Below are positions 1-64,000 of a stretch of DNA of 64,000 nucleotides, one piece after another (the stretch's first letter is position 1; every line of letters starts with the position of its first letter). This DNA is from Methylophilales bacterium MBRSF5 (GTDB lineage: Bacteria > Pseudomonadota > Gammaproteobacteria > Burkholderiales > Methylophilaceae). The stretch is from contig CP011001.1 in NCBI GenBank assembly GCA_001044335.1, forward strand, positions 1,054,001 to 1,118,000. The letters run 5' to 3'. The notes below the pieces were generated by a model. The model saw only the letters and a program-made list of their open reading frames with translations. It searched no databases and was not told the origin of the DNA. The position numbers and the translations under genes are program-made.

Positions 1-945
1 GTCTGTTTCAAAATTATGACTGGTGGAATGATCCCAAAAGGGTTCGATACCGTCATACCTCAAGAGCTAGTCAAAATTGATAATGATTTTATCTGTTTTG
101 ATTTTCTGCCAAAAAAGGGGGCGAACATTCGCAAAACTGGTGAAGACATATCAAAAAATGAAATTGCATTAAAAAAGGGGGCATACATAAATCCCTTACA
201 TATTGGCTTATTAGCCTCTTTAGGAATTTCTCAAATAAAGGTATTTGAGCATTTAAAAATTGGTTTCTTTAGTACTGGAGATGAAGTAGTTCAACTCGGT
301 GAGAAAATTAAGCCTGGTCAGGTTTATGATAGCAATCGATATCTGATTAAATCATTCATTCACAAAATGAATCTTCATTTTAATGATTATGGAAACCTAT
401 CAGATAATAAACCTAAGCTGGAAAAACAACTTAAAAAAGCCTCCGAAGAGAATGATTTAATTATTACAACCGGCGGAGTATCAGTGGGTGAAGCTGATTA
501 CATGAAAGAGGTTCTGTCAAACATAGGAAAGGTCCTTTTTTGGAAAATGTCTATTAAACCTGGTAGGCCGATGGCTTTTGGTAAGATTAAAAAATCTTTT
601 TATTTTGGATTGCCCGGAAACCCAGTTTCTGCTGCCGTGACCTTCCTTCAATTTGTCAAACCAAGCATTAAGCTCATGATGGGTAATTCTCGGTTTGAAC
701 CAACCCCAACTCTGGAAGCAAAATTAGGACAAAAAATCATTCGAAAAAAAGGTCGAACTGAATTTATTCGAGCTCATTTGGAAAAAACTGTGAAAGGTTA
801 TCATGTAAAACCATTGGCTCAGCAAGGCTCCGGCATGTTGAAATCGATGTCAGATGCAAATTGTTTTATTTTCATGGCTGAAAAAGAGGAAGTTTTAGAA
901 AAAAACACCAACGTTAAAGTCATACTTTTTGATGGTTTAATTTAG
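1..945 (+). CDS. moeA: Molybdopterin molybdenumtransferase MoeA, 5'-truncated by the window edge
   Basis: MoeA inserts molybdate into adenylated molybdopterin in the last step of molybdenum cofactor synthesis. The reading frame is open from base 1, and the residues before the first internal Met (VCFKIMTGG) continue the family's usual R-I-x-T-G stretch, so the gene starts upstream of the window. Visible family marks are TGGMIPKGFDTVIPQE near the start, the domain III loop TTGGVSVGEADYM, and GLPGNPVSA before the C-terminal beta-barrel domain. About 314 residues are present, roughly three quarters of a normal MoeA. The next gene starts 36 bases downstream on the same strand. Confidence 0.93.
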   Translation, partial: VCFKIMTGGMIPKGFDTVIPQELVKIDNDFICFDFLPKKGANIRKTGEDISKNEIALKKGAYINPLHIGLLASLGISQIKVFEHLKIGFFSTGDEVVQLGEKIKPGQVYDSNRYLIKSFIHKMNLHFNDYGNLSDNKPKLEKQLKKASEENDLIITTGGVSVGEADYMKEVLSNIGKVLFWKMSIKPGRPMAFGKIKKSFYFGLPGNPVSAAVTFLQFVKPSIKLMMGNSRFEPTPTLEAKLGQKIIRKKGRTEFIRAHLEKTVKGYHVKPLAQQGSGMLKSMSDANCFIFMAEKEEVLEKNTNVKVILFDGLI

Positions 946-980
946 AGAATTTACCAAAAAATACTATAATTAACCCTTCA

Positions 981-1679
981 ATGATGCCCGCAACACAAAA
1001 ATACGAAGTGAAGTTCCTTGAGACAGTAATCTTGTCTCTGTTGATGCATGCTTCTTTGCTGGTCATTATTCCTAAAATGCAGCAGGATGACTTTGTTATC
1101 CCAGAGATCTTAAATATTGAAATTGATCTAACTCAATCTGAACCACCCCAAATTATCGAACAACCTAAGAAGATTGATCCACCGAAACCTGAAAAAAAAC
1201 CTGAACCATTAAAAGAGATAGCACCCATTCAAGAGGAAGTTTTTGAGGAATTGCTGGAGCCTATCGTCGAAGAAATTTCGGAGTACATTGAGCCCGAAGA
1301 GAGTAATCTAACAGAATCAGAAGAAGCTGCTCCCATAGAAGAAGTACAGGAATATATTCCACCACAACCTTCTCCAGAAGTGGTTAAACAAGCAACTGAC
1401 AGCTATACAAACCAATTGACCAGGGCTATTGCTAAACAAAAAAAATATCCTAAAATTGCCCAGATGCGTCAATGGCAAGGTGAGGTTTTATTAAATATCG
1501 AAATCGATCCTCAAGGTAATCTTATAAAAGCAGATATTCTTGAGGAGTCACGATATAAGATACTTAATAATGAGGCGATCGATATGGTGAAAAGAGCATC
1601 GCCATTTCCCCAACCTCCAGAAGAATTAAGACTTAAAAATTTCACCGTATTAGTGCCAATATCTTTTAAACTTGAGTAA
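981..1679 (+). CDS. TonB-family energy transducer
   Basis: 232 residues with the standard TonB layout. An N-terminal membrane anchor spans about residues 14-31, a Pro/Glu/Lys-rich periplasmic spacer follows to about residue 135 (repeated PKP, EPL and EEV runs), and a TonB C-terminal domain closes the protein (YPKIAQMRQWQGEVLL, then GNLIKADILEES, ending PISFKLE). TonB carries ExbBD proton-motive energy to outer-membrane receptors. No exbBD lies next to it, although the related tolQR genes are at the far end of the window. A TATAAT at 965-970 is a possible -10 element. ATG 984 is an alternative start one codon in. Confidence 0.88.
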   Translation: MMPATQKYEVKFLETVILSLLMHASLLVIIPKMQQDDFVIPEILNIEIDLTQSEPPQIIEQPKKIDPPKPEKKPEPLKEIAPIQEEVFEELLEPIVEEISEYIEPEESNLTESEEAAPIEEVQEYIPPQPSPEVVKQATDSYTNQLTRAIAKQKKYPKIAQMRQWQGEVLLNIEIDPQGNLIKADILEESRYKILNNEAIDMVKRASPFPQPPEELRLKNFTVLVPISFKLE

Positions 1680-1727
1680 AGTTTGATTGTCATAAAGTTG
1701 TAGTAATTTTTAGGTAAAATAAAAAAA

Positions 1728-2171
1728 ATGAAATTAAAAAACTTTTCGCTTCAGGGCACCAATGATCTCAATTTTGAATTAAATAACTTTTCTGGAAAAA
1801 AATTAGTCATTTATTTTTACCCAAAAGATTCAACTCCAGGATGCACCAATGAGGGAATTGATTTTTCAGCCAAGCTGCCAGAGTTTAAAGCCAAAAATTG
1901 TGAGGTGTTTGGAATCTCAAGAGATAGCTTAAAATCTCACGAAAACTTCAAAAAGAAATACGACTTTGATTTCGAATTGCTTTCAGATCCCGAAGAGATT
2001 GCTTGTAATATTTTTGACGTTATTAAGATGAAAAATATGTACGGAAAACAAGTGAGAGGTATTGAGAGAAGTACGTTTGTTATTGATGAAGATGGCAAAA
2101 TCATTAAAGAGTGGCGCGGAGTAAAAGTCAATGGTCATGTTGATGAAGTCCTTGAATTTTTAAGTTCTTAA
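1728..2171 (+). CDS. bcp: Bcp/PrxQ-type peroxiredoxin
   Basis: Thiol peroxidase of the AhpC/TSA fold, 147 residues, cytosolic with no signal peptide. The peroxidatic Cys39 lies in DSTPGCTNEGIDF. In E. coli Bcp a resolving Cys sits five residues further on; here that position is Ile. The protein is therefore either 1-Cys or uses a later cysteine (KNCEVFG, or EEIACNIFDV near residue 93) for resolution. It lies between tonB and the phoH-like gene on the same strand (13-base gap to the latter) and may be co-transcribed with it. Confidence 0.92.
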   Translation: MKLKNFSLQGTNDLNFELNNFSGKKLVIYFYPKDSTPGCTNEGIDFSAKLPEFKAKNCEVFGISRDSLKSHENFKKKYDFDFELLSDPEEIACNIFDVIKMKNMYGKQVRGIERSTFVIDEDGKIIKEWRGVKVNGHVDEVLEFLSS

Positions 2172-2184
2172 GAAATATAAATCT

Positions 2185-3567
2185 ATGGTAAATAAAAAAA
2201 CAAAACTCTTTGTGTTAGACACAAATGTATTGCTGCATGACCCTAGCTGTTTATATCGTTTTGAGGAACATGATATCTATCTGCCGATGGTGACTCTAGA
2301 AGAGCTTGATAATATTAAAAAAGGTGGTTCCGAGGTTGCTAGAAATGCAAGACAGACCAGTCGCTTCATTGAAGAAATTATTGCTGACACAGAAACCAAC
2401 CTTGATCAGGGGTGTGTCTTAGATAAGTTCAGTAAAAATACTGGTCGCCTGTTTTTACAAACCCAGCCGATTGATTATGAGCTTCCTATGTTGGCTGGAA
2501 GTAAGGCAGACAATCAGATTCTCGGAGTCGTCCATTTCCTTAAAACAGAATACTTTAAGAGGGAAGTTATTCTTGTCTCTAAAGACATTAACATTCGTAT
2601 TAAAGCGCGTGCTCTATCTATTTCGGCCGAGGATTATTTTAACGATAAAGTGCTTGAGGATACAGAACTTCTTCATTCTGGAATTACTGAATTACCAGAA
2701 AATTTCTGGGAAAAACACAGTAAAAATATGGAATCCTGGCAAGAAGAAGGAAGAATGTTTTACAAATTAACCGGGCCGCAATGTAAAGATTTTGTCCAAA
2801 ATGAATTTGTTTATTATGAGTTCGATAAGCCGTTTCATGCCATTGTTCGTAAGGTACAAAAAAATACAGCGACGTTAGAGATTGTTCAAGATTACTCGAA
2901 TTCTAAATTCAATGTTTGGGGTATCAATGCCCGTAACAAAGAACAAAACTTTGCGCTTAACCTCCTGATGGATCCTAATGTAGACTTTGTTACCCTGTTA
3001 GGTCAAGCGGGAACTGGTAAAACACTATTAACTCTTGCTGCAGCCTTACAACAAACTTTGGATCTTAAACTTTACTCGGAAATCATTATGACTCGAGTGA
3101 CCGTATCTGTAGGTGAAGATATTGGTTTTTTACCAGGAACTGAAGAAGAAAAAATGAATCCTTGGATGGGAGCATTAGAGGATAATTTGGATGTTCTCAA
3201 TAAATCTGATGACACAGCTGGAGACTGGGGTCGAGCGGCAACCCAAGATTTAATTAAATCTAGAATTAAGGTGAAATCCTTAAATTTTATGCGAGGACGT
3301 ACTTTCCTTAAAAAATTCTTAATTATCGACGAGGCCCAAAACCTAACGCCAAAGCAGATGAAAACTCTTATTACTCGAGCCGGACCTGGAACCAAAGTGG
3401 TTTGCTTAGGCAATATTGCACAAATTGATACACCTTATTTAACTGAAGGAAGTTCAGGTTTGACTTTTGTAGTTGATCGATTTAAAGGTTGGCAACACAA
3501 CGGACATGTCACCTTACAAAGAGGCGAACGTTCACGTTTAGCAGATTATGCAGCAGAAGCTCTCTAA
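2185..3567 (+). CDS. PhoH-family ATPase with N-terminal PIN domain (PhoH2/YlaK type)
   Basis: 460 residues with two domains. An N-terminal PIN ribonuclease-like domain (LFVLDTNVLLHDP, Asp12; TLEELD; later acidic residues in ASKADN-like context) is joined to a C-terminal PhoH P-loop ATPase (Walker A GQAGTGKT at residues 273-280, Walker B IIDEAQN near 380). PIN-PhoH proteins are described as RNA helicase/ribonucleases, and some partner with small antitoxin-like genes; none is seen here. The 3' end overlaps the next gene by 20 bases, implying coupled translation with the LplT-like transporter. Confidence 0.9.
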   Translation: MVNKKTKLFVLDTNVLLHDPSCLYRFEEHDIYLPMVTLEELDNIKKGGSEVARNARQTSRFIEEIIADTETNLDQGCVLDKFSKNTGRLFLQTQPIDYELPMLAGSKADNQILGVVHFLKTEYFKREVILVSKDINIRIKARALSISAEDYFNDKVLEDTELLHSGITELPENFWEKHSKNMESWQEEGRMFYKLTGPQCKDFVQNEFVYYEFDKPFHAIVRKVQKNTATLEIVQDYSNSKFNVWGINARNKEQNFALNLLMDPNVDFVTLLGQAGTGKTLLTLAAALQQTLDLKLYSEIIMTRVTVSVGEDIGFLPGTEEEKMNPWMGALEDNLDVLNKSDDTAGDWGRAATQDLIKSRIKVKSLNFMRGRTFLKKFLIIDEAQNLTPKQMKTLITRAGPGTKVVCLGNIAQIDTPYLTEGSSGLTFVVDRFKGWQHNGHVTLQRGERSRLADYAAEAL

Positions 3568-4744
3568 CCAATCATCTGTTCATAGCAGAGGGTTTTACTT
3601 TTTTTTAAGTGCTCAATTTTTATCAGCTCTAGCTGACAATGCCCTTTTGTTCGCCGCCATTGCCCTTTTGGCAAATATGCAGGCTCCTGAATGGCATCAA
3701 CCTTTATTACTTCAATTTTTTGTTATTTCCTATATTTTATTGGCTCCCTTTGTAGGAGCAATCGCAGATGCCTTTCCTAAAAGTAATGTCATGTTTTTTT
3801 CAAATACCATTAAGCTTATTGGTAGCCTTGCGATGTTAGCTGGGGTTCCTCCATTATATTCCTATGGTATTGTAGGCATTGGTGCAGCATCATACTCACC
3901 AGCAAAATATGGAATATTAACTGAATTATTACCACCAAAAGAATTAGTCGCAGCGAATGGTTGGGTTGAAGGATTAACTGTCGCGGCAATTATTTTAGGC
4001 GCTATTGTCGGTGGCATATTTGCTAATTTTTCACCTCAGATTGCCATCATTATTATTTCTTTTCTTTATTTAGCCGCAGCGATCTGTAATCGTTATATTC
4101 CGTTTGTGCCGATTGATCATAAACTGAATACTAAAAATCCAATCTACCTACTTAAAGACTTTTTTATCTCTTTGAAAAAATTATGGGCAGATCCACTCGG
4201 TCAACTTTCATTAGCTGTGACCACATTATTTTGGGGTGCGGGTGCAACTTTAAGGTTGGTGGTGATCGCATGGGCAGCGTTTGCTCTATCATTCGGTTTA
4301 GATAAAGCTACCATGCTCACTGCGATGGTGGCATTAGGGGTAGCGATTGGATCAGTTATAGCTGCAAAATATATCAAAATGAAAGATGCGGTAAATATTT
4401 TAATTATTGGTTTTTTTATGGGTGTTCTAGTCTGCGCGATGATTTTCCTCAGTTCTTGGCAAAGCGCAGCATTTAATTTACTTTTAATTGGTATTTTCAG
4501 CGGAATCTTAATTGTCCCGATGAATGCCTTATTGCAATATCGTGGTCATAAACTCATTGGGGCCGGACACTCGATTGCTGTTCAAAACTTTAGTGAAAAC
4601 CTTGGAATCTTAATTTTGAGTGGGGCTTATACATTTATGGTCAAACATTCACTTCCCATTAATGGGATTGTTTTTATTTTTGGCTTATTTGTAGCCCTGA
4701 CCATGATCATCGCCTTGATTTATTATGAAGATGCTGGCAAATAG
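3548..4744 (+). CDS. lplT: LplT-like MFS lysophospholipid transporter
   Basis: 398-residue polytopic membrane protein with about 12 hydrophobic segments. It resembles the inner-membrane lysophospholipid flippase LplT, with FLSAQFLSALADNALLFAA at the N-terminus and ASYSPAKYGILTELLP in the first half. LplT returns lysophosphatidylethanolamine to the cytosol for re-acylation. The Aas acyltransferase normally paired with it is not adjacent. It starts inside the phoH-like gene. It ends two bases before the convergent NADH dehydrogenase gene, with no obvious terminator. Confidence 0.85.
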   Translation: MQQKLSNQSSVHSRGFYFFLSAQFLSALADNALLFAAIALLANMQAPEWHQPLLLQFFVISYILLAPFVGAIADAFPKSNVMFFSNTIKLIGSLAMLAGVPPLYSYGIVGIGAASYSPAKYGILTELLPPKELVAANGWVEGLTVAAIILGAIVGGIFANFSPQIAIIIISFLYLAAAICNRYIPFVPIDHKLNTKNPIYLLKDFFISLKKLWADPLGQLSLAVTTLFWGAGATLRLVVIAWAAFALSFGLDKATMLTAMVALGVAIGSVIAAKYIKMKDAVNILIIGFFMGVLVCAMIFLSSWQSAAFNLLLIGIFSGILIVPMNALLQYRGHKLIGAGHSIAVQNFSENLGILILSGAYTFMVKHSLPINGIVFIFGLFVALTMIIALIYYEDAGK

Positions 4745-4746
4745 CC

Positions 4747-6069
4747 TTAATGCAGTTTTACTCTTGCCTCAGTCCTTCTGGAAATAATCTTACCTAATAA
4801 CCTAAAGACGACACTTACTACCCCATGCAAAGCTGACAGATGCATTTGATAAAGCATAAGATACATTAAGCGAGCAATTAATCCCTCAATGAACATACTC
4901 CCCCCAAGGAGTGAGCCCATCAAATTTCCTACGGTTGAATATCTTCCTAAATTTACTAAAGAGCCATAATCCTTGTAAACATACTTGGGTAATGCCCTGT
5001 TAGGTTTTAATATGCGAGATTTAATAGATTTATAGAGCATAGACGCTTGTTGATGTGCAGCCTGTGCTCGTGGAGGCACAAATAGATCAGAACCGGGTTT
5101 AACTGGACATGCTGCGCAGTCGCCAAATGCAAAAATATCAGCATCTGATGTACTTTGTAATGTCGATTCAACCATGATCTGATGAATAGAATTTGCTTCT
5201 ATGCCCTTAATCTGAGATAAAAATTCCGGGGCCTTAATTCCTGCAGCCCAAACCACAAGCGTGGAAAGAATTTTTTTTCCGGACTGAGTTTCAATACCCT
5301 CTTTTGTAACCTTAGTCACACGCTCCCCTAAAAATAGTTTTACATTGAGTTTGCGTAATTCGGATTCCACAGACACACTAATTTTTGGTGGTAAAGCTGG
5401 AAGTAATCGATTACTTGCTTCAACTAGGTAAATGCTGATATCTCGGTCAGGATTGACTCGATCTAATCCATAAGCTGTCATCTCACGAGTGGCTTTGTGA
5501 AGCTCAGCAGCCAACTCAACCCCAGTGGCTCCCCCGCCCACAATCACTACCTCTAGCTGGCCCGGCCGGACCGAACCTTTTTGAGTTTGGGCTCTTAAAA
5601 TTGAATTATGTAATTTTTGATGAAAGCGTTCAGCCTGATCTTGGGTATCCAGGGCCACTGCAAATTCTTTTGCGCCTGGGATATTAAAATCATTGACTGT
5701 ACTTCCAACAGATAGGACCAAGGTGTCATATTTAATTTTACGCAAAGGTATGATTTCAGTTCCATCTATATCGTAGGTTGGCTCGATTGATACAGTTTTA
5801 TTTTTGCTATTTACTTGATTAACACGTCCATATCGAAACTTGAAATGATGCCAATGTGCTTGAGCCAGATATTCCAGTTCATCTTTGTCAGGATTTAAAC
5901 TACCTGCCGCAATCTCATGCAGCAAAGGCTTCCAGACATGAGTTTTTTTGGCATCAATTAATATAATTTCAGCAAGTTTTTTCTTGCCTAGGGTATTGCC
6001 TAATTTTGTTGCTAGCTCTAGTCCACCTGCACCGCCTCCAACAATCACTACCCGATGTATATTTTCCAA
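4747..6069 (-). CDS. ndh: Type II NADH dehydrogenase (NDH-2), FAD-dependent
   Basis: 440 residues. It has two Rossmann nucleotide-binding motifs: GGGAGG at residues 11-16 for FAD, and VVIVGGGATGVELA near 175 for NADH. The HVWKPLLHEIAAG segment and the FAFGDCAACP segment are typical of NDH-2, and a C-terminal amphipathic or hydrophobic region provides membrane attachment. It passes electrons from NADH to quinone without proton pumping. It is last in the minus-strand block after xoxF-xoxJ-cytochromes, 12 bases below the lipoprotein cytochrome gene, so it may take part in respiration of methanol-derived electrons. Confidence 0.9.
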   Translation of the reverse strand: MENIHRVVIVGGGAGGLELATKLGNTLGKKKLAEIILIDAKKTHVWKPLLHEIAAGSLNPDKDELEYLAQAHWHHFKFRYGRVNQVNSKNKTVSIEPTYDIDGTEIIPLRKIKYDTLVLSVGSTVNDFNIPGAKEFAVALDTQDQAERFHQKLHNSILRAQTQKGSVRPGQLEVVIVGGGATGVELAAELHKATREMTAYGLDRVNPDRDISIYLVEASNRLLPALPPKISVSVESELRKLNVKLFLGERVTKVTKEGIETQSGKKILSTLVVWAAGIKAPEFLSQIKGIEANSIHQIMVESTLQSTSDADIFAFGDCAACPVKPGSDLFVPPRAQAAHQQASMLYKSIKSRILKPNRALPKYVYKDYGSLVNLGRYSTVGNLMGSLLGGSMFIEGLIARLMYLMLYQMHLSALHGVVSVVFRLLGKIISRRTEARVKLH

Positions 6070-6081
6070 ATGATATTCCTT

Positions 6082-6648
6082 CTATTCGTTACCAGTTAAA
6101 TCTTTGCTGTTGCTTCTTACGAAAGCAATGATTTTAAGTAACTCATCAACAGTTAAGCCATCATCTTCTGCCATAATGCCGTAGCCTTTACCACCCATAC
6201 CGCCGTTTGTACCAGCCCAGATAGTTTCAAACATACCTTTGTTGGTTGTGTCTTTAGCATAGTTATATTTAGGGCCAGTTAGACCTGGGCCCACTTGGCC
6301 TTTAGCTGTTGGACCGTGGCACTGTGTACATGACCACAGGTTGTAACGTTTTTTACCTGTTTTAATTGCTTCAGCGTCACCAACGTAAATGTTTTTACCA
6401 GTGGCTAAGAATTCCTTTTCAGCATCTGTGCCCTCTAATGCTTCTTTAGGGAATTTAATTTCACTATTGTCAGTTGTTTTAACGAACTTGACAGTTTCTT
6501 GTTTGATGTCTGAGATATCTGAGTCTTGATCTATAGATTGAGCTTGATCTTCAGAGGTAAGATTATTATCCTCAATTACTGGATCACTATTATTTTCTGA
6601 ACATGCCAGTAAAAAAAGTGATAGCAAACACACGCTAATAAACTTCAT
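6082..6648 (-). CDS. Lipoprotein c-type cytochrome, near-copy of the neighbouring XoxG-like cytochrome
   Basis: 188 residues. A lipobox ends at Cys16 (LFLLAC), followed by an acidic, low-complexity linker to about residue 52. After that comes a c-type cytochrome domain with haem motif CTQCH (Cys107, Cys110, His111). The domain is identical to the upstream cytochrome except SNS for SHG near the end. At DNA level 6085-6493 matches 6741-7149 with only about five mismatches, all in one 8-base patch. The protein is probably tethered in a membrane facing the periplasm. A strong terminator separates it from the parent gene, so it needs read-through or its own promoter. Confidence 0.92.
   Translation of the reverse strand: MKFISVCLLSLFLLACSENNSDPVIEDNNLTSEDQAQSIDQDSDISDIKQETVKFVKTTDNSEIKFPKEALEGTDAEKEFLATGKNIYVGDAEAIKTGKKRYNLWSCTQCHGPTAKGQVGPGLTGPKYNYAKDTTNKGMFETIWAGTNGGMGGKGYGIMAEDDGLTVDELLKIIAFVRSNSKDLTGNE
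6085..6493. repeat. Direct repeat, copy 1 (cytochrome c duplication)
   Basis: This 409-base stretch recurs at 6741-7149 (offset 656). Reading both copies base by base, they differ only between 6106 and 6112 and are identical elsewhere, including third codon positions. This indicates a recent tandem duplication or continuing gene conversion. Confidence 0.93.
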
Positions 6649-6662
6649 AACCCTCCCAGATC

Positions 6663-6695
6663 ACAAAAAAAACGGCTGATAAATTATCAGCCGTT
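6663..6695 (-). terminator. Rho-independent terminator after the XoxG-like cytochrome gene
   Basis: AACGGCTGATAA (6671-6682) pairs with TTATCAGCCGTT (6684-6695). On the minus strand a run of eight T follows. It lies 37 bases after the stop of the 6732-7223 gene. Confidence 0.88.
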
Positions 6696-6731
6696 ATTAT
6701 AAACTAGATGTAACTAGTTAGTCGCGAAGAA

Positions 6732-7223
6732 TTATAAACCTTCGTTACCAGTTAAATCTTTACCATGACTTCTTACGAAAGCAATGATTTTAAGTAACTC
6801 ATCAACAGTTAAGCCATCATCTTCTGCCATAATGCCGTAGCCTTTACCACCCATACCGCCGTTTGTACCAGCCCAGATAGTTTCAAACATACCTTTGTTG
6901 GTTGTGTCTTTAGCATAGTTATATTTAGGGCCAGTTAGACCTGGGCCCACTTGGCCTTTAGCTGTTGGACCGTGGCACTGTGTACATGACCACAGGTTGT
7001 AACGTTTTTTACCTGTTTTAATTGCTTCAGCGTCACCAACGTAAATGTTTTTACCAGTGGCTAAGAATTCCTTTTCAGCATCTGTGCCCTCTAATGCTTC
7101 TTTAGGGAATTTAATTTCACTATTGTCAGTTGTTTTAACGAACTTGACATTAGCATAGGCTAATGTGGAAACACCAACTAATGCAGCTAATAGTGATGAA
7201 ACTACTACTTTCTTTGAAAACAT
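6732..7223 (-). CDS. xoxG: Periplasmic c-type cytochrome, XoxG-like electron acceptor of methanol dehydrogenase
   Basis: 163 residues with a signal peptide (Lys-rich start, hydrophobic core, cleavage about after AYA at residue 24) and one haem-binding motif, CTQCH (Cys80, Cys83, His84). A Met-containing GYGIMAEDD segment could supply the distal ligand. Its place next to xoxF and xoxJ fits the cytochrome cL (XoxG) role of taking electrons from the PQQ enzyme. Assignment rests on neighbourhood plus fold; sequence alone would only say class I cytochrome c. It is flanked by its own terminator and a 209-base leader region, so it may be expressed separately from xoxF. Confidence 0.88.
   Translation of the reverse strand: MFSKKVVVSSLLAALVGVSTLAYANVKFVKTTDNSEIKFPKEALEGTDAEKEFLATGKNIYVGDAEAIKTGKKRYNLWSCTQCHGPTAKGQVGPGLTGPKYNYAKDTTNKGMFETIWAGTNGGMGGKGYGIMAEDDGLTVDELLKIIAFVRSHGKDLTGNEGL
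6741..7149. repeat. Direct repeat, copy 2 (cytochrome c duplication)
   Basis: Second copy of the 409-base repeat at 6085-6493. The match ends abruptly where the two genes change from different N-terminal export regions to the shared domain (codons for VKFVK), so the boundary follows the domain boundary. Confidence 0.93.
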
Positions 7224-7373
7224 ATTTTCTCCTATTTATTTTGTAATCCAAAACAATATGAACAGTCCATATCATCAAGACTAACAAAATTGTTTAATAG
7301 TTTAATAATTTATAACTATCAGGGTTATTTAAAAACTTGATCTGAGGTAGTCAATATCTACTAAATATTATAT

Positions 7374-7403
7374 AAAAAAAGGGGTGAAAATACACCCCTT
7401 TTT
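7374..7403 (-). terminator. Rho-independent terminator after xoxJ
   Basis: GGGGTG (7381-7386) pairs with CACCCC (7393-7398), flanked by seven A and five T, so it can act on either strand. It lies 30 bases past the xoxJ stop. Confidence 0.85.
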
Positions 7404-7432
7404 AAACATTTTTTTACAATTTATTTACAATT

Positions 7433-8311
7433 TTAGTTCTTATGGCGCTTATACCCGTCTAAGTTACTTCCAAATACCGGCTCTGAGTGTGGAATGCCAT
7501 AATCATCAAGTATCTTCAATATTTTATCTTTATTTCTCATGATCACAGCTTCTATCTCATCACGTCTCTCAGCTTCTCTTTTTCTAACACCGGCTGAGAT
7601 ATTCCAGTATGTTTTTCCAGTTTGTTTTACTTGCTCATATTCTGGAACAGGTACTACCACCAAATCAACACCAGACTGTTTTGCATAGTAACCGCCAATT
7701 GGGCCCCATTCAATCGCCACATCCACAACCCCATCAATCACATCTTGCACTAATTTACCTGGCGATTCTGTGAGGTCACGCTGAATTCGATAAGGTCTTG
7801 CATTCGCCATTAGGTCATGATCATTAAGAGCAACAGCCACTGGACTTTTATCTTTCAAACCAATTTCAACTTTTCGCAAATCTTCCGATTTAAAGTCTGA
7901 TATGTTTAAACCGCTATCTTTTCGATAAATAAACACATGTCCCGCTCGATAATATGGTTTTGTTGTATCTACGGCATCATAAGTTGTATTGGTACCAATC
8001 AAATAATCACAACGCCACGCATTTAAGGTATTTCTTAAGTAACCAAAGCGATCAAACCAATATTGATATGATAATTCTTTGCCCATGTCTGCTGCAAGAA
8101 GTTCAGCGATTTTATTTTCAAAACCCTCACCTTTATCATTAGAGTAAGGCATGTTATTGGAGTCGGCACACACTTTAAATTCATTATCACCTGGGACTCG
8201 TCTTACTTCACCCACTTTACCGTCATTTAAAATATCATTCGCATAGACTTCCACTATCGAAAATGGAGATGCCAATACCGCCAAAATTCCTAATAATCCT
8301 TTTTTAAACAT
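7433..8311 (-). CDS. xoxJ: XoxJ: periplasmic substrate-binding-like protein associated with methanol dehydrogenase
   Basis: 292 residues from the ATG at 8311, which has GAGGA upstream; an upstream TTG at 8317 is less likely. There is a signal peptide (hydrophobic to about residue 24), then a bacterial solute-binding (SBP_bac_3-like) fold: FKVCADSNNMPYSN, later DYLIGTNTTYD and VDVAIEWGPIGGYYAK. Proteins of this type sit beside xoxF or mxaF in methylotrophs (XoxJ/MxaJ) and are thought to help maturation or activation of the dehydrogenase rather than to import a solute. No ABC permease or ATPase genes are nearby, which supports that reading. Confidence 0.9.
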   Translation of the reverse strand: MFKKGLLGILAVLASPFSIVEVYANDILNDGKVGEVRRVPGDNEFKVCADSNNMPYSNDKGEGFENKIAELLAADMGKELSYQYWFDRFGYLRNTLNAWRCDYLIGTNTTYDAVDTTKPYYRAGHVFIYRKDSGLNISDFKSEDLRKVEIGLKDKSPVAVALNDHDLMANARPYRIQRDLTESPGKLVQDVIDGVVDVAIEWGPIGGYYAKQSGVDLVVVPVPEYEQVKQTGKTYWNISAGVRKREAERRDEIEAVIMRNKDKILKILDDYGIPHSEPVFGSNLDGYKRHKN

Positions 8312-8356
8312 GATCAAACTTTCCTCAAATATTATTTACTGTCCGTGATTATACAC

Positions 8357-8387
8357 AAAAAAAAACACCCTACCGAAGTAGGGTGTT
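8357..8387 (-). terminator. Rho-independent terminator after xoxF
   Basis: AACACCCTAC (8364-8373) pairs with GTAGGGTGTT (8378-8387). On the minus strand the loop is TTCG and a T run follows (8357-8365). It separates xoxF from xoxJ transcription at least in part. Confidence 0.92.
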
Positions 8388-8431
8388 CGTAAGACTAACT
8401 AACTAGTAATTAGTTTCTTATAATTCGAGAA

Positions 8432-10309
8432 TTATAAGCTAAATACTGTTAATGCACCACCGCCAGGAGCAGCGTTGTATTTTGTTAGTTCTTTATAACC
8501 ACCAGCAGCACCAAGTGCGTCTGTGTCATTTGTTAGACCTAGGTTCATAGCAACACCAGCCCAACCACCGATACCAGAAAGCACACCTACGTATTGCTTA
8601 CCTTTGTGGCCGTATGTGAAGGCATTACCAATAACACCTGAACCAACTTGGAATTTCCAAAGTTCTTTACCGCTTTTCGCGTCAAGAGCTTTTAACCAAC
8701 GATCTAAAGTACCGTAGAATACTAAGTCTGAGTCAGTAGTTAAAGCACCGCCCCAAGCTGAGAATTTCTCTTTGTTGTACCATACTTTTTTGTTAGTCAT
8801 TGGGTCATAAGCAGCAAAACCGCCCATAACACCGTCAGGACCAGCGAACATTGTTAATGTCGCACCAACCCATGGCTGACCAGCAACGTATTTAGATTCA
8901 ACTGGCTCATATGTCATACATACGTGGTTCATTGGTGAGTAGACTAAACCTGTTTTAGGTGAGTATGCAGCAGGCTGTTGGTCTTTAGTACCTAAAGCAG
9001 CTGGACATGTACCTTTAGTGTTGTAGTCTTGGTGAGTTGCGTGTTCTGCAACTTTGTTTGGAACACCAGATTTAAGATCAACGTCTGTTGCCCAGTTCAC
9101 GAATGGGTGAACTTTTTCTGCAGCAACTAAAACACCGTTGTCAGCTTGCCATGTGTAAGCAAAACCGTTTCTATCGTGGTGCCAAGCATATGTTTTACCA
9201 CCTTTGTCGAATAAGATAACTTCGTTAATACCGTCGTAATCCCACTCGTCGTGTGGTGTCATTTGCATACCCCAACGTGCCATACCTGTGTCTAAGTCAC
9301 GAGCAAAAACTGTCATAGACCATTTGTTGTCACCTGGACGTACGTCTGGGTTCCAAACTGATGGGTTACCTGTACCGTAGAACACTAAGTTTGTTTTTGG
9401 GTCATATGGCCACCAGCCCCATACAGAGCCACCACCATGTTGCCAGCCGTCTTTAACAGCTTGTGGTTTTAACCATGTTTTAACACCTAGGTCTGTTTCG
9501 CCACCTTTAAGTTGGTCAGTAGGGATTTTTTTGAAAGAACCACCTTGTTTGTTACCACCGTTTACATCTTCGTAAACTGATAGTGCTGAGTATAAAGGTG
9601 TGTCTTTGTTAAAGTCTTTACCGATTAAAACTTCAGCGTCAGGACCTGTTGAGTATGCTTTCCATGCAGTTGAACCGTCTTTTAGATTAAGAGCTTGGAA
9701 GAAGCAACGAACACCAAATTCAGCACCTGAGCAACCTTGAAGAACTTTGTCTTTGATTACGTGTGGAGCTGATGTGTTTGTAGCACCAACTTTAGGATCT
9801 GTAATTTGAGCAGTCCATACTTCTTTACCAGTTTTAGCGTCTAAAGCAACCATGACACCGTCGTTCTGTTGAAGAATAATTTTACCGTCACCAAAAGCTA
9901 GACCACGGTTAACGTTGTCACAGCATAATACTGCTTGAACGCTAGGATCTTGTTTTGGGAAGTATGACCAAACGATTTTTTGATCGTTGTTAAGGTCTAA
10001 AGCGTAAACGTTGTTTGGGAACGCTGTGTGAACATACATTGTGCTACCAATAACTAATGGTGAGCCTTCGTGACCACGGTTAACACCAGTCGCGAATGTC
10101 CATGCAGCTTTAAGGTTCTTAACGTTACCTTTGTTAATTTGTGTTAAAGCAGAGTGACCGTTATTTGTGTGGTTACCACGTGGGTGAGCCCAGTTATTTG
10201 GATCACTGATAGCTTTTTCTTGATCAGCAGCAGCTGAAGCAACCATAGGTGCTGAAGCAGCAAAACCAGCTACTAAACCAAGAGCTAATTTGATTTTATT
10301 TAATTTCAT
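8432..10309 (-). CDS. xoxF: Lanthanide-dependent PQQ methanol dehydrogenase XoxF, large subunit
   Basis: 625 residues. The signal peptide is cleaved near ASA/AAD (residues 26-27), followed by an eight-bladed PQQ propeller. Adjacent Cys129-Cys130 form the vicinal disulphide found over PQQ. Glu197 (GAEFGVR), Asn315 (GTGNPS) and catalytic Asp357 (HDEWDYDG) are present. Asp359, two residues after the catalytic Asp, is the residue that marks lanthanide-type XoxF; calcium-type MxaF has Ala there. It oxidises methanol to formaldehyde or formate in the periplasm and passes electrons to the cytochrome c next door. No mxaF or mxaI is in the window. It is followed by its own terminator. Confidence 0.97.
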   Translation of the reverse strand: MKLNKIKLALGLVAGFAASAPMVASAAADQEKAISDPNNWAHPRGNHTNNGHSALTQINKGNVKNLKAAWTFATGVNRGHEGSPLVIGSTMYVHTAFPNNVYALDLNNDQKIVWSYFPKQDPSVQAVLCCDNVNRGLAFGDGKIILQQNDGVMVALDAKTGKEVWTAQITDPKVGATNTSAPHVIKDKVLQGCSGAEFGVRCFFQALNLKDGSTAWKAYSTGPDAEVLIGKDFNKDTPLYSALSVYEDVNGGNKQGGSFKKIPTDQLKGGETDLGVKTWLKPQAVKDGWQHGGGSVWGWWPYDPKTNLVFYGTGNPSVWNPDVRPGDNKWSMTVFARDLDTGMARWGMQMTPHDEWDYDGINEVILFDKGGKTYAWHHDRNGFAYTWQADNGVLVAAEKVHPFVNWATDVDLKSGVPNKVAEHATHQDYNTKGTCPAALGTKDQQPAAYSPKTGLVYSPMNHVCMTYEPVESKYVAGQPWVGATLTMFAGPDGVMGGFAAYDPMTNKKVWYNKEKFSAWGGALTTDSDLVFYGTLDRWLKALDAKSGKELWKFQVGSGVIGNAFTYGHKGKQYVGVLSGIGGWAGVAMNLGLTNDTDALGAAGGYKELTKYNAAPGGGALTVFSL

Positions 10310-10637
10310 TATAAAACTCCATAGTTAATACTAAGGGTTAAAAAAGAAGCAAATAAAGCCCTCTCTATAAAAAAATTTACACAGTGGATTTCATTTACTG
10401 TAGCACTAACTTCATGTGCTTGAAAAACACTTTATACCCATCTAAATTAAATTGCAACACTTTTGTTACAATTTATTTACATTTATTTGATTTAAATTTT
10501 TTATTAATAAATATTGTATTAATCTACTGTATTAAACCAATATGTAGTGGTTTTTTTTAAAATTAAGCATAGTTTAGTGCATCATATATAATAAAGAGAT
10601 TGTAAATATTTGTGATTATTTTGAAAGTTTTTTGCTT
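10310..10637. promoter_or_regulatory. xoxF upstream region with a 20-bp dyad
   Basis: This 328-base divergent gap between xoxF and the aminopeptidase gene is very AT-rich. An imperfect palindrome, TTGCAACA-CTTT-TGTTACAA, lies at 10452-10471. On the minus strand it overlaps a TTGCAA (10452-10457) placed 15 bases before TATAAA (10431-10436), a short-spaced candidate promoter. TGGAG precedes the xoxF start as ribosome binding site. A dyad over the -35 region could be an operator for the strongly regulated xoxF, but no regulator gene is adjacent and this is inference. Confidence 0.4.
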
Positions 10638-11582
10638 ATGAAAACACTTTATACAGAGATAGAACCCTTCCAAATACACCATATAACAGTAGATTCCGGG
10701 CATACGATATATGTAGAAGAATCTGGAAATGCATCGGGTCAACCTATCATCTTTCTTCATGGAGGTCCTGGTGGTGGGACAGGGCCAAAGCAAAGACGTT
10801 TTTTTGATCCCGACCACTATCGCATCATCTTATTCGATCAAAGAGGTTGTGGTCAGTCATCCCCTGCTGGTGAAATTGTAAACAACACAACCAACGACCT
10901 AATCAATGATATTGAAACAATTCGGAAACATTTAAATATCGATAAGTGGTTTTTATTTGGTGGATCTTGGGGCAGCACATTAGCACTGGCTTATTTTGTA
11001 AAATTTCCAGAATTGGTTAAAGGTTTAATATTAAGAGGAATATTTCTTAGCAGACCATTTGAGCTCGACTGGTTTTTAAAAGATGTTGAGATATTCTTTC
11101 CAAAAAAATATGAAAAGTTATTATCTTTTCATCACTCCATAAATAAACAATCACTAGTGACTGATTACAGCCGTTTAGTTTTTGGCAAAGATACAAAACT
11201 TGCCGAGAAAGCCGCCCATGCTTGGAATAGTTTTGAGGGAAGTATTTTAAAACTCACTTACGAAGATCAAAAGGAAGCGCCAACGATTAATTATCCTGAA
11301 GAGCTCGCTCGAGCGCGAGTGCAATTACATTACATAAAAAATAAGTGTTTTGTCGATGGAGACGTGATTTTAGAATCAATCAAAAAATTGAATGAAGTTC
11401 CCACCGTTATCGTGCAAGGTCAATATGATATGGTATGTCCGCCCCAAACAGCAGATGACTTATATAAGGTAATGCCTCATGCTGATTTTAGATTAATTCC
11501 TGACGCTGGTCATTCTGCTTCAGAGCCTGGAGTTACTGACGCATTAATTGATGCAACCGAGATCTTTAAAAGGTATTCCTAA
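10638..11582 (+). CDS. pip: Proline iminopeptidase, alpha/beta hydrolase
   Basis: About 314 residues from ATG 10638 (an in-frame TTG lies six bases earlier). The alpha/beta-hydrolase marks are the oxyanion segment HGGPGGGTGPKQRRFFDP, the strand-loop FDQRGCGQSSP, and the nucleophile elbow GGSWGSTLAL. The acid lies in GQYDMVCP and the catalytic His in DAGHSASEPG. HGGPGGG with FDQRGCGxS is diagnostic of proline iminopeptidase, which removes N-terminal proline from peptides in the cytosol. The next gene begins at the base after its stop codon, so the two are probably co-transcribed. Confidence 0.93.
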   Translation: MKTLYTEIEPFQIHHITVDSGHTIYVEESGNASGQPIIFLHGGPGGGTGPKQRRFFDPDHYRIILFDQRGCGQSSPAGEIVNNTTNDLINDIETIRKHLNIDKWFLFGGSWGSTLALAYFVKFPELVKGLILRGIFLSRPFELDWFLKDVEIFFPKKYEKLLSFHHSINKQSLVTDYSRLVFGKDTKLAEKAAHAWNSFEGSILKLTYEDQKEAPTINYPEELARARVQLHYIKNKCFVDGDVILESIKKLNEVPTVIVQGQYDMVCPPQTADDLYKVMPHADFRLIPDAGHSASEPGVTDALIDATEIFKRYS

Positions 11583-12773
11583 TTGAAAGACTTTATTTGG
11601 AAAAGTAAGTTTTATTTCGCTCACTTTTCACAAAATCTAAGTCAGCATCGATTTTTATCATTGTGCGCTACGACCAGCTTTTATTTTTTATTCACCTTGA
11701 TTCCTTTTATTATTCTCATTTTTCTTATACTGAGCAAGTGGGTTTCAAATTCAGATATTATTTTTAATGAGCTCCAAAACATCACATCAAACTTATTGCC
11801 TGAACTGTCAGGTAAAATTATGCTGCAAGTCAAAAAGTTTACCGATAACTCAAAGGGTTTAGGTTGGTTTTGGTTCTTTATTCTCTTTTGGGCGGCCAGT
11901 CCGCTTGCAAACTCCTTAAGAAAAAACTTCCTCATCATCTTTAATAAGAAAATAAAACGTAAATTTTATGTAAATAAATTTATTGATATCGTTATCCTTT
12001 TATTAGTGATTTTTCTTTTCTTTATCTATATCTTTATCTCCAAGTACCTTGTTGACCTAGCTGGATTATTTCATACGCTCATACCAATTAGTGAGAAATC
12101 AGTAGTGCTAATTTTATTCTCCAGCATTTCTCTAATAATGTTTATCGCTATTTTTTTCAAGATAATGACGCCTGAAAAAAAATTACCTCAATCCTTATTG
12201 TTGGTTGGTGCGGCCGCATCCTGCATTGTTTGGATTTTTCTGCATGAAATGTTTGACCTCATTATGAGTATGAGTCAATCCTATGGAATTTTTTATGGCA
12301 GTATGAGAAATTTATTTATTTCATTAATTTGGCTTTTTCTTAATGTTGCTGGGTTTTTATTTGGGATTGAGTTGATAGCCTTCATATTCAACTTGGAGGT
12401 CTATAAATTTAGGTCTTTATTTCTTCATCCGTCCAAATCATTATTAAAAATTTTCTTTCACTCCCATATTATTCGTCTTCAAAAAAAAGAGGTTCTTTTT
12501 AGTTACGATTCGCCATCAACATCAGTTTATTTTATTGTTGATGGTCAAATCAAAACAACAGTACATGGAAATGAAAGGTTATTTCACAATAATCAATATT
12601 TCGGTGAATTGTCTGTGATTAATAATACAAAAAGATTAGGCGAGGCTGTTGTTGTTTCTGACTGGGCAAAGATCATTAAAATTCCCAACTCCACTTTTAA
12701 AAAATTATTAAGTGAGGATCTAGAGTTTCAAAACTATGTTTTAAGAAACTTAAATAAAATTATTATTAATTAA
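11583..12773 (+). CDS. YihY-family membrane protein fused to a cyclic-nucleotide-binding-like domain
   Basis: 396 residues, starting with TTG directly after the pip stop. Residues 1-285 hold about six membrane segments of the YihY/BrkB (formerly RNase BN) family: an FYFLFTLIPFIIL start, a WAASPLANSLRKNF loop, and later SYGIFYGSMRNLFISLIW. Residues about 300-385 resemble a CRP/cNMP-binding beta-roll: EVLFSYDSPSTSVYFIVDGQI, then YFGELSVINNTKRLGEA, where the E and R match the usual nucleotide-phosphate pocket. YihY proteins have no settled function. The added sensor domain suggests the membrane part is controlled by a small ligand. The 3' end overlaps the convergent gene by 24 bases. Confidence 0.8.
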   Translation: MKDFIWKSKFYFAHFSQNLSQHRFLSLCATTSFYFLFTLIPFIILIFLILSKWVSNSDIIFNELQNITSNLLPELSGKIMLQVKKFTDNSKGLGWFWFFILFWAASPLANSLRKNFLIIFNKKIKRKFYVNKFIDIVILLLVIFLFFIYIFISKYLVDLAGLFHTLIPISEKSVVLILFSSISLIMFIAIFFKIMTPEKKLPQSLLLVGAAASCIVWIFLHEMFDLIMSMSQSYGIFYGSMRNLFISLIWLFLNVAGFLFGIELIAFIFNLEVYKFRSLFLHPSKSLLKIFFHSHIIRLQKKEVLFSYDSPSTSVYFIVDGQIKTTVHGNERLFHNNQYFGELSVINNTKRLGEAVVVSDWAKIIKIPNSTFKKLLSEDLEFQNYVLRNLNKIIIN

Positions 12774-14360
12774 TTCAGGATTCGGTTTCAAATCAAATGC
12801 GATACAAATTCTCTCTTCATCAGAAGCAAATGGAATTGTGCGGTGAAAAACAGATGATGGAAAAAATATCACATCTCCCTCTTTAGGAAGTATCACTTTT
12901 TTAGGAAAATTATCATGCTCGACAGGGTAGTTATCTCCATGGGTACTAAGCTCAATTGCCCCTTCATCTGCATTATCTCTATGCTGAGGAATTTTTAGGT
13001 AAACTGCGCCACTGATCCAACCATCCTCATGAATATGTGAGGTAAGATGACCTCCTTTTTTCATTCGAACATACCACGAGCTGCTAAAGCTGATCTCTTT
13101 AGGAAACATTTTTATAAATGCACAAGATTTCTCTTTATTTGACTGAAAATACAATTGAATGAGTTTTTTTAAACCCTCAGATAATGCCCTAAAAGAATTT
13201 TCTGAACGTTGAAATAAATTACCTGAGGACTGAGTTCCATTAAACAGCCGACTTTGCTTGCGATCAGATATCTCTGCTTGTTCAATATCGTTGAGTAATG
13301 ATTTAAGTAATGCTTTATTGTTATCTACCAGCTCAGGGACTTGAGCATGCATCACAAAACTCAGTGGGTCAGGACAAAAATTATAAACATCTTGTTTGTT
13401 AAAATTAATCGCAAAATGTGTTGATAATGTTGCTAAGAGGGGTGAGGTATGTTTTTTCCCAATTACTTTTTTTAATTTTTTTTCAAAGTCCTGGTACTTT
13501 TTTAGTTTGTAGAGACAATGTAGCGCTCTTGATTCTGAATCAAATATATTTGCTTTTTCAAAATGATGGAATGCTTGATCTAATAAACCATGATCATAAT
13601 AAAAAATAGCTAATTGATAATTTGCTTTGGGGTGGCCTGGATCGATCTCAATTGCTTTTAGAAGAAATTTTTTTCCCTCATCCACATTACCATCATGCCA
13701 AAGTGCGTCCCCTATGTCTGTAAAAAATTCTGGGTTACCGTTTTCGATATTAATTGCATTCGTGTATTCAGTAATGGCTAGTTTTAAATTTCCCTGATTT
13801 CTCAAAGCTCCAGCTAAATTAAAATGAGTTCTCGATGCTTTAGTAATCGCTAGTGATCTTTTATAAGTTGCAATCGCATCATCCAATTTACCCAATTGCT
13901 GATATACGGATCCAATATTGTTAAGGGCTTCATAAAATCCCGGCTGGATTTCTAATGCCTTGTGATAATTTTCTAATGCCAAAGCAAATTCACCTTTTTT
14001 TTGATACAAAATACCTTTATTAAAATGGACTTCTACAAAATCTGGCTTGATGGATAGTGCTTGATCATAATTTTGCAATGCGCCATCAAAATCATTTAAG
14101 TTAAATTTAATTGCACCTAAGTTAAAAACAATCTCAGGAATCTGATTATTTAACCGAACGGCATTCTCATAACAATTTTTAGCGTTCATCAAATCATTTT
14201 CTCTCTCATAGCTGGCACCCATGATATTCCAGAGAAAAATTTGATTAGAGTTATGTTTTAAAAAACTTTTAGCAAGCTTAATTACCTGCGAATGATCTCC
14301 AGAGTTGTGAAGATCAATCATTTTTTCAATGTCGGTTTGTGTAAATGGTTTCATTGTCAT
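12750..14360 (-). CDS. TPR-repeat protein with C-terminal 2OG-Fe(II) oxygenase-like domain
   Basis: About 536 residues from ATG 14360 (ATG 14354 and TTG 14366 are alternatives; no clear ribosome site decides). Residues about 10-290 are tandem tetratricopeptide repeats, seven or more units with ALxxYxxAL-like phasing. The last 120 residues resemble putative 2-oxoglutarate/iron oxygenases: SHIHEDGWISGAVYL supplies HxD-like ligands, and GDVIFFPSSVFHRTIPF followed by RICIAFDL supplies the distal His and the 2-oxoglutarate Arg. It is probably a cytosolic hydroxylase whose substrate is bound by the TPR part. The target is unknown. Confidence 0.8.
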   Translation of the reverse strand: MTMKPFTQTDIEKMIDLHNSGDHSQVIKLAKSFLKHNSNQIFLWNIMGASYERENDLMNAKNCYENAVRLNNQIPEIVFNLGAIKFNLNDFDGALQNYDQALSIKPDFVEVHFNKGILYQKKGEFALALENYHKALEIQPGFYEALNNIGSVYQQLGKLDDAIATYKRSLAITKASRTHFNLAGALRNQGNLKLAITEYTNAINIENGNPEFFTDIGDALWHDGNVDEGKKFLLKAIEIDPGHPKANYQLAIFYYDHGLLDQAFHHFEKANIFDSESRALHCLYKLKKYQDFEKKLKKVIGKKHTSPLLATLSTHFAINFNKQDVYNFCPDPLSFVMHAQVPELVDNNKALLKSLLNDIEQAEISDRKQSRLFNGTQSSGNLFQRSENSFRALSEGLKKLIQLYFQSNKEKSCAFIKMFPKEISFSSSWYVRMKKGGHLTSHIHEDGWISGAVYLKIPQHRDNADEGAIELSTHGDNYPVEHDNFPKKVILPKEGDVIFFPSSVFHRTIPFASDEERICIAFDLKPNPELINNNFI

Positions 14361-14418
14361 TTGCAAAGATTAAATTTATTTATTTACGTTCAATTAATCA
14401 AAATTAACATGCTAGAAT

Positions 14419-15684
14419 ATGGCCGTTATGGAAAATATAACTACTATAAATATTATTGGAACAGCTTTATTCGCTATTGCAATTTTACATACTTTTTCTA
14501 CAAAGTACTTTGAACATCTGGCTCATACTCACAAAAAATTTTCTGGCATCCTTCATCTTCTTGGAGAGGTAGAAATTGTGTTTGGCTTTTGGGCTATGGT
14601 TTTAGTGGTCTTTATGTTTGTTTTAGAGGGCAGCTCCTCTGCTGTTGGCTATGTTGATTCACGAAATTTTACCGAACCAATGTTTGTTTTTGTGATTATG
14701 GTCATTGCTGCAACTAAACCTATTTTAGAATCTTCAGAAAAAATAGTGGTGTTGATGAGTAAATTAATACCAATAAAGACTGAAGTTGGAATGTTTTTTC
14801 TTTTGCTGAGTTTTGTTCCTTTATTAGGATCTTTTATCACAGAACCGGCAGCCATGACGCTTGCTGCATTACTTTTAGGTAGACTTTATTACAGCAATAA
14901 ATTAAGTGATAAATTTAAGTACCTAACTCTTGGTGTTCTCTTCGTTAATATCTCAATTGGAGGTACCTTAACCCCTTACGCTGCACCTCCAGTATTAATG
15001 GTTGCTGGAACTTGGAATTGGGATATCTTATTTATGATGGAAAATTTTGGCTGGAGGTCAGCGATTGCCGTTCTCATCAATGCATCAGCACTTACATTTT
15101 TTTATAAAAAAGAGTTATCTCAAATTAATTTCAAAGCTCAAACAAAAAAAGGGGTTCCTTTTGCCCTAACGGTTACCCATCTTCTGTTTCTGTTAGGTGT
15201 AGTTATTTTTGCCCATCACCCAGCTGTATTTATGGCGCTTTTCTTGTTTTTTCTGGGAATTACCACCGCATACAAACACTATCAATCTGAATTAATTTTA
15301 AAAGAAGCGTTATTAGTAGCCTTCTTCCTAGCAGGCCTTGTGGTGATTGGTGGTGTTCAACAATGGTGGCTCCAACCAGTTCTCGTTTCAATGAGTGATA
15401 ATGCCGTTTATTTTGGCGCCACAATCCTTACTGCTTTCACAGATAATGCTGCTTTAACTTACTTGGGCTCTCTTGTTGATGGCTTGAGTGAACCTTTCAA
15501 AATTTCATTAGTGGCAGGAGCAGTGACAGGTGGCGGATTGACTGTAATTGCCAATGCTCCTAACCCAGCTGGGATTAGTATATTAAAAAAATATTTTAAT
15601 GAGAAAGCTGTTAGTCCTTTAGGGCTGTTATTAGGGGCATTAATACCAACCTTAGTCACAATTATTTTATTTAGGGTAATATAA
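14419..15684 (+). CDS. Putative Na+/H+ antiporter, polytopic membrane protein
   Basis: 421 residues (ATG 14428 is an alternative start) with about 11-12 hydrophobic segments. The N-terminal AILHTFSTKYFEHLAHTHKKFSG and the GEVEIVFGFWA segment match the small family annotated as putative Na+/H+ antiporter of the ion-transporter superfamily. Two similar acidic/Asn re-entrant-like segments, GSFITEPAAMTLAALLLG and FTDNAALTYLGSLVDG, repeat the internal pseudo-symmetry of that superfamily. Cation exchange is known for relatives only; the ion specificity here is inferred. The next gene starts two bases after the stop. Confidence 0.78.
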   Translation: MAVMENITTINIIGTALFAIAILHTFSTKYFEHLAHTHKKFSGILHLLGEVEIVFGFWAMVLVVFMFVLEGSSSAVGYVDSRNFTEPMFVFVIMVIAATKPILESSEKIVVLMSKLIPIKTEVGMFFLLLSFVPLLGSFITEPAAMTLAALLLGRLYYSNKLSDKFKYLTLGVLFVNISIGGTLTPYAAPPVLMVAGTWNWDILFMMENFGWRSAIAVLINASALTFFYKKELSQINFKAQTKKGVPFALTVTHLLFLLGVVIFAHHPAVFMALFLFFLGITTAYKHYQSELILKEALLVAFFLAGLVVIGGVQQWWLQPVLVSMSDNAVYFGATILTAFTDNAALTYLGSLVDGLSEPFKISLVAGAVTGGGLTVIANAPNPAGISILKKYFNEKAVSPLGLLLGALIPTLVTIILFRVI

Positions 15685-15685
15685 T

Positions 15686-16618
15686 TTGAAAGATTCATCA
15701 GTATATGTTGATGGTAAGGCCCTCTCAACTGCAAGAGAGAAGGCGAAACTTTCAGTCAGTGATGCTGCATCTGCTTGTAGTTTATCCTCTCAACAAATTC
15801 TTTCATTGGAGACAAATTCCGATACTGGATTTTTCAATAATAAATTTAAGATAATCTGCGCAAGAAAATATATCAATTTTTTAAAAATTAATCCTACAGA
15901 TATTATTTTATCTAATAATAATGATTCAACCTCTGAAGAAACAGATCTTAATATTACTGATGAGGAGACTTTTGCAGAATCACAACATCGATCACAATTC
16001 GCTCAGTTAAAAATTGAAAAAAATATAAAAACTCTAGTTGCTTTTTGTTTGATAGGGATTGTATTGTTGGCACTTTACTTCTCCAATCAACATGATGAAT
16101 CAGAAAATATTTTAAATGAATCTAACTCAGAAATTGAAATTGATAATGGTTCAAGCTCTGATGAAACAGAAGAAGATCAAATTTCTTTATTTGAGTCCGC
16201 TGACGAAAACTCTGCTGAATCAATTGAACAGGACGAGCAAGAACAAAAACTGACCGTTCTTAATGATTCAGATTTTGAACAAGTCAATGAAACATCATGT
16301 AATAATATTTTTGAATCAAATGAAATTCAGAATTATCGCACACCCAATGTGCCGGACAAACCCGATAATTATGTGCACATAAAATCTAATCAAGACATTT
16401 CTTTATGCATTCAATCTAGCGATGGAGATGTTAAATTGTTTACAGTAGGTGATAGTAATCCACTCACCTTTAGGGGTCAGGCTCCTTTTACTCTTCATAT
16501 TCCCAATCCAGATGGTGTTCAAGTTTTTTTTCAAGGTTGGCAAGTCTGGTTAAATCCAAATTACCAGATTGTTAAACTTAATTCTTATCAAGATCCAAAC
16601 TTAGGAAGCCTCGAGTAG
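15686..16618 (+). CDS. RodZ-like protein: HTH, transmembrane helix, C-terminal DUF4115 domain
   Basis: 310 residues from a TTG start. The N-terminus has a Cro/CI-like helix-turn-helix ([23 protein letters not shown]), then an acidic linker, one membrane helix (about residues 114-131, [15 protein letters not shown]), a long acidic periplasmic linker, and a C-terminal RodZ-type beta domain ([22 protein letters not shown], then [22 protein letters not shown]). RodZ links MreB to the cell envelope. Here the surroundings are not shape genes, so a generic RodZ-like role is all I can support. The last 18 bases overlap the convergent umuC. Confidence 0.8.
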
Positions 16619-17845
16619 CTCCAACCAAGAGGTTGTAAACTTCAAACTTTTATTTAATTGTCTCATACGCCATTTACCATCTTTAGATTGCCAGCCGCTC
16701 ATAATAATGTTCGCATGATATTTATCTCGAATCGCGTCAATGGTATTCGATAAATGATGTCCTTCAGGTTTCGCTGAATAATCTTGATTTAAGTTTGCCG
16801 CCCTTCTTAAATCACCTAAAATAATCCCAGCTTTATGGTAGTCGATACCCTGATGGTATATTTTTTCCAACCCATGCATTGCTAAACGTAATAACTGTTG
16901 GTGACTATCCGTGTAATCATAATGTTGCAATCGAATAACATGCTGCATCCTATGCTTGCTGCCAAATGGATTATTGCGCATAAATAATGTCATTTGCTTG
17001 GCTGTCAATTGCTGCTTTCTTAATTTGATTGACGCCCTTTGGACAAAAGTCGCTACCGCATCAGCCATGTCTTTATAACGATTAATCTTTTGCCCAAAAC
17101 TTCTTGAGCATACAATTTGTTTTTGATCAGGCTTGATTGATTCAATCGGGTAGCATTGAATGCCATTCAACTCATACACCATTCTTTCCATATTGACACT
17201 GAATATTTGTTTCATCCATTTTGCATTAGCAGTCTTTAAATCGTGCGCCGTTAATATGCCCAATTCATTTAATCTTTTTTTTAAACGTGCTCCAACCCCC
17301 CATAATTCGCCTACAGAGATCTCGCACATTAACTTAGTTAAAATTTTAGGATTAGTCTCTGAAAAACAGACTACTCCATTAAATATGGGGTATTTCTTTG
17401 CCATGTAATTGGCTAATTTTGCCAAGGTTTTTGTTTTTGCGATACCGACACAGACAGGCAATCCAACATTTTTTAATATAGTTGCCCGAATATGCTGACC
17501 ATGTAACAAATAATTTTTTTGATTTATTTTTAAAAAAGATTCATCAATCGAATAAATTTCTTGATCCTGAGATAAGTGTGCTAATAACTGCATCACTCGA
17601 TTGCTCATATCAGCATAAAGGGGGTAATTGGAGGAATAAACATGAACGTTATTTTTTTTAATCAAATCCTGAGCTTGAAAAAATGGCATTCCCATTTTAA
17701 TACCAAGGGCTTTTGCTTCATTGCTCCTGGAAATAATACAACCATCATTATTACTTAACACGACAACAGGAGCATGTTCTAAACTTCTATTAAATAAACG
17801 CTCACAGCTCACATAAAAATTATTAACATCAACCAGTGCAATCAT
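16601..17845 (-). CDS. umuC: Y-family error-prone DNA polymerase, UmuC-like
   Basis: 414 residues. The Y-family palm is clear: [15 protein letters not shown] at the start with the first metal-binding Asp, and SIDESFLKI with the second pair, followed by helix-hairpin-helix ([15 protein letters not shown]) and little-finger regions. It is the catalytic subunit of a Pol V-type translesion polymerase that works with processed UmuD. The upstream umuD-like gene shares the base at 17845, so the pair forms an operon. Length is close to the usual 420. Confidence 0.94.
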
Positions 17846-18429
17846 TATTTAAACTTACGCACCGATCCTGTTACCACCCCCCAAATTTCAAATTGACTAC
17901 CCTCTTCAATATAAATTGGCTTGAATTCTTTATTGGCTGGCATCAGATAAGGCCCTTTGTTGTTTTTAGCCAACACCTTCACAGTAAATTCGCCATCAAT
18001 CGATGCCAGTATGATGTCATTAATTGAGGCTGATTTTGAACGATCAACAATGACAATATCATTATCCAAAATTCCTGCATCAATCATCGAGTCTCCTTTG
18101 ATCCTGACAAAAAATGTTGACTCGGTCTGGTTGATCAAATACTCATTTAAATCCAACCGACTTTCTGCATGATCATCCGCGGGAGAAGGAAAGCCTGCAG
18201 GCACTTTATGGCTGAATAACGTTATAGAGACAGGCTTTTGAATAGATGGCTGTATAAAATTAACGACATTCGAATTAGTTTTTTTAGTGCTAAGCAAGAA
18301 CGATTTAACATCGCCCATGCGGCTTATTGGGATACGCACCACCTTCGTTGATTCTGCATACAGGCCGCTGCCTTTTTTGCGACCAGCTCCTTTTCTTGCA
18401 CCACCTCTTTGATTTTTTTTATTGCTCAT
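17845..18429 (-). CDS. umuD: UmuD/LexA-type S24 peptidase with basic, RHH-like N-terminal domain
   Basis: 194 residues, longer than classic UmuD (about 140). The C-terminal half is a self-cleaving S24 domain: cleavage site Ala-Gly in [10 protein letters not shown], catalytic Ser in [12 protein letters not shown], and catalytic Lys in GEFTVKVLA. The first 55 residues add a basic AT-hook-like stretch ([15 protein letters not shown]) and a [19 protein letters not shown] segment that looks like a ribbon-helix-helix strand and helix. It may be a DNA-binding autorepressor as well as the polymerase partner. A perfect dyad lies 8 bases before its start. No LexA CTGT-N8-ACAG box is visible. Confidence 0.88.
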
Positions 18430-18437
18430 ATTTTGAA

Positions 18438-18450
18438 TAATGTAACATTA
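18438..18450. promoter_or_regulatory. Candidate operator dyad upstream of umuDC
   Basis: TAATGT-A-ACATTA is a perfect 13-base dyad centred eight to twenty bases before the umuD start codon. Its position suits autoregulation by the DNA-binding N-terminus of the UmuD-like protein. Short AT-rich dyads occur by chance, so this is tentative. Confidence 0.35.
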
Positions 18451-18646
18451 ATCAAAATTTATTTCTATTTATTAGCGTTAAATAATTGTAAAAAATTTAT
18501 AAAATTGGTGTTGACAAGTAAATTCAAAAACGGCAAAGTGAAGTACAAGCTCTCAAGAACAGCAGTTTGTGGGCAGTTTGAGCTAATATCAGTTTCATGA
18601 TTTAGCAAAAATTTATTCAATTTAAAAAAATATGGAGGAATAATAA

Positions 18647-18919
18647 ATGAATAAAGGCGAACTAATCGAAGCAATCGCTAGCGCAACAGGATCCACAAAG
18701 GCTGATGCCGGACGTGCCCTTGATGCAACCATCGAAAACATCACTAAAGCTCTTAAAAAAGGTGACACAGTAACATTAATTGGATTTGGTACTTTTAAAG
18801 TATCAAAACGTGCTGCTCGAACAGGCCGCAATCCACAAACAGGCGCTGAATTAAAAATTCCAGCAAGAAAAGTTCCATCATTCAAAGCAGGTGCTGGCTT
18901 AAAGGATGCGGTAAACTAA
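18647..18919 (+). CDS. hupB: DNA-binding protein HU
   Basis: 90 residues, the exact length of HU-beta. It begins [15 protein letters not shown], has the [21 protein letters not shown] arm region whose Pro intercalates into DNA, and ends with the [10 protein letters not shown] helix. It is a nucleoid-associated protein that bends DNA without sequence specificity. A strong ribosome site (ATGGAGGAATAATA) precedes the start. A TTGACA at 18511-18516 is a possible -35 box but lacks a good -10 at normal spacing. The gene is monocistronic, bounded by a shared bidirectional terminator. Confidence 0.97.
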
Positions 18920-18944
18920 TTCAAAAGTTATTTATTTTAGAATA

Positions 18945-18974
18945 TAAAAAAACCCAGAAAAATCTGGGTTTTTT
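18945..18974. terminator. Bidirectional terminator between hupB and the czc operon
   Basis: AACCCAGA (18950-18957) pairs with TCTGGGTT (18962-18969) with a 4-base loop. A T run follows on the plus strand and an A run precedes, so it can end both converging transcripts. Confidence 0.92.
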
Positions 18975-18991
18975 TATGTCTCCTTATACCT

Positions 18992-21900
18992 CTACTTCGC
19001 AACATTTCTAGCAAACATTTTATACAGCACCGGTAAAACCAATAAGGTCAAAGACGTTGATGTAATCAAGCCACCAATCACAACAATCGCCAACGGCTTT
19101 TGCACCTCTGATCCAGGACCTGTCGCAAATAAAAATGGAATTAGCGCCAACATTGCCACAGAGGCAGTCATCAATACAGGCCTAAGTCTTTGTTTACATC
19201 CTTCAATAATCGCGTTATCAATCTTCATTCCTTCTTTTTGTAATCCTTGGATACAAGAAATCAAAACCACACCATTCAATACAGCAATCCCGGCAAGAGT
19301 AATGAAGCCAACCGATGCAGGAACAGATAAATATTCACCAGTTAAGGCTAAACCAAAAATTCCTCCAATACTGGCGAATGGTAATACGGTAATGATTAAG
19401 GTAGCAAAGCGGACAGAATTAAATAACAAAAACAAAAGGAAAAAAATACCGGCAATCGTTAAAGGAATAATAATAGATAAATGTCCTAGCGCACGGGTCA
19501 TATTTTCAAACTGTCCGCCATACTCAATATAATATCCATCAGGTAAATCTAGCTTTTGATCAATCACTTGCTGCAGATCTGCAACCAAACCACCTAAGTC
19601 GCGACCTTCAACGTTAATGCCGGTGTAGACACGTCGTTTGGCAAACTCACGACTAATACGTGCAGGGCCATCACGCGTCTCAATGGTTGCTAAATCCCCC
19701 AAGGAGACACGAGAGCCGTTTGGTGAAGTCAGCATGATATTACGAATCACATCCTCATCATCGCGATAATGTGCAGGAAACCTGACAGCTGCTCCAAAAT
19801 TTCTTTGGCCCTCATAAATACGAGTTGCTTCTTTTCCTCCAATGGCCATCTCAATCAAATCATTAATCTCAGAAACATTAAATCCATGTCGCGCAATGGC
19901 TGAACGATCTAAGACGATATTCAAATATTGCTGACCCGTGATTTTTTCTACTTTTATTCCTGTTGCTCCATCAATACCTTTTGCTAGCTCGGCCACCTCG
20001 TCTGCTTTTTTTCTTAAGATTTTAATATCGTCACCAAAAATTTTAACCGCAACATCCGCTCTTACCCCTGTTACTAACTCGTCAACCCGATCAGAAATAG
20101 GTTGCATCATCATCAATACCACGCCAGGTAAAAACTTAAGTTTTTCTTTAATGGCATTGGCAATATCATCCTGCGTCCATCCTTCAGGCCACTCTTCTTT
20201 TGGCTTCAAGCTCACTAAAGGGGTCGATTCGTTCTGTGCTTGTGGGTCAGCTGGACTTTCTCCTCGGCCTAATGCGCTGACCACTGACTTCACGCCAGGG
20301 ACTTCCATGATTGCTTTCATGGCTTTAAATTCCATATTGATCGACTCTTCAATGGAGATATTCGGAACTCGATCAATACCAGGGACAATGGACCCTTCCT
20401 TCATCTCCGGAATAAATGAGGTTCCTAAAAAAGGAATGGTAATGACTGATGCCACAAAAAAACCAACTGCGATAGCAACCACCTTCTTCTGATTCACTAA
20501 AACTTTCTTCAATACATTGACATATGGCGTCTTAATTTTTTGAATTAACTTTGTATCTTCACCTGAACCACCCGTGAGAAAGAAACTGCAAAGTGCTGGG
20601 GATAATGAGAAAGACAGTATTAATGAAATAGTTAATGCAATTGCTATAGTTAATGCAAGAGGAGAAAACATTTTTCCTTCCATGCCTTGCATTGTCATCA
20701 ATGGCAAGAATACTAAAATAATGATACCGACACCAAACAGGACTGGGGTGGCCACTTCTTTACAAGCAGCAAAGATAACATTATTTTTATTTTCATTTCT
20801 TTTTTTATGGCCTAAACGATGAAAGGTGTTTTCAACAATCACCACCGAACCATCAACCATTAACCCAATGGCAATGGCTAAACCACCTAGCGACATCAAA
20901 TTGGCAGAAATTCCTAAGTAATTCATCACCATAAAAGTAATTAGTGGGGTCAGTACAAGTGTCATCACGACGATCATGCTTGATCTAAAGTCACCCAAGA
21001 AAATAAATAAGATCGCAATCACCAAAATAATACCCTCAATCAAGACTTTAACTACCGTCGAGATTGCTGCGCTGACCAATTCACTTCGATCGTAATAAGG
21101 AACAATTTTTAAGCCTCCTGGAAGCATTTCATTGTCATTAATTTCTTGAACTCGCTCTTTAATATTTTTAACTACCTCTTTAGCATTTCCACCTCTCAAC
21201 ATCATCACCACACCACCAACGGCTTCACTGACTCCATTCTTGATTACCGCACCAACTCGAACTTCATAACCAATTTTGACCTCTCCGATATCTCGCATGT
21301 AAATTGGAATACCGTCTGTCTCTTTCAATACAATATTCTCAATATCGTTCACGGTTTGAATTAGGCCTTCACCTCTGATCAGATATTGCTGAGCACCTTT
21401 CGGCAACACTCCAGCTCCGCTATTGATGTTATTTTTTTCCAATGCCTCAAACACTCGAGACATTTTTATTTTGTAGTGGGCTAATCGATCGGGATTCACC
21501 AGCACCTGATACTGCTTTACGTAGCCTCCTTGTGAATTGATCTCGGCGACACCTGTAATGTTTCTAAGCAAAGGCCTGACGACCCAGTCATTAATTGTTC
21601 GGCGATTGGTCAATTCAGGGATTGTGAGCTGCCTTCCCTCTTCACCGGGAAGCTCAAGAGTGTACTGAAAAATTTCACCTAGACCAGTAGAGACAGGTCC
21701 TAAAATGGGTGATATGCCTTTTGGCATGACATCTTGCACTTGCATTAGGCGCTCCATCACCAACTGTCGAGCAAAGTAAACATCTGTGGCGTCATTAAAT
21801 ACTAAAGTGATTAATGAAAGGGCATCTTTGTTAAGAGATCTCATTTCCACTAATCCTGGGAGTCCAGTCATGGCAATTTCAATTGGTACAGTAATGAATC

Positions 21901-22087
21901 TCTCCACCTCTTCTGGGGATTTTCCGGTTGCAACCGTTGCTACCTGAACTTGAATATTGGTTACATCAGGAAATGCATCTAAGGATAATTTTTGTGCAGC
22001 AAAAAAACCACTGATAATCAACATGGCAGATATCACCATGACAATTAACCTCTGGTTTAATGACCCTTTTATAAATGCTTCAATCAT
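18992..22087 (-). CDS. czcA: CzcA-type heavy-metal RND efflux pump, inner-membrane component
   Basis: 1031 residues with the RND layout: one membrane helix at the start (LIVMVISAMLIISGFFAA), a large periplasmic loop, a block of six helices, a second loop, and a final block of helices. The proton-relay helix IAIGLMVDGSVVIVEN keeps the second Asp and the Glu. The first Asp of the classic zinc/cobalt/cadmium signature (DFG) is replaced by Ile, as in other metal-RND subgroups, so the metal is not certain. Last gene of czcCBA. The proton-driven tripartite complex exports metals from periplasm and cytoplasm to the outside. Confidence 0.93.
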   Translation of the reverse strand: MIEAFIKGSLNQRLIVMVISAMLIISGFFAAQKLSLDAFPDVTNIQVQVATVATGKSPEEVERFITVPIEIAMTGLPGLVEMRSLNKDALSLITLVFNDATDVYFARQLVMERLMQVQDVMPKGISPILGPVSTGLGEIFQYTLELPGEEGRQLTIPELTNRRTINDWVVRPLLRNITGVAEINSQGGYVKQYQVLVNPDRLAHYKIKMSRVFEALEKNNINSGAGVLPKGAQQYLIRGEGLIQTVNDIENIVLKETDGIPIYMRDIGEVKIGYEVRVGAVIKNGVSEAVGGVVMMLRGGNAKEVVKNIKERVQEINDNEMLPGGLKIVPYYDRSELVSAAISTVVKVLIEGIILVIAILFIFLGDFRSSMIVVMTLVLTPLITFMVMNYLGISANLMSLGGLAIAIGLMVDGSVVIVENTFHRLGHKKRNENKNNVIFAACKEVATPVLFGVGIIILVFLPLMTMQGMEGKMFSPLALTIAIALTISLILSFSLSPALCSFFLTGGSGEDTKLIQKIKTPYVNVLKKVLVNQKKVVAIAVGFFVASVITIPFLGTSFIPEMKEGSIVPGIDRVPNISIEESINMEFKAMKAIMEVPGVKSVVSALGRGESPADPQAQNESTPLVSLKPKEEWPEGWTQDDIANAIKEKLKFLPGVVLMMMQPISDRVDELVTGVRADVAVKIFGDDIKILRKKADEVAELAKGIDGATGIKVEKITGQQYLNIVLDRSAIARHGFNVSEINDLIEMAIGGKEATRIYEGQRNFGAAVRFPAHYRDDEDVIRNIMLTSPNGSRVSLGDLATIETRDGPARISREFAKRRVYTGINVEGRDLGGLVADLQQVIDQKLDLPDGYYIEYGGQFENMTRALGHLSIIIPLTIAGIFFLLFLLFNSVRFATLIITVLPFASIGGIFGLALTGEYLSVPASVGFITLAGIAVLNGVVLISCIQGLQKEGMKIDNAIIEGCKQRLRPVLMTASVAMLALIPFLFATGPGSEVQKPLAIVVIGGLITSTSLTLLVLPVLYKMFARNVAK

Positions 22088-22093
22088 ATGAAA

Positions 22094-23221
22094 TTATTCT
22101 TTAGCATAAAGTCGTTCATTATTCAGATGAAAAGCGCCATCTATCACCACCTCTTCACCCTCGAGAAGACCGTCATCAATATGAACGGCATCTTTATTTT
22201 TTATCCCCAGCGTTACTGGACGCATCAAAAACTTATTTTCACCCGTCTTAACAAAAATATTAGGGATGTCATCAATAGAGACAATCGCATTGATTGGAAC
22301 ACCAACTTTTTCAATTTTTTTTCCAGACACTTTCATCGTAATTAGCATGTCTGGTTTTAATAGGCCATGAGCATTATCGATTTCAGTACGTATAGTTACG
22401 GTTCTGGTTACTGGGTCCACAATATCCCCAAGGTAAGTGATTTTTCCCTCAACAAATTTACTCTCATATGCTGGAACATCAATGAGAATTTCGTCGCCTT
22501 CTTTTAAAAAACCAATTTGACGCTCAGGTACTTGAGCCACACCCCACACTTCATTTAACATGGCAATGGTAAAAATGTCCTCTGTGGGATCTACCACCTG
22601 CCCGACATTCACATTTTTCTTAATAATTTTTCCGTCAATCTTGGCCACAATATTGGTTGTTGCATCAATTTGTGTTTCAGATTGGATAGCCTCAATATCT
22701 TCAACTGTCATGCCCATGACAAATAACTGATCTTTGCTAGCCTCCATGTCTGCCTTTGCTGCCGATAATTCAGTTTTTCGTTCTAATTTTTGAGCTTCAC
22801 TCACTACATCGGCATCAAACAATAAGACAGCTCTCTCATATGCTTTCGTTTTTAATTCCACCATTTGAACAGCTTTAATGTAGGCAAGCTGTTGCTTTGC
22901 AAGCTCTGTACTGTTAATTACTGCGAGCACATCCCCTTGCTTAACGGTTTTTCCTAGCTCACCTTTAATTTCAATAATTCTTCCTTGCACCGGTGAGCCA
23001 ATTCTTGCTAACAAATTTTGCTTCACTTCGATGCTGCCAGGAATATCTAAGGTTTTCTTAATGGGAATAATTTTTGCAGGCTCAAATTTAATTTGATCTA
23101 ATATATCTGCACCGGCTGTGACTTCATTTGGATTTTTTTTCGCAACATCAGCAATCTCATTATCATTACTACAAGATCCTAGAATTAAAAAAATAAATAA
23201 TAATAAATATTGTGTTTTCAT
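22094..23221 (-). CDS. czcB: CzcB-type periplasmic adaptor (membrane fusion protein), lipoprotein
   Basis: 375 residues. A lipobox ends at Cys17 (FLILGSC), then comes a barrel/lipoyl region (RIGSPVQGRIIEIKGELGKTVKQGDVL), a central alpha-hairpin, the second lipoyl half (IVAKIDGKIIKKNVNVGQVV) and a beta-barrel (VPAYESKFVEGKITYLGDIV). It bridges the inner-membrane CzcA pump and the outer-membrane CzcC channel. Gaps of 6 bases to czcA and 1 base to czcC show a tight operon. There is no His-rich extension that would point to a particular metal. Confidence 0.92.
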   Translation of the reverse strand: MKTQYLLLFIFLILGSCSNDNEIADVAKKNPNEVTAGADILDQIKFEPAKIIPIKKTLDIPGSIEVKQNLLARIGSPVQGRIIEIKGELGKTVKQGDVLAVINSTELAKQQLAYIKAVQMVELKTKAYERAVLLFDADVVSEAQKLERKTELSAAKADMEASKDQLFVMGMTVEDIEAIQSETQIDATTNIVAKIDGKIIKKNVNVGQVVDPTEDIFTIAMLNEVWGVAQVPERQIGFLKEGDEILIDVPAYESKFVEGKITYLGDIVDPVTRTVTIRTEIDNAHGLLKPDMLITMKVSGKKIEKVGVPINAIVSIDDIPNIFVKTGENKFLMRPVTLGIKNKDAVHIDDGLLEGEEVVIDGAFHLNNERLYAKE

Positions 23222-23222
23222 A

Positions 23223-24452
23223 TCACTCCATTATTTTTGACCCTAACAACTGCTCCATCTCCATAATAGAAACAATGTAATCAAGGCGTGCTGATAGATA
23301 ATCTTTTCGAACAATTCGTTGAGTTCTTTGCGCATCAAGATATTCTAAAATTCCTCTTTCTCCAAATCGATATGCGGCCTCAACCACCTTTAATACCGAC
23401 TCTGCTTGAGCCAACAAATTTTCTTCAAATGTTAATACCTGTTCTTTCGCAATCAAATAACGCTGATAAGCAGCATCGATATCTCTTTTTAACAACAATG
23501 ATTGCTGGTTATAAGTCGCTTCTACTTCTCTTAAATTAGCCTCTGCTTGACTAATCTGACCTTCTCTTTGATTCCAGATGGGAAGGGGGATGCTAACCCC
23601 AATCGTATAATTTCTAATGCCTGGGTCTTGATTGACACCTGCACTCAAGGTTACCCCTGGATTAACAAGATTTTTTTCTAACTTAATTTTATTTTCAAAA
23701 ACTGATGAAGCGGCTTTCAGTTGTTTTAATCTAGGGCTCTCGGAAATTAAGTTGGTTACATCTGATTTACTGATATTGATATTAGACTCGGGAAACTTAC
23801 CTTCGAGATCAAAATCATCAGGCATATTTTGACCAATCAAGCCTTTTAGAAAAAACTTCCTTTCTTGAATTCTTAATTTCGCTGCCTGTGCATCCCGTTT
23901 AGCTGCCAACAGCTCAGTATCTGCTTTGATTAGCTCATATCTTGGAGACTCACCCACATTGACTCTGAGTTCAACACGATCTCGTATATCTTGTATGACC
24001 TTTTGATCCGCATCAGCAATTTTTAAAATTTCCTGATTATGAATCACGTCATAAAATGCTGACTTAATATTCAACATTAGGTTAATTTTAGTTCCGCGGT
24101 TTAATTCATCAACAAATTCTAGATTGGATTCCGCTATGTCTTTTCTTGATTTACGAACATCTGAGAATTCTAATGGTTGTGAAATACCCAATGCCCAGTT
24201 TTTATCATTTTCAGTAGGAGGCGTTCTGGTTTTTGTAGGGCCTACTGCAAGACCAACCGACGGGTTTAAATATTGTTCCGCAACAGTGATGCCAGCTTTA
24301 GCAGCGTCTTGTTTGGCTTGGATCACATCAATTACTGGATTGGCTTGATTCGCTATATCAATGAGATCGTCGAGGGTGAAAACTGGATTTGAAAACAATT
24401 CAAATGATACAAAAAAAATAAAAAGAAAGTATTTTGACTGTTTTAAAATCAT
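23223..24452 (-). CDS. czcC: CzcC-type outer-membrane efflux channel (TolC family)
   Basis: 409 residues with a signal peptide ending near residue 26, then two copies of the outer-membrane-efflux coiled-coil/strand unit (repeat one around NPSVGLAVGPTKTRT, repeat two around GVTLSAGVNQDPGIRN with IGVSIPLPIWNQREG). It forms the outer-membrane exit duct of the metal pump and is first in the czcCBA operon. Its start lies within the leader of the divergent SDR gene, so the two share about 50 bases of promoter DNA. Confidence 0.92.
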   Translation of the reverse strand: MILKQSKYFLFIFFVSFELFSNPVFTLDDLIDIANQANPVIDVIQAKQDAAKAGITVAEQYLNPSVGLAVGPTKTRTPPTENDKNWALGISQPLEFSDVRKSRKDIAESNLEFVDELNRGTKINLMLNIKSAFYDVIHNQEILKIADADQKVIQDIRDRVELRVNVGESPRYELIKADTELLAAKRDAQAAKLRIQERKFFLKGLIGQNMPDDFDLEGKFPESNINISKSDVTNLISESPRLKQLKAASSVFENKIKLEKNLVNPGVTLSAGVNQDPGIRNYTIGVSIPLPIWNQREGQISQAEANLREVEATYNQQSLLLKRDIDAAYQRYLIAKEQVLTFEENLLAQAESVLKVVEAAYRFGERGILEYLDAQRTQRIVRKDYLSARLDYIVSIMEMEQLLGSKIME

Positions 24453-24505
24453 TGCATTATATTATAAAGTATTCACATTATAAAAACAGAATTTATGAGG
24501 AAAAA

Positions 24506-25189
24506 ATGAGTAAAATTTTTATAACTGGAACCAATCGTGGCTTAGGTTTGGAATTTGTTAAACAATTCTTAAACAGAGGTGATGAAGTCATCGCAACCTG
24601 CAGGAACTCAGAGAATGCATCAGAGTTAAATCAGCTTCAAGATAATCCAAACTTAGAAATATTTTCTCTTGATGTCGGCGATCATAATGCCGTGCAAAAA
24701 TTACAACAACAACTTGCTGATCAGCCCATTGATATATTTATAAACAACGCCGGCATTTGGCGAAGTAGTCAATTAGGAAATATTTCCATTGATGAGTGGA
24801 TGGAAAGTTTTCGAATTAATAGCATCGCCCCTATTAAAACTATTGAATCCTTTCTCCCAAATATAAAGTTAGGGCAAGACAAAAAAGTGATTTCCATTAC
24901 AAGCAAAATGGGAAGTATTGATGATAATACCAGTGGCGGATCGTATATTTATCGCTCTTCAAAAACTGCCTTAAATTCAGCCATGCAAAGCATGCGTCAT
25001 GATCTTAAAAATCATGGCATTGCAACTTGCACATTGCATCCAGGGTGGGTTCGAACAGACATGGGTGGTCCTGGAGGCTGGATTGATGTGTTAGAAAGTG
25101 TTTCTGGCATGATCAAAGTCATTGATCAGCTATCAATTGATAATTCTGGAGAGTACATTGATTACGCAGGAAAAATTATCCCTTGGTAA
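24506..25189 (+). CDS. Short-chain dehydrogenase/reductase
   Basis: About 227 residues from the ATG at 24506, which has GAGGA upstream. An open frame back to 24434 is present but lacks a ribosome site and would add a non-conserved peptide. The Rossmann motif is TGTNRGLG, with NNAG in the middle and catalytic Ser...YRSSK (YxxxK). It belongs to the carbonyl-reductase-like SDRs; the substrate is unknown. The stop overlaps the start of the AlkA-like gene (TAATG), so the two are translationally coupled. Confidence 0.88.
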   Translation: MSKIFITGTNRGLGLEFVKQFLNRGDEVIATCRNSENASELNQLQDNPNLEIFSLDVGDHNAVQKLQQQLADQPIDIFINNAGIWRSSQLGNISIDEWMESFRINSIAPIKTIESFLPNIKLGQDKKVISITSKMGSIDDNTSGGSYIYRSSKTALNSAMQSMRHDLKNHGIATCTLHPGWVRTDMGGPGGWIDVLESVSGMIKVIDQLSIDNSGEYIDYAGKIIPW

Positions 25190-25788
25190 TGCCTTTTGAA
25201 GAAGCTGAAAAATTTTTAAGTAAACAAAGCAAAGAGTGGTCAACGCTTATTCAAGAAATTGGTCCTTGTCGTTTAAAAGTTAGCGATGAGCTCTTGCCAC
25301 ATCAAAGTATTATTAAAAGTATTTTTTTTCAACAGCTTCATCCAAAAGCAGCTACAACAATTTATCAACGCTTTTTAGATTTATTCAACGATGTATTTCC
25401 CTCAGAGCAAGACATCATTAAAAATAAAGATTTACTGAGCTCAACAGGACTATCAAATCAAAAAGCTCAAACGATTCTATCTATTGCTGATGGCTATTTA
25501 CAGAAATTCATTCCTAGTAAAAAAAAAATAAGGCTGCTCAATGATCAAGAGATCATTGAACAATACACCCAAATTAAAGGGGTCGGTGTATGGACTGTAC
25601 AAATGATGCTTATTTTTAATCAGGGGCGCCCAGATATTATGCCAACATCAGATTTAGCAATTCGTAAAAAATATTCTCTACTTACACAAAGGGAATGTCT
25701 AATCACTCCAACTCAATTGATGAAAGAAACCGAAAATCTAAGTCCTTATCGAACTATTGCAGCCTGGTATTTATGGCAAATGAAATAA
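25189..25788 (+). CDS. DNA-3-methyladenine glycosylase, AlkA/HhH-GPD type
   Basis: 199 residues from ATG 25189, coupled to the SDR stop. It is a helix-hairpin-helix glycosylase: HQSIIKSIFFQQLHPKAA at the start of the domain, the HhH hairpin IKGVGVWTVQMMLIF, and the catalytic Asp in DIMPTSDLAIRKKY. It excises alkylated purines from DNA, the first step of base excision repair. It lacks the N-terminal domain of E. coli AlkA, as do many short bacterial members. It ends just before a convergent small membrane-protein gene. Confidence 0.88.
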   Translation: MPFEEAEKFLSKQSKEWSTLIQEIGPCRLKVSDELLPHQSIIKSIFFQQLHPKAATTIYQRFLDLFNDVFPSEQDIIKNKDLLSSTGLSNQKAQTILSIADGYLQKFIPSKKKIRLLNDQEIIEQYTQIKGVGVWTVQMMLIFNQGRPDIMPTSDLAIRKKYSLLTQRECLITPTQLMKETENLSPYRTIAAWYLWQMK

Positions 25789-25791
25789 ATT

Positions 25792-26118
25792 TTACTTCTT
25801 AGCTTTTTTCTTTACTGAATCAGACTGAGTGTGACAGGAGCTGCCTCTTTTATAAGCACACATGACTGTTAAAAGATCAATAACGAGTTGAAAAATTACT
25901 ATATACGCCAAGACCTGAACAATGTAGCTGCCCCAATTGATTGAAACGAGATCCGTGACAGGTTGACTCATTGAGTTTGCTCCAAGACACATAAAAAATA
26001 CTCTTGTATTCTCATACAAAGTAGCGCCATCTTGGACTACTGAAGTCACTGCTGGAACATATGTTAAGGGTAAGAGTAAAAATATCCAAAAAATTACACG
26101 AACAAATGCGCAACGCAT
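25792..26118 (-). CDS. Small membrane protein of unknown function
   Basis: 108 residues with AAGGAG before the start codon. It has an N-terminal hydrophobic helix (about residues 7-28) and a second one (about residues 66-88, IVQVLAYIVIFQLVIDLL), and a Lys-rich tail ending KKKAKK. Four Cys residues are spread through the protein. I do not recognise a family. The gene lies 15 bases after the msrA start region on the same strand and may be co-transcribed with msrA. Confidence 0.7.
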   Translation of the reverse strand: MRCAFVRVIFWIFLLLPLTYVPAVTSVVQDGATLYENTRVFFMCLGANSMSQPVTDLVSINWGSYIVQVLAYIVIFQLVIDLLTVMCAYKRGSSCHTQSDSVKKKAKK

Positions 26119-26133
26119 GTTTATAACTCCTTA

Positions 26134-26694
26134 TTAATTAGTAAACGAAAAATCTCTAACAAAATGACAAGAATACCCGCTGGGGTTCTTTTTTATGTAG
26201 TCCTGATGATCCAGCTGTGCAGCATAGAATGTCTGAAAAGGGAGAACTTCTGTGACCACTGGGTCTGGCCAATGACCACTTTGATTGACCTTTATAATGA
26301 CTTCATTAGCGATATGCTTCTGTTCATCATTGAGATAAAAAATAGCAGAACGATATTGAGTCCCAATATCGTTACCTTGTTGATTTTTAGTTGTTGGATT
26401 ATGCATCCGGAAGAATTCAAACAGTAGTTGTTCTAACGAAATAACTTTCTCGTCGTAAGAGATATAAATTGTTTCAGCATGGCCAGTTAATCCTGTTTTA
26501 ACATCATCATAAGTCGCATTTTCCAATGAACCCCCTGAAAATCCGACCTCGGTATTAAGCACCCCAGGAAGGTCTTGCAGCAAATATTCCAACCCCCAGT
26601 AGCAACCACCGGCTAAATAAATTTCTTTTTTTTGCATTGAAAAAACCGTAAACGATTGAGTAAACAGCAGGAGACCTGCCAATAAAAATTTCAT
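26134..26694 (-). CDS. msrA: Peptide methionine sulfoxide reductase MsrA, exported form
   Basis: 186 residues. An N-terminal signal peptide (about residues 1-19, LLAGLLLFTQSFTVFS) is followed by the MsrA domain with catalytic Cys in AGGCYWGLEYLL, the family stretch VGFSGGSLENATYDDVKTGLTGHAE, the FFRMHNPTTKNQQGNDIGTQYRS segment and the C-terminal DHQDYIKKNP. It reduces methionine-S-sulfoxide in proteins, here probably in the periplasm where XoxF and cytochromes work. A resolving Cys is present in GYSCHFVRDF. Confidence 0.93.
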   Translation of the reverse strand: MKFLLAGLLLFTQSFTVFSMQKKEIYLAGGCYWGLEYLLQDLPGVLNTEVGFSGGSLENATYDDVKTGLTGHAETIYISYDEKVISLEQLLFEFFRMHNPTTKNQQGNDIGTQYRSAIFYLNDEQKHIANEVIIKVNQSGHWPDPVVTEVLPFQTFYAAQLDHQDYIKKNPSGYSCHFVRDFSFTN

Positions 26695-26703
26695 AAAATT
26701 TAA

Positions 26704-26868
26704 TTACGCACAATCACCAAAAGCTTCAAGATATCTTGTCTGGCATTCTTTATCTTCGCTTAAACATTTTTCAATATCTTCAGGTATTGATTTTTTTGTG
26801 GATAATTTTTTATCCTTGGATAAGGTATTCATCGCCTCGAATCCACTACTGTGATAGCTTGGCATCAT
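26704..26868 (-). CDS. Small hypothetical protein (54 aa)
   Basis: A short frame of 54 codons preceded by AAGGAGAAAG at good spacing. It starts with two Met codons (MMPSYHSSGFEAM) and ends ARG-rich to Cys-Ala (FGDCA). It holds three Cys (EKCLSEDKECQ and near the end) and many charged residues, with no signal peptide. It lies upstream of msrA on the same strand with a 9-base gap and may be part of that transcript. Function unknown. Confidence 0.6.
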   Translation of the reverse strand: MMPSYHSSGFEAMNTLSKDKKLSTKKSIPEDIEKCLSEDKECQTRYLEAFGDCA

Positions 26869-26965
26869 CTTTCTCCTTGTGAGATCAAATTGGTATAAAT
26901 TAGCTTGTGGCTAAAACCATACGATTAAGGATATCAAAATAAGTTCAGGAAGGGCAAGATAAAAA

Positions 26966-27364
26966 TTAATTAGTTAACATACAAGTTCCCTCTCGGATTC
27001 GAGAAGAAAATTGTTTATCTTGTTTTTCGAATTCGGAATAATCTTTTAACAACAAGTTGTATCGATTCAAATATGTTTTTTGGTAGTGAGCAACGGTTTT
27101 TGAATCTACATCCTGTGTGTACTTCTCACATACTAATTCTTCCTCGCCTAACTTACATTCTGCAAGACTGTAGTTGACATGATTTGTTTTTAATCCCAAC
27201 TGGTCATCATAAACCCACAACTCTTTTTGATTATCAGATGCCTGCTCCGCCCATTCACTGCTGGTGGTGAGTTTCAAATCACACTCAATATTGATTGTTT
27301 TTGCATGAACAAAAGAAAAACAAAAAATTAGCAACAATAAAACAGATGACTTAATAGGAGTCAT
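26966..27364 (-). CDS. Hypothetical exported protein
   Basis: 132 residues with a clear signal peptide (hydrophobic residues 8-19, cleavage about after VHA at 21) and a mature part of about 110 residues with four Cys (IECDL, AECKL, LVCEK, GTCML) that could form two disulphides. I recognise no family. It is one of several short, probably lineage-specific genes between 25.8 and 28.6 kb. Confidence 0.65.
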   Translation of the reverse strand: MTPIKSSVLLLLIFCFSFVHAKTINIECDLKLTTSSEWAEQASDNQKELWVYDDQLGLKTNHVNYSLAECKLGEEELVCEKYTQDVDSKTVAHYQKTYLNRYNLLLKDYSEFEKQDKQFSSRIREGTCMLTN

Positions 27365-27401
27365 AAAAAATCCTTTAGTTATTTTTATAAGAAAAAGGTA
27401 A

Positions 27402-27524
27402 TTACCAGCCTAATTCACAAATCAAATTTTCATCACCAAGCAGTTTTTCGCAACGTTCTGGGTAAATATAAAAATAACCAACGATTAAAAGCAGAATGAT
27501 AATAATGTAAGTAACTTTTTTCAT
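27402..27524 (-). CDS. Small single-helix membrane protein (40 aa)
   Basis: Forty codons with GGAGG before the start. Residues 5-20 are a hydrophobic helix (TYIIIILLLIVGYFYI); the rest is a short tail with two Cys (ERCEKLL, NLICELGW). It resembles the many small inner-membrane proteins of unknown role. Same strand as its neighbours, 37 bases upstream of the exported-protein gene. Confidence 0.55.
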   Translation of the reverse strand: MKKVTYIIIILLLIVGYFYIYPERCEKLLGDENLICELGW

Positions 27525-27597
27525 AATTCCTCCGTATTTAAATCTAGAGAATCATTAGTTACATGATTATGATAATAAATCTAATGAAAAGTTACAT

Positions 27598-27720
27598 TTA
27601 TTTTTTTTCTTTATTTTTTTCTGGTGACTTCTGTTTAGTTAATTTTTGCTTTTTTTCTTTTTCTTTCAGTTTTGCAAGTTCTTGCAACACGGTAAATCCG
27701 CTTTCAAAAAAATTTGCCAT
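27598..27720 (-). CDS. Small Lys-rich protein (40 aa)
   Basis: Forty codons with an AGGGAA ribosome site. It begins MANFFESGFTVLQELAKLKE and ends in an almost pure Lys/Glu/Gln tail. It is predicted to be a short amphipathic helix with a basic coiled tail. The codon pattern is simple A-rich DNA, so the coding call is cautious. Function unknown. Confidence 0.45.
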   Translation of the reverse strand: MANFFESGFTVLQELAKLKEKEKKQKLTKQKSPEKNKEKK

Positions 27721-27852
27721 GAGATTCCCTTTTAATGATAGACAAAGCTTATCAAAAATAATTTAAATTTTGTATCAGCATTTTCATTAAACCTATTGAC
27801 CGATGCTAATGCCTTGATAGGATCTTTGTAAATAAATTATTTGTTAATTGTT

Positions 27853-28119
27853 ATGAAAAAGAAATACCCACGACCTAGAAGTACAGGTAAAAATCATTGG
27901 AATTATAAACATGGAAAATATACGACTGAAGAGCAGCAAAGGTGGGCTGATTTTAATTGTCGGCTCCGTTTCATGTGTGATATGGCAATCTATGGCGGCT
28001 TAATGTCAAACCCTTCTAAATTTTTAGGTAGGCCTCCGAAGGACTATTTCAAACCTGACTTTAATAATGTGTGGCATAGGGTATGTGTGCACATTAAGAT
28101 TAATGGTTTAGGCAGATAA
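27853..28119 (+). CDS. Small hypothetical protein, phage-like
   Basis: 88 residues from ATG 27853 (an in-frame TTG at 27841 lacks support). Basic N-terminus with RSTGKNHWNYKHGKYTTEEQQR, which resembles the N-KHG-x-Y(S/T) start seen in small phage or mobile-element proteins near terminase or HNH genes. The rest (FNCRLRFMCDMAIYGG, GRPPKDYFKPD) is not familiar to me. It is isolated on the plus strand with flanking AT-rich DNA and is probably horizontally acquired. Confidence 0.55.
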   Translation: MKKKYPRPRSTGKNHWNYKHGKYTTEEQQRWADFNCRLRFMCDMAIYGGLMSNPSKFLGRPPKDYFKPDFNNVWHRVCVHIKINGLGR

Positions 28120-28214
28120 GCTTATTTAGAAACTAGAAATCATTTTTTTATTTGGCGTATTCACTTAAAGATATTAATATGAATATTATGAAGGTCTTAA
28201 ATGTATAAAAAATA

Positions 28215-28571
28215 ATGAATGAATTAATTATTAAAAGTTTTTTAATGAACACCTACTCACTGATTTGCCTGTTACCTGAGGAGATTAAAAAAATTTCATC
28301 ATCTTCAAATAAATTCTCAGACCGTGACTTGTTTGATAAAACTATGGAGGACATTAAGGATTTTTCTCCCCTATTTACCAAAGAAGCACTTGATACAAGT
28401 TTAAATAATGTAAAAAATCTAAATAACAATGAATGTCAGATTTACCTGAGTGCTTTAGAAGACAAATTTAAAAATATTACGAAAGCATCTGAAATTATTT
28501 CTAAAGAAGACACATCTTTTATCAATCGAGTAGAGATGGAAAAAGAAGATTTATTGAATAAATTTGAATAA
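28215..28571 (+). CDS. Hypothetical cytosolic protein
   Basis: 118 residues, hydrophilic and predicted mostly helical after an initial hydrophobic stretch (IIKSFLMNTYSLICLLP). No motif that I recognise. No strong ribosome site precedes the ATG. It converges on the Sel1-repeat gene with a weak hairpin terminator between them. Confidence 0.5.
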   Translation: MNELIIKSFLMNTYSLICLLPEEIKKISSSSNKFSDRDLFDKTMEDIKDFSPLFTKEALDTSLNNVKNLNNNECQIYLSALEDKFKNITKASEIISKEDTSFINRVEMEKEDLLNKFE

Positions 28572-28600
28572 AAAAAACTCATAAATTCATGAGCTTTTTT
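28571..28600. terminator. Weak bidirectional terminator
   Basis: CTCAT (28578-28582) pairs with ATGAG (28589-28593), with seven A before and six T after. The stem is short, but the placement between convergent genes is right. Confidence 0.5.
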
Positions 28601-28612
28601 GCTGGATATAAA

Positions 28613-29887
28613 TCAATCATTCATGGCTATTTCAAAATCTTCAGGTTCTTTCACTGGTAAATTATCTAATGCAATCTTCGCATCTGTGTTGCCCTGATCG
28701 GCAGATCGCTGATAATAATCTTTCGCTGTATCCAAATCTACAGAAGTACCCAATCCTTTTTCATTCATCAGTCCTAAATGATAATCTGCTTGAGGTAAGT
28801 TGTAATTAGAAGCCATTTGATAATATTGGTAAGCTTCCATATAGTCTGTTGCTTTTCCCATTCCATAAAAGTGAATATGCCCAATATTTAAGAATGCTTC
28901 AGGTTGATTGGTTTTTGCAGCTTTTAGGTAATGCTGTAAAGCTTTTTGATAATTTGGATAGACGCCATGCCCATAATGCTCCATCAATCCTAAATTAAAC
29001 TCTGCTTCAACTTGACCTTGTTTTGCGGCTTTTGTATACCAGTGATGGGCTTTAAGGTAATCTTTTTGGCGATCGTTATAGTGGTACTCGCGTGCCAAAT
29101 TAAGTTGTGCTTCAGCCAAACCCTGCTCTGCGGCTCGCTGATAATATTGTATAGCTCCATCATAGTCATAATATTCTCCGATTCCTGTCATCATTAGTTG
29201 TGCTGCATTGAATTGCGCTTCTTTTAAGTCTTGATTGGCCGCCTCTTTAAACCACAGTAACGCTTGATCTAAATTTTTCTCAACACCTAAACCATAACGA
29301 AACATCTGTCCCAACTGAAATTGAGCTTCCGCCATGCCTTCCACTTCTACTTCACAATTGTTTTTTGCAACAACTTGATTAGATGCAGCTTGTTTGAAAT
29401 ATTGAAATGCTTGCTGTTGGTTGGATGCAACCCCAATACCATAGCGGTGCATCAAACCAAGGTTGAATTGAGCCTCTGGATTATTGGCTGCAATGGACCG
29501 ATAATACTCAATAGCTTTTTGATAATCTTTATTAGTTGACAAGCCATAGCGATACACTAACCCTAATTTTGCTGTCGAATCTTGATTACCTCGAAGGTGG
29601 GCTCGTTGATAAAGATCTAATGCCCTAGCTAAATCTTTGTTTAAAATTGAACCTTCAAAATAATGATTGGCAAATAAATGTTGAGCATTGCTAATGACGC
29701 TATTGGTCATTTGTGAATAGAAGCCATTAAATTGCCCATTGGTAAAATTAGTTTGCCAAAAGGTTTTTTCTTTACACGGATTCTTTTCTTGGACTTTAAC
29801 TTCTGGTGCTTGAATCTCATTCGCTGTAACAGCATTCGAGATCAAGAATACATTAGCAAGCACTGCAGCAATTGTTTTAATTTTCAT
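28613..29887 (-). CDS. Exported Sel1-repeat protein, likely ECF sigma target
   Basis: 424 residues. A signal peptide (residues 1-22, ending VTA) is followed by about nine Sel1-like repeats (A-x-x-x-L-G-x-x-Y-x-x-G with Y-x-x-A cores, e.g. AQFNLGLMHRYGIGV) through to near residue 405. Sel1 repeats are protein-binding solenoids often used in envelope signalling. The segment just after the signal peptide, FWQTNFTNGQF, resembles FWKKWFKNGTF in the membrane protein encoded upstream. A promoter-like TCCTGAC-N14-ACATCT lies 34-60 bases before the start, matching the motif before the sigma gene. Confidence 0.85.
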   Translation of the reverse strand: MKIKTIAAVLANVFLISNAVTANEIQAPEVKVQEKNPCKEKTFWQTNFTNGQFNGFYSQMTNSVISNAQHLFANHYFEGSILNKDLARALDLYQRAHLRGNQDSTAKLGLVYRYGLSTNKDYQKAIEYYRSIAANNPEAQFNLGLMHRYGIGVASNQQQAFQYFKQAASNQVVAKNNCEVEVEGMAEAQFQLGQMFRYGLGVEKNLDQALLWFKEAANQDLKEAQFNAAQLMMTGIGEYYDYDGAIQYYQRAAEQGLAEAQLNLAREYHYNDRQKDYLKAHHWYTKAAKQGQVEAEFNLGLMEHYGHGVYPNYQKALQHYLKAAKTNQPEAFLNIGHIHFYGMGKATDYMEAYQYYQMASNYNLPQADYHLGLMNEKGLGTSVDLDTAKDYYQRSADQGNTDAKIALDNLPVKEPEDFEIAMND

Positions 29888-29920
29888 TTTCTAACCCTTA
29901 ATTGATTAACTACATTAGAT

Positions 29921-29947
29921 AGATGTAGCAATAATTAAAGGTCAGGA
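29921..29947 (-). promoter_or_regulatory. ECF-type promoter before the exported Sel1 gene
   Basis: Minus strand reads TCCTGAC, 14 bases, ACATCT. The same two boxes at the same spacing stand before the island Sel1 leader RNA and the divergent pseudoknot RNA, and with one extra base before the sigma gene. They resemble the -35 (xxTGAC/GGAAC-like) and -10 boxes of ECF promoters. Confidence 0.65.
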
Positions 29948-29948
29948 A

Positions 29949-30632
29949 TTATTGCTTTTTACTGTTTTGATTAATTAAATATTCATAGTTCACGCGACCA
30001 TAATCATTGCCTAAAGCCGCAGCACGCTTATAGAACTCAATGGCTTTGTCATGATCTTCTTCCCCATCAAAACCCATGTGGTAAATCAAGCCAATATTAA
30101 ATAAAAGGTTGGGGTTACTGGGATATTTTTTAAGTAAGATTAAACACCCTTCGAGATCAATTTGATCTGGATCACAGCCGCCAATATTTGTTGGCAGAGG
30201 ATTAGTCAAATAACGATGGCCAAACATAATGAAAGTGCCATTCTTGAACCATTTCTTCCAAAACAATTTGGGATCCTGTCCTTCAAGTTCTTCCTGGGTG
30301 TGTGTCAATTCTAAAGGAAGTGGTTTGGTGAAATGCACATACTCTTTGGTGGCATAGACTCCTGAGGCACCAAGTATAAATGCAAGAATCCAATGCTTAT
30401 ATGCAAATGATCTTTTTTGTTTTGGAATAAGATAGCGATCTTGAAGAACTTTACCTATTCTTTTCTCAAAGGCTTGTTGACGTTTCTCCATCAAATGCTC
30501 TTCAAGGTTATCTTCTTTAATCATAATATTTCTAACCATACGAGCGATCACACGCCATTTAGGATCCATGCCAGGTACTTTTTTACCTTGCAATACACTC
30601 ATAAAGTTATCTTGTATTTGGTGTTTACTCAT
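29949..30632 (-). CDS. Membrane protein with periplasmic Sel1-type repeat, probable anti-sigma factor
   Basis: 227 residues. A cytosolic N-terminus of about 80 residues is rich in charged helices (IARMVRNIMIKEDNLEEHLMEKRQQAFEKR). One membrane helix follows (KHWILAFILGASGVYA, about residues 84-99), then a periplasmic part with FWKKWFKNGTF and, at the end, a Sel1-like unit (LLFNIGLIYHMGFDGEEDHDKAIEFYKRAAALGN). The start overlaps the sigma gene stop by 4 bases. Gene position, topology and helical N-terminus fit an anti-sigma factor that holds the ECF sigma at the membrane. No zinc-type HxxxCxxC anti-sigma motif is present, so this would be a different class. The function is inferred. Confidence 0.65.
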   Translation of the reverse strand: MSKHQIQDNFMSVLQGKKVPGMDPKWRVIARMVRNIMIKEDNLEEHLMEKRQQAFEKRIGKVLQDRYLIPKQKRSFAYKHWILAFILGASGVYATKEYVHFTKPLPLELTHTQEELEGQDPKLFWKKWFKNGTFIMFGHRYLTNPLPTNIGGCDPDQIDLEGCLILLKKYPSNPNLLFNIGLIYHMGFDGEEDHDKAIEFYKRAAALGNDYGRVNYEYLINQNSKKQ

Positions 30633-31207
30633 GATGTTTCCAAATCCTTACATTCTTCAAAGTATGTGGTCAATTTCTTTTTCGATTGAGATAAAAATTC
30701 TTTAGTTGCTGCATAAGATCGTCCTATTCTGATTGATATATCTTCAACGGGCACGCCATCTTTTTGTAAATTAATGACATAGTGGCGATCTGGCATCTCT
30801 TCTTTAAATAATTTAAATTTTTCCTCAATGCAGCTTTGCTGATCAACATATTTCTGACCATAGCTCACCTTCACATCTTCATCGCCAGTAAGATTTTCCA
30901 GGTCTTCAGTATCAAGACCGAACATTACATTATTTTTTCTAGATGATTTTCGATAAAACTCATTCATATTATTTCTTAGAATCTGCCACAACCATGATTC
31001 AAATTTACTATCGTCTTTAAGAGTATCGATTTTTTCAAATACCTTAATATAAGTCTCTTGAATAACATCATCTGCATCTTCATCATTCAATCTATTACTT
31101 ACCAAAAACTTGAAGGCTTTTTTATAAAAAAAGTTATTTAGAGACCTGTAGGCAGTATTCAGCTTTGCTTTGTCTTGTAATTGTTCTAATACTTCCCCTG
31201 CAAGCAT
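30629..31207 (-). CDS. ECF-family RNA polymerase sigma factor
   Basis: 192 residues from ATG 31207, which has GGAGG seven bases upstream; an open frame to 31255 would start inside its promoter. Region 2 is clear: DADDVIQETYIKVFEKIDTL, then FESWLWQILRNNMNEFYRK. Region 4 is VPVEDISIRIGRSYAATKEFLSQSKKKL. A short linker and no region 3 make it an ECF (sigma-70 group IV) factor. It is followed, with a 4-base overlap, by the probable anti-sigma gene, then by an exported Sel1 protein. A TCCTGAC-N15-GCATCT motif upstream suggests autoregulation. Confidence 0.93.
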   Translation of the reverse strand: MLAGEVLEQLQDKAKLNTAYRSLNNFFYKKAFKFLVSNRLNDEDADDVIQETYIKVFEKIDTLKDDSKFESWLWQILRNNMNEFYRKSSRKNNVMFGLDTEDLENLTGDEDVKVSYGQKYVDQQSCIEEKFKLFKEEMPDRHYVINLQKDGVPVEDISIRIGRSYAATKEFLSQSKKKLTTYFEECKDLETS

Positions 31208-31237
31208 TATTCCTCCAGTTTTGCTCTTATATAAATG

Positions 31238-31265
31238 AGATGCTGCAATACTCAATAGGTCAGGA
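31238..31265 (-). promoter_or_regulatory. ECF-type promoter of the sigma factor operon (autoregulation)
   Basis: Minus strand TCCTGAC, 15 bases, GCATCT, ending 31 bases before the sigma start codon. It is one of four copies of this motif in the window. It also shares TATTGC just before the -10 box with the Sel1 promoter at 29921. Confidence 0.65.
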
Positions 31266-31296
31266 TTTTTTATTCAATTAATGAATGAAATTTTTT

Positions 31297-31323
31297 TCCT
31301 GACTTTTTCAAACTCACTCATCT
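31297..31323 (+). promoter_or_regulatory. ECF-type promoter of pseudoknot RNA A
   Basis: Plus strand TCCTGAC (31297-31303), 14 bases, TCATCT (31318-31323). The same boxes and spacing recur at 43576-43602 before RNA B. In both, ACTAAG follows five bases after the -10 box and probably marks the RNA start. It is divergent from the sigma promoter 31 bases away. Confidence 0.65.
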
Positions 31324-31327
31324 ATCA

Positions 31328-31560
31328 ACTAAGGAGGCGTAATTTCTCTCTTCATCACCTCCAGCACCATGGTTATCTGGTGTTTAATATGATAACCGCT
31401 TACTTCCCTGAAACACCGCCTGACTAGCCGGCGGTTCAAATAGGCTAGTCAATAATCTTAATAACATCTTAACTATGTTTTAATTTAAATAAAATTTTTA
31501 TTGTCTTAATTTGATAAAGTACGTAATAAAGCTTACATGAACTGTAAGCCTTGTTTTTAT
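31328..31560 (+). ncRNA. Candidate structured RNA A with two tandem H-type pseudoknots
   Basis: Predicted transcript from ACTAAG (31328) to a bidirectional hairpin terminator near 31560. Elements in order: stem GGAGG (31333-31337) with CCTCC (31358-31362). Pseudoknot 1 has CACCA 31365-31369 with TGGTG 31378-31382, and GGTTATC 31371-31377 with GATAACC 31391-31397. Pseudoknot 2 has ACCGCC 31415-31420 with GGCGGT 31430-31435, and GACTAGCC 31422-31429 with GGCTAGTC 31443-31450. Both knots have a 1-base first loop and a 7-8-base third loop, the sterically good geometry on this strand only. There is no convincing open reading frame. No known family is recognised. Confidence 0.6.
31531..31560. terminator. 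Bidirectional hairpin at the left island end
   Basis: GCTTAC (31531-31536) pairs with GTAAGC (31544-31549), followed on the plus strand by CTTGTTTTTA. It is the displaced copy of the tRNA terminator at 47114-47146 and can also end RNA A. Confidence 0.65.
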
Positions 31561-31609
31561 TGGTGGGCCCACCTGGACTCGAACCAGGGACCAAAGGATT
31601 ATGAGTCCT
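31542..31609. repeat. Left attachment repeat: displaced 3' part of tRNA(CAU) plus flank
   Basis: 68 bases identical to 47135-47202 (offset 15593). 31561-31609 is the 3' 49 bases of the tRNA including CCA and the anticodon arm; after 31609 the match stops and no 5' half follows. Weaker similarity continues to about 31501. It is the signature of a tyrosine-recombinase island in a tRNA gene, with the recombinase gene starting 102 bases inside. Confidence 0.93.
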
Positions 31610-31711
31610 TATGCTGTAATTAATATTCAATAAAAACAAATACTTATATCAACTTTACTTGTTGCTTTTTGTAGTCTATCATGATTTTTGTTACCTTAAC
31701 ATTTTGACATC

Positions 31712-32905
31712 ATGGACACATTCACGAAAGTTTTAAACACCAAAGGCTTATACAAACGTCAACAAAAAGACTCATCGAGCTGGGTAGTCAAAGGTCGCAT
31801 TAAAGGCGGTAAAGTCGTTACTGTCACCATTGGCGATACCAGACTGTATAAACAAGCAGAAGCCAAGCAGAAGACTCTGGATATATTAAAGATGATGTCT
31901 GAAGGAATTAATCCTAACGAGGCCAAAAGAGCTGAACAGGAAATCAATCGACTGCGAGGTTTTACACTAGAGCAAGCTGTAGCAGAATGCAGCAAATTAT
32001 CCCAGTGGAAAGAATCCACCAGAAAAGATATTGAGCTTGTCATGAACCGTCGTTTTAAAGATTGGTTTAAAAAACCATTAGCGTCAATTACTAAACAAGA
32101 ATGTTTAAATCGCTTTAATCAGATCAAAGTAGACATTAAAAAGAATAATCGTCAGAAGAATCGAAGTAGTGTAAATGACGTAGGTGAAGGAGAGGCGCAG
32201 AAAGCCTTTCGTTATTTGAATGCTATCTTTAACACGTTCATTGAAGATGATATTGGGGACGTTAAACTTCTTCCTAAAGGCAATCCCTGCTCCATCCTTA
32301 AAACAAAAAAGGTGCGTAAAACCCTTATTTCAAGAGAGCGATACCTAGACCTTCAGAAACGTATGAAACTTCATGAAGAGTTAAAGGCATCATCAGATCT
32401 GGAGGAATATCAGGGAAGGCATCGCATTAAAAAAGATGATCGTGATCTAATTATGCTGTTAATTCATACAGGACTAAGACTTGAAGAGGCTTTGAATATC
32501 AAGTGGTCTGATGTTCATTTAGACAATGAAAATTATCTCATTACTAATACCAAGAATAGACGTAAACATTTACTTCCTATGACTAAGGATATTAAGAATC
32601 TATTTAATAAAAGAAATAATAATGGTTCTGTTTATGTATTTCCTAGTCCATTGGATAATAGGAAGGCACTCTCAGCAAGCAAGATCTTTAAGCGAGTATC
32701 AGAAGAGGTGGGTTTTAATTTCTCAGCTCATGACTTAAGAAGGACTGTGGCCACTGTTGCTGCTGAGTGTGGATATGATATCTCTAACATCGGAGCATTA
32801 CTGAACCACTCACAAAGAACGGTCACTGAAGGTTATGTTCAACGTACACAACCACGACTAAAAAGAATCCTTGAAGACATTGAGAATGCTCTTTTTCACT
32901 CATGA
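31712..32905 (+). CDS. int: Tyrosine recombinase (island integrase)
   Basis: 397 residues. The N-terminal arm-type DNA-binding domain (SSSWVVKGRIKGGKVVTVTIGD) resembles that of phage P4-type integrases, followed by a SAM-like core-binding domain and a catalytic domain. Catalytic residues: Arg256 in HTGLRLEEAL, a Lys near 281, His340 and Arg343 in HDLRRT, His366 in LNHSQ, and nucleophile Tyr375 in EGYVQRT. It probably recombines the 68-base tRNA repeats. Its stop overlaps the start of the next gene (ATGA), so both proteins are made together. No excisionase gene was found. Confidence 0.94.
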   Translation: MDTFTKVLNTKGLYKRQQKDSSSWVVKGRIKGGKVVTVTIGDTRLYKQAEAKQKTLDILKMMSEGINPNEAKRAEQEINRLRGFTLEQAVAECSKLSQWKESTRKDIELVMNRRFKDWFKKPLASITKQECLNRFNQIKVDIKKNNRQKNRSSVNDVGEGEAQKAFRYLNAIFNTFIEDDIGDVKLLPKGNPCSILKTKKVRKTLISRERYLDLQKRMKLHEELKASSDLEEYQGRHRIKKDDRDLIMLLIHTGLRLEEALNIKWSDVHLDNENYLITNTKNRRKHLLPMTKDIKNLFNKRNNNGSVYVFPSPLDNRKALSASKIFKRVSEEVGFNFSAHDLRRTVATVAAECGYDISNIGALLNHSQRTVTEGYVQRTQPRLKRILEDIENALFHS

Positions 32906-34329
32906 TTAATTTCAAGATAAATACAGACAAAGCTTTTTATTACAGAAAAGCCATGCGTTTCGATGTTTATAAGTTAAGAAATGCAAAACTAAAAAAATGT
33001 ATCAACAACATATGTAATGAAATGTTAAATATTTATAAACAAAAGGCAAAAAGAGTAAGGAATATTAAGGAAAGAAAACATGCTTGCTTTTATATTCTTC
33101 TAAATTTATGGAAAGCTTACTACTTAACCTTTAATCCATGGGTTTCATATTCAAGAGATAAAAATAAATACAACAAGGGTCAAAGACTAAATAAGCTTCA
33201 TTTCAAATATGAAGCCTTTATCCAAACTCATAACGACCTAGTTAAAGAGGGATTAATAATTAATAAAGATAATGTTCATTTCCCTGGATACTCTTTCACC
33301 TCAAGAATGAAAGCTAGCAAAAAACTTATTAAGTTGTTTGATCAAGTTTCGCAAGACAGTAATTTAATTTCATCCTTAACAAAACAAAATGGATTGGATG
33401 AGATTGTTATTAAGAATAAGAAAAAACAACCAATTAAATATCGAGCAAACAGGCAAATCAAACAATGGAGAGAAAACTTAATAACAATCAACAATAAATT
33501 ATTAAGTGCTCGAATATGCCTTGATATGGAAAATGATCAATATCTGAATTTTATTGAAAGATTAAATAAAGACAGAGATCGTGTTGACTACTTCCCTGAC
33601 TTCACTTCTGTGACACTGCATAGGGTATTTAATAATTCTTCAATAAATCAGGGAGGGAGATTCTTTGGAGGATGGTGGCAATCTATTCCAAGAGAATATA
33701 GAAAGTTTATTGATATTAACTACAAACCAACAGAAGAGGTAGATTACTCAGGGCATCACATTCGTATAATGTATTCATTAGATAATAAAAATCTTGAGGG
33801 TGAGCCTTATGAGGTAGAAGATGAATCAAGAAATACTCAAGAATTTATTGATGAAAGAAAAATAGCAACACTAGTCATGTTGAATTGCTCAAGTTATACA
33901 GAGGCTCATGAAACCCTAAAAACTATGGGTTATAAATCATCTAAGTTTCTGATGAATGAAATAATTCATAGACATGAACCTATAAAAGATAACTTCTTCA
34001 CAGGAATAGGCAATAAACTAATGAACGAGGACTCTAAAATAGCTGAGGAGGTTATGCTAAGGATGATTAAATTAGGTCATGTCATATTACCTGTACACGA
34101 TAGTTTTATTGTTAGAAATTCTGCTACGTTTGAATTAAAACCAATCATGGAGGAAGTGTTTAATAAATACTGTAAAAATAAAACAATCCTTAAAACTAAA
34201 GAGACGTCTCTTGAGTGGAATAGTGAACAAGCGAAGATAAAAGATAAATTGACAATTAATGATGAGAATTTTCTAGAGAAATACTTTAACAACAGAACTA
34301 TAGTTAACTCTATTTGGGACCCTTCGTAG
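32902..34329 (+). CDS. Divergent family-A DNA polymerase-like (palm domain) protein
   Basis: 475 residues, translationally coupled to the integrase. The C-terminal half shows the three palm motifs of family A polymerases in order. Motif A is VDYSGHHIRIMY (Asp281, Tyr282, Ser283, Arg288; compare DYSxxELR). Motif B-like is DERKIATLVMLNCSSY (Arg319, Lys320). Motif C is ILPVHDSFIV (His399, Asp400; compare VHDEL). The helix NEDSKIAEEVMLRMIKLG before motif C also follows Pol I. The motif A Glu is His and the second motif C acidic residue is Ser, as in single-subunit RNA polymerases (HDS). There is no 3'-5' exonuclease domain. The N-terminal 240 residues are basic and unfamiliar. Activity is not proven. 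Confidence 0.65.
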   Translation: MINFKINTDKAFYYRKAMRFDVYKLRNAKLKKCINNICNEMLNIYKQKAKRVRNIKERKHACFYILLNLWKAYYLTFNPWVSYSRDKNKYNKGQRLNKLHFKYEAFIQTHNDLVKEGLIINKDNVHFPGYSFTSRMKASKKLIKLFDQVSQDSNLISSLTKQNGLDEIVIKNKKKQPIKYRANRQIKQWRENLITINNKLLSARICLDMENDQYLNFIERLNKDRDRVDYFPDFTSVTLHRVFNNSSINQGGRFFGGWWQSIPREYRKFIDINYKPTEEVDYSGHHIRIMYSLDNKNLEGEPYEVEDESRNTQEFIDERKIATLVMLNCSSYTEAHETLKTMGYKSSKFLMNEIIHRHEPIKDNFFTGIGNKLMNEDSKIAEEVMLRMIKLGHVILPVHDSFIVRNSATFELKPIMEEVFNKYCKNKTILKTKETSLEWNSEQAKIKDKLTINDENFLEKYFNNRTIVNSIWDPS

Positions 34330-34337
34330 GGTCCCAA
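34314..34337 (+). terminator. Hairpin at the end of the polymerase-like gene
   Basis: TTGGGACCCT (34314-34323) pairs with AGGGTCCCAA (34328-34337) around a TCGT loop and includes the stop codon. It is a strong 10-bp stem but has no T run, so it could be a terminator, an RNA stabiliser or a processing site. The following 240 bases to 34580 are AT-rich with no gene that I can support. Confidence 0.5.
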
Positions 34338-34580
34338 TCGTATACTATCAACTAGTAACTACCCTCTCTAACCATTACCCAGTAGATTAAGAGACGTTCT
34401 ACTGCATATTAAACCCCATCACCACATATAAGTATTTGATTTTAAATAGAATTATTTAATTTTAATATTTTAATAATGGCTTAATTTATATATAGTTTAA
34501 TACCTATTTAATAATTCATCTATGTCAGATTACAAGATTTATCTTATTAACTTACTATGAAAAAAAACTTTACTGCTGTT

Positions 34581-35774
34581 TTATTGATACTCTTCGAGAG
34601 CACCAGAAGATAAATTAAACCTATAGTTCAGAATTGTACCTTGTTTAATTTTTTCTATAGCTTCTTCAATAGTTTCAAGCGGGACTAAGAACCACTCTTG
34701 CGGATGATAGGGTTTGTTAAATCTATCTGGAATTTCTATTTTAATTCTTGCAGATGCGAAAATACTATGAAGTAATTGTTCAAGTTTTTTTCGTTCAATG
34801 TTAAATAATTCATAGGTAGCAACTAGCTCAGCCTTTGCAAATAGAAAAGTAGGGTCATTTTCAGCTCCAGACACTCTCTGTTTAGCATCTCGCCCTGTTA
34901 CACCAATTTTATGAATATTATTTTGATTTGCTTTGATCATAGGATGGTCTGATTTGCTCCGACAAACATAAATCACTCCACTTTGAACATCATCCTCTTT
35001 TGGTTGATCATCAAACAATGGCCCAATATTAACATCAGTGATACGGCGACCATTTTCATCCTCATATAAACGCTTTTTTAGAGAGTGCATCAATTGATTG
35101 CTCTCAACACCATTATCAAAGATTACTCTAAGTCTATGTTCATTTCTTCCATCAACACCAATGAATTTCTCTCCTATATCAGCAACATAAACTTTCTGGC
35201 CAGAAAGAATAAAAAAATCTCCTTTCTCAACATTTCCGTCCCTACGATAGGGGATAAGCTTTCTTAATCCAGATTCAATATCACTTTGTACTTTTTTGAA
35301 TAAAGGCTCAAAAATATAAAAATCTTTACAAGGTATTCTTTGGCCTATTTCTTTTGGTGGAGTTTTACTTGATCTTGGTTTGATGTGGCGAAGATTAGTA
35401 ATATCAGAATCACTTTGCTCATTGAAACCAAGCTCCTCAAGTAATAAATCATCGTCTAAATCATCAGTTGAAGAATTATTTTCAATCAATTTGTCATTTA
35501 GGAGCTCTTGTTGATCGTATTGTTTTAATAAATCAATAATATCTTCTGGAAGATGTCGAATTTGTTCCAATCTAATAGCAAAAATACGCTCAAAGATATC
35601 TTTTTCATGATCAAATGACGGCTCTCTTCCTTTATCTTCAACAAACTTTTGGATTTTTTCAAAGCCTTCAATAATCTTTTCTTCTTTAGATGTTAATGTT
35701 GATTTCTTTTTAACCTCAACTTCAATCCCTAACTCAGCTATGAGCCTATCATCTTCTTTAGTAAACTTAGCCAT
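34581..35774 (-). CDS. GIY-YIG/T5orf172-type nuclease domain protein, last gene of the defence-like block
   Basis: 397 residues. The C-terminal part (about residues 265-380) has the GIY-YIG superfamily pattern: GVIYVCRSKSD, HKIGVTGRDAKQRV (the YIG-equivalent and catalytic Arg region), and a Glu-containing helix near ERKKLEQLLHSIF, as in T5orf172/Mug113 domains. The N-terminal half is charged and helical (EGFEKIQKFVEDKGREPSFDHEKDIFERIFAIRLEQIR). It overlaps the helicase gene by 8 bases. It is the likely DNA-cutting component of the operon, which otherwise has a methyltransferase and a helicase. Metal-binding Glu was not pinned down. Confidence 0.75.
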   Translation of the reverse strand: MAKFTKEDDRLIAELGIEVEVKKKSTLTSKEEKIIEGFEKIQKFVEDKGREPSFDHEKDIFERIFAIRLEQIRHLPEDIIDLLKQYDQQELLNDKLIENNSSTDDLDDDLLLEELGFNEQSDSDITNLRHIKPRSSKTPPKEIGQRIPCKDFYIFEPLFKKVQSDIESGLRKLIPYRRDGNVEKGDFFILSGQKVYVADIGEKFIGVDGRNEHRLRVIFDNGVESNQLMHSLKKRLYEDENGRRITDVNIGPLFDDQPKEDDVQSGVIYVCRSKSDHPMIKANQNNIHKIGVTGRDAKQRVSGAENDPTFLFAKAELVATYELFNIERKKLEQLLHSIFASARIKIEIPDRFNKPYHPQEWFLVPLETIEEAIEKIKQGTILNYRFNLSSGALEEYQ

Positions 35775-37845
35775 TTTGTTTTGCCTCAGCCACCATCATA
35801 GCGTATGCATTCATACCTTCAGCAATTCTAACTTCCCATGGATCATTTGATGTAATATCTGGCAACCGTCCTCTCTCTCTTTTAAACTTAAGTGCTCTTA
35901 ATGCTAGCTCCTTAGCCTCTTCCACGGTTAATTTTACTTTCTTGCTCGAAATAATATTACTTAATTTTCTAAGACTATCTTCACTCATTGATTTAGACAA
36001 AATTGAATAAGCTTGACCAAAAGGATTAATGCTATCTATGAAATCAACATCTAAATTAGTAACATCCATAACAAATTTACGCACACTGTCAATAAATGCA
36101 GTATTAGCTCGAGGTTCATCTTGATTTTCAGCTTCTGCTGCGAATGATCCTTTTTCATTAATTATCTTTTTAACCTGTTGAGTCATATTAATTGCAGCAA
36201 TTGCATGTTGACGAACAGCTTCTTTATCATGATCATCTAATCTGGGGTATTTCTCACCGACTATTTTTCCCATTGCTATTTGAGTTATCTCTTCTGATAT
36301 AATCTCTTCATCAAAAATACCTCTTTCAATAGTGCGTTTATCCTGAGCAAAAGCAGTAATCAGCTCCTCTATATCTTCTTTACAAATACGTTGAGCCTCA
36401 TTACTTTTAGGCTCTGCTAATCCATCAATTTCTATCTGTATTCTGCCTGTTTCTTTATTAATCCCTACGTTAGGCTGATCAGGATTATATCCTCCCTCTC
36501 CATAATCAAATCCATTTAAGGGGCCACTGTTAATTGTTTTTGGTGAAAAATCAAATTTAGGTGCTAGAACTTGCTCCATAAGTAGGCTTGCAGCAATAGC
36601 TTTTAATGTGTCATTTACCGCATCGGCAACATTCTCTTGAGAGGCATCCGGTTCAGCTATTAAATTTGTAAAACGAGTACGATCTTTACCAGGTGCATCG
36701 CGAGTAGCTCTGCCAATTATTTGAACAACCTCTGTTAAACTGGCACGATACCCCACCGTGAGTGCATGTTCGCACCAAATCCAATCAAATCCTTCTTTTG
36801 CCATACCGAGTGCAATAATAATATCAACATAATCTTTATTATTTTCCATCTCAATTGATCTTAAACTTGCCTGAACTTTTTGGCGTTTTATAGGATCGTC
36901 ATCAACCAAATCAGCAAGTTTTAAGACATGGCCATCAGTAAGCTTTATCAAATGAAAACCGGTTTTAGGATCGATACCCTGCCAATCACCTATCTCTTCA
37001 ATTATGTGAGCAACTTCTTTAATTTTATCTTTAGTGCTTTCTTTTGAATTAACGTTGGGGATATGAATAATTGTTTTTTCATTCAGATCAAGGACCTTAA
37101 GAATATCATCAACATATGGGCCGTTATAAAAGAAATAACCTATATTTAATTCTTTGAGATATTCATAACCACTTAACTGTTCATAGTATGTATATGTAAC
37201 TGTTTCAAATTTAGCCTCATCATCAGGAATCATAACTGCATCTGCATCACCTCGAAAGTATGAGCCAGTCATTGCAACAATGTGAACTTTGTTTCGTTCG
37301 AGAAGCTCAGCTAATTGGTTTCCAAGGACATTGTCTGGATTAGCACTTACATGATGAAATTCATCTATTGCAATTAATCGATTATCAAATGCACTAATGC
37401 CAAATTTTTCGACTGCACCGCGAAAGGTTGAATGCGTACAAACTAGGTTCGAATCATTGCTATTTAAAAAGGCATTTACTGATTTGATCGTGCCTCCATC
37501 CTCACCAGGTGAATTACAAAGATTCCATTTAGGTTTTACTTCCCAATCTGACCAAAATCCATATTCACTGAGATTTGTGCTATCAAAACTTTTTCCAATA
37601 GATTTTTCTGGAACCACAATAATTGCTTGTTGCAGACCTTGATTTGTTATTTTATCAAGTGCTATGAACATTAATGCGCGACTTTTTCCAGAAGCAGGAG
37701 GTGATTTTATTAACAAATACTGTTCACCTCTCTTTTCATAGGCGCGCTCTTGCATCTGACGCATGCCCATTTCATTTGATGTTTTTGACTTACCAGTAGA
37801 TTCGTAACTTACAGATACTGATGGAATGCTAATTTTTTTATTCAA
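35767..37845 (-). CDS. Superfamily 2 DEAD/DEAH-like helicase
   Basis: 692 residues with the SF2 motifs: I SPPASGKSRA (Walker A), II AIDEFHHV (DExH type), III MTGSYFRGD, and VI QIIGRATRDAPGKDRTRF with arginine fingers. This matches helicases of type I/III restriction and related defence systems, where they translocate DNA. The C-terminal 250 residues (KKIINEKGSF onward) are helical and probably bind partners. It overlaps the methyltransferase upstream by 4 bases and the GIY-YIG gene downstream by 8. Confidence 0.9.
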   Translation of the reverse strand: MNKKISIPSVSVSYESTGKSKTSNEMGMRQMQERAYEKRGEQYLLIKSPPASGKSRALMFIALDKITNQGLQQAIIVVPEKSIGKSFDSTNLSEYGFWSDWEVKPKWNLCNSPGEDGGTIKSVNAFLNSNDSNLVCTHSTFRGAVEKFGISAFDNRLIAIDEFHHVSANPDNVLGNQLAELLERNKVHIVAMTGSYFRGDADAVMIPDDEAKFETVTYTYYEQLSGYEYLKELNIGYFFYNGPYVDDILKVLDLNEKTIIHIPNVNSKESTKDKIKEVAHIIEEIGDWQGIDPKTGFHLIKLTDGHVLKLADLVDDDPIKRQKVQASLRSIEMENNKDYVDIIIALGMAKEGFDWIWCEHALTVGYRASLTEVVQIIGRATRDAPGKDRTRFTNLIAEPDASQENVADAVNDTLKAIAASLLMEQVLAPKFDFSPKTINSGPLNGFDYGEGGYNPDQPNVGINKETGRIQIEIDGLAEPKSNEAQRICKEDIEELITAFAQDKRTIERGIFDEEIISEEITQIAMGKIVGEKYPRLDDHDKEAVRQHAIAAINMTQQVKKIINEKGSFAAEAENQDEPRANTAFIDSVRKFVMDVTNLDVDFIDSINPFGQAYSILSKSMSEDSLRKLSNIISSKKVKLTVEEAKELALRALKFKRERGRLPDITSNDPWEVRIAEGMNAYAMMVAEAKQNG

Positions 37846-40610
37846 GATAAGTTTCCTTTGGTAACTGAATTACTAGGTGTAGAAGTTAATTTTACATAAA
37901 GTTCAAAGAGCTTTTCTAATCGCTCTGTATCGTTTTTAAATTTACGTCCAATGTAGATTCTTTCTATTATTTCATCATTTTTTTTATGTGCTTGAAGTAA
38001 ATTTTCAGGCATATTATCTGGCTTATAAAGTTCTGCAACAGATGCAGGAAAATGTTTTTCACGAGCTATGAGGATATCTTCAGTGCAACGTATTAGATCT
38101 ATTTTATTTTTTTCTGTTAAATTAGGAACTGGAAAATTATTCCATCCAATTGTGTTTGAATAACGAAAGTCTGATCTTAGTCTGCCACAAACTGTAGAAA
38201 TCCATACAATATGAACTCTAGATGCAATAAGAGCAAAATTCCATAGTGGTGCATCATAAAGAGCAAATACAGCATGTGAAAAAACAGTTCCATTTTCTTC
38301 CAGAAAGACAGGAAGATATTCACGATTTTCTGATGACACTACTGGAATAGCGATTGTATGTGTGTTGCATTCTCTCATTTCTCTAAACCTATATGGGGTG
38401 TCTGCCATTTTTTTAGCCATTTGATCAGGCGAGTTAATTCTAGCGTTATAAACAGATTTAATTCTTTCTTGAACAAAATTATTATCAGAATATTTTAATA
38501 AAGCTTTTTCATCAGGAATCCATAAACAATATCGATGCATACCCTTTATCAACTCACTTGAGCCTTTAAATATCTTAATATTGTTAAGTGAGACACCATT
38601 ATCAACAGCCTCTTTCAAGCCATCTTTTTCCATAAGTAGACCCTCAGACAAACCATAATAGTTACCTTTAATCATTTCACTTATTGGGCTTATAGTTTCA
38701 GATGCTCTTTTTACGTATACATTTGGTCCAGCAATTAAATATGCATTAATTTGATTAACTTCTCTTTTAAGTCCTGAATCATAAAGATAACAATTTTGTT
38801 TTGTATTGGATTTAGCGCACCCAATAATTACAACTGTAACTCCTGCATTATTTGAGGCTAGATTATTCCACTGAAAAGATAAAACAGCAAAATTAATAGG
38901 TACATCCAATCTGCGAATTTCAGCCCAAAAGTTATCAATATTTTGACCCTGACAGATTGAGTTTGTCGACACAAAAGCATAACTTGAATTTGATTTATGA
39001 CAATATATATGTGCTAAATAAAACCAAGCACAAATATAATCTAACGATCTCCAGTTTGGAAAAAAACTTGATAAGCAATCCTTCATATCAAGCTTTTGAG
39101 ATTTATCCATATCTGCGTTACCTTTAAAAGGCGGATTTCCACAGATATATGTTTCTCCTCCCTCATTCCTAAAATCAATAAATGGTTGACTCTTAGGCTC
39201 CTGAAAAAGATCATTGGAAAAATCCTCGGCAACTTGCTTGGTTGGTGGGCACACACTTAACCAGTCTGTTCTTAAAGCATTTCCATGCACAATCCAATTT
39301 TCAGAATCTAATGGCAGAAAATCTGCTAATGCATCTTTTTGACCTCTGTAAAGTTCATCACATTGATACTCAGCAATTATTAAAGCTAAACGTGCGATCT
39401 CTGTTGCAAATTCTCTTAACTCAATACCTCTAAAATTACTTAAAGGTATTTCAGATCTTAAATGTGACTCTCCTCTCAAATCATTTATTACTGATTCAAT
39501 TTTACGCATTTCTTTATAAGCAATTACTAAAAAGTTTCCTGAACCACAAGCTGGATCAAAAATTCGTATTCTAGAAATACGCTTTTTTAAATTAATGAGT
39601 TTTCGTTGATTATCACCAGCCTCCTGAAGAGCCTGATTTAAATCATCAAGAAATAATGGGTTGAGTAATTTAAGAATATTGGGAACACTTGTGTAATGCA
39701 TACCCACAAGACCTCGCTCTTCATCATCAGAAATAGCCTGAATCATAGAGCCAAATATATCTGGATTAATCGTTTTCCAGTTCAAATTACCTGCATGGAT
39801 CAAATAGGATCGAGCGATACGACTAAACTTTGGAACATCTCTATTTCCTGAAAAAAGCCCCCCATTAACGTAAGGAAAATCATGCGTCCAATTGGGTAAT
39901 GCTTCCTTAACTCTATCTTCATACTTAACATCCATCGCGTGAAATATTTTAGAAATAACAAAATCAACATTTCCAGAATTGTTATCACTCATCTGATCAA
40001 TAGTGTTTGTGAACAAATCTTTTGATGGAAAAATACCAGTATCTTCTGCGAAAAAACAGAAAATTAAACGCGACATAAATTGGTTAAGATCATGCCTGCG
40101 TTCTGCGGTATCCCATTCTTGATTTTCTTTTAATAGTTCAACATACAAACGGTTTAAGCGTCCTGTTGCTTGAATATCAACTGGATTATTACGAATTTCT
40201 TTGGTAGTTGAAATTCCAGCTAAAGTAAGGAAAAAACCAAAATGATGGGGGAAGTTTTTAAATTCCGACGCAACTGTTTCTCCCGATACAATATTTTCTG
40301 CTACAAAATCTATACCATCCGTAGCTAAAATAATTTTTACTTTTCCTTTAGCTGAAGATGCACTTTCTTTTAACTTAGACAAATAATTGTCAGCATCTCC
40401 TTCGGGACAAACAGATATATGAATATTATTTCGCTGAAGAACTCCACCAGGTATATCAGAGATATTTGAAGAGCTTTTAGAACTTCTAAGCATTTTTATT
40501 GTGGTGTCTTTATTACCAAATGCCTTTAAAAAATCAAAAGGGAACTCTTCAGCATCAAATGGTTGTTTTGCTAGTTCTGATAATGCCTCTTCAATTTCAA
40601 CGGCATTCAA
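37842..40610 (-). CDS. MmeI-like adenine-specific DNA methyltransferase, apparently lacking the nuclease motif
   Basis: 922 residues, the size of MmeI-type restriction-modification proteins. SAM motif I is FDPACGSGNF (from residue 351) and catalytic motif IV is GNPPF (491-495), the N6-adenine type. The helical spacer mark FFAEDTGIFPS lies near 187-197, and a target-recognition-like region occupies the C-terminal third. The N-terminal 100 residues should hold a PD-(D/E)XK nuclease in MmeI; here the corresponding strand reads NNIHISVCPEG without the ExK signature. Cutting may therefore depend on the coupled helicase and GIY-YIG protein. No separate specificity subunit is present. Confidence 0.85.
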   Translation of the reverse strand: MNAVEIEEALSELAKQPFDAEEFPFDFLKAFGNKDTTIKMLRSSKSSSNISDIPGGVLQRNNIHISVCPEGDADNYLSKLKESASSAKGKVKIILATDGIDFVAENIVSGETVASEFKNFPHHFGFFLTLAGISTTKEIRNNPVDIQATGRLNRLYVELLKENQEWDTAERRHDLNQFMSRLIFCFFAEDTGIFPSKDLFTNTIDQMSDNNSGNVDFVISKIFHAMDVKYEDRVKEALPNWTHDFPYVNGGLFSGNRDVPKFSRIARSYLIHAGNLNWKTINPDIFGSMIQAISDDEERGLVGMHYTSVPNILKLLNPLFLDDLNQALQEAGDNQRKLINLKKRISRIRIFDPACGSGNFLVIAYKEMRKIESVINDLRGESHLRSEIPLSNFRGIELREFATEIARLALIIAEYQCDELYRGQKDALADFLPLDSENWIVHGNALRTDWLSVCPPTKQVAEDFSNDLFQEPKSQPFIDFRNEGGETYICGNPPFKGNADMDKSQKLDMKDCLSSFFPNWRSLDYICAWFYLAHIYCHKSNSSYAFVSTNSICQGQNIDNFWAEIRRLDVPINFAVLSFQWNNLASNNAGVTVVIIGCAKSNTKQNCYLYDSGLKREVNQINAYLIAGPNVYVKRASETISPISEMIKGNYYGLSEGLLMEKDGLKEAVDNGVSLNNIKIFKGSSELIKGMHRYCLWIPDEKALLKYSDNNFVQERIKSVYNARINSPDQMAKKMADTPYRFREMRECNTHTIAIPVVSSENREYLPVFLEENGTVFSHAVFALYDAPLWNFALIASRVHIVWISTVCGRLRSDFRYSNTIGWNNFPVPNLTEKNKIDLIRCTEDILIAREKHFPASVAELYKPDNMPENLLQAHKKNDEIIERIYIGRKFKNDTERLEKLFELYVKLTSTPSNSVTKGNLS

Positions 40611-40627
40611 TTGTCAAAATTCCTATA

Positions 40628-41434
40628 TTATTCATATTTATTTCTTTGATTTGCATACGCACAATTTTCACAACTAATATGACTGTGTGGCAATTCATTA
40701 CCATTCATACATTCAATCATTAATTGCACTTGCTCATCGATCCATGAAATATCATGTTGATAAGGTATTAATGTTTCACTAAATTCCATTTTACCCATAA
40801 AACCATCAGCATTTCTATTAGCATTTACAACTAAGAAGTAGGATGTATCTGATGTTTTAAAACCCATATTGGTAAGCAAGTAATTATAGAAATCCATCTG
40901 GATTTTATAACCCTCATGATAAGGAGAATTTAAATAGGATTCTGTTTCAACTGGATTGTTGCTGGCTTGAGATTTATAGTCCACTAAAATTAATTCTTCT
41001 TTGTTTGTATCAAACCAAATATCATCCACACCACCTGAGAGAATAATATTGGAATCTTTATAACGCCACATTAAACCTTTACGTAATGAGTCACGCCAAT
41101 CATCCATGGACTCATGTTGAAAAGGAACTACATGGTCTAATCCATATTGTGAAAATAAACGATGTGGGATTTGTTGTTCACGACATTGATCAAATTCTTT
41201 TTTAAGGAGTAAGTCAGTGGTTTCATTTAAAGTCCATCCGGGTAATCCTGGCTCTGCTAAACCAACCACTCGATCTAAATAAAAACATCGCGGGCATGTG
41301 ATGAAGGTTGAAAACTTACCACGACTGATTTTAAAGTCTTCTGTTTGCCCAGGTTTATAGATAGAGGTTTCTCGACTTCGCCTTCCAGTTGCCTCAACTA
41401 ACTCGAGTTTACTATTTCTTTTTAAGCTCACCAT
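40628..41434 (-). CDS. PD-(D/E)XK nuclease, RecB/Cas4-like with four Cys
   Basis: 268 residues. The nuclease core is GGVDDIWFD followed by ELILVDYKS (the G-x-x-D...D-x-K signature). A CPRC pair near residue 43 and a CENC pair near 258 are placed as in Cas4/AddB nucleases, where four Cys bind an iron-sulfur cluster. There is no CRISPR array or cas1 nearby. It lies 17 bases before the methyltransferase gene in the same orientation and so may be the first gene of the defence-like block. A DNA-repair exonuclease role is an alternative. Confidence 0.8.
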   Translation of the reverse strand: MVSLKRNSKLELVEATGRRSRETSIYKPGQTEDFKISRGKFSTFITCPRCFYLDRVVGLAEPGLPGWTLNETTDLLLKKEFDQCREQQIPHRLFSQYGLDHVVPFQHESMDDWRDSLRKGLMWRYKDSNIILSGGVDDIWFDTNKEELILVDYKSQASNNPVETESYLNSPYHEGYKIQMDFYNYLLTNMGFKTSDTSYFLVVNANRNADGFMGKMEFSETLIPYQHDISWIDEQVQLMIECMNGNELPHSHISCENCAYANQRNKYE

Positions 41435-41537
41435 ATCTTGATTATATTTAAATCAGGCTGATTTTGATAATTTCTATGAGATATTTTTAAGCTCTAATTC
41501 ATACTAAAAAAAGAGGTCTTATCCCCCTGGGTAGGTA

Positions 41538-42473
41538 TTATTCTTCTCGCTCTACAAATGCAAAGTGATTATTATTCAATTCATTTTCACCCATCCAAGA
41601 ATACGCCACTAACTTGCCATGAACTCGAGCCACACTCCAATCGACGCAGGCAATGTTTGAAGCCAGAGTTTTAGGTTCGCCATTCATCCAATAATGTCCC
41701 ATAAATACTGGAGGCTGTGTCACATCATAATTAATTAAACAATCATCTGTGACAGGCTCATCAGGAATCGTAGGAATAGCATCTTCAGGACCTAAGAACA
41801 TATCACGATAAGTGGTTGCTTCCTGCATCCACCATTTAATTCTGATCTCTGTTCGCTCATTACCTTCTTTATCTAAAAATGACTTTCCACTAGGTAATGA
41901 TATTTCTTTGCCTTTTAATAATGTTTCAATGGCTTGATATTCCCAATTCTCTTTATATGCTGATAGAAATAAAAACTCATCCGTCAGATAAGGTTGCTGA
42001 TAGTTATCTATTACCGTTTGAATAAGATCTGGGTCCCAGCATGCATGAATGATTCTTAAGTTTCCTAAATCAATCCATAACGGTAATGTTTTAAACCAAC
42101 TAAGTAACTCTAAATACTCATCTGTATCTGATGCATAAGCATCTAGGAATGCTTGGTGCTGCTTAAGGTTTTTATCACTATGTTTTCTTAAAAAACCACC
42201 GTTGGGATCTTCGGTCGCAAACGATATGGCATTGTATTCATGGTTCCCCATAACCGCTAAAGCATGTCCATCGTCAATCATGGGTCGCACAATATCAATG
42301 ACTCGTCTTTGATAGTTTCCGCGATCAATAAAGTCTCCTAAGAAAATAACTTTTCGTTCAGGGTGTTGATAAATACCATTAGTTTCTTGATAGCCTAATT
42401 TGAGCAGAAGTTTTTGTAATTCTAAGGCTTGGCCGTGAATGTCACCGATGATGTCAAATGCTTGCATAGTCAT
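41538..42473 (-). CDS. PPP-family metallophosphatase (Ser/Thr phosphatase or Ap4A hydrolase-like)
   Basis: 311 residues. The three metallophosphatase motifs are present: GDIHG near residue 11, GDFIDRG near 50 and GNHEYN near 80, with the later metal His in IIHACWD and MGHYW. The family includes bacterial protein phosphatases and symmetric diadenosine tetraphosphatases; the sequence does not decide between them. It is the last gene of an overlapping five-gene operon, starting 20 bases inside the preceding small gene (ATG 42467 is an alternative). Confidence 0.88.
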   Translation of the reverse strand: MTMQAFDIIGDIHGQALELQKLLLKLGYQETNGIYQHPERKVIFLGDFIDRGNYQRRVIDIVRPMIDDGHALAVMGNHEYNAISFATEDPNGGFLRKHSDKNLKQHQAFLDAYASDTDEYLELLSWFKTLPLWIDLGNLRIIHACWDPDLIQTVIDNYQQPYLTDEFLFLSAYKENWEYQAIETLLKGKEISLPSGKSFLDKEGNERTEIRIKWWMQEATTYRDMFLGPEDAIPTIPDEPVTDDCLINYDVTQPPVFMGHYWMNGEPKTLASNIACVDWSVARVHGKLVAYSWMGENELNNNHFAFVEREE

Positions 42474-42636
42474 CTTGAAGTTTCTTCTTTAGTAACCTTG
42501 CCATTCTTTCATCTTCTAGCTTGATTACTTTCTTTTGTTTTTCCTCATCGTAAGACCACATAGTTTCCATCATATGCATCGTATAAGGAAGCAGTTCATC
42601 TAATGGGCATAAACCTAATTCCTTATCTTTACTCAC
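42454..42636 (-). CDS. Small charged cytosolic protein (60 aa)
   Basis: 60 residues, starting MSKDKELGLCPLDELLPY, with a charged helical C-terminus (EKQKKVIKLEDERMARLLKKKL). No signal peptide or membrane segment. It is linked by a 4-base ATGA overlap to the gene before and a 20-base overlap to the phosphatase after it, which strongly supports real coding. I do not recognise a family. It may be a partner of the phosphatase. Confidence 0.65.
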   Translation of the reverse strand: MSKDKELGLCPLDELLPYTMHMMETMWSYDEEKQKKVIKLEDERMARLLKKKLQDDYASI

Positions 42637-42923
42637 CTCACATATCCTTCACGATTACCATCTAAATCATAAATATTGGTGACTCCATTTGAGTTAGGTA
42701 CAGCATATCCAGTCGCATTACCATCGTTATCACGAATAACACGATCACTATTCCAGTTGTTAGGATTATTCTCCCAATTGTTAGGACTGTTCTCCCAGTT
42801 ATTCGAAGAGTTATCCCAATTGTGTTCTGAATTTTCCCAGTTGTATGGACTGTCCTCCCAAGAAGTGACTCCAGCAAATGCTGAAAAAGAAATGATTGCT
42901 AGTACTAACATAAGTTTTTTCAT
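42633..42923 (-). CDS. Exported small protein with Trp/Asn heptad repeats
   Basis: 96 residues. After a signal peptide (residues 1-17, cleavage after AFA) come five 7-residue repeats of the form N-N-W-E-N-S-P (Trp at 29, 36, 43, 50, 57, plus Trp22), then a compact tail RDNDGNATGYAVPNSNGVTN with YDLDGNREGY. Similar NW-repeat plus DNG-GYAVP proteins occur as hypotheticals in Proteobacteria; I know of no function. DNA shows the matching 21-base periodicity (about 42744-42860). Both ends overlap neighbours by 4 bases. Confidence 0.75.
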   Translation of the reverse strand: MKKLMLVLAIISFSAFAGVTSWEDSPYNWENSEHNWDNSSNNWENSPNNWENNPNNWNSDRVIRDNDGNATGYAVPNSNGVTNIYDLDGNREGYVR

Positions 42924-43246
42924 CGTTGAAATCCTAATCTATATATAAATCTAAAACATTTAAATACATACCAAATAAAATAAGCAATAACAGTAAATAG
43001 ACATACCAACATACAAACTTCGACAAAGCCTTTCTCGATTGGATCACAAGCAACAACTTGATAATGATCAAAACCATAGCCAATTAATTTATTTTCATTA
43101 AAGAATGGGCTACAGCCTTTTATCCTTTTTAACATCTGAAAGAAAATTTCACCTGTGAAGAAACTCAACCAAAAGATATAAAATAAAATCGATCGACTTT
43201 CAAAGAACTGTAAGATTTTTAAACAGAATGCATTTAGTTTTTTCAT
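42920..43246 (-). CDS. Small membrane protein in the exported-repeat operon
   Basis: 108 residues with two or three hydrophobic segments (SILFYIFWLSFFTGEIFF near residues 19-36; VCMLVCLFTVIAYFIWYVF near 76-94) and a short extracytoplasmic loop containing two Cys. It overlaps the repeat-peptide gene upstream and the heptad-repeat gene downstream by 4 bases each. No family recognised. Its position between two exported repeat proteins suggests a role in their export, anchoring or immunity. Confidence 0.65.
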   Translation of the reverse strand: MKKLNAFCLKILQFFESRSILFYIFWLSFFTGEIFFQMLKRIKGCSPFFNENKLIGYGFDHYQVVACDPIEKGFVEVCMLVCLFTVIAYFIWYVFKCFRFIYRLGFQR

Positions 43247-43521
43247 TCATCAAATCCAAATAAAGATTTATCTTGTACATATCCATCCGCCAGTGGATTA
43301 GTGTCTTGAATATAACCATCAGCTAATGGATTCACATCTTGTACATAACCGTCGGCTAATGGATTCGTTCTTTGAATATAACCATCGGCAAGGGGATTAA
43401 CATCTTGAATGTAGCCATCGGCTAAAGGGTTGGTTCTCTGATAGTAACCTTCGGCTAGCGGGTTACCTCCTGCAAACACAGGTGAGACAATGAAACACAG
43501 AATTGAAAGATAACCTTTCAT
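43243..43521 (-). CDS. Exported peptide with six 11-residue repeats
   Basis: 92 residues. A signal peptide (cleavage about after VFA, residue 17) precedes six almost perfect 11-residue repeats, N-P-L-A-D-G-Y-(I/V/Y)-Q-(D/R)-(V/T/K), then SLFGFDE. The matching DNA has 33-base repeats at 43267-43464 whose third positions differ, so selection appears to hold the peptide rather than recent DNA expansion. It is first gene of the five-gene overlapping operon. It may be a structural surface peptide or be cut at the repeats. Function unknown. Confidence 0.75.
   Translation of the reverse strand: MKGYLSILCFIVSPVFAGGNPLAEGYYQRTNPLADGYIQDVNPLADGYIQRTNPLADGYVQDVNPLADGYIQDTNPLADGYVQDKSLFGFDE
43267..43464. 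repeat. Six 33-bp coding tandem repeats
   Basis: Encodes the six NPLADGY units of the 43243-43521 protein. Units differ at many third positions and at the I/V and D/R choices. Confidence 0.85.
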
Positions 43522-43575
43522 ATTTAATTCTTAGTCTATCAAAAGAAAAATAAAGTTGCATTAATTATCAAAATG

Positions 43576-43602
43576 TCCTGACGATTTCATTAAACATCAT
43601 CT
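43576..43602 (+). promoter_or_regulatory. ECF-type promoter of the island Sel1 operon / RNA B
   Basis: TCCTGAC (43576-43582), 14 bases, TCATCT (43597-43602), then ACTAAG at 43608. Boxes and spacing match the promoter of RNA A at 31297-31323, and the copies also share TTTCA and AAAC between the boxes. It places this island operon under the chromosomal ECF sigma, by inference. Confidence 0.65.
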
Positions 43603-43607
43603 CCTTT

Positions 43608-43706
43608 ACTAAGAGGTATCTCTCCTTTCGTTCCTAATGATCCTCTTCCGCTAAGGCTATCCAGCGGCAAGAGGATAGCCACCATTAAATAGAATGAAGG
43701 AATATT
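43608..43706 (+). promoter_or_regulatory. Structured leader RNA B with pseudoknot and alternative hairpin
   Basis: Homolog of RNA A. AAGAGG (43611-43616) can pair with CCTCTT (43642-43647). The pseudoknot follows: CCGCT 43648-43652 with AGCGG 43663-43667, and GGCTATCC 43655-43662 with GGATAGCC 43673-43680. A second AAGAGG (43669-43674) can take the same CCTCTT, building one long hairpin that breaks the knot. The two states exclude each other. The leader ends about 30 bases before the Sel1 start, so it may control translation. Confidence 0.55.
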
Positions 43707-43709
43707 GTG

Positions 43710-44693
43710 ATGGAATTGAAGAATGGTTTTCTTTTAATTGCTGTTGGTTTCTGTTTTCTGATTGGATACAGTTATGCTGAAGCAGAAGTCAATGTGTGTA
43801 ATAAACATTTTTACATTGATGAGCATGGTTATCGGCATTGTGATGAGATTGATGGAGTGGCAGTGGACGATTATCTCAGCCAATCTTTTGAAAACTATCA
43901 AGTCGGTCATAACATCTGCTTTATTGATTTTAATGGTCCCTACTTTGATAAAGCCAATCCAAAGATGGTGTGCAAACCTCAAGATGGATTAACTAAAAAA
44001 GATGGAGCAGCATTATACGCCAACTCCCTATTCGCTCAACTGAAAGAATCCCCTGAGCTAGAATACTTCTTCCTCACTTACGCAGCAGCTATGGATGATC
44101 CACAAGCGAATTTTAATCTAGGCATGGTCCATTACAATGGCTTCTTTAACCAGCCTGTGAATAAAGAATTAGCTTTTCAATTCATGATGACATCGGCCAT
44201 CGAGGGGTATCCAAAAGCCATGCATAACATTGGTGAGATGAAACTTGTCGGTGAGGGGACTGAGAAAGACCTTATGACTTCATTCCAATGGTATAAAAAG
44301 GCGGCTCAATTTGGTCTTGTAGGCTCACAGTTTATGGTCGGTAAGATGTATGAGATGGGTTGGGGTACTGAGCAATCTAATCAACAAGCTTTCGATTCTT
44401 ATTTAAAAGCAGCCATACAACATGACGGGGAAGCCATGGTCAGAATGGCTAGTCTGATTAATAAAGATAAAACCTTAGGTTACGACTCAGCAGATTCCAT
44501 CATTCTTTTGTATCTTGCAAAACATGCAGATAACCATGATGCCTTGCTCACATTTTCAGAGTTTGTTGAACAAGGAATTATTGATAACCACGACATCGTC
44601 AATATGGATGCCTGGCTTAAAAGTACTTGCGGTTATGAAAACTTAGGTGGCTGTGTGGCTGATCTTCAATCTAATCAAATAGTGAGGTTTTAA
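43710..44693 (+). CDS. Exported Sel1-repeat protein of the island
   Basis: About 327 residues from ATG 43710; GTG 43707, three bases earlier, is equally near the GAAGG ribosome site. A signal peptide ends around residue 25 (SYAEA). A Cys-containing N-terminal domain (VCNKHFYIDEHGYRHCDEIDG) precedes about four Sel1 repeats (ANFNLGMVHYNGFF; AMHNIGEMKLVGEG; SQFMVGKMYEMGWG; AMVRMASL). First gene of a plus-strand set of three exported proteins, downstream of the ECF-type promoter and pseudoknot leader. Distantly like the chromosomal Sel1 protein at 28613 but not a recent copy. Confidence 0.8.
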   Translation: MELKNGFLLIAVGFCFLIGYSYAEAEVNVCNKHFYIDEHGYRHCDEIDGVAVDDYLSQSFENYQVGHNICFIDFNGPYFDKANPKMVCKPQDGLTKKDGAALYANSLFAQLKESPELEYFFLTYAAAMDDPQANFNLGMVHYNGFFNQPVNKELAFQFMMTSAIEGYPKAMHNIGEMKLVGEGTEKDLMTSFQWYKKAAQFGLVGSQFMVGKMYEMGWGTEQSNQQAFDSYLKAAIQHDGEAMVRMASLINKDKTLGYDSADSIILLYLAKHADNHDALLTFSEFVEQGIIDNHDIVNMDAWLKSTCGYENLGGCVADLQSNQIVRF

Positions 44694-45322
44694 TGATGCA
44701 ATTAATATATAGACTTTCTGCAGTAGTTTTTTTATGTTCAGTATTAGGCTATCTGAATGCTGAAGAAGTATTCAAACATAAAGATTGGTTGGTCGCCACC
44801 TACCCTGATGATTCTAAATACATCAAATACAGCACCCATGGAACAGCTGTGTGGGGTCATGAGTTTGGTTTTTTAAAAACAGTTGGTGATTGTAAAGCTG
44901 ATAATATTTATGTTTCTTGGTCGTCTACTAAAGACATTAATCAATTAAAAAGGATGGAAAGTAAAAAAGTTTTATTTGAACTAGGGCCTGATGATAATTT
45001 TGAATTTCAATTTGCCATTCCTAATTTAGCTGTGACGCATTTAATCGGTAGTAATGAATATTTTGAAATACCAAATCCATTAAATGTGATGTTGTTTACT
45101 AACTACTTCCCAAAATATACTTTCCTGCCTACACTCGAAGCTGGAAGAAAAATTAGTGTCAATGTTAGCAATCAAGATCCACATCATGGAAACTTTGATA
45201 TTCCAGATGATCAATTTAGTTTAGAAGGGTACATTGCAGCTCGTCAGTATGCGATGGAGTTGTGTGAAATGAGAACCAAAGCTTTAGAAATTAAAGATCA
45301 ATATAAAGTCACAATGCGTTAA
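44693..45322 (+). CDS. Hypothetical exported protein
   Basis: 209 residues with a signal peptide (hydrophobic residues 8-21, ending LNA). The mature part is beta-rich in appearance (DWLVATYPDDSKYIKYSTHGTAVWG) with two Cys (VGDCKADN and MELCEMR) that could pair. Its ATG overlaps the preceding stop by 1 base (TAATG), so it is translated with the Sel1 gene. I recognise no family. Confidence 0.7.
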   Translation: MMQLIYRLSAVVFLCSVLGYLNAEEVFKHKDWLVATYPDDSKYIKYSTHGTAVWGHEFGFLKTVGDCKADNIYVSWSSTKDINQLKRMESKKVLFELGPDDNFEFQFAIPNLAVTHLIGSNEYFEIPNPLNVMLFTNYFPKYTFLPTLEAGRKISVNVSNQDPHHGNFDIPDDQFSLEGYIAARQYAMELCEMRTKALEIKDQYKVTMR

Positions 45323-45342
45323 TTTCGGTTTATGATTAAAGG

Positions 45343-46551
45343 ATGAAATTCTGGTTTAGTTTTATCCTTTTTTTATTTTCCTATGCTCTATATGCAGATG
45401 TCATTTATGAAAAGCTAGATGAGAAAGATTATGCCGGTCGTCAGTATGTCACTATCACTGTTACAAATGAGATCGTTACTGGTGATGCAGAAATATTGCA
45501 GAACGCATTAAATGAGATCAATCAAAACAACTATCGCCTAAAAGAAGATTCAATTTATCTAAACTCAATTGGTGGCTCAATATACGAAGCAAAGAACATG
45601 GGGCATTATATTCGGCAGCATCATATTGCTACCAAGGTAAATGAAAATGATATCTGTGAGAGCGCCTGTGTATTTATTTTAGTATCAGGGTCCTGTCGAA
45701 TGGCATTAGGTCATGTTGGGATTCATAGATCCCATTCTGATTTCAGCTATCGAAGTTATGATGAGATGCAACGGTTCATTCCCACAAGAAGGCAAAGTGA
45801 TGAGGACTTTTTAAGAAAAATGGGGACCTCGGAAGACCTTATTGACGCTATCAAATCTATACCTGCATGGACCATGCGTTATTTAGAAGATAAAACAAAG
45901 CTCAAAGCAGGTTTGTTTGTTTCTCCAGCATTTGAATCGAAGTATTGGCAAGAGGTTGTCTCAAGAAAAATTGCTGCTCCAAAGAGTTTTCTTCTAAATG
46001 AATTACAAATAAGAAGTTTTGAGTTGATGGATTCAGTCACTTGGTATGAAGAAAAGATTTTAAAGAAAAACTCAACTTATGTTTTTCCATCCTGTACTGA
46101 ACAAATGTTCCTCGATCAATTAGAGAAGTATCCTACTGGAACAGATAAGTTCGATGAGGAATTTCAAGTCTATGATTCATTTCAAGGTTATTCAACAATA
46201 GATCAAAATGAGAAGTTTGCGTTCTTTTATAACAATGACGTTCCACTACGAGATGGAGTCAGCCATTTTTGGCGTATTGATTATTATAAGAAAGGTGCCA
46301 AATTTATTACTTACCGAGAAGAAACAATTCTCTCTAAACCAACTGAGTGGGATAGTGGTGATGAGTCAGTGAAAATTGATATGAATGGTCGAAGAGCATC
46401 AAGAACAATCACAACAGATAATACAGGGACAATATTTAACGGATGGGGATTAGATCCTCAAAAAGATCCATCAGGCCCTATGATTGTCAATATTTATGTT
46501 GATGATAAATTAGTGAAAACGTTTAATTACAAAATAGTGAAGCCTAAGTAA
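45343..46551 (+). CDS. Exported ClpP/crotonase-fold protein (COG3904-like)
   Basis: 402 residues with a signal peptide (residues 1-18, ending LYA). The ClpP-like half runs about residues 25-180: IYLNSIGGSIYEAKNMGHYIRQ gives the Gly-rich strand and helix, ICESACVFILVSGSCR the Ser nucleophile position, and LGHVGIHRSHSD the catalytic-type His. This pattern matches predicted periplasmic ClpP-fold proteins. The C-terminal 200 residues form a second, unfamiliar beta-rich domain. Third gene of the ECF-linked island operon, 20 bases after the second. Protease activity is plausible but not shown. Confidence 0.78.
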   Translation: MKFWFSFILFLFSYALYADVIYEKLDEKDYAGRQYVTITVTNEIVTGDAEILQNALNEINQNNYRLKEDSIYLNSIGGSIYEAKNMGHYIRQHHIATKVNENDICESACVFILVSGSCRMALGHVGIHRSHSDFSYRSYDEMQRFIPTRRQSDEDFLRKMGTSEDLIDAIKSIPAWTMRYLEDKTKLKAGLFVSPAFESKYWQEVVSRKIAAPKSFLLNELQIRSFELMDSVTWYEEKILKKNSTYVFPSCTEQMFLDQLEKYPTGTDKFDEEFQVYDSFQGYSTIDQNEKFAFFYNNDVPLRDGVSHFWRIDYYKKGAKFITYREETILSKPTEWDSGDESVKIDMNGRRASRTITTDNTGTIFNGWGLDPQKDPSGPMIVNIYVDDKLVKTFNYKIVKPK

Positions 46552-46584
46552 TAAGTGATGATTTATCCTATGATCATATATATT

Positions 46585-47013
46585 TTATTCATACATTAAT
46601 TCGTAATAGCCCTTTAATTGCAAACAAGTGCCTAATGCTTCTTCAGCAGCGTATTCATTTTTATAGTCTTTTACCTTCTTTGCACATTTTTCTCTGATCT
46701 TCAAAGCCTTTTTCATCTTTGCTTCATTTGCTTTTTTTTCTTTTTCAATTTTAGCTTTCTGTTTTTTTTCATCCTCGTAGGCAGGAAGCTCAACATCTTT
46801 AAGATATTCTGTAATATATTTTCGTGCACAATTACTATAGGGTATTCCCGCATCAATTCTTTCACCTAAAGAATCAAAATTTTCATTAGATCTATCTAAA
46901 TGACTACATTCACTAAGGCAGCTAGATCTTAAATCTGAATCACTTTTTATAAATCCACAGTCAGCAAAGACATAGGAAGGTAGTAATAAGCAAATAAAAA
47001 TAATAAGCTTCAT
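46585..47013 (-). CDS. Hypothetical exported Cys- and Lys-rich protein
   Basis: 142 residues. Signal peptide to about residue 17 (SYVFA), then a Cys-containing region (DCGFIKS, SSCLSECSHLD, SNCARKY), a Lys/Glu coiled-coil (EDEKKQKAKIEKEKKANEAKMKKALKIREK) and a final Cys pair (KCAKKVKDY, GTCLQLKG). No family recognised. Last gene before the right island end, on the opposite strand to the ClpP-fold gene. Confidence 0.65.
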   Translation of the reverse strand: MKLIIFICLLLPSYVFADCGFIKSDSDLRSSCLSECSHLDRSNENFDSLGERIDAGIPYSNCARKYITEYLKDVELPAYEDEKKQKAKIEKEKKANEAKMKKALKIREKCAKKVKDYKNEYAAEEALGTCLQLKGYYELMYE

Positions 47014-47113
47014 AAATTATCAATCAAATACATTATTCCAACGGTAAAGGATTAGTTAAATAAAATAAAGATGATGATGTTGTCTATATGTTGTCTTAAT
47101 TTAATAAAGTAGA

Positions 47114-47146
47114 AATAAAAAAAGCTTACGTGATCTGTAAGCCTTG
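47114..47146 (-). terminator. tRNA terminator
   Basis: GCTTAC (47124-47129) pairs with GTAAGC (47137-47142); on the minus strand a T-rich run follows. It lies directly after the tRNA CCA end. Confidence 0.8.
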
Positions 47147-47202
47147 TTTTTATTGGTGGGCCCACCTGGACTCGAACCAGGGACCAAAGGATTATGAGTC
47201 CT
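47135..47202. repeat. Right attachment repeat within the intact tRNA
   Basis: Second copy of the 68-base repeat at 31542-31609. It covers the 3' 49 bases of the tRNA and 19 bases after it. Crossover in this segment explains why the tRNA stayed intact. Confidence 0.93.
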
Positions 47203-47230
47203 CTGCTCTAACCAACTGAGCTATAGGCCC
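47154..47230 (-). tRNA. tRNA with CAU anticodon, probably tRNA-Ile2 (lysidine type); elongator tRNA-Met possible
   Basis: 77 bases including encoded CCA. The acceptor stem GGGCCTA pairs with TGGGCCC, the D arm is GCTC/GAGC, the anticodon loop is CTCATAA, and the T arm is CCTGG/CCAGG with GTTCGAGTC-type loop. The GG-C acceptor and TTTGGTC variable region look more like E. coli ileX than metT, so it probably reads AUA codons after TilS modification. It follows rpoD by 8 bases and is the integration site of the island. Confidence 0.93.
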
Positions 47231-47238
47231 TATTTAGA

Positions 47239-49209
47239 TTAATCTTTTCCTTCAAGAAAGCTTTTTAATCGATCAGACCTTGTTGGGTGTCTAAGCTTTC
47301 TTAAAGCTTTAGCTTCAATCTGACGGATTCTTTCACGAGTAACATCGAACTGCTTTCCAACTTCTTCTAACGTATGGTCTGTATTCATTTCAATACCAAA
47401 CCTCATTCTCAATACTTTAGCTTCTCTTGGAGTAAGCCCTTCAAGAATGTCATTGGTCACATTTCGAAGACTTGAATAAACTGCAGCATCATCTGGAGTC
47501 AATGTACCAAGATCTTCAATAAAATCGCCTAAGTGAGAATCCTCATCATCACCGATTGGAGTCTCCATTGAAATTGGCTCCTTAGATATTTTTAGAATTT
47601 TTCTGATTTTATCTTCAGGCATTTCCATTTTCTCAGCCAAGACTGCTGGCTCTGGTTCTTGGCCTGTTGCTTGTAAAATCTGTCTTGAAATTCGATTCAT
47701 CTTATTGATGGTCTCAATCATATGCACTGGGATACGGATAGTTCTTGCCTGATCGGCAATAGATCGAGTGATCGCCTGACGAATCCACCATGTCGCATAG
47801 GTTGAAAATTTGTAACCTCTTCGATACTCAAATTTATCGACTGCTTTCATTAAACCAATATTTCCTTCTTGGATAAGATCTAAAAATTGCAAGCCACGAT
47901 TGGTATATTTCTTAGCTATTGAAATCACTAAACGTAAGTTAGCTTCAATCATTTCTCTTTTTGCACGTCTTGCTCGAGATTCCCCTCTCGTCATTTGGCG
48001 GTTAATCTCTTTGAAATTTTTAATAGGGATACCAGAGAAGTCTTCTAATTCTTTTAATTGCGCCTGTTGGTCTAAAATTGAATGTTTTAATTTTTCTAGA
48101 TTAGCAATGTAAGGTTTATCTTCCTTCATCTCTACTTTTAACCATTTATTACTGGTTTCATTTCCAGGGAATGATTTGATGAATTGGGTTCGAGGCATCT
48201 TAGCTTGATTTACACAAAAATCCATGATGGTGCGCTCATGTGAGCGAATCTGTACAATGAACTGTCTGACTTTGTCACACAAGACTTCAACAAGCTTTGC
48301 TGAAAATCTAAAATTAAGTAATTCTTTTTGTATAACATCCTGGTGTTTCTTATATTCTGGGTCATCAATCCATTTATTTTTTTCACGCAATAAGGCTAAC
48401 TTTTTATGCGCCGATTTGATTTTTTTAAATCTTTTCAGAACTTCCTCTGTTAACACTTTCAAATCTTCTGAAGACATGCCTTTGCCATTATCAGAAGATG
48501 ATGAATCATCGTCATCACTATCTTCATCATTTGATGACTCTTCATCATTCATGCCAAGAGCCTCATTTAGCTCCTTCTCAGCTTCTAGATCAATTAAACC
48601 ATCAACAAATTCATCCACTGATAATTCTCCAGCCTTTACTTTGTCGCCCATTTGCATCAGATCATCAATAATACCTGGGCATGCAGAAATGGCTTGAACC
48701 ATATGCTTTAAACCATCTTCAATTCTTTTCGCAATTTCAATTTCTTCTTTTTTATCAAGCAAGCCCACCTTACCCATTTCACGCATATACATTCGCACAG
48801 GGTCTGTCGTTCTTCCAAACTCTGAATCAACAGTAGCTAGTGCTTGTTCTGCTTCTTCTGCTGCCTCTTCGTCAGTAACAGGAGCAGGCGCATCATCCAT
48901 TAATAAATTCTCTGCATCTGGAGCTTCGTCATAGGTTCGAATACCCATGTCATGGATGATAGAAATAATTTCGTCAACTTGATCAGTTTCAGATATCTCA
49001 TCAGGAAGGTGGTCATTAATCTCAGCATGTGTCAGGTAACCGCGCTCTTTACCTAAAATGATTAACGCTTTTAACTGGTTTCTTCTATTTTCAGCTTCTT
49101 TTGGATTGGAAGCCTCATCCAGATATAAATCTTTTAGTTTTTTGACACGAGGTTTTCTCGTTCTTTTAGGAGTAACTTTTTCTTCAGGATTTTTTCTTGG
49201 TCTTCCCAT
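47239..49209 (-). CDS. rpoD: RNA polymerase primary sigma factor RpoD (sigma-70)
   Basis: 656 residues with all regions: region 1.1 at the N-terminus, region 1.2 ([16 protein letters not shown]), a long non-conserved insertion with an acidic Asp/Ser run (about residues 225-245), regions 2.3-2.4 ([22 protein letters not shown] with RIPVHM), region 3, and region 4.2 ([31 protein letters not shown]). It directs most transcription. It stands last in the classic macromolecular synthesis order rpsU-yqeY-dnaG-rpoD, followed directly by the tRNA. Confidence 0.98.
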
Positions 49210-49312
49210 GCATGAATGCCTTAATTAATTAATAGAACGACCCGACATGATAACAAATTCGGTCTTTTTCATCAATATTTTTGGTATAACTTGGGTCAAT
49301 TTTTGAATGTAA

Positions 49313-51049
49313 TTATTTCTTATAATTTTTAAGAAATTCTTTTTCCTCATTACTTAATTCACTTAATTTTTTATTTTTAAGTACTGCAAATTGCTGAGAT
49401 TGTTGAGTCTTATTTAATTGATGAATAAAAGAGTTTTGAATGCCCTTAAACTCTTCAAGCAAATCAATATTTTCAGAATAGTCCATCATCTGTTTTTGTA
49501 ATTCACTCAATATATCTTCATCAACTTTATTTGCTAAAGAATGAAGTAAGCTAGCAGTATTTCTGATATTTGAATCATTCTCTTCAAATAACTTTTTAAT
49601 TTGTTTAAACAGCTCATCCTCAACTAAATTACTCTGAAAAAATACTTCATCATCACTATCAAATAATTCTGGTTTCATCACTAATATAAGAATATATTTA
49701 CGCTTCGCTGTTAATGAATTCTTAGCCGATGGCGAATATTTGATTTGTTGTGGAGCAGTATAATTGCCAGTGGACTCAATCCTCATCATCTTTTCAATTT
49801 CTCTCTGTGAAAAGTGAATTAAGTCTGCAATTCTTTTAATCAGAAATATTTTATATTTATTAGAATTTATTTTTTTATAAATTGGTTCAAAATTGTTTAT
49901 AAATTTAATCTTATTTTCCTGGCTAGTTAGATCATTCTTTTCAGTTAATCTTTTAACAATGAATTCAGTTAAGGGGGTAGCTTGATCGATGTATTTTTTG
50001 AAATCTTGAATTGAGTTTTTTGTTATAAATGTATCTGGATCTTCACCTTCGGGCAAAAATAAGAAATAAAATTCGTAATCATCTTCTAAAATTTCAACTG
50101 CAGTATTTAGTGCTTTCCAAGCAGCTTCTTTACCAGCATGGTCTCCGTCAAAGCAAAAAGTAATTTTTTTTGAGTAGCGAATTAATTTTTTTAAATGATA
50201 AATGGTTGTTGCAGTACCTAAAGTTGCAACTGCATTTTGAATGCCATGTTGATATAAGGATATGACATCCATGTATCCTTCTACGATTAAAATATTGTTA
50301 TCTTCTCGAATGCCTTTTTTAGCTTGAGGGAGGCCATATACTTCGTAACTTTTTTTGAATAATGGGGTTTCTGGTGAATTGTAATATTTGGGTTGATCCT
50401 CCTTGTTTATTACCCTGCCACCAAATCCAATAATATTGCCTTTAGCATTGATAATTGGAAAGATAATTCTATTTCTAAATCGATCATATATTTTCCCAGA
50501 ATCGTTTTTTTGAACTAATCCGGCGGTTTGTAATTTTGGCTCTTCATAGTTTTCAAATTCTTTTTTTAATCCTTGCCAATCATCACTCGCATATCCAATC
50601 TGAAATTCACGGGCAACAGCTCCAGTTAATCCTCTTTTTTTTAAATAATTAATTGCTAATTCTGAAGAGCGCAGATTTTTTTTAAAATGTTGATTAGCTC
50701 TCTTTAGAATTTCTTCTAACTTAAAATCATCTGCTTTATCTTTCTTTACATTAGATTGATCATTTGGCACGGCTAACCCAAGCTGATTTGCAATAGATTG
50801 AACAGATTCAATAAATGTTAATCCGTCATACTCCATCAAAAAACTAATGGCCGATCCATGGGCGCCACATCCGAAGCAATGATAAAACTGCTTGGAGGGG
50901 CTTACTGTGAAAGAGGGAGATTTTTCTTGATGAAAGGGGCAGCATGCAACATAGTTTGCGCCAGCTTTTTTTAGTTTTACTCTTTGATCAACAACATCGA
51001 CAACGTCAATTCGATTTAAGATTTCTTGAATAAAGGACTCCGGGATCAT
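49313..51049 (-). CDS. dnaG: DNA primase
   Basis: About 578 residues from ATG 51049 (a GTG lies one codon upstream). The N-terminal zinc ribbon is CCPFHQEKSPSFTVSP with HCFGCGAHG. The central RNA-polymerase/TOPRIM domain carries ILIVEGYMDVISLYQHG and the FCFDGDHAGKEA acidic triad. The C-terminal helicase-binding domain is about 130 residues and poorly conserved. It makes RNA primers for replication. It lies between yqeY and rpoD, with about 100 bases before rpoD. Confidence 0.97.
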   Translation of the reverse strand: MIPESFIQEILNRIDVVDVVDQRVKLKKAGANYVACCPFHQEKSPSFTVSPSKQFYHCFGCGAHGSAISFLMEYDGLTFIESVQSIANQLGLAVPNDQSNVKKDKADDFKLEEILKRANQHFKKNLRSSELAINYLKKRGLTGAVAREFQIGYASDDWQGLKKEFENYEEPKLQTAGLVQKNDSGKIYDRFRNRIIFPIINAKGNIIGFGGRVINKEDQPKYYNSPETPLFKKSYEVYGLPQAKKGIREDNNILIVEGYMDVISLYQHGIQNAVATLGTATTIYHLKKLIRYSKKITFCFDGDHAGKEAAWKALNTAVEILEDDYEFYFLFLPEGEDPDTFITKNSIQDFKKYIDQATPLTEFIVKRLTEKNDLTSQENKIKFINNFEPIYKKINSNKYKIFLIKRIADLIHFSQREIEKMMRIESTGNYTAPQQIKYSPSAKNSLTAKRKYILILVMKPELFDSDDEVFFQSNLVEDELFKQIKKLFEENDSNIRNTASLLHSLANKVDEDILSELQKQMMDYSENIDLLEEFKGIQNSFIHQLNKTQQSQQFAVLKNKKLSELSNEEKEFLKNYKK

Positions 51050-51091
51050 CACATAATGATAACTGAAATTATTTCAATTTTTATAAGTGAT

Positions 51092-51535
51092 TTATGAGAG
51101 TTTTTGTCTGACTAATTTTGACACTTCACCCATATCGGCACGGCCAGCTACTTTTGATTTGAGTACGCCCACAACTTTACCCATATCTTTCATATCAGCA
51201 GCTCCAGTTGTCGCTATTGCTTCTTCAATGAATTGATTTATCTCTTCATCCGATAATGGTTCTGGCATGTATTTGGTTAGTACTTCAATCTCTAATTGTT
51301 CTTGATCAATCAAATCTTGTCTATTCGCTTGCTGATAAGCTTCGATTGAATCTTTTCTTTGTTTAAGCATTTTTTGGATGACAGTTAGAATTTGGTCATC
51401 ATTTAATTCAATTCTCTCGTCAACTTCTTTTTGTTTGATAGAGGCCTGAAGAAGGCGAACAGCTCCAAGTCGAGCCGTATCTTTGGCTCGCATGAAGGTT
51501 TTCATATCATCTGAGATTAATTGTCGGATCGACAT
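51092..51535 (-). CDS. yqeY: GatB/YqeY domain protein
   Basis: 147 residues, the normal length. It begins MSIRQLISDDMKTFMRAKDTARLGAVRLLQASIKQKEVDER, with the C-terminal VVGVLKSKVAGRADMGEVSKLVRQ segment shared with the tail of GatB. It is thought to assist tRNA amidation or tRNA binding; the role is not settled. It lies 10 bases after rpsU in the conserved operon. Confidence 0.93.
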   Translation of the reverse strand: MSIRQLISDDMKTFMRAKDTARLGAVRLLQASIKQKEVDERIELNDDQILTVIQKMLKQRKDSIEAYQQANRQDLIDQEQLEIEVLTKYMPEPLSDEEINQFIEEAIATTGAADMKDMGKVVGVLKSKVAGRADMGEVSKLVRQKLS

Positions 51536-51545
51536 CTCGGAGGGA

Positions 51546-51758
51546 TTAGTACATTTTTGGAGGTAACATTTGGTTGCGAAGACGTCTATATTGTCTTTTT
51601 ACCGCAGCCGCTGCTTTTCTTTTACGCTCCCATGTAGGTTTTTCGTAAAATTCTTTAGCACGTAGATCATTCATAAGACCTGTTTTTTCAACAAGACGCT
51701 TAAATCTTCTTAATGCAACGTCAAATGGTTCGTTCTCTTTTACTTTAATAGTTGTCAT
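51546..51758 (-). CDS. rpsU: 30S ribosomal protein S21
   Basis: 70 residues, exact family length: a [20 protein letters not shown] start, then [23 protein letters not shown] and the QMLPPKMY tail. It is a small basic subunit protein that affects initiation. First gene of rpsU-yqeY-dnaG-rpoD, under the promoter at 51797-51825. Confidence 0.97.
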
Positions 51759-51796
51759 AAATAATTATTTTATTAATAGTTCGTTTAAGGTTCGCT

Positions 51797-51825
51797 ATTT
51801 TAATGCTAATATCATTTTTTTTCAA
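51797..51825 (-). promoter_or_regulatory. Sigma-70 promoter of the rpsU operon
   Basis: Minus strand TTGAAA (51820-51825), 17 bases, TAAAAT (51797-51802), about 40 bases before the rpsU start. Confidence 0.6.
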
Positions 51826-51839
51826 CAAAAATTGTCAAA

Positions 51840-52844
51840 ATGTTAATCTTAGGTATTGAATCCTCTTGTGATGAAACGGGTTTGGCCCTTTATGACTCAG
51901 AATCAGGTCTAATCGGACATGTTTTAAATTCTCAAGTTGATTTGCATCGTTTATACGGTGGAGTAGTCCCAGAACTGGCATCTCGCGATCACATTCGATT
52001 CATACTCCCTTTGTTAGATGAATTATTCAAAAAAACTAACAAAGACGTTACCGATCTTAATGCCATTGCTTATACCAAAGGTCCCGGGCTTTCAGGAGCT
52101 CTTTTAGTAGGAGCCAGCGTCTCAGAAAGTTTGGCTATGAGTTTAGACATTCCAACAATCCCTATTCATCACCTTGAAGGACACCTTTTATCTCCCTTTT
52201 TAGAAAATAATCAACCTGAATTTCCTTTTTTAGCATTGCTTGTCTCTGGAGGGCATTCACAACTCATTCACGTGAGAGAACTCGGTGATTATGAAATTAT
52301 TGGAGATACGCTTGATGATGCAGCTGGGGAAGCCTTTGATAAAAGTGCTCAACTCCTTGGTCTTGGATACCCGGGTGGCGCAGCATTATCAAAACTAGCC
52401 ACTTCCGGTTCTTCGTTTTATTCACTGCCAAAGCCATTGATTAGCAGTGATGATCTCAATTTTAGTTTTAGTGGATTAAAAACGGCGGTCCTTAATCTGG
52501 TCAAAAAAGAACAGCCATTAGATGATATAAAAAAAGCGAATATTGCCTATGCATTTCAAGAGTCCATCACAGATGTCCTCACCACGAAATGTTTAAAAGC
52601 GCTTAAAGAAAAAAATTTGAGTTGCTTAGTTGTTTCTGGCGGAGTGGGGGCTAATAGACAATTGCGAGACAAGTTAAAATCACTTGCTGAAGAACATAGT
52701 TTTCAATTATTTTTCCCCAGTCTAGAATTTTGTACTGACAATGGAGCCATGATTGCTATTGCTGGATTCTTCAGGCATCAATTATCGCATAATAAAAATT
52801 ATGAATTTTCTGTCAAACCTAAATGGAGACTTACAGAAATTTAA
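51840..52844 (+). CDS. tsaD: tRNA N6-threonylcarbamoyladenosine transferase TsaD
   Basis: 334 residues, Kae1/YgjD family: LGIESSCDETGLALYD at the start, the metal-binding HHLEGHLLSPF, the sugar-kinase-like LALLVSGGHSQLIHV and the C-terminal TDNGAMIAIAG. It transfers the threonylcarbamoyl group to A37 of ANN-reading tRNAs with TsaB and TsaE. Divergent from rpsU, as in many Proteobacteria. No clear ribosome site is present; the message may be nearly leaderless. Confidence 0.97.
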   Translation: MLILGIESSCDETGLALYDSESGLIGHVLNSQVDLHRLYGGVVPELASRDHIRFILPLLDELFKKTNKDVTDLNAIAYTKGPGLSGALLVGASVSESLAMSLDIPTIPIHHLEGHLLSPFLENNQPEFPFLALLVSGGHSQLIHVRELGDYEIIGDTLDDAAGEAFDKSAQLLGLGYPGGAALSKLATSGSSFYSLPKPLISSDDLNFSFSGLKTAVLNLVKKEQPLDDIKKANIAYAFQESITDVLTTKCLKALKEKNLSCLVVSGGVGANRQLRDKLKSLAEEHSFQLFFPSLEFCTDNGAMIAIAGFFRHQLSHNKNYEFSVKPKWRLTEI

Positions 52845-52849
52845 TCTTC

Positions 52850-53434
52850 CTATTTAAAATTGGATTCTTTTTTTTCAATTAGATTTTTAATGTTCTCTTT
52901 ATGGCGGTAAATTAATAAGACACTTAAAAAGAGACTAAGCCATAAAAAACTCTGATCAACATTCATGAAAAAAGCCATCAAAGGTAAACATAATGCTGCA
53001 GTGATGGCAGACAAAGAGGAAATGCGACTTACCAAAAAAATAACTAGCCAAATGATTAGCACTAAGATTGCAACATGAATATCAATTGCTAATAAGACTC
53101 CCAAAGCGGTAGCTACCCCCTTACCACCCCTAAATTGATGGTAGACAGGAAACAGATGTCCTAAAAAAACTGCCGCTGCAATAAGTAACACTTGATCATA
53201 ATTAATATTTAAATAAAATTTTGCGATCAAAACAACAATTGTCCCTTTGAGCATGTCACCCAGAAGTGTTAATAGTGCAGCTAATTTTTTTCCCGACCTC
53301 ATGACATTTGTCGCTCCTGGATTTTTTGAGCCAAAACTTCGTGGATCTTGAATTTTAAAAATCTTGCTTAATAAAATTCCAAACGAAATGGATCCTATAA
53401 AATAAGCTAAAATAATGCAGATAAAATTAATCAT
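52850..53434 (-). CDS. plsY: Acyl-phosphate glycerol-3-phosphate acyltransferase PlsY
   Basis: 194 residues, polytopic with about five membrane helices. Family motifs are YFIGSISFGILLSK at the start, the cytosolic SKNPGATNVMRSGKK, and FRGGKGVATALGVL. It makes lysophosphatidate from acyl-phosphate (supplied by PlsX) in the inner membrane. It converges with tsaD with a 5-base gap and is divergent from folB. Confidence 0.95.
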   Translation of the reverse strand: MINFICIILAYFIGSISFGILLSKIFKIQDPRSFGSKNPGATNVMRSGKKLAALLTLLGDMLKGTIVVLIAKFYLNINYDQVLLIAAAVFLGHLFPVYHQFRGGKGVATALGVLLAIDIHVAILVLIIWLVIFLVSRISSLSAITAALCLPLMAFFMNVDQSFLWLSLFLSVLLIYRHKENIKNLIEKKESNFK

Positions 53435-53462
53435 ATTTAAATTATAAGGGATTGCTATTCAG

Positions 53463-53816
53463 ATGAATAATCAAATTTTCATATCCAATCTTGTTGTTCC
53501 GATTATTATTGGAGTACCAGATTGGGAAAGAGCTATTCCACAAAATCTTTACATTGATTTGAATATTATTCTTAAAAAAAATGATGCCTTCAATTCGGAT
53601 AATTTAGAAGACACTATTGACTATAGCTCTATAATTGAATTAATTAAATTACTGGCTACAGAAAATAAAGATATCTTACTTGAAAGTTTTGGAGAAAAAA
53701 TAGCATCTCAAATTCTTCAAAACTTTCCTGCCCAGTCTCTTACCTTGAAAATATCAAAGAAAAAAATAATTCCTGATGCTGATTTCGTTGGCATCATTCT
53801 TAATCGATCGATTTAA
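53463..53816 (+). CDS. folB: Dihydroneopterin aldolase
   Basis: 117 residues, the family length. Typical IGVPDWERAIPQNLYIDLNI start, DTIDYSSIIELI in the middle and the catalytic-type Lys in KISKKKIIPDADFVGI. It converts dihydroneopterin to hydroxymethyl-dihydropterin in folate synthesis. It overlaps the convergent xerD by 4 bases. Confidence 0.93.
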   Translation: MNNQIFISNLVVPIIIGVPDWERAIPQNLYIDLNIILKKNDAFNSDNLEDTIDYSSIIELIKLLATENKDILLESFGEKIASQILQNFPAQSLTLKISKKKIIPDADFVGIILNRSI

Positions 53817-54709
53817 CCTCTTGGGTGATGTTTTTGATGTAAATCTTTCAATCTCTCGCGGGCCACATGAGTATATATTTGCGTAGTCGATATATCGCTA
53901 TGGCCTAACAACATTTGTACGACTCTCAAATCTGCGCCATGATTCAACAAATGTGTGGCAAAGGCATGCCTTAACACATGTGGAGAAATTGCATGCTTTA
54001 TCCCTGATGCAACTGCATACCTTTTAATTAAGTACCAAAAGGCTTGACGAGTCATAGCAGCACCTCTCAAAGTTACAAAAAGGTACTTTGATTTTTTCTC
54101 TTTTAAAAGATTGTCTCGCGAAGATTTAAGGTATTGCTCAATCCAGTGAGAAGCCTCCTCGCCCATAGGAACTAGTCTAGTTTTCTCCCCTTTGCCTGTT
54201 ATTCTGATCACGCCATCATTTAAAGAAACTTCAGTGACCATAATGGTGATTAATTCGCTGACTCTTAAGCCACATGCATACAATAATTCCAACATGGCTC
54301 GATCTCGTAAACCCTGATCATCAGATATATTAGGTGCATTAAGAAGTTCCTCAACCTCATTTTCATTTAAACTTTTTGGGAGTGCTTTTGAAGGTTTAGG
54401 AGCCTCAATCATTAATGTAGGATCCTCATGAATAATATTTTCTCTTACCAAATATCTATAAAACCTCCGTAAACAAGCCAATAGACGTGCGATACTTCGT
54501 GATTTTGACAATGGAAAACGATAAGCCAAATATTCTTGAATTTCACTTTTTGTAATATGAGTAATGTCGCGATTAGAATACCAGATGGCTAGTTGCTTTA
54601 AATCATAACGATAGCTATCTAATGTATTTTTTGATAAGCCATCCTCTAACCATAAGCTATTTATAAATTGATCAACAATTAAAGGTAATTCTTTAGATGC
54701 TTCATTCAT
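53813..54709 (-). CDS. xerD: Site-specific tyrosine recombinase XerD
   Basis: 298 residues. SAM-like N-terminal domain (LWLEDGLSKNTLDSYRYDL), then catalytic residues Arg in ACGLRVSELI, Lys in ITGKGEKTRLVP, His-x-x-Arg in HVLRHAFATHLL, His in LLGHSDISTTQ and Tyr in QIYTHVARERL. With XerC it resolves chromosome dimers at dif. The length and housekeeping context favour XerD over a mobile integrase; the XerC partner is not in the window. Confidence 0.93.
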   Translation of the reverse strand: MNEASKELPLIVDQFINSLWLEDGLSKNTLDSYRYDLKQLAIWYSNRDITHITKSEIQEYLAYRFPLSKSRSIARLLACLRRFYRYLVRENIIHEDPTLMIEAPKPSKALPKSLNENEVEELLNAPNISDDQGLRDRAMLELLYACGLRVSELITIMVTEVSLNDGVIRITGKGEKTRLVPMGEEASHWIEQYLKSSRDNLLKEKKSKYLFVTLRGAAMTRQAFWYLIKRYAVASGIKHAISPHVLRHAFATHLLNHGADLRVVQMLLGHSDISTTQIYTHVARERLKDLHQKHHPRG

Positions 54710-54730
54710 AATTGAAATTAATTATGGCAT

Positions 54731-54756
54731 AAAAAAAGCCCCAAGTAGGGGCTTTT
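54731..54756 (-). terminator. Terminator of the rpsP-rplS operon
   Basis: AAAAGCCCC (54734-54742) pairs with GGGGCTTTT (54748-54756) around a 5-base loop, with a T run on the minus strand, 20 bases after the rplS stop. Confidence 0.9.
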
Positions 54757-54776
54757 CATTTTGTTTTAAGATTTAA

Positions 54777-55292
54777 TTAAGCATCTTTCTTGTCTTCAGC
54801 CGGAGCTGCATCTTGAGCTGGTGCTTCAGCCGGAGCTGCATCTTGAGCTGGTGCTTCAGCCGGAGCTGCATCTTGAGCTGGTGCTTCAGCCAGTTCTACT
54901 TCAGGAATTGCTTCAAACTGTGAATCCGTTTCACGTGCTTTTAGTCTTTCTTTAATACGCGCAGACTTACCAGAACGTTCTCTTAGATAGAATAGTTTTG
55001 CACGACGAACATTACCACGTCGTTTAACTTCAATTGAATCGATTAATGGTGAGTGAAGTTGGAATGTTCTCTCAACACCCTCTCCAGATGAAATTTTTCT
55101 AACGATAAAAGATGAGTTAAGCCCTCTATTTTTTCTGGCAATTACAACACCCTCAAAAACCTGTACTCTTTTTCGGTCTCCCTCAACAACGTTTACACCA
55201 ACAGCAACGGTATCACCAGGAGCAAACTTAGGAATTTTTTTGCCAAGACGAGCAATTTCTTCTTTTTCGATAGTTTGAATAATGTTTGTCAT
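54777..55292 (-). CDS. rplS: 50S ribosomal protein L19 with Ala/Pro-rich C-terminal extension
   Basis: 171 residues, against about 115-125 normally. Residues 1-118 are a standard L19 ([27 protein letters not shown], then [16 protein letters not shown]). The remaining 50 residues are low complexity: E-V-E-L, then three copies of a 10-residue Ala/Pro/Gln/Asp unit ([10 protein letters not shown]), ending DKKDA. The DNA has three exact 30-base repeats. L19 sits at the subunit interface; the tail should project into solvent. Last gene of rpsP-rimM-trmD-rplS. Confidence 0.96.
54795..54884. repeat. Three 30-bp tandem repeats in rplS
   Basis: Three identical 30-base units (each beginning TTCAGCCGGAGCTGC on the plus strand), followed by a partial fourth. 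They encode the [10 protein letters not shown] tail units. Perfect identity implies recent expansion. Confidence 0.92.
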
Positions 55293-55294
55293 AT

Positions 55295-56068
55295 CTATTT
55301 CCTCTTTTTCAAATCTTGTTCCTGCTCACTCAAAGCTTCCTGGAGCAGCCCAGATTCTTCTATTGTTAATTCCTGAACATTTATTAAGTCAGGTCTTTTT
55401 TTAAAAGTTTCTAACAAAGCAGTTTTTTTTCGCCACCTTGATATCAGATTATGATCTCCAGACAATAATACATCTGGTACCTTTAAATTCTCAAAAACTT
55501 CAGGTCGAGTGTACTGAGCATGATCGAGAAGTCCTTTGTAGAAAGAATCGTCCTCAAAGGATTCGTTGTTATTTAACACTCCAGGAATTATCCTGGATAA
55601 CGAATCAATTAAAACCATAGCCGGTAATTCTCCGCCTGTTGTCACAAAATCTCCAATGGAGATTTCTTCATCCACATAATGATCTATCACTCTTTGATCT
55701 ATACCCTCGTATCGACCCGAGATTAAAATCATATTATCTATCTTTGATAACTCAATTAGTTTTTTCTGATCAAGCCTCTTTCCTTTAGGGCTCAAATATA
55801 TCACTTTTGAGTTATGTACATTCTTGTTTTCATGATTTTTTTTGATGTCTCTTATGGTTTTCACAAGAGGTTCAATCATCATTACCATTCCTGGACCACC
55901 ACCATAAGGTCGGTCATCAATAGTGTGATGAACATCATTTACATAATCACGAGGATTCCACAGATTTAAATTAACCTTGGAATCTTTCAATGCTCTACTG
56001 ACCACACCGTCAGATTTAACTACTTCAAACATTTGAGGCATTATTGAAATGACATCAAATGTAATCAT
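55295..56068 (-). CDS. trmD: tRNA (guanine-N1-)-methyltransferase TrmD
   Basis: 257 residues. SPOUT-fold marks: [15 protein letters not shown] in the N-terminal half, [41 protein letters not shown] forming the trefoil knot and SAM site. It methylates G37 of tRNAs and prevents frameshifting. It shares one base with rimM upstream and lies 2 bases before rplS. Confidence 0.97.
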
Positions 56069-56568
56069 TAAAATTCCTTATCCCAGTCAACCTCTATGAG
56101 CTGATTGTGAGTATCCACTCTTTTAATTACTTGTGGAATGTAGGGTATTAGTCTTTCTCTATCTCCTGAAACTACCAACACATCATTGGCACCAGTTTCA
56201 ATCAGACCAACCACTTTACCCAAATCTTCACGGTCAACATCAATCACTTTTAAACCTATCAGATCATCCCAATAAAACTCATCTTCAGGCAATTGGGGGA
56301 GCTGATCCCTTTCAATTGCTAAGAAATATCCTTTATGCGAGATGGATTGGTCTCGATCTGTTAATCCAATATCAGCTATGACATCCTGACCTTGAATCTT
56401 TATTTCTTTAATTTCAACACGGTTCCAATCTTTTTGATTTCTTGATAAAAACTGTGTTTTGTACTGTATAAAATTTTTAGCTGTTTCAGTAAATGGTCTT
56501 ATCTTTACCCAACCCTTAATCCCATAGGCAGAAATAATTTTTCCTATGATGACTAGGTTTTCCAACAA
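56068..56568 (-). CDS. rimM: 16S rRNA processing protein RimM
   Basis: 166 residues: N-terminal barrel (VIIGKIISAYGIKGWVKIRPFTE) and PRC-barrel (EFYWDDLIGLKVIDVDREDLGKVVGLIETGANDVLVV). It binds S19 and aids 30S maturation. It lies directly after rpsP (adjacent bases) and shares a base with trmD. Confidence 0.95.
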   Translation of the reverse strand: MLENLVIIGKIISAYGIKGWVKIRPFTETAKNFIQYKTQFLSRNQKDWNRVEIKEIKIQGQDVIADIGLTDRDQSISHKGYFLAIERDQLPQLPEDEFYWDDLIGLKVIDVDREDLGKVVGLIETGANDVLVVSGDRERLIPYIPQVIKRVDTHNQLIEVDWDKEF

Positions 56569-57009
56569 TTATTCTTCTTTAGGCGCTTCCTCAGCAGGAG
56601 CAGCTTCCTCAGCAGGAGCAGCTTCCTCAGCAGGAGCAGCTTCCTCAGAAGGAGCAGCTTCCTCAGCTACAGGCTCTGCAGCTGCAGCTTTTTCAGCAGC
56701 TTTTTTTGCTTTTTTAGCTTCAGCTTTTTTCAAATCTTTTTGTTTCATTGCTTCAAGACCAGCCGGGCCTTTCGCTTGCAACTTGATAATTCTAGACATT
56801 GTCTCTGAAATTTGAGCTCCATTATCTTTCCAATAAGCAATTCTTTCCTGATCAAGCCTTAAACTTTCAGCTCCAGATTGTGCCATTGGGTTGTAGAAGC
56901 CAACACGCTCAATAAAACGACCGTCTCTTCGTTTGCGTGAGTCTTGAACCACTACGTTGTAATAAGGTTTCTTCTTTGAACCGCTTCTTGATAATCTAAT
57001 AATAACCAT
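56569..57009 (-). CDS. rpsP: 30S ribosomal protein S16 with Ala/Glu-rich C-terminal extension
   Basis: 146 residues, against 80-90 normally. Residues 1-82 are a standard S16 ([26 protein letters not shown]). They are followed by a Lys/Ala-rich helix and then four to five 6-residue Glu-Glu-Ala-Ala-Pro-Ala/Ser units, ending KEE. The acidic tail parallels that of L19 from the same operon. First gene of rpsP-rimM-trmD-rplS. Confidence 0.96.
56587..56658. repeat. Four 18-bp tandem repeats in rpsP
   Basis: Four 18-base units (TTCCTCAGCAGGAGCAGC on the plus strand), three identical and one with a single change. They encode the EEAAPA tail units. Confidence 0.92.
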
Positions 57010-57047
57010 AAATAATCTCTAAAAAATTTTAAACAGAAAAGGGGTGG

Positions 57048-57077
57048 ATTTTACGCTATTTTTGGGTGTTTTGGCAA
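57048..57077 (-). promoter_or_regulatory. Sigma-70 promoter of the rpsP operon
   Basis: Minus strand TTGCCA (57072-57077), 18 bases, TAAAAT (57048-57053), about 40 bases before rpsP. Confidence 0.65.
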
Positions 57078-57090
57078 GTTTTCTTGAAAA

Positions 57091-57774
57091 TTAATTAATG
57101 ACATTTTGATAGGGTGTTGGATCTTTAATGCCTGCTTTTTCAAATCCTTGGCGTCTGAGGTAACAAGAATCACATTTACCACATGCATTGCCATTTTGAT
57201 CGGCCTGATAACATGAAATACTCATTGAATAATCAACGCCTAAATTACTGCCTTTTGCAATAATTTCATCTTTTGTTAACCCAATGAGAGGGGTATGGAT
57301 ATTGAATGGGGTGCCTTCTATGGCTGCCTTAGTACCAAGATTGACCATTTTTTTGAAAGCGTCTATGAATTCTGGCCGACAATCAGGGTAGCCTGAGTAA
57401 TCAACTGCATTGACCCCCAGAAATAAATGACTTATTGCCAAGGATTCAGCCCAAGCTGCGGCAAATGACATCATAATGGTATTTCTCGCTGGAACATATG
57501 TCACTGGAATGCCCTCAGACCTTTCTTCCGGAATAGTTATATCGTGATTAGTTAAAGCCGAGGATTTGAGCCAACTCATATCCACATTAATTTCACGATA
57601 TTCAGCAAGATTATATATTTTTGCAATATTTCTTGCGGCCATTGTTTCAGAGGAATGACGTTGACCATAAATTATATGTAATCCATAGCAATCAAATCCA
57701 TCATTTTGAGCAATGGCAAGTGTTGTTAAGGAATCCAACCCGCCTGATAATAATACAATGGCTTTTTTAGACAC
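57091..57774 (-). CDS. queC: 7-cyano-7-deazaguanine synthase QueC
   Basis: 227 residues. PP-loop ATPase motif LLSGGLDSLTTLAIA, YVPARNTIMMSFAAAWAE, and a zinc site from ISCYQADQNGNACGKCDSCYLRRQGF. It makes preQ0 for queuosine. It overlaps queE by 8 bases. Last gene of the long ruvB-to-queC array. Confidence 0.97.
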   Translation of the reverse strand: MSKKAIVLLSGGLDSLTTLAIAQNDGFDCYGLHIIYGQRHSSETMAARNIAKIYNLAEYREINVDMSWLKSSALTNHDITIPEERSEGIPVTYVPARNTIMMSFAAAWAESLAISHLFLGVNAVDYSGYPDCRPEFIDAFKKMVNLGTKAAIEGTPFNIHTPLIGLTKDEIIAKGSNLGVDYSMSISCYQADQNGNACGKCDSCYLRRQGFEKAGIKDPTPYQNVIN

Positions 57775-58405
57775 CTTTTTTTTCTCCCCATAATATTTTA
57801 TGCAGTTGCAGTTGCAACCTCACATTTAGTTGGTGCTTTAAAATCCACTCCGCCAGTTGTTTATTTGCAAGAACATTATGTACAGGAGAAAAGAGAATCT
57901 GGCTTTGATTGAGCTGATATTTTTCAATGATATCAATCGACCAAGAAAAATCCTCATAATCTTGAATCACAAATTTAATTTCATCATTTGCTCTAATATT
58001 TGCTAAATTTGGCCAAAAATTATTTTTATCTTCATTAGATTTAGGAGTTTTTACATCCAAGATAATTTTAACTTTTGCGTGAACATCTTTGATATCTAAA
58101 GCCCCTCCAGTCTCTAAAGAAACTTGATATCCTAATTCACACAATTGGTTCATTAAGTCTATACAGTTTTTTTGCGCCAAAGGTTCGCCGCCAGTAACAG
58201 TCACATAATTGGTATCAAACTTTTTTATTTCTTGAATTACTTCTTCAATTTCTTGTTGTTGACCCTCATGAAATGCGTACGCCGTATCACAATAAGTGCA
58301 TCGCATGGGGCAACCTGTCAATCTGACAAAGACCGTCGGCATTCCAATTCGGGATGACTCGCCCTGAATCGAATAAAAAATCTCATTGATTCTTAATGTT
58401 GACAT
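57767..58405 (-). CDS. queE: 7-carboxy-7-deazaguanine synthase QueE
   Basis: 212 residues, a radical-SAM enzyme with the cluster motif CPMRCTYCDTAYAF and VTVTGGEPLAQKNC. It converts carboxytetrahydropterin to CDG, the step before QueC. Coupled to queC by an 8-base overlap and 9 bases after cpoB. Confidence 0.95.
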   Translation of the reverse strand: MSTLRINEIFYSIQGESSRIGMPTVFVRLTGCPMRCTYCDTAYAFHEGQQQEIEEVIQEIKKFDTNYVTVTGGEPLAQKNCIDLMNQLCELGYQVSLETGGALDIKDVHAKVKIILDVKTPKSNEDKNNFWPNLANIRANDEIKFVIQDYEDFSWSIDIIEKYQLNQSQILFSPVHNVLANKQLAEWILKHQLNVRLQLQLHKILWGEKKGV

Positions 58406-58414
58406 AATCTTGTT

Positions 58415-59377
58415 TTAAAGCTTAATTGATTCAAGAGCTTTTAATCTTTTCTTAGCGCTCTCGATATTGGAAGCATTTGGGTATTCTTTAATGATTCTTC
58501 TTAAGGTTTGCTTTGCCTTGGTAATCCGAGTCAATTGTATTTCTGTATTAGCTTTTCCATATAAAATTTCTGGCATCAGCTCATGATCAGGGTGATTGGC
58601 AATCAACTTGTCATAGGTGCTCAATGAGGCCTTGTAATTCTTTAGTGCAAATTGTATGTAACCAATATTTTTCTTTGCCTCAACAGCTCGCTGAGAATTA
58701 GGATAAGCAGTTACAAACCGATCAAATAATTCAAATGCCTCTTTATATTTTGTTGAAGTCATTAGCCCTTCAGCATCACTAAACATATTTTGTTCTTGTT
58801 CCTCATCAATCAAAGGAGGTAAATTGTCGCTTTCTACAATATTTTCAGAATCATCATCAGTTGCTGGCTGGTCTTTATTTTCTAAATTCTGCTCGATATC
58901 ATTTTGGATAGATTCAATAGAAGGGGTTAAATTTTCTTGATCTTTTGCTTGAGTGTCTGCACTCTTTAAATCTTCTGTCTTTTCTTTAATTACTTCTTGT
59001 TCAGTATTGGAATTATTTTTGATTGAATTTAATTCTTCTTCGATTTGAATAAATCGACTTTCGATATCTTGATAATTTATCTTTTGACGGTCTTGGAAGC
59101 TATCAAAATTAAACTGTAATACTTCGACATCACCTCTAATCTTGGCAATATCATCAAATATTTCGTTGATTTTGGTATTGAATTGTTGCAGGCTTCCGCC
59201 CTGAAGAATTTGCTGAAGATCAATCACTTTCTCTTCTAGAGAATTTAATTGATCAGTTTTTAAAGAATTGAGCTGGCTTTGCAGGTCGTTAATTTTTTCT
59301 CTTGCTTCCTCATCTTCAAGGAAAGCATAAGAATTAAAAGATAAAATTAATAAACCAGCCCATAGTATTCTTTTCAT
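58415..59377 (-). CDS. cpoB: Cell division coordinator CpoB (YbgF)
   Basis: 320 residues. Signal peptide to about residue 18, N-terminal coiled coil (DEEAREKINDLQSQLNSL) for trimerisation, a long acidic Asp/Glu/Asn linker (about residues 115-200), and C-terminal TPRs (YKEAFELFDRFVTAYPNSQRAVEAK; KASLSTYDKLIANHPDHELM). In E. coli it links the Tol system to PBP1B during septation. The linker is longer than usual. It follows pal by 19 bases. Confidence 0.93.
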   Translation of the reverse strand: MKRILWAGLLILSFNSYAFLEDEEAREKINDLQSQLNSLKTDQLNSLEEKVIDLQQILQGGSLQQFNTKINEIFDDIAKIRGDVEVLQFNFDSFQDRQKINYQDIESRFIQIEEELNSIKNNSNTEQEVIKEKTEDLKSADTQAKDQENLTPSIESIQNDIEQNLENKDQPATDDDSENIVESDNLPPLIDEEQEQNMFSDAEGLMTSTKYKEAFELFDRFVTAYPNSQRAVEAKKNIGYIQFALKNYKASLSTYDKLIANHPDHELMPEILYGKANTEIQLTRITKAKQTLRRIIKEYPNASNIESAKKRLKALESIKL

Positions 59378-59396
59378 AAATCTACAAAGTAAAAAA

Positions 59397-59894
59397 TTAT
59401 TCTACTTCGTAGCTAATATCGACACGTCGATCTTGTGAACACTCATTACCTTGGCAATTTTGATTCGCTTCCTCTTCACCGTAACTTACAGTTTCGATTT
59501 GTCCATCACTAGCTCCTGAAGTATTCATCACATCTTTCACTGACACTGATCGCTTTTGACCTAGTGCGAGGTTGTATTCATGAGAGCCTCTATGGTCGGC
59601 ATGTCCTTTTAGTGTCATTTTAGCCGCAGGATGATCGGCAGCATATTGTGCGTGAGCATTTACAATATCCAAGTACTCAGGTTTAACTTCAAACTTATCA
59701 AAATCAAAATAGATACTTCTTTGTGTTAATAGGCTATCAGATCTTAATTTATCTAGGCCAAGGTTATCAGTTTCTGTTTGATCAGATGCTACCCCTGCTT
59801 TTGCGTCAGATGGGGCCTCAGCGTCTTCCAAAGGAGTTGAGCTACAGCCCGCAAGAATAGCTAAAGTAAGTCCTGCGAATACTAATTTTTTCAT
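59397..59894 (-). CDS. pal: Peptidoglycan-associated lipoprotein Pal
   Basis: 165 residues. Lipobox LAGC17 anchors it to the outer membrane, followed by an acidic linker and an OmpA-like peptidoglycan-binding domain (IYFDFDKFEVKPEYLDIV, TLKGHADHRGSHEYNLALGQKRS). An unusual NQNCQGNECSQDRR insert near the end contains two Cys. It works with TolB and TolQRA in outer-membrane constriction. Confidence 0.96.
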   Translation of the reverse strand: MKKLVFAGLTLAILAGCSSTPLEDAEAPSDAKAGVASDQTETDNLGLDKLRSDSLLTQRSIYFDFDKFEVKPEYLDIVNAHAQYAADHPAAKMTLKGHADHRGSHEYNLALGQKRSVSVKDVMNTSGASDGQIETVSYGEEEANQNCQGNECSQDRRVDISYEVE

Positions 59895-59909
59895 TGATTT
59901 ATCCTTTCA

Positions 59910-61187
59910 TTAAAAATCAATTGGGGACCAGGTGGCTTCATAATTTCTCACTGAATCCGTATTGATCACCTGAGTTTTAAAACCATTTAAAGAAACAGTT
60001 GAAAGTGATGTTTCTTTTTCTGAATCCTTATGTGTGTATAGTACCATATGTCCATTAGGACTGAAAACAGGGGCCTCATCATTTCTTCCCTGAGTTAATT
60101 TCATGACTTGATTAGAAATTAAGTTTTGAACACCCACTTTAAATGCACCGTTATCGTTTGTAATAAAAGTGAGTAATTTTCCGTCTGGAGATAGTTGAGG
60201 ACTGACATTATATTTCCCCTCAAAGGTAACCCTCCTTATTTGTTCAGTTTTTAAATCAATTTTGTAGATTTGCGGACCACCTCCTCTATCTGATACAAAA
60301 AAAATTGATTTACCATCCGGAGCCCAAGTCGGCTCGGTATCAATAGATCGACTCCTCATCAATCGTTTGATATTTGTACCATCTGCATTCATGACATAAA
60401 TCTGGGAAAAGTTATTGTAGGTCAATACAATAGCGAGTTGTTTATTATCAGGTGACCATGCTGGGGCGCTGTTATTCCCTTTGAAATTTGCAACCAACTG
60501 TCTTTCACCATTTTTTAAATTTTGTACATAAATAACAGGTTTCTTTTTTTCAAATGACACGTAAGCTATTTTTTCTCCATCTGGAGACCAGCGAGTTGAA
60601 ATAATTGGCTGGTTAGAGGTGACGATTGCCTTTTTATTAAACCCATCCATGTCAGAGACATTAAGCTGATATTTATTGTTATTTATCTTTTGTACAAATC
60701 CAATCTTGGTATGAAATACGCCCTTACTTCCTGTAATCTTTTCATAAATTACATTTGAGATTTGATGTCCAATCTGACGGTCTTGTTTTATGTTTCCTGA
60801 ATATTCAGAGGACACCATCATTTTCTCTTTAAATACATCAATCAGTTCATAGACCACTTTAATTTGATCATCACCTCGCTGCACACGACCAATGACTAAG
60901 AGCTCAGTTTGCAGGCCTGACCAAAAACTGTAATCTACATCGTTTAGGGAAGTTGGCAGTTTATTAACACCGCCGATATCAATCACTCTAAAAAAACCCG
61001 ATCGCGAAAGGTCAGATTTAATCACATTGTGAATTTGATTTTTTTCATTTTCAATCAAGTCGTCTTGAAATGGAATGACCGCCACTGATAATTCATTGGC
61101 TTTGCCACCCAAAATATCAATCACCTCGATGGCGGGAAGAGGAGTTAAATAAAATAGCGTAATAAATAAGAAAGCAAGTTTTTTCAT
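59910..61187 (-). CDS. tolB: Tol-Pal system protein TolB
   Basis: 425 residues. Signal peptide (ending LPA), N-terminal domain (AVIPFQDDLIENEKNQIHNVIKSDLSRSGFFRVID) and a six-bladed beta-propeller with repeated WSPDGEKIAYVS / WSPDNKQLAIVL / WAPDGKSIFFVSDR units. Periplasmic partner of Pal and TolA. It overlaps tolA by 4 bases. Confidence 0.97.
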   Translation of the reverse strand: MKKLAFLFITLFYLTPLPAIEVIDILGGKANELSVAVIPFQDDLIENEKNQIHNVIKSDLSRSGFFRVIDIGGVNKLPTSLNDVDYSFWSGLQTELLVIGRVQRGDDQIKVVYELIDVFKEKMMVSSEYSGNIKQDRQIGHQISNVIYEKITGSKGVFHTKIGFVQKINNNKYQLNVSDMDGFNKKAIVTSNQPIISTRWSPDGEKIAYVSFEKKKPVIYVQNLKNGERQLVANFKGNNSAPAWSPDNKQLAIVLTYNNFSQIYVMNADGTNIKRLMRSRSIDTEPTWAPDGKSIFFVSDRGGGPQIYKIDLKTEQIRRVTFEGKYNVSPQLSPDGKLLTFITNDNGAFKVGVQNLISNQVMKLTQGRNDEAPVFSPNGHMVLYTHKDSEKETSLSTVSLNGFKTQVINTDSVRNYEATWSPIDF

Positions 61188-62005
61188 TGAGGCTGTCCGT
61201 TTGGATAAAATTTTAATTTAATTTTTTTAAGTTTGGTAAAAATTTTTGGGTCTGTTGGTACTGGTAGTGGTTCAGATTGATATATTGCTCTTTCGACGGC
61301 TTCATCGCAGCTTAAATTTCCACTTGAGTTTTTCAAGACTGGATCATTTAAAAGCTCCCCTGATGGTAATAATGTAATTTCAAAGCTTAAGCTTAAATAA
61401 TCCAAACCACATAAATTATTATTTACATTCTGTTGTATTTTTTGCTGAATTAACGCCTTATATTTATCAATCACTGATTTATTTTTACCAGCTTCCATAT
61501 CTTGATCTGCTTGTATCGCAATTCTTTCCGATTTCTTTTTATCCTCTGAAATAATTTCTTGTTCAGCATTTTGAGCATCTTGTTCTAATAACTCTTTTTG
61601 TAATTTTTCTAATTTCTCTTGCTGAAGTAATTGGTCCTGGAGTTGTTTGATCTGCTCTTGTTTTAGAAGCTCTTGTTGTACTTTCTTAATTTGTTCTTGT
61701 TTCTTTTTTTCTGCTAGCTCTTTTTCTTTTTTCTTCTTAAGGTTAATTTCAGCTTGAGTATCTTTAATTTGTTGATTCACCTTGGGAATTGATTTTTCAG
61801 CTTTTGCAGGCTTGACCTGTTTTGGTTTTGGTGGTGTTTGAGCTTGTTCTTTCACTGTGGGGACAGCTTCCCATAATTCTATTTCACCAAAATAAGGATA
61901 TTGCGGAGACCATTGCACAGTAAAAATCATGACAAAAAAAATAGACAGGTGAATAAGTAAAGAAAATAAATTTGACTGTAAATTTATATTTTCATCGTAA
62001 TTCAT
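61184..62005 (-). CDS. tolA: Cell envelope protein TolA
   Basis: 273 residues. One N-terminal membrane helix (LFSLLIHLSIFFVMIFTV), a long Lys/Glu/Gln-rich helical domain II (about residues 50-165), and a C-terminal domain with a CGLDY...LSCDEAVERAIYQSEPLPVP Cys pair. It spans the periplasm and links TolQR to Pal/TolB. Confidence 0.94.
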   Translation of the reverse strand: MNYDENINLQSNLFSLLIHLSIFFVMIFTVQWSPQYPYFGEIELWEAVPTVKEQAQTPPKPKQVKPAKAEKSIPKVNQQIKDTQAEINLKKKKEKELAEKKKQEQIKKVQQELLKQEQIKQLQDQLLQQEKLEKLQKELLEQDAQNAEQEIISEDKKKSERIAIQADQDMEAGKNKSVIDKYKALIQQKIQQNVNNNLCGLDYLSLSFEITLLPSGELLNDPVLKNSSGNLSCDEAVERAIYQSEPLPVPTDPKIFTKLKKIKLKFYPNGQPQ

Positions 62006-62016
62006 TTATGTATCAA

Positions 62017-62403
62017 TTACTTTTCTGGTTTAAGTAATAAGCCCACTTTATGGATCTGATTTTGTTTCAATAAATCCATAACCGTGACCACATTCTCATA
62101 TTGCGTCTTTTTGTCTGCTGCAATCACGACAGATAGCTCTGGATTTTTTTCAAGCTTTTGATTTAATTTAATCAACAATGCATCCGCTTTGATTTTTTTT
62201 CCTTCCATCTCAAGACTGCCATCTTTTTTGACAGATACTGTGATTGGGGTATTTTGTTGTTTTAAATCTTGGCCCACACGAGGTAATTCAACCACTCCAG
62301 GATTAGTCATCGGTGCTGTAACCATAAAAATCACCAATAACACCAACATTACATCAATATATGGAACCACATTGATATTGTTCATTAAGCGACGTTTTTT
62401 CAT
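62017..62403 (-). CDS. tolR: TolR/ExbD-type proton-channel subunit
   Basis: 128 residues with one helix that carries the essential Asp (NVVPYIDVMLVLLVIFMVTAPM) and a periplasmic domain. It forms the TolQR motor with TolQ. The stop of tolQ and start of tolR touch at 62403. Confidence 0.96.
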   Translation of the reverse strand: MKKRRLMNNINVVPYIDVMLVLLVIFMVTAPMTNPGVVELPRVGQDLKQQNTPITVSVKKDGSLEMEGKKIKADALLIKLNQKLEKNPELSVVIAADKKTQYENVVTVMDLLKQNQIHKVGLLLKPEK

Positions 62404-63074
62404 TACGCTCTGCGATCCACGTTATTAATAAATTCCTCCATAAAACTCTCATAACGAATAGCCAATCGATCCACCTTGGCTGCAAATCTGTTGTATGCAA
62501 TTACCGCTGGGATTGCAGCAAATAAACCAATGGCCGTTGCGATCAATGCTTCAGCAATGCCTGGAGCAACTTGAGCTAAGGTAGATTGAGCGACATTAGA
62601 AAGACCAATAAAAGAATTCATAATGCCCCATACTGTTCCAAACAAACCAATATAAGGACTTACAGATCCAACACTAGCTAAAAATGGAAGATGTCTTTCA
62701 AGGGAATCAAGCTCACGATTATATGCAACTTGCATAGCTCGCCGAATACTTTCTTTACTTTGTTTGTCTAATTTTTGATCTTTTGTACTCGCTATAAATT
62801 CCTTATAGCCAGCAAAAAAAATTGATTTTAATCCGCCAACATTATTTGAAGAATGGCTCGCAGACTCATAGAGCTGCTTAAGCTGAGCTCCTGCCCAAAA
62901 ATATTTTTCAAATTCTGTAGCGTGCACTTCTGCATTTTTGATTGTTTTTATTTTTATAAAAATATATTTCCACGAAAAAACAGAGGCAGCAATTAAGATT
63001 AACATCACTAATTGAACAGGAATGCTTGCTCCCATTACCAAGGATAAAAAGGAAAGATCACCACCTAGGCTCAT
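62403..63074 (-). CDS. tolQ: TolQ/ExbB-type proton-channel subunit
   Basis: 223 residues with three membrane helices. The conserved second and third helices include VGSVSPYIGLFGTVWGIMNSF and GIAEALIATAIGLFAAIPAVIAYN. Uses the proton motive force to energise TolA. It shares one base with ybgC upstream. Confidence 0.96.
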   Translation of the reverse strand: MSLGGDLSFLSLVMGASIPVQLVMLILIAASVFSWKYIFIKIKTIKNAEVHATEFEKYFWAGAQLKQLYESASHSSNNVGGLKSIFFAGYKEFIASTKDQKLDKQSKESIRRAMQVAYNRELDSLERHLPFLASVGSVSPYIGLFGTVWGIMNSFIGLSNVAQSTLAQVAPGIAEALIATAIGLFAAIPAVIAYNRFAAKVDRLAIRYESFMEEFINNVDRRA

Positions 63075-63481
63075 TATTTATTCTCCATTAATAATTTTAT
63101 TTCATTTGGGATTCGCATCGGCTTCATCGAAATGGAGTTAACTGATGCAACAACAACTCGAGATTCAATTAAAAGCTCAGATGAGCGAAAAATCTTTTGC
63201 TCAAGCTCAATTTTCACTGATCCCAATTTATCCAATTTTGTTTGAACCTCTATTTCATCATTAAAAACAGCGGGTCTCATAAATTTTATATCAATTTCAT
63301 GAACAACAAACATTAAGTTTAGATTATCTTTTAACGCTTTCTGGTCAATTTCAAAATCTCTTAACCACTCCGTTCTGGCTCGCTCCATAAATTTTAAATA
63401 ATTGGAATGGTAAACCACGCCCCCACTATCGGTGTCTTCATAATATATTCTTATTGGCCAGTGATGAATCCGTCCTACCAT
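63074..63481 (-). CDS. ybgC: Tol-Pal associated acyl-CoA thioesterase YbgC
   Basis: 135 residues, hot-dog fold: [32 protein letters not shown] holds the 4HBT catalytic Asp in D-x-x-G-x-V-Y-H. Cytosolic thioesterase encoded first in most tol operons. It overlaps ruvB by 7 bases. Confidence 0.94.
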
Positions 63482-64000
63482 AAATTTTTTGTATTACTCG
63501 ATTGATCAATTTGAATATTAAAATGTTTCAAACTGAGATCTGTAGCTATTCTTCCTTTAGGAGTTCTCATCAAGTAACCTTGCTGAATTAAATAGGGCTC
63601 AATTACATCTTCAATCGTTTCTTTTTCTTCACCGATCGCAGCCGCTAAATTATCCAGGCCAACTGGCCCTCCTTTAAATTTTTCAATGATTGCTAACAGT
63701 AATGCGCGGTCCATGTTATCTAAACCAATTTTATCTACATCTAACATTTTTAAGGCAGCGTCGGCTGTTTTATCATTAACATTTCCGTCTGCTTTAACCG
63801 AGGCATAATCTCTCACACGTCGTAATAAACGATTAGCAATTCTTGGTGTTCCTCGTGATCTTTTAGCAATTTCTACTGCGCCTGAGTCATCAATAAAAAT
63901 ATCAAGCAACTTTGCTGATCTTTTTACAATTTTGATTAACTCATCCTGCGAGTAAAATTCCAAACGAGAAACTATTCCAAAACGATCTCGAAGAGGGTTG
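63475..64000 (-). CDS. ruvB: Holliday junction branch-migration ATPase RuvB, C-terminal part (cut by window edge)
   Basis: About 175 C-terminal residues. The frame is open to base 64000, where [17 protein letters not shown] (the sensor region) continues upstream, so the Walker motifs lie outside the window. Present are [18 protein letters not shown] (arginine sensor 2) and the winged-helix domain ([28 protein letters not shown]). It drives branch migration with RuvA. Confidence 0.95.

Follow-up and report, generated by a model that had tools for sequence, protein, structure and literature searches.

The window, the 64-kb stretch of DNA analyzed here, carries on its minus strand the genes for an ECF sigma factor of 192 amino acids (30629-31207), a putative membrane anti-sigma factor (29949-30632), and an exported Sel1-repeat protein of 424 amino acids (28613-29887; Sel1, 203.5 bits, 8 stretches), called here the big Sel1 protein. 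The sigma factor matches PF04542, the model of sigma-70 region 2 (47.8 bits; cut-off, 24), and TIGR02937 (50.5 bits; cut-off, 42.9), and its profile (A3) aligns to RpoE 1or7_A (profile positions 8-165) and to 6in7_B (positions 1-165). The Pfam search returned no separate region 4 match; the predicted architecture is that of an ECF (group IV) sigma factor, with region 4 present and regions 1.1 and 3 absent, and what appears to be a promoter of its own type precedes its operon. Translation is assigned to the ATG at 31205-31207, which is preceded by GGAGGA, whereas an upstream TTG was rejected as the start because it would overlap the promoter. Identity with CASP-sigma of the type III-E systems was also rejected, the score against NF041236 being 37.9 bits with a cut-off of 100. 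The putative anti-sigma factor has an N-terminal part, a single stretch that looks hydrophobic by eye, and a C-terminal Sel1 repeat that scored 28.2 bits in one search and 30.9 in another (Pfam cut-off, 30.7). Two cysteines are invariant in its alignment (A4), no recognized anti-sigma domain was found in it among the Pfam or NCBIfam models, and its predicted structure, with N-terminal helices, is of low confidence (mean pLDDT, 54).

The window also contains an island bordered by 85-nt direct repeats (31525-31609 and 47118-47202). On the plus strand of the island are genes for an exported Sel1 protein (43707-44693; Sel1, 62.6 bits), which is 34% identical to a Sel1 protein encoded at 1350 kb in the genome (E = 3e-68), and for an exported protein of a family that we label DWxV (44693-45322), which is 32% identical to a sigma-operon protein of genome G011 (E = 2e-22). 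In several relatives, proteins of the DWxV family are encoded within the sigma operon. A further gene (45343-46551), probably the third in this operon, encodes a product with a weak match to the ClpP-like model NF045542 (22.3 bits, under the cut-off of 120) and a homolog in genome G005 (L150; 35% identity, E = 1e-61).

One two-box motif precedes these genes. In its strict form, given by the pattern TCCTGACN{14,16}CATCT (TCCTGAC, a spacer of 14 to 16 nucleotides, and CATCT), it has four matches in the window, where 0.02 were expected and none of 100 shuffles reached four, in agreement with the initial annotation, which had held chance to be an improbable source of the motif. The four sites recur at exactly the coordinates reported there: on the minus strand before the sigma gene (31238-31265; -35 TCCTGAC, -10 CATCT, 15-nt spacer) and the big Sel1 gene (29921-29947), and on the plus strand before RNA A (31297-31323, divergent from the sigma promoter) and before RNA B and the Sel1 operon of the island (43576-43602), the last three with 14-nt spacers. 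Across the 1.35-Mb genome the strict motif has six matches and the reversed-pattern control none. A scatter of intragenic matches would have spoken against a regulon, but none of the six lies within an open reading frame (ORF) of at least 100 amino acids. The two sites outside the window are associated with Sel1 genes, in line with the initial annotation: that at genome position 1350596 (minus strand) precedes a complete exported Sel1 gene, the third exported one, and that at 803391 (plus strand) precedes a lipoprotein-like ORF of 44 codons, behind which lies a Sel1 remnant, a truncated ORF whose signal peptide is of the Sel1 type. The leaders downstream of both are of the RNA B type. Four Sel1 proteins were detected genome-wide, and each is encoded downstream of a motif promoter or within the sigma operon. 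A looser pattern, TCNTGACN{13,16}NATCT, gave 22 genome matches versus 7 in the control, which indicates that both exact boxes matter.

A close ortholog of the sigma factor is present in five genomes, including that of the window (a cultured relative, LSUCC0717, has the sigma gene together with Sel1 and RNA A), and the boxes are kept at the sigma, Sel1, and RNA A promoters in all five, the conservation expected if relatives retaining the sigma gene also retain its promoters. The -10 box in these genomes is CATCT or CATCA, and the sigma promoter of the other four has CATCA. In the same genus, 13 loci with a divergent sigma factor all keep the order sigma, anti-sigma, Sel1, and the motif, with CGTC as its -10 box, lies upstream of the sigma operon in 11 of them and of the Sel1 gene in 12. 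This gene order and the recurrence of the motif point to a conserved ECF regulon whose -10 box turned to CATC in the window's lineage; on sequence comparison, the CATC motif is a lineage variant of a genus-wide CGTC signature, and the shift offers a natural case of a sigma factor and its promoters changing together. The regulon that had looked new to the initial annotation is thus upheld as a regulon but not as the sole bearer of its motif, the signature being common to the genus and to related ECF sigma factors elsewhere. A scan of the genus with CCTGACN{14,17}CGTCTA gave 37 matches, versus 6 for the reversed pattern. Homologs of the sigma factor, small-83, DWxV, or Sel1 follow 28 of the 37, and 3 more precede genes for a single kind of protein, represented by a SIMPL protein in the copy tested; the remaining 6 have neither a module gene nor a SIMPL-type gene downstream. 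Two sigma-bearing genomes, G003 and G024, both less than 90% complete, have no exact CGTCTA match, and two module promoters (L095 sigma and L094 Sel1) fall outside the strict pattern with related sequence visible.

The site counts and the conservation of the boxes support the earlier reading of the locus as an ECF sigma regulon, and a regulon under a single, dedicated ECF sigma factor is very probably the right explanation. The boxes might instead be used by another sigma factor or serve as an operator for a transcription factor, and the genome does contain a second sigma match (334590-334886, E = 3e-10), with similar weak matches, RpoE-like by our own judgment, across the family. Such sigma factors are present outside the genus as well, yet CGTCTA is not enriched there: with spacers of 14 to 16 nucleotides, 26 matches versus 1 in the control were found in the 31 genomes of the genus, and 22 versus about 82 (the latter counted by hand) in the remaining 156 genomes of the family. 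Moreover, the genus members G007, G012, and G014, which are at least 90% complete and lack the dedicated sigma factor, have no CGTCTA match, whereas all seven divergent-sigma genomes of at least 90% completeness have at least one. ECF promoters typically have two boxes so spaced and CGTC as the -10 box, which also counts against use by another factor, and we regard that alternative as very unlikely.

In the proposed circuit, the dedicated sigma factor would recognize a -35 box of CCTGAC and a -10 box of CGTC (CATC in the window's lineage), would transcribe its own operon, encoding itself and the membrane anti-sigma factor, and so be autoregulated, and would transcribe the exported Sel1-repeat and DWxV proteins from separate promoters. 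The membrane protein would hold the sigma factor as an anti-sigma factor, with its Sel1 repeat as a candidate sensor. Because the operon and the exported genes would both be driven by the sigma factor, an extracytoplasmic signal that freed it would raise the circuit and the exported products alike. All the Sel1 proteins detected in the 1.35-Mb genome, including one on an integrated island, appear to be under the control of the sigma factor. Streamlined marine methylotrophs keep few regulators, and a dedicated sigma factor for every Sel1 protein found therefore suggests that these uncharacterized exported proteins matter to the cell.

Two of the promoters in the window are followed by RNAs with predicted pseudoknots. 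RNA A (31328-31450, plus strand) lies outside the island borders and comprises a 5' hairpin, P1 (GGAGG at 31333-31337 with CCTCC at 31358-31362), and two pseudoknots, PK1 (31365-31397) and PK2 (31415-31450); downstream, within the island-border repeat, is a terminator-like hairpin (GCTTACA/TGTAAGC) with a T-rich run (31525-31560). At the island-free locus L090 the gene order is rpoD, tRNA-Met, RNA A, sigma. The RNA B leader (43608-43680, plus strand) has a P1 of its own (AAGAGG at 43611-43616 with CCTCTT at 43642-43647) and an H-type pseudoknot (43648-43680). Both RNAs have the potential to form the two interleaved stems and short loops of H-type pseudoknots, and RNA A shares its topology with the RNA B-type mRNA leaders. 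Tight H-type pseudoknots number four in 128 kb of strand, or seven when a 4-bp S1 is allowed, and three in either count are PK1, PK2, and that of RNA B, though the limits of the scan were fitted after these three had been seen. In a scan of 74 places that match a relaxed motif, some of them in overlapping loci, forms with a 7-bp S2 occur only in the window's clade; forms with a 6-bp S2 in L094, L100, and L107 were taken as chance, and pseudoknots behind the promoters of divergent relatives were rejected. The big Sel1 gene's own leader, read by eye, lacks the pseudoknot element.

Copies of the RNA B type were found three times in this genome and once each in G001 and G004, the G001 copy having been missed by the pseudoknot scan through one mismatch in S2. 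Four weak matches in the family without CTGAC upstream were taken as chance; the family searches for both RNAs ran under stricter filters, at the cost of some weak matches, and more remote copies may have escaped them. The RNA B pair cells are 98.9% standard, with only two one-sided changes, one broken pair, and no covariation, and the sequence also forms a competing nested hairpin (z = -3.32). RNA A was found in exactly 5 of 187 genomes, those holding the close sigma factor, and adjoins the sigma gene in all 5. Its pair cells are 99.3% standard, and three pairs are changed on both sides, versus none in slid controls, in a sample of five sequences with essentially one split, between two subclades; 83 of 500 shuffles also reach three such pairs. 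Without pseudoknots, RNA A folds modestly better than shuffles (z = -1.80).

The initial annotation had treated RNA A as an RNA in its own right; it looks instead like the leader of a lost gene. A signal-peptide-like ORF of 25 codons follows it in G004 and G029, which suggests that RNA A began as a leader, probably of a Sel1-type gene since decayed or lost. In the window's clade, the duplicated Sel1-type mRNAs, as opposed to those of the big Sel1 and sigma genes, would start with a 5'-terminal hairpin followed immediately by an H-type pseudoknot, and we favor the reading that these leaders set how stable the mRNA is or how well the exported proteins are translated. RNA A would be a two-pseudoknot version whose coding part decayed while the RNA was conserved, and it has therefore probably been retained in a regulatory role. 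That RNA A and RNA B are functionless remnants of recently duplicated leaders would fit the near-identity of the RNA B copies in the pseudoknot, without covariation, and the truncation of several downstream Sel1-type ORFs. However, the RNA A core is identical at 94 of 94 bases across three genomes in which the 4-fold sites of the sigma gene have diverged (identity at 27/42, 30/43, and 41/47), and RNA A shows paired changes between two subclades; decay without function is accordingly judged unlikely.

Ligand-binding riboswitches controlling the Sel1 genes are another reading of these structured 5' leaders, with their H-type pseudoknot near the ribosome-binding site, and several known riboswitches are small pseudoknots. 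Against it, no Rfam match overlapped RNA A (31328-31450) or any RNA B copy (E up to 5 and 1), matches elsewhere being tRNAs or below the gathering score, and a common binding pocket is made less likely by the differences among the unpaired loops of PK1, PK2, and RNA B. Pairing of the P1 loop with the start region, striking by eye in L111 and L110, was no better than with shuffled loops in five of five cases (P = 0.15 to 0.53) and was rejected as a translation switch. We hold a riboswitch to be rather improbable. A phage or viral origin of the RNAs was rejected as well: RNA B had no match in phage records, and neither of two exact core patterns had a match in viral contigs.

RNA A may also act in trans, as a small RNA or as a decoy for a factor that binds Sel1 leaders, induced together with its targets. 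In three of the five genomes no ORF of at least 10 codons starts and ends within the 120 bases 3' of RNA A, and these are the three with the invariant core; the terminator-like hairpin, the topology shared with mRNA leaders, and the constant position beside the sigma gene also favor such a role. Its leader-like arrangement in G004 and G029 stands against it, as does the pairing of its 5' part with the start regions of the sigma and big Sel1 genes, which did not exceed that of shuffles (P = 0.084 to 0.92; 8 tests in four of the five genomes) and led us to reject an antisense role at these starts. A trans-acting RNA A is thus a possibility, held with some doubt. A more specific and speculative version, which we think unlikely, is that a single factor binds both the leaders of the exported Sel1-type mRNAs and RNA A, which has no ORF, and that RNA A, induced by the sigma factor from the divergent promoter, would titrate it; if so, the RNAs would form a novel, sigma-locked family of pseudoknot RNAs, and the exported proteins would be made only with the circuit on.

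Structured 5'-terminal hairpins or pseudoknots are known in mRNA leaders such as the ompA-type stabilizers and the preQ1 and SAM-II riboswitches. The RNAs described here resemble them in a compact pseudoknot and in being structured right at the predicted 5' terminus, but they follow one ECF promoter type, have no Rfam match, and occur in a tandem ORF-less form; they represent a structured-leader type outside Rfam in a simple two-box, one-sigma context. The proposed circuit as a whole is reminiscent of RpoE-RseA type regulons, in which a two-domain sigma factor and a membrane anti-sigma factor are combined with promoters before their own operon and before exported targets. The two-domain sigma factor, the downstream membrane gene, and the placement of the promoters are shared, whereas the putative anti-sigma factor differs in its C-terminal Sel1 repeat and lack of a recognized anti-sigma domain, the predicted outputs comprise Sel1, DWxV, and SIMPL-type proteins, the -35 box is CCTGAC, and some leaders have pseudoknots.

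Among the literature matches listed, none described an ECF circuit linked to Sel1, which does not prove its absence from print. Published work does list a Sel1 protein among the genes upregulated with Azospirillum RpoE6 (PMC12826043) and names, for an OM43 isolate, RpoE and a regulator of the MucB/RseB type (PMC5120137). In the CASP-sigma system of type III-E CRISPR, a bound partner controls an ECF sigma factor that has binding motifs in its own locus (PMC10028731); control by a bound partner is predicted here too and motifs likewise lie in the locus, but Sel1 proteins and RNA leaders have no counterpart in that system as far as its description goes.

An association of ECF54 with CHAT is named in PMC8999054. 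Around related sigma factors outside the family, CCTGAC-N14-16-CGTCT has 19 matches in 17 loci, versus none reversed and 0.26 expected, a count that is not blind, as the loci had been inspected once before the pattern was trimmed. The signature is present in 12 of the 17 loci and lacks a match in 5; 7 of the 19 matches lie within 250 bases upstream of the sigma gene, one lies inside it (L184), and several are kilobases away. The signature offers a route to predicting the regulons of related ECF sigma factors in other bacteria. In the four outgroup loci tested for neighbors, five peptidase C14 or CHAT proteins were found nearby in place of the Sel1 module.

A regulon directed by an ECF sigma factor had been proposed in the initial annotation from TCCTGAC-N14/15-CATCT at four sites in the window; all four lie where they were placed, no others occur in the window, and shuffled sequences average 0.02 matches. 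The whole genome (one contig, 1,352,814 bases) contains six matches versus none for the reversed pattern, and none of the six falls within an open reading frame (ORF) of at least 100 amino acids. The two extra sites constitute an independent test because the initial annotation was made without knowledge of them. One, at 1350596 (minus strand), is upstream of a full exported Sel1 gene, in keeping with the suggested association with such genes, and the product is 34% identical to the Sel1 protein of the island (43707 to 44693, plus strand). The other, at 803391 (plus strand), lies ahead of two ORFs, a lipoprotein-like one of 44 codons and a truncated one starting with the same Sel1-type signal peptide. 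Both sites carry a leader of the type of RNA B, the leader of the island Sel1 gene (43608 to 43680, plus strand). A search of the genome with PF08238 (E up to 0.001) returned 13 repeats, which by their coordinates belong to four proteins: an exported 424-amino-acid protein (big Sel1; 28613 to 29887, minus strand), the putative membrane anti-sigma factor (29949 to 30632, minus strand), the island protein, and the one encoded at 1350 kb. Such a promoter stands directly before three of the four genes, and the fourth lies within the sigma operon.

The best-supported reading of these sequences is a circuit in which the ECF sigma factor would drive its own operon, a membrane partner would carry a Sel1 repeat presumably located outside the cytoplasm, and exported Sel1 and DWxV proteins (DWxV being our label for an exported family; window copy at 44693 to 45322, plus strand) would be the output. 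The 192-amino-acid protein encoded at 30629 to 31207 (minus strand) is an ECF sigma factor according to domain and profile searches. Gene order and architecture are what point to anti-sigma action of its neighbor, in which Pfam and NCBIfam searches recognized no anti-sigma domain and for which the structure model is weak.

Close sigma orthologs (75 to 88% identity) were found in 4 of the 186 other Methylophilaceae genomes searched, and more distant ones (28 to 36%) occur in G034 and in further genomes of the genus. The initial annotation had staked its proposal in part on conservation of the boxes in relatives that keep the sigma gene, and wherever the close sigma occurs (five genomes) the motif is present at sigma, at Sel1, and at RNA A (31328 to 31450, plus strand), with CATCT or CATCA as the -10 element; the -35 element of the Sel1 promoter is CCCTGAC in G004 and G029. 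The order sigma, anti-sigma, big Sel1 is present in all 13 divergent loci counted, which are those of the genus genomes fetched first (L094 to L097, L099 to L103, and L105 to L108). Upstream of the sigma operon, nCCTGAC-N14-17-C(G/A)TC was found in 11 of these loci, and upstream of big Sel1 it was found in 12; the exceptions are L095 at its sigma promoter (CCTGAC, then AGTC), L108, where a contig end interrupts the operon, and L094 at its Sel1 promoter (CCTTAC with CGTC). The -10 element is CGTC in the 13 loci versus CATC in the clade of the window.

Several other features accompany the module. In several relatives the first gene of the sigma operon encodes a protein of 83 to 85 amino acids (L106 3952 to 4203 and homologs) with its own upstream promoter copy; it has no Pfam match, and a distant match (E = 5e-06) is divergent from sigma in the betaproteobacterial locus L175. 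Cys127 and Cys187 of the window sigma factor (alignment numbering, one above numbering from the Met start) are invariant in 20 of 20 aligned sigma factors, as are Cys153 and Cys163 in 16 of 16 aligned anti-sigma proteins; a redox or disulfide role is possible. In L094, L095, and L096, the roughly 300 bases before the sigma gene include a common stretch with GCGAATCATTATCATTTTCATT, which we take to be Fur-box-like, ahead of the sigma promoter. L094 and L096 also have a similar hairpin ahead of that promoter (GCCCAAATATCGCTTGGGC in L094); in L096, the stretch matches no Rfam family. A terminator-like inverted repeat encloses the -10 box of the Sel1 promoter in L097 (3967 to 3992), L100 (6189 to 6215; AAATGGGTACGTCTATAAGATGTACCCATTTTTTTT), L101 (6530 to 6556), and L103 (6196 to 6222), as if sigma/anti-sigma transcription ended at the start of the Sel1 promoter.

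Across 31 genus genomes, CCTGACN{14,17}CGTCTA gave 37 matches versus 6 for the reversed pattern. When all 37 were classed by same-strand homologs within 1.8 kb, 28 were upstream of a homolog of sigma, the 83- to 85-amino-acid protein, DWxV, or Sel1. Three are upstream of exported proteins that are alike by eye, from three genomes, the sole tested copy being a SIMPL protein (L145 2060 to 2779; the others are in L150 and L154). Three are at a contig edge or divergent from the module, and three have no class, one of these being upstream of a VIT/VWA protein found in one genome (L159 2269 to 4452). The SIMPL-type and VIT/VWA proteins are likely further regulon members in relatives, judging from their position behind the motif. 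With a spacer of 14 to 16, the counts were 26 versus 1 reversed in the genus and 22 versus about 82 reversed (hand count) in the other 156 family genomes. The CATCT form behaves likewise outside G000 (the genome of the window), G001, and G013: all 27 matches with a locus, which are part of the family scan, are within ORFs. One is the sole strict match of G004, whose module promoters deviate slightly from the strict pattern. Each of the seven genomes at least 90% complete with a divergent sigma (G002, G006, G009, G011, G018, G022, and G030) has at least one CGTCTA match; none was found in G007, G012, and G014 (at least 90% complete, no dedicated sigma) or in G003 and G024 (less complete, sigma present).

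For loci outside the genus, the sigma alignment was used to scan named genomes and identified 80 loci, and 15 chosen from the better part of these plus two G034 loci made up an outgroup set of 17. CCTGAC-N14-16-CGTCT, a motif from the genus with exact limits fixed after an initial look at the outgroup loci and thus not blind, has 19 matches in 12 of the 17 loci versus 0 reversed and 0.26 in shuffles. Seven precede the sigma start by at most 250 bases (L175, L179, L187, and L189), two in L185 are downstream of sigma, ahead of a caspase-domain protein and a TPR-CHAT protein, one is within the L184 sigma gene, and the others are kilobases away. The five proteins tested, in four outgroup loci, are CHAT or caspase-domain proteins. 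We regard the CCTGAC/CGTC signature as a property of a wider family of ECF sigma factors, with CATC as a local change.

The island is bordered by 85-nt repeats (31525 to 31609 and 47118 to 47202; 96% identical) and, besides the RNA B/Sel1/DWxV genes, encodes an integrase and a type IIG restriction-modification enzyme (PDLC03598, 877 bits), while in the relative L090, rpoD, tRNA-Met, and RNA A are adjacent without an island. From this content and the island-free locus, a mobile element seems to have been incorporated into the regulon of the host sigma factor, or the reverse. The island lies at the 3' end of tRNA-Met (31564 to 31608 and 47154 to 47230), and the 85-nt duplication also copied a terminator-like hairpin that is now 3' of RNA A. 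Within 34581 to 41434, the type IIG enzyme has as neighbors one protein with weak matches of helicase type and another with a weak Cas4 match. Small exported proteins with NPLADGY and SPNNW repeats (43243 to 43521 and 42633 to 42923, the latter with no Pfam match) are divergent from the RNA B promoter, and proteins of the same kind adjoin the G004 RNA B copy (L166).

RNA B consists of a 5' hairpin (AAGAGG/CCTCTT) followed directly by a potential H-type pseudoknot, in which CCGCT/AGCGG is interleaved with GGCTATCC/GGATAGCC. Three copies are present in the genome of the window, one in G001, and one in G004, each immediately 3' of a CCTGAC...CATCT promoter. RNA A comprises a GGAGG/CCTCC hairpin (P1) and two pseudoknots (PK1 and PK2), which share the topology of the RNA B pseudoknot and differ in sequence. 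A scan of both window strands for tight H-type pseudoknots (5-bp S1, S2 of 7 or 8), with limits set after these three were seen, found four, the three of RNA A and RNA B and one at 47799; a 4-bp S1 gave seven, including the same three. Among five RNA A sequences, both-sided changes occur at three pairs versus none in slid controls; of 500 shuffles, 83 also give three such pairs and 4 attain the covariation score. The RNA B-type copies maintain their pairs and show no covariation. Folded by RNAfold without pseudoknots, RNA A has a z score of -1.80 and RNA B one of -3.32; the nested alternative for RNA B, pairing CCTCTT with a downstream AAGAGG, could represent either a second state or an artefact. 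The leaders most likely influence how stable the mRNAs of the exported proteins are or how they are translated. Tests gave no support to base pairing between the leader and the start region, nor to antisense pairing by the 5' part of RNA A.

RNA A appears to have begun as a leader and to be retained for its RNA, because of an ORF in two genomes, the identity of its core, and its five-genome distribution. In G004 and G029, a 25-codon ORF resembling a Sel1 signal peptide (MGLKNIFLICCVCFCFLIGYGYAIN in G004) is 3' of RNA A; in G000, G001, and G013, the 120 bases after PK2 hold no complete ORF of 10 codons, and the sole open stretch continues into the terminator/tRNA region. From the 3' arm of P1 through PK2, 94 of 94 bases are identical in those three genomes, whereas identities among them are 27/42, 30/43, and 41/47 at 4-fold sites of the sigma gene, 127/145, 113/145, and 106/142 at those of the Sel1 gene, and 97/108, 97/108, and 103/105 in the 105 bases downstream. 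A covariance model found RNA A in 5 of 187 genomes, exactly those with the close sigma.
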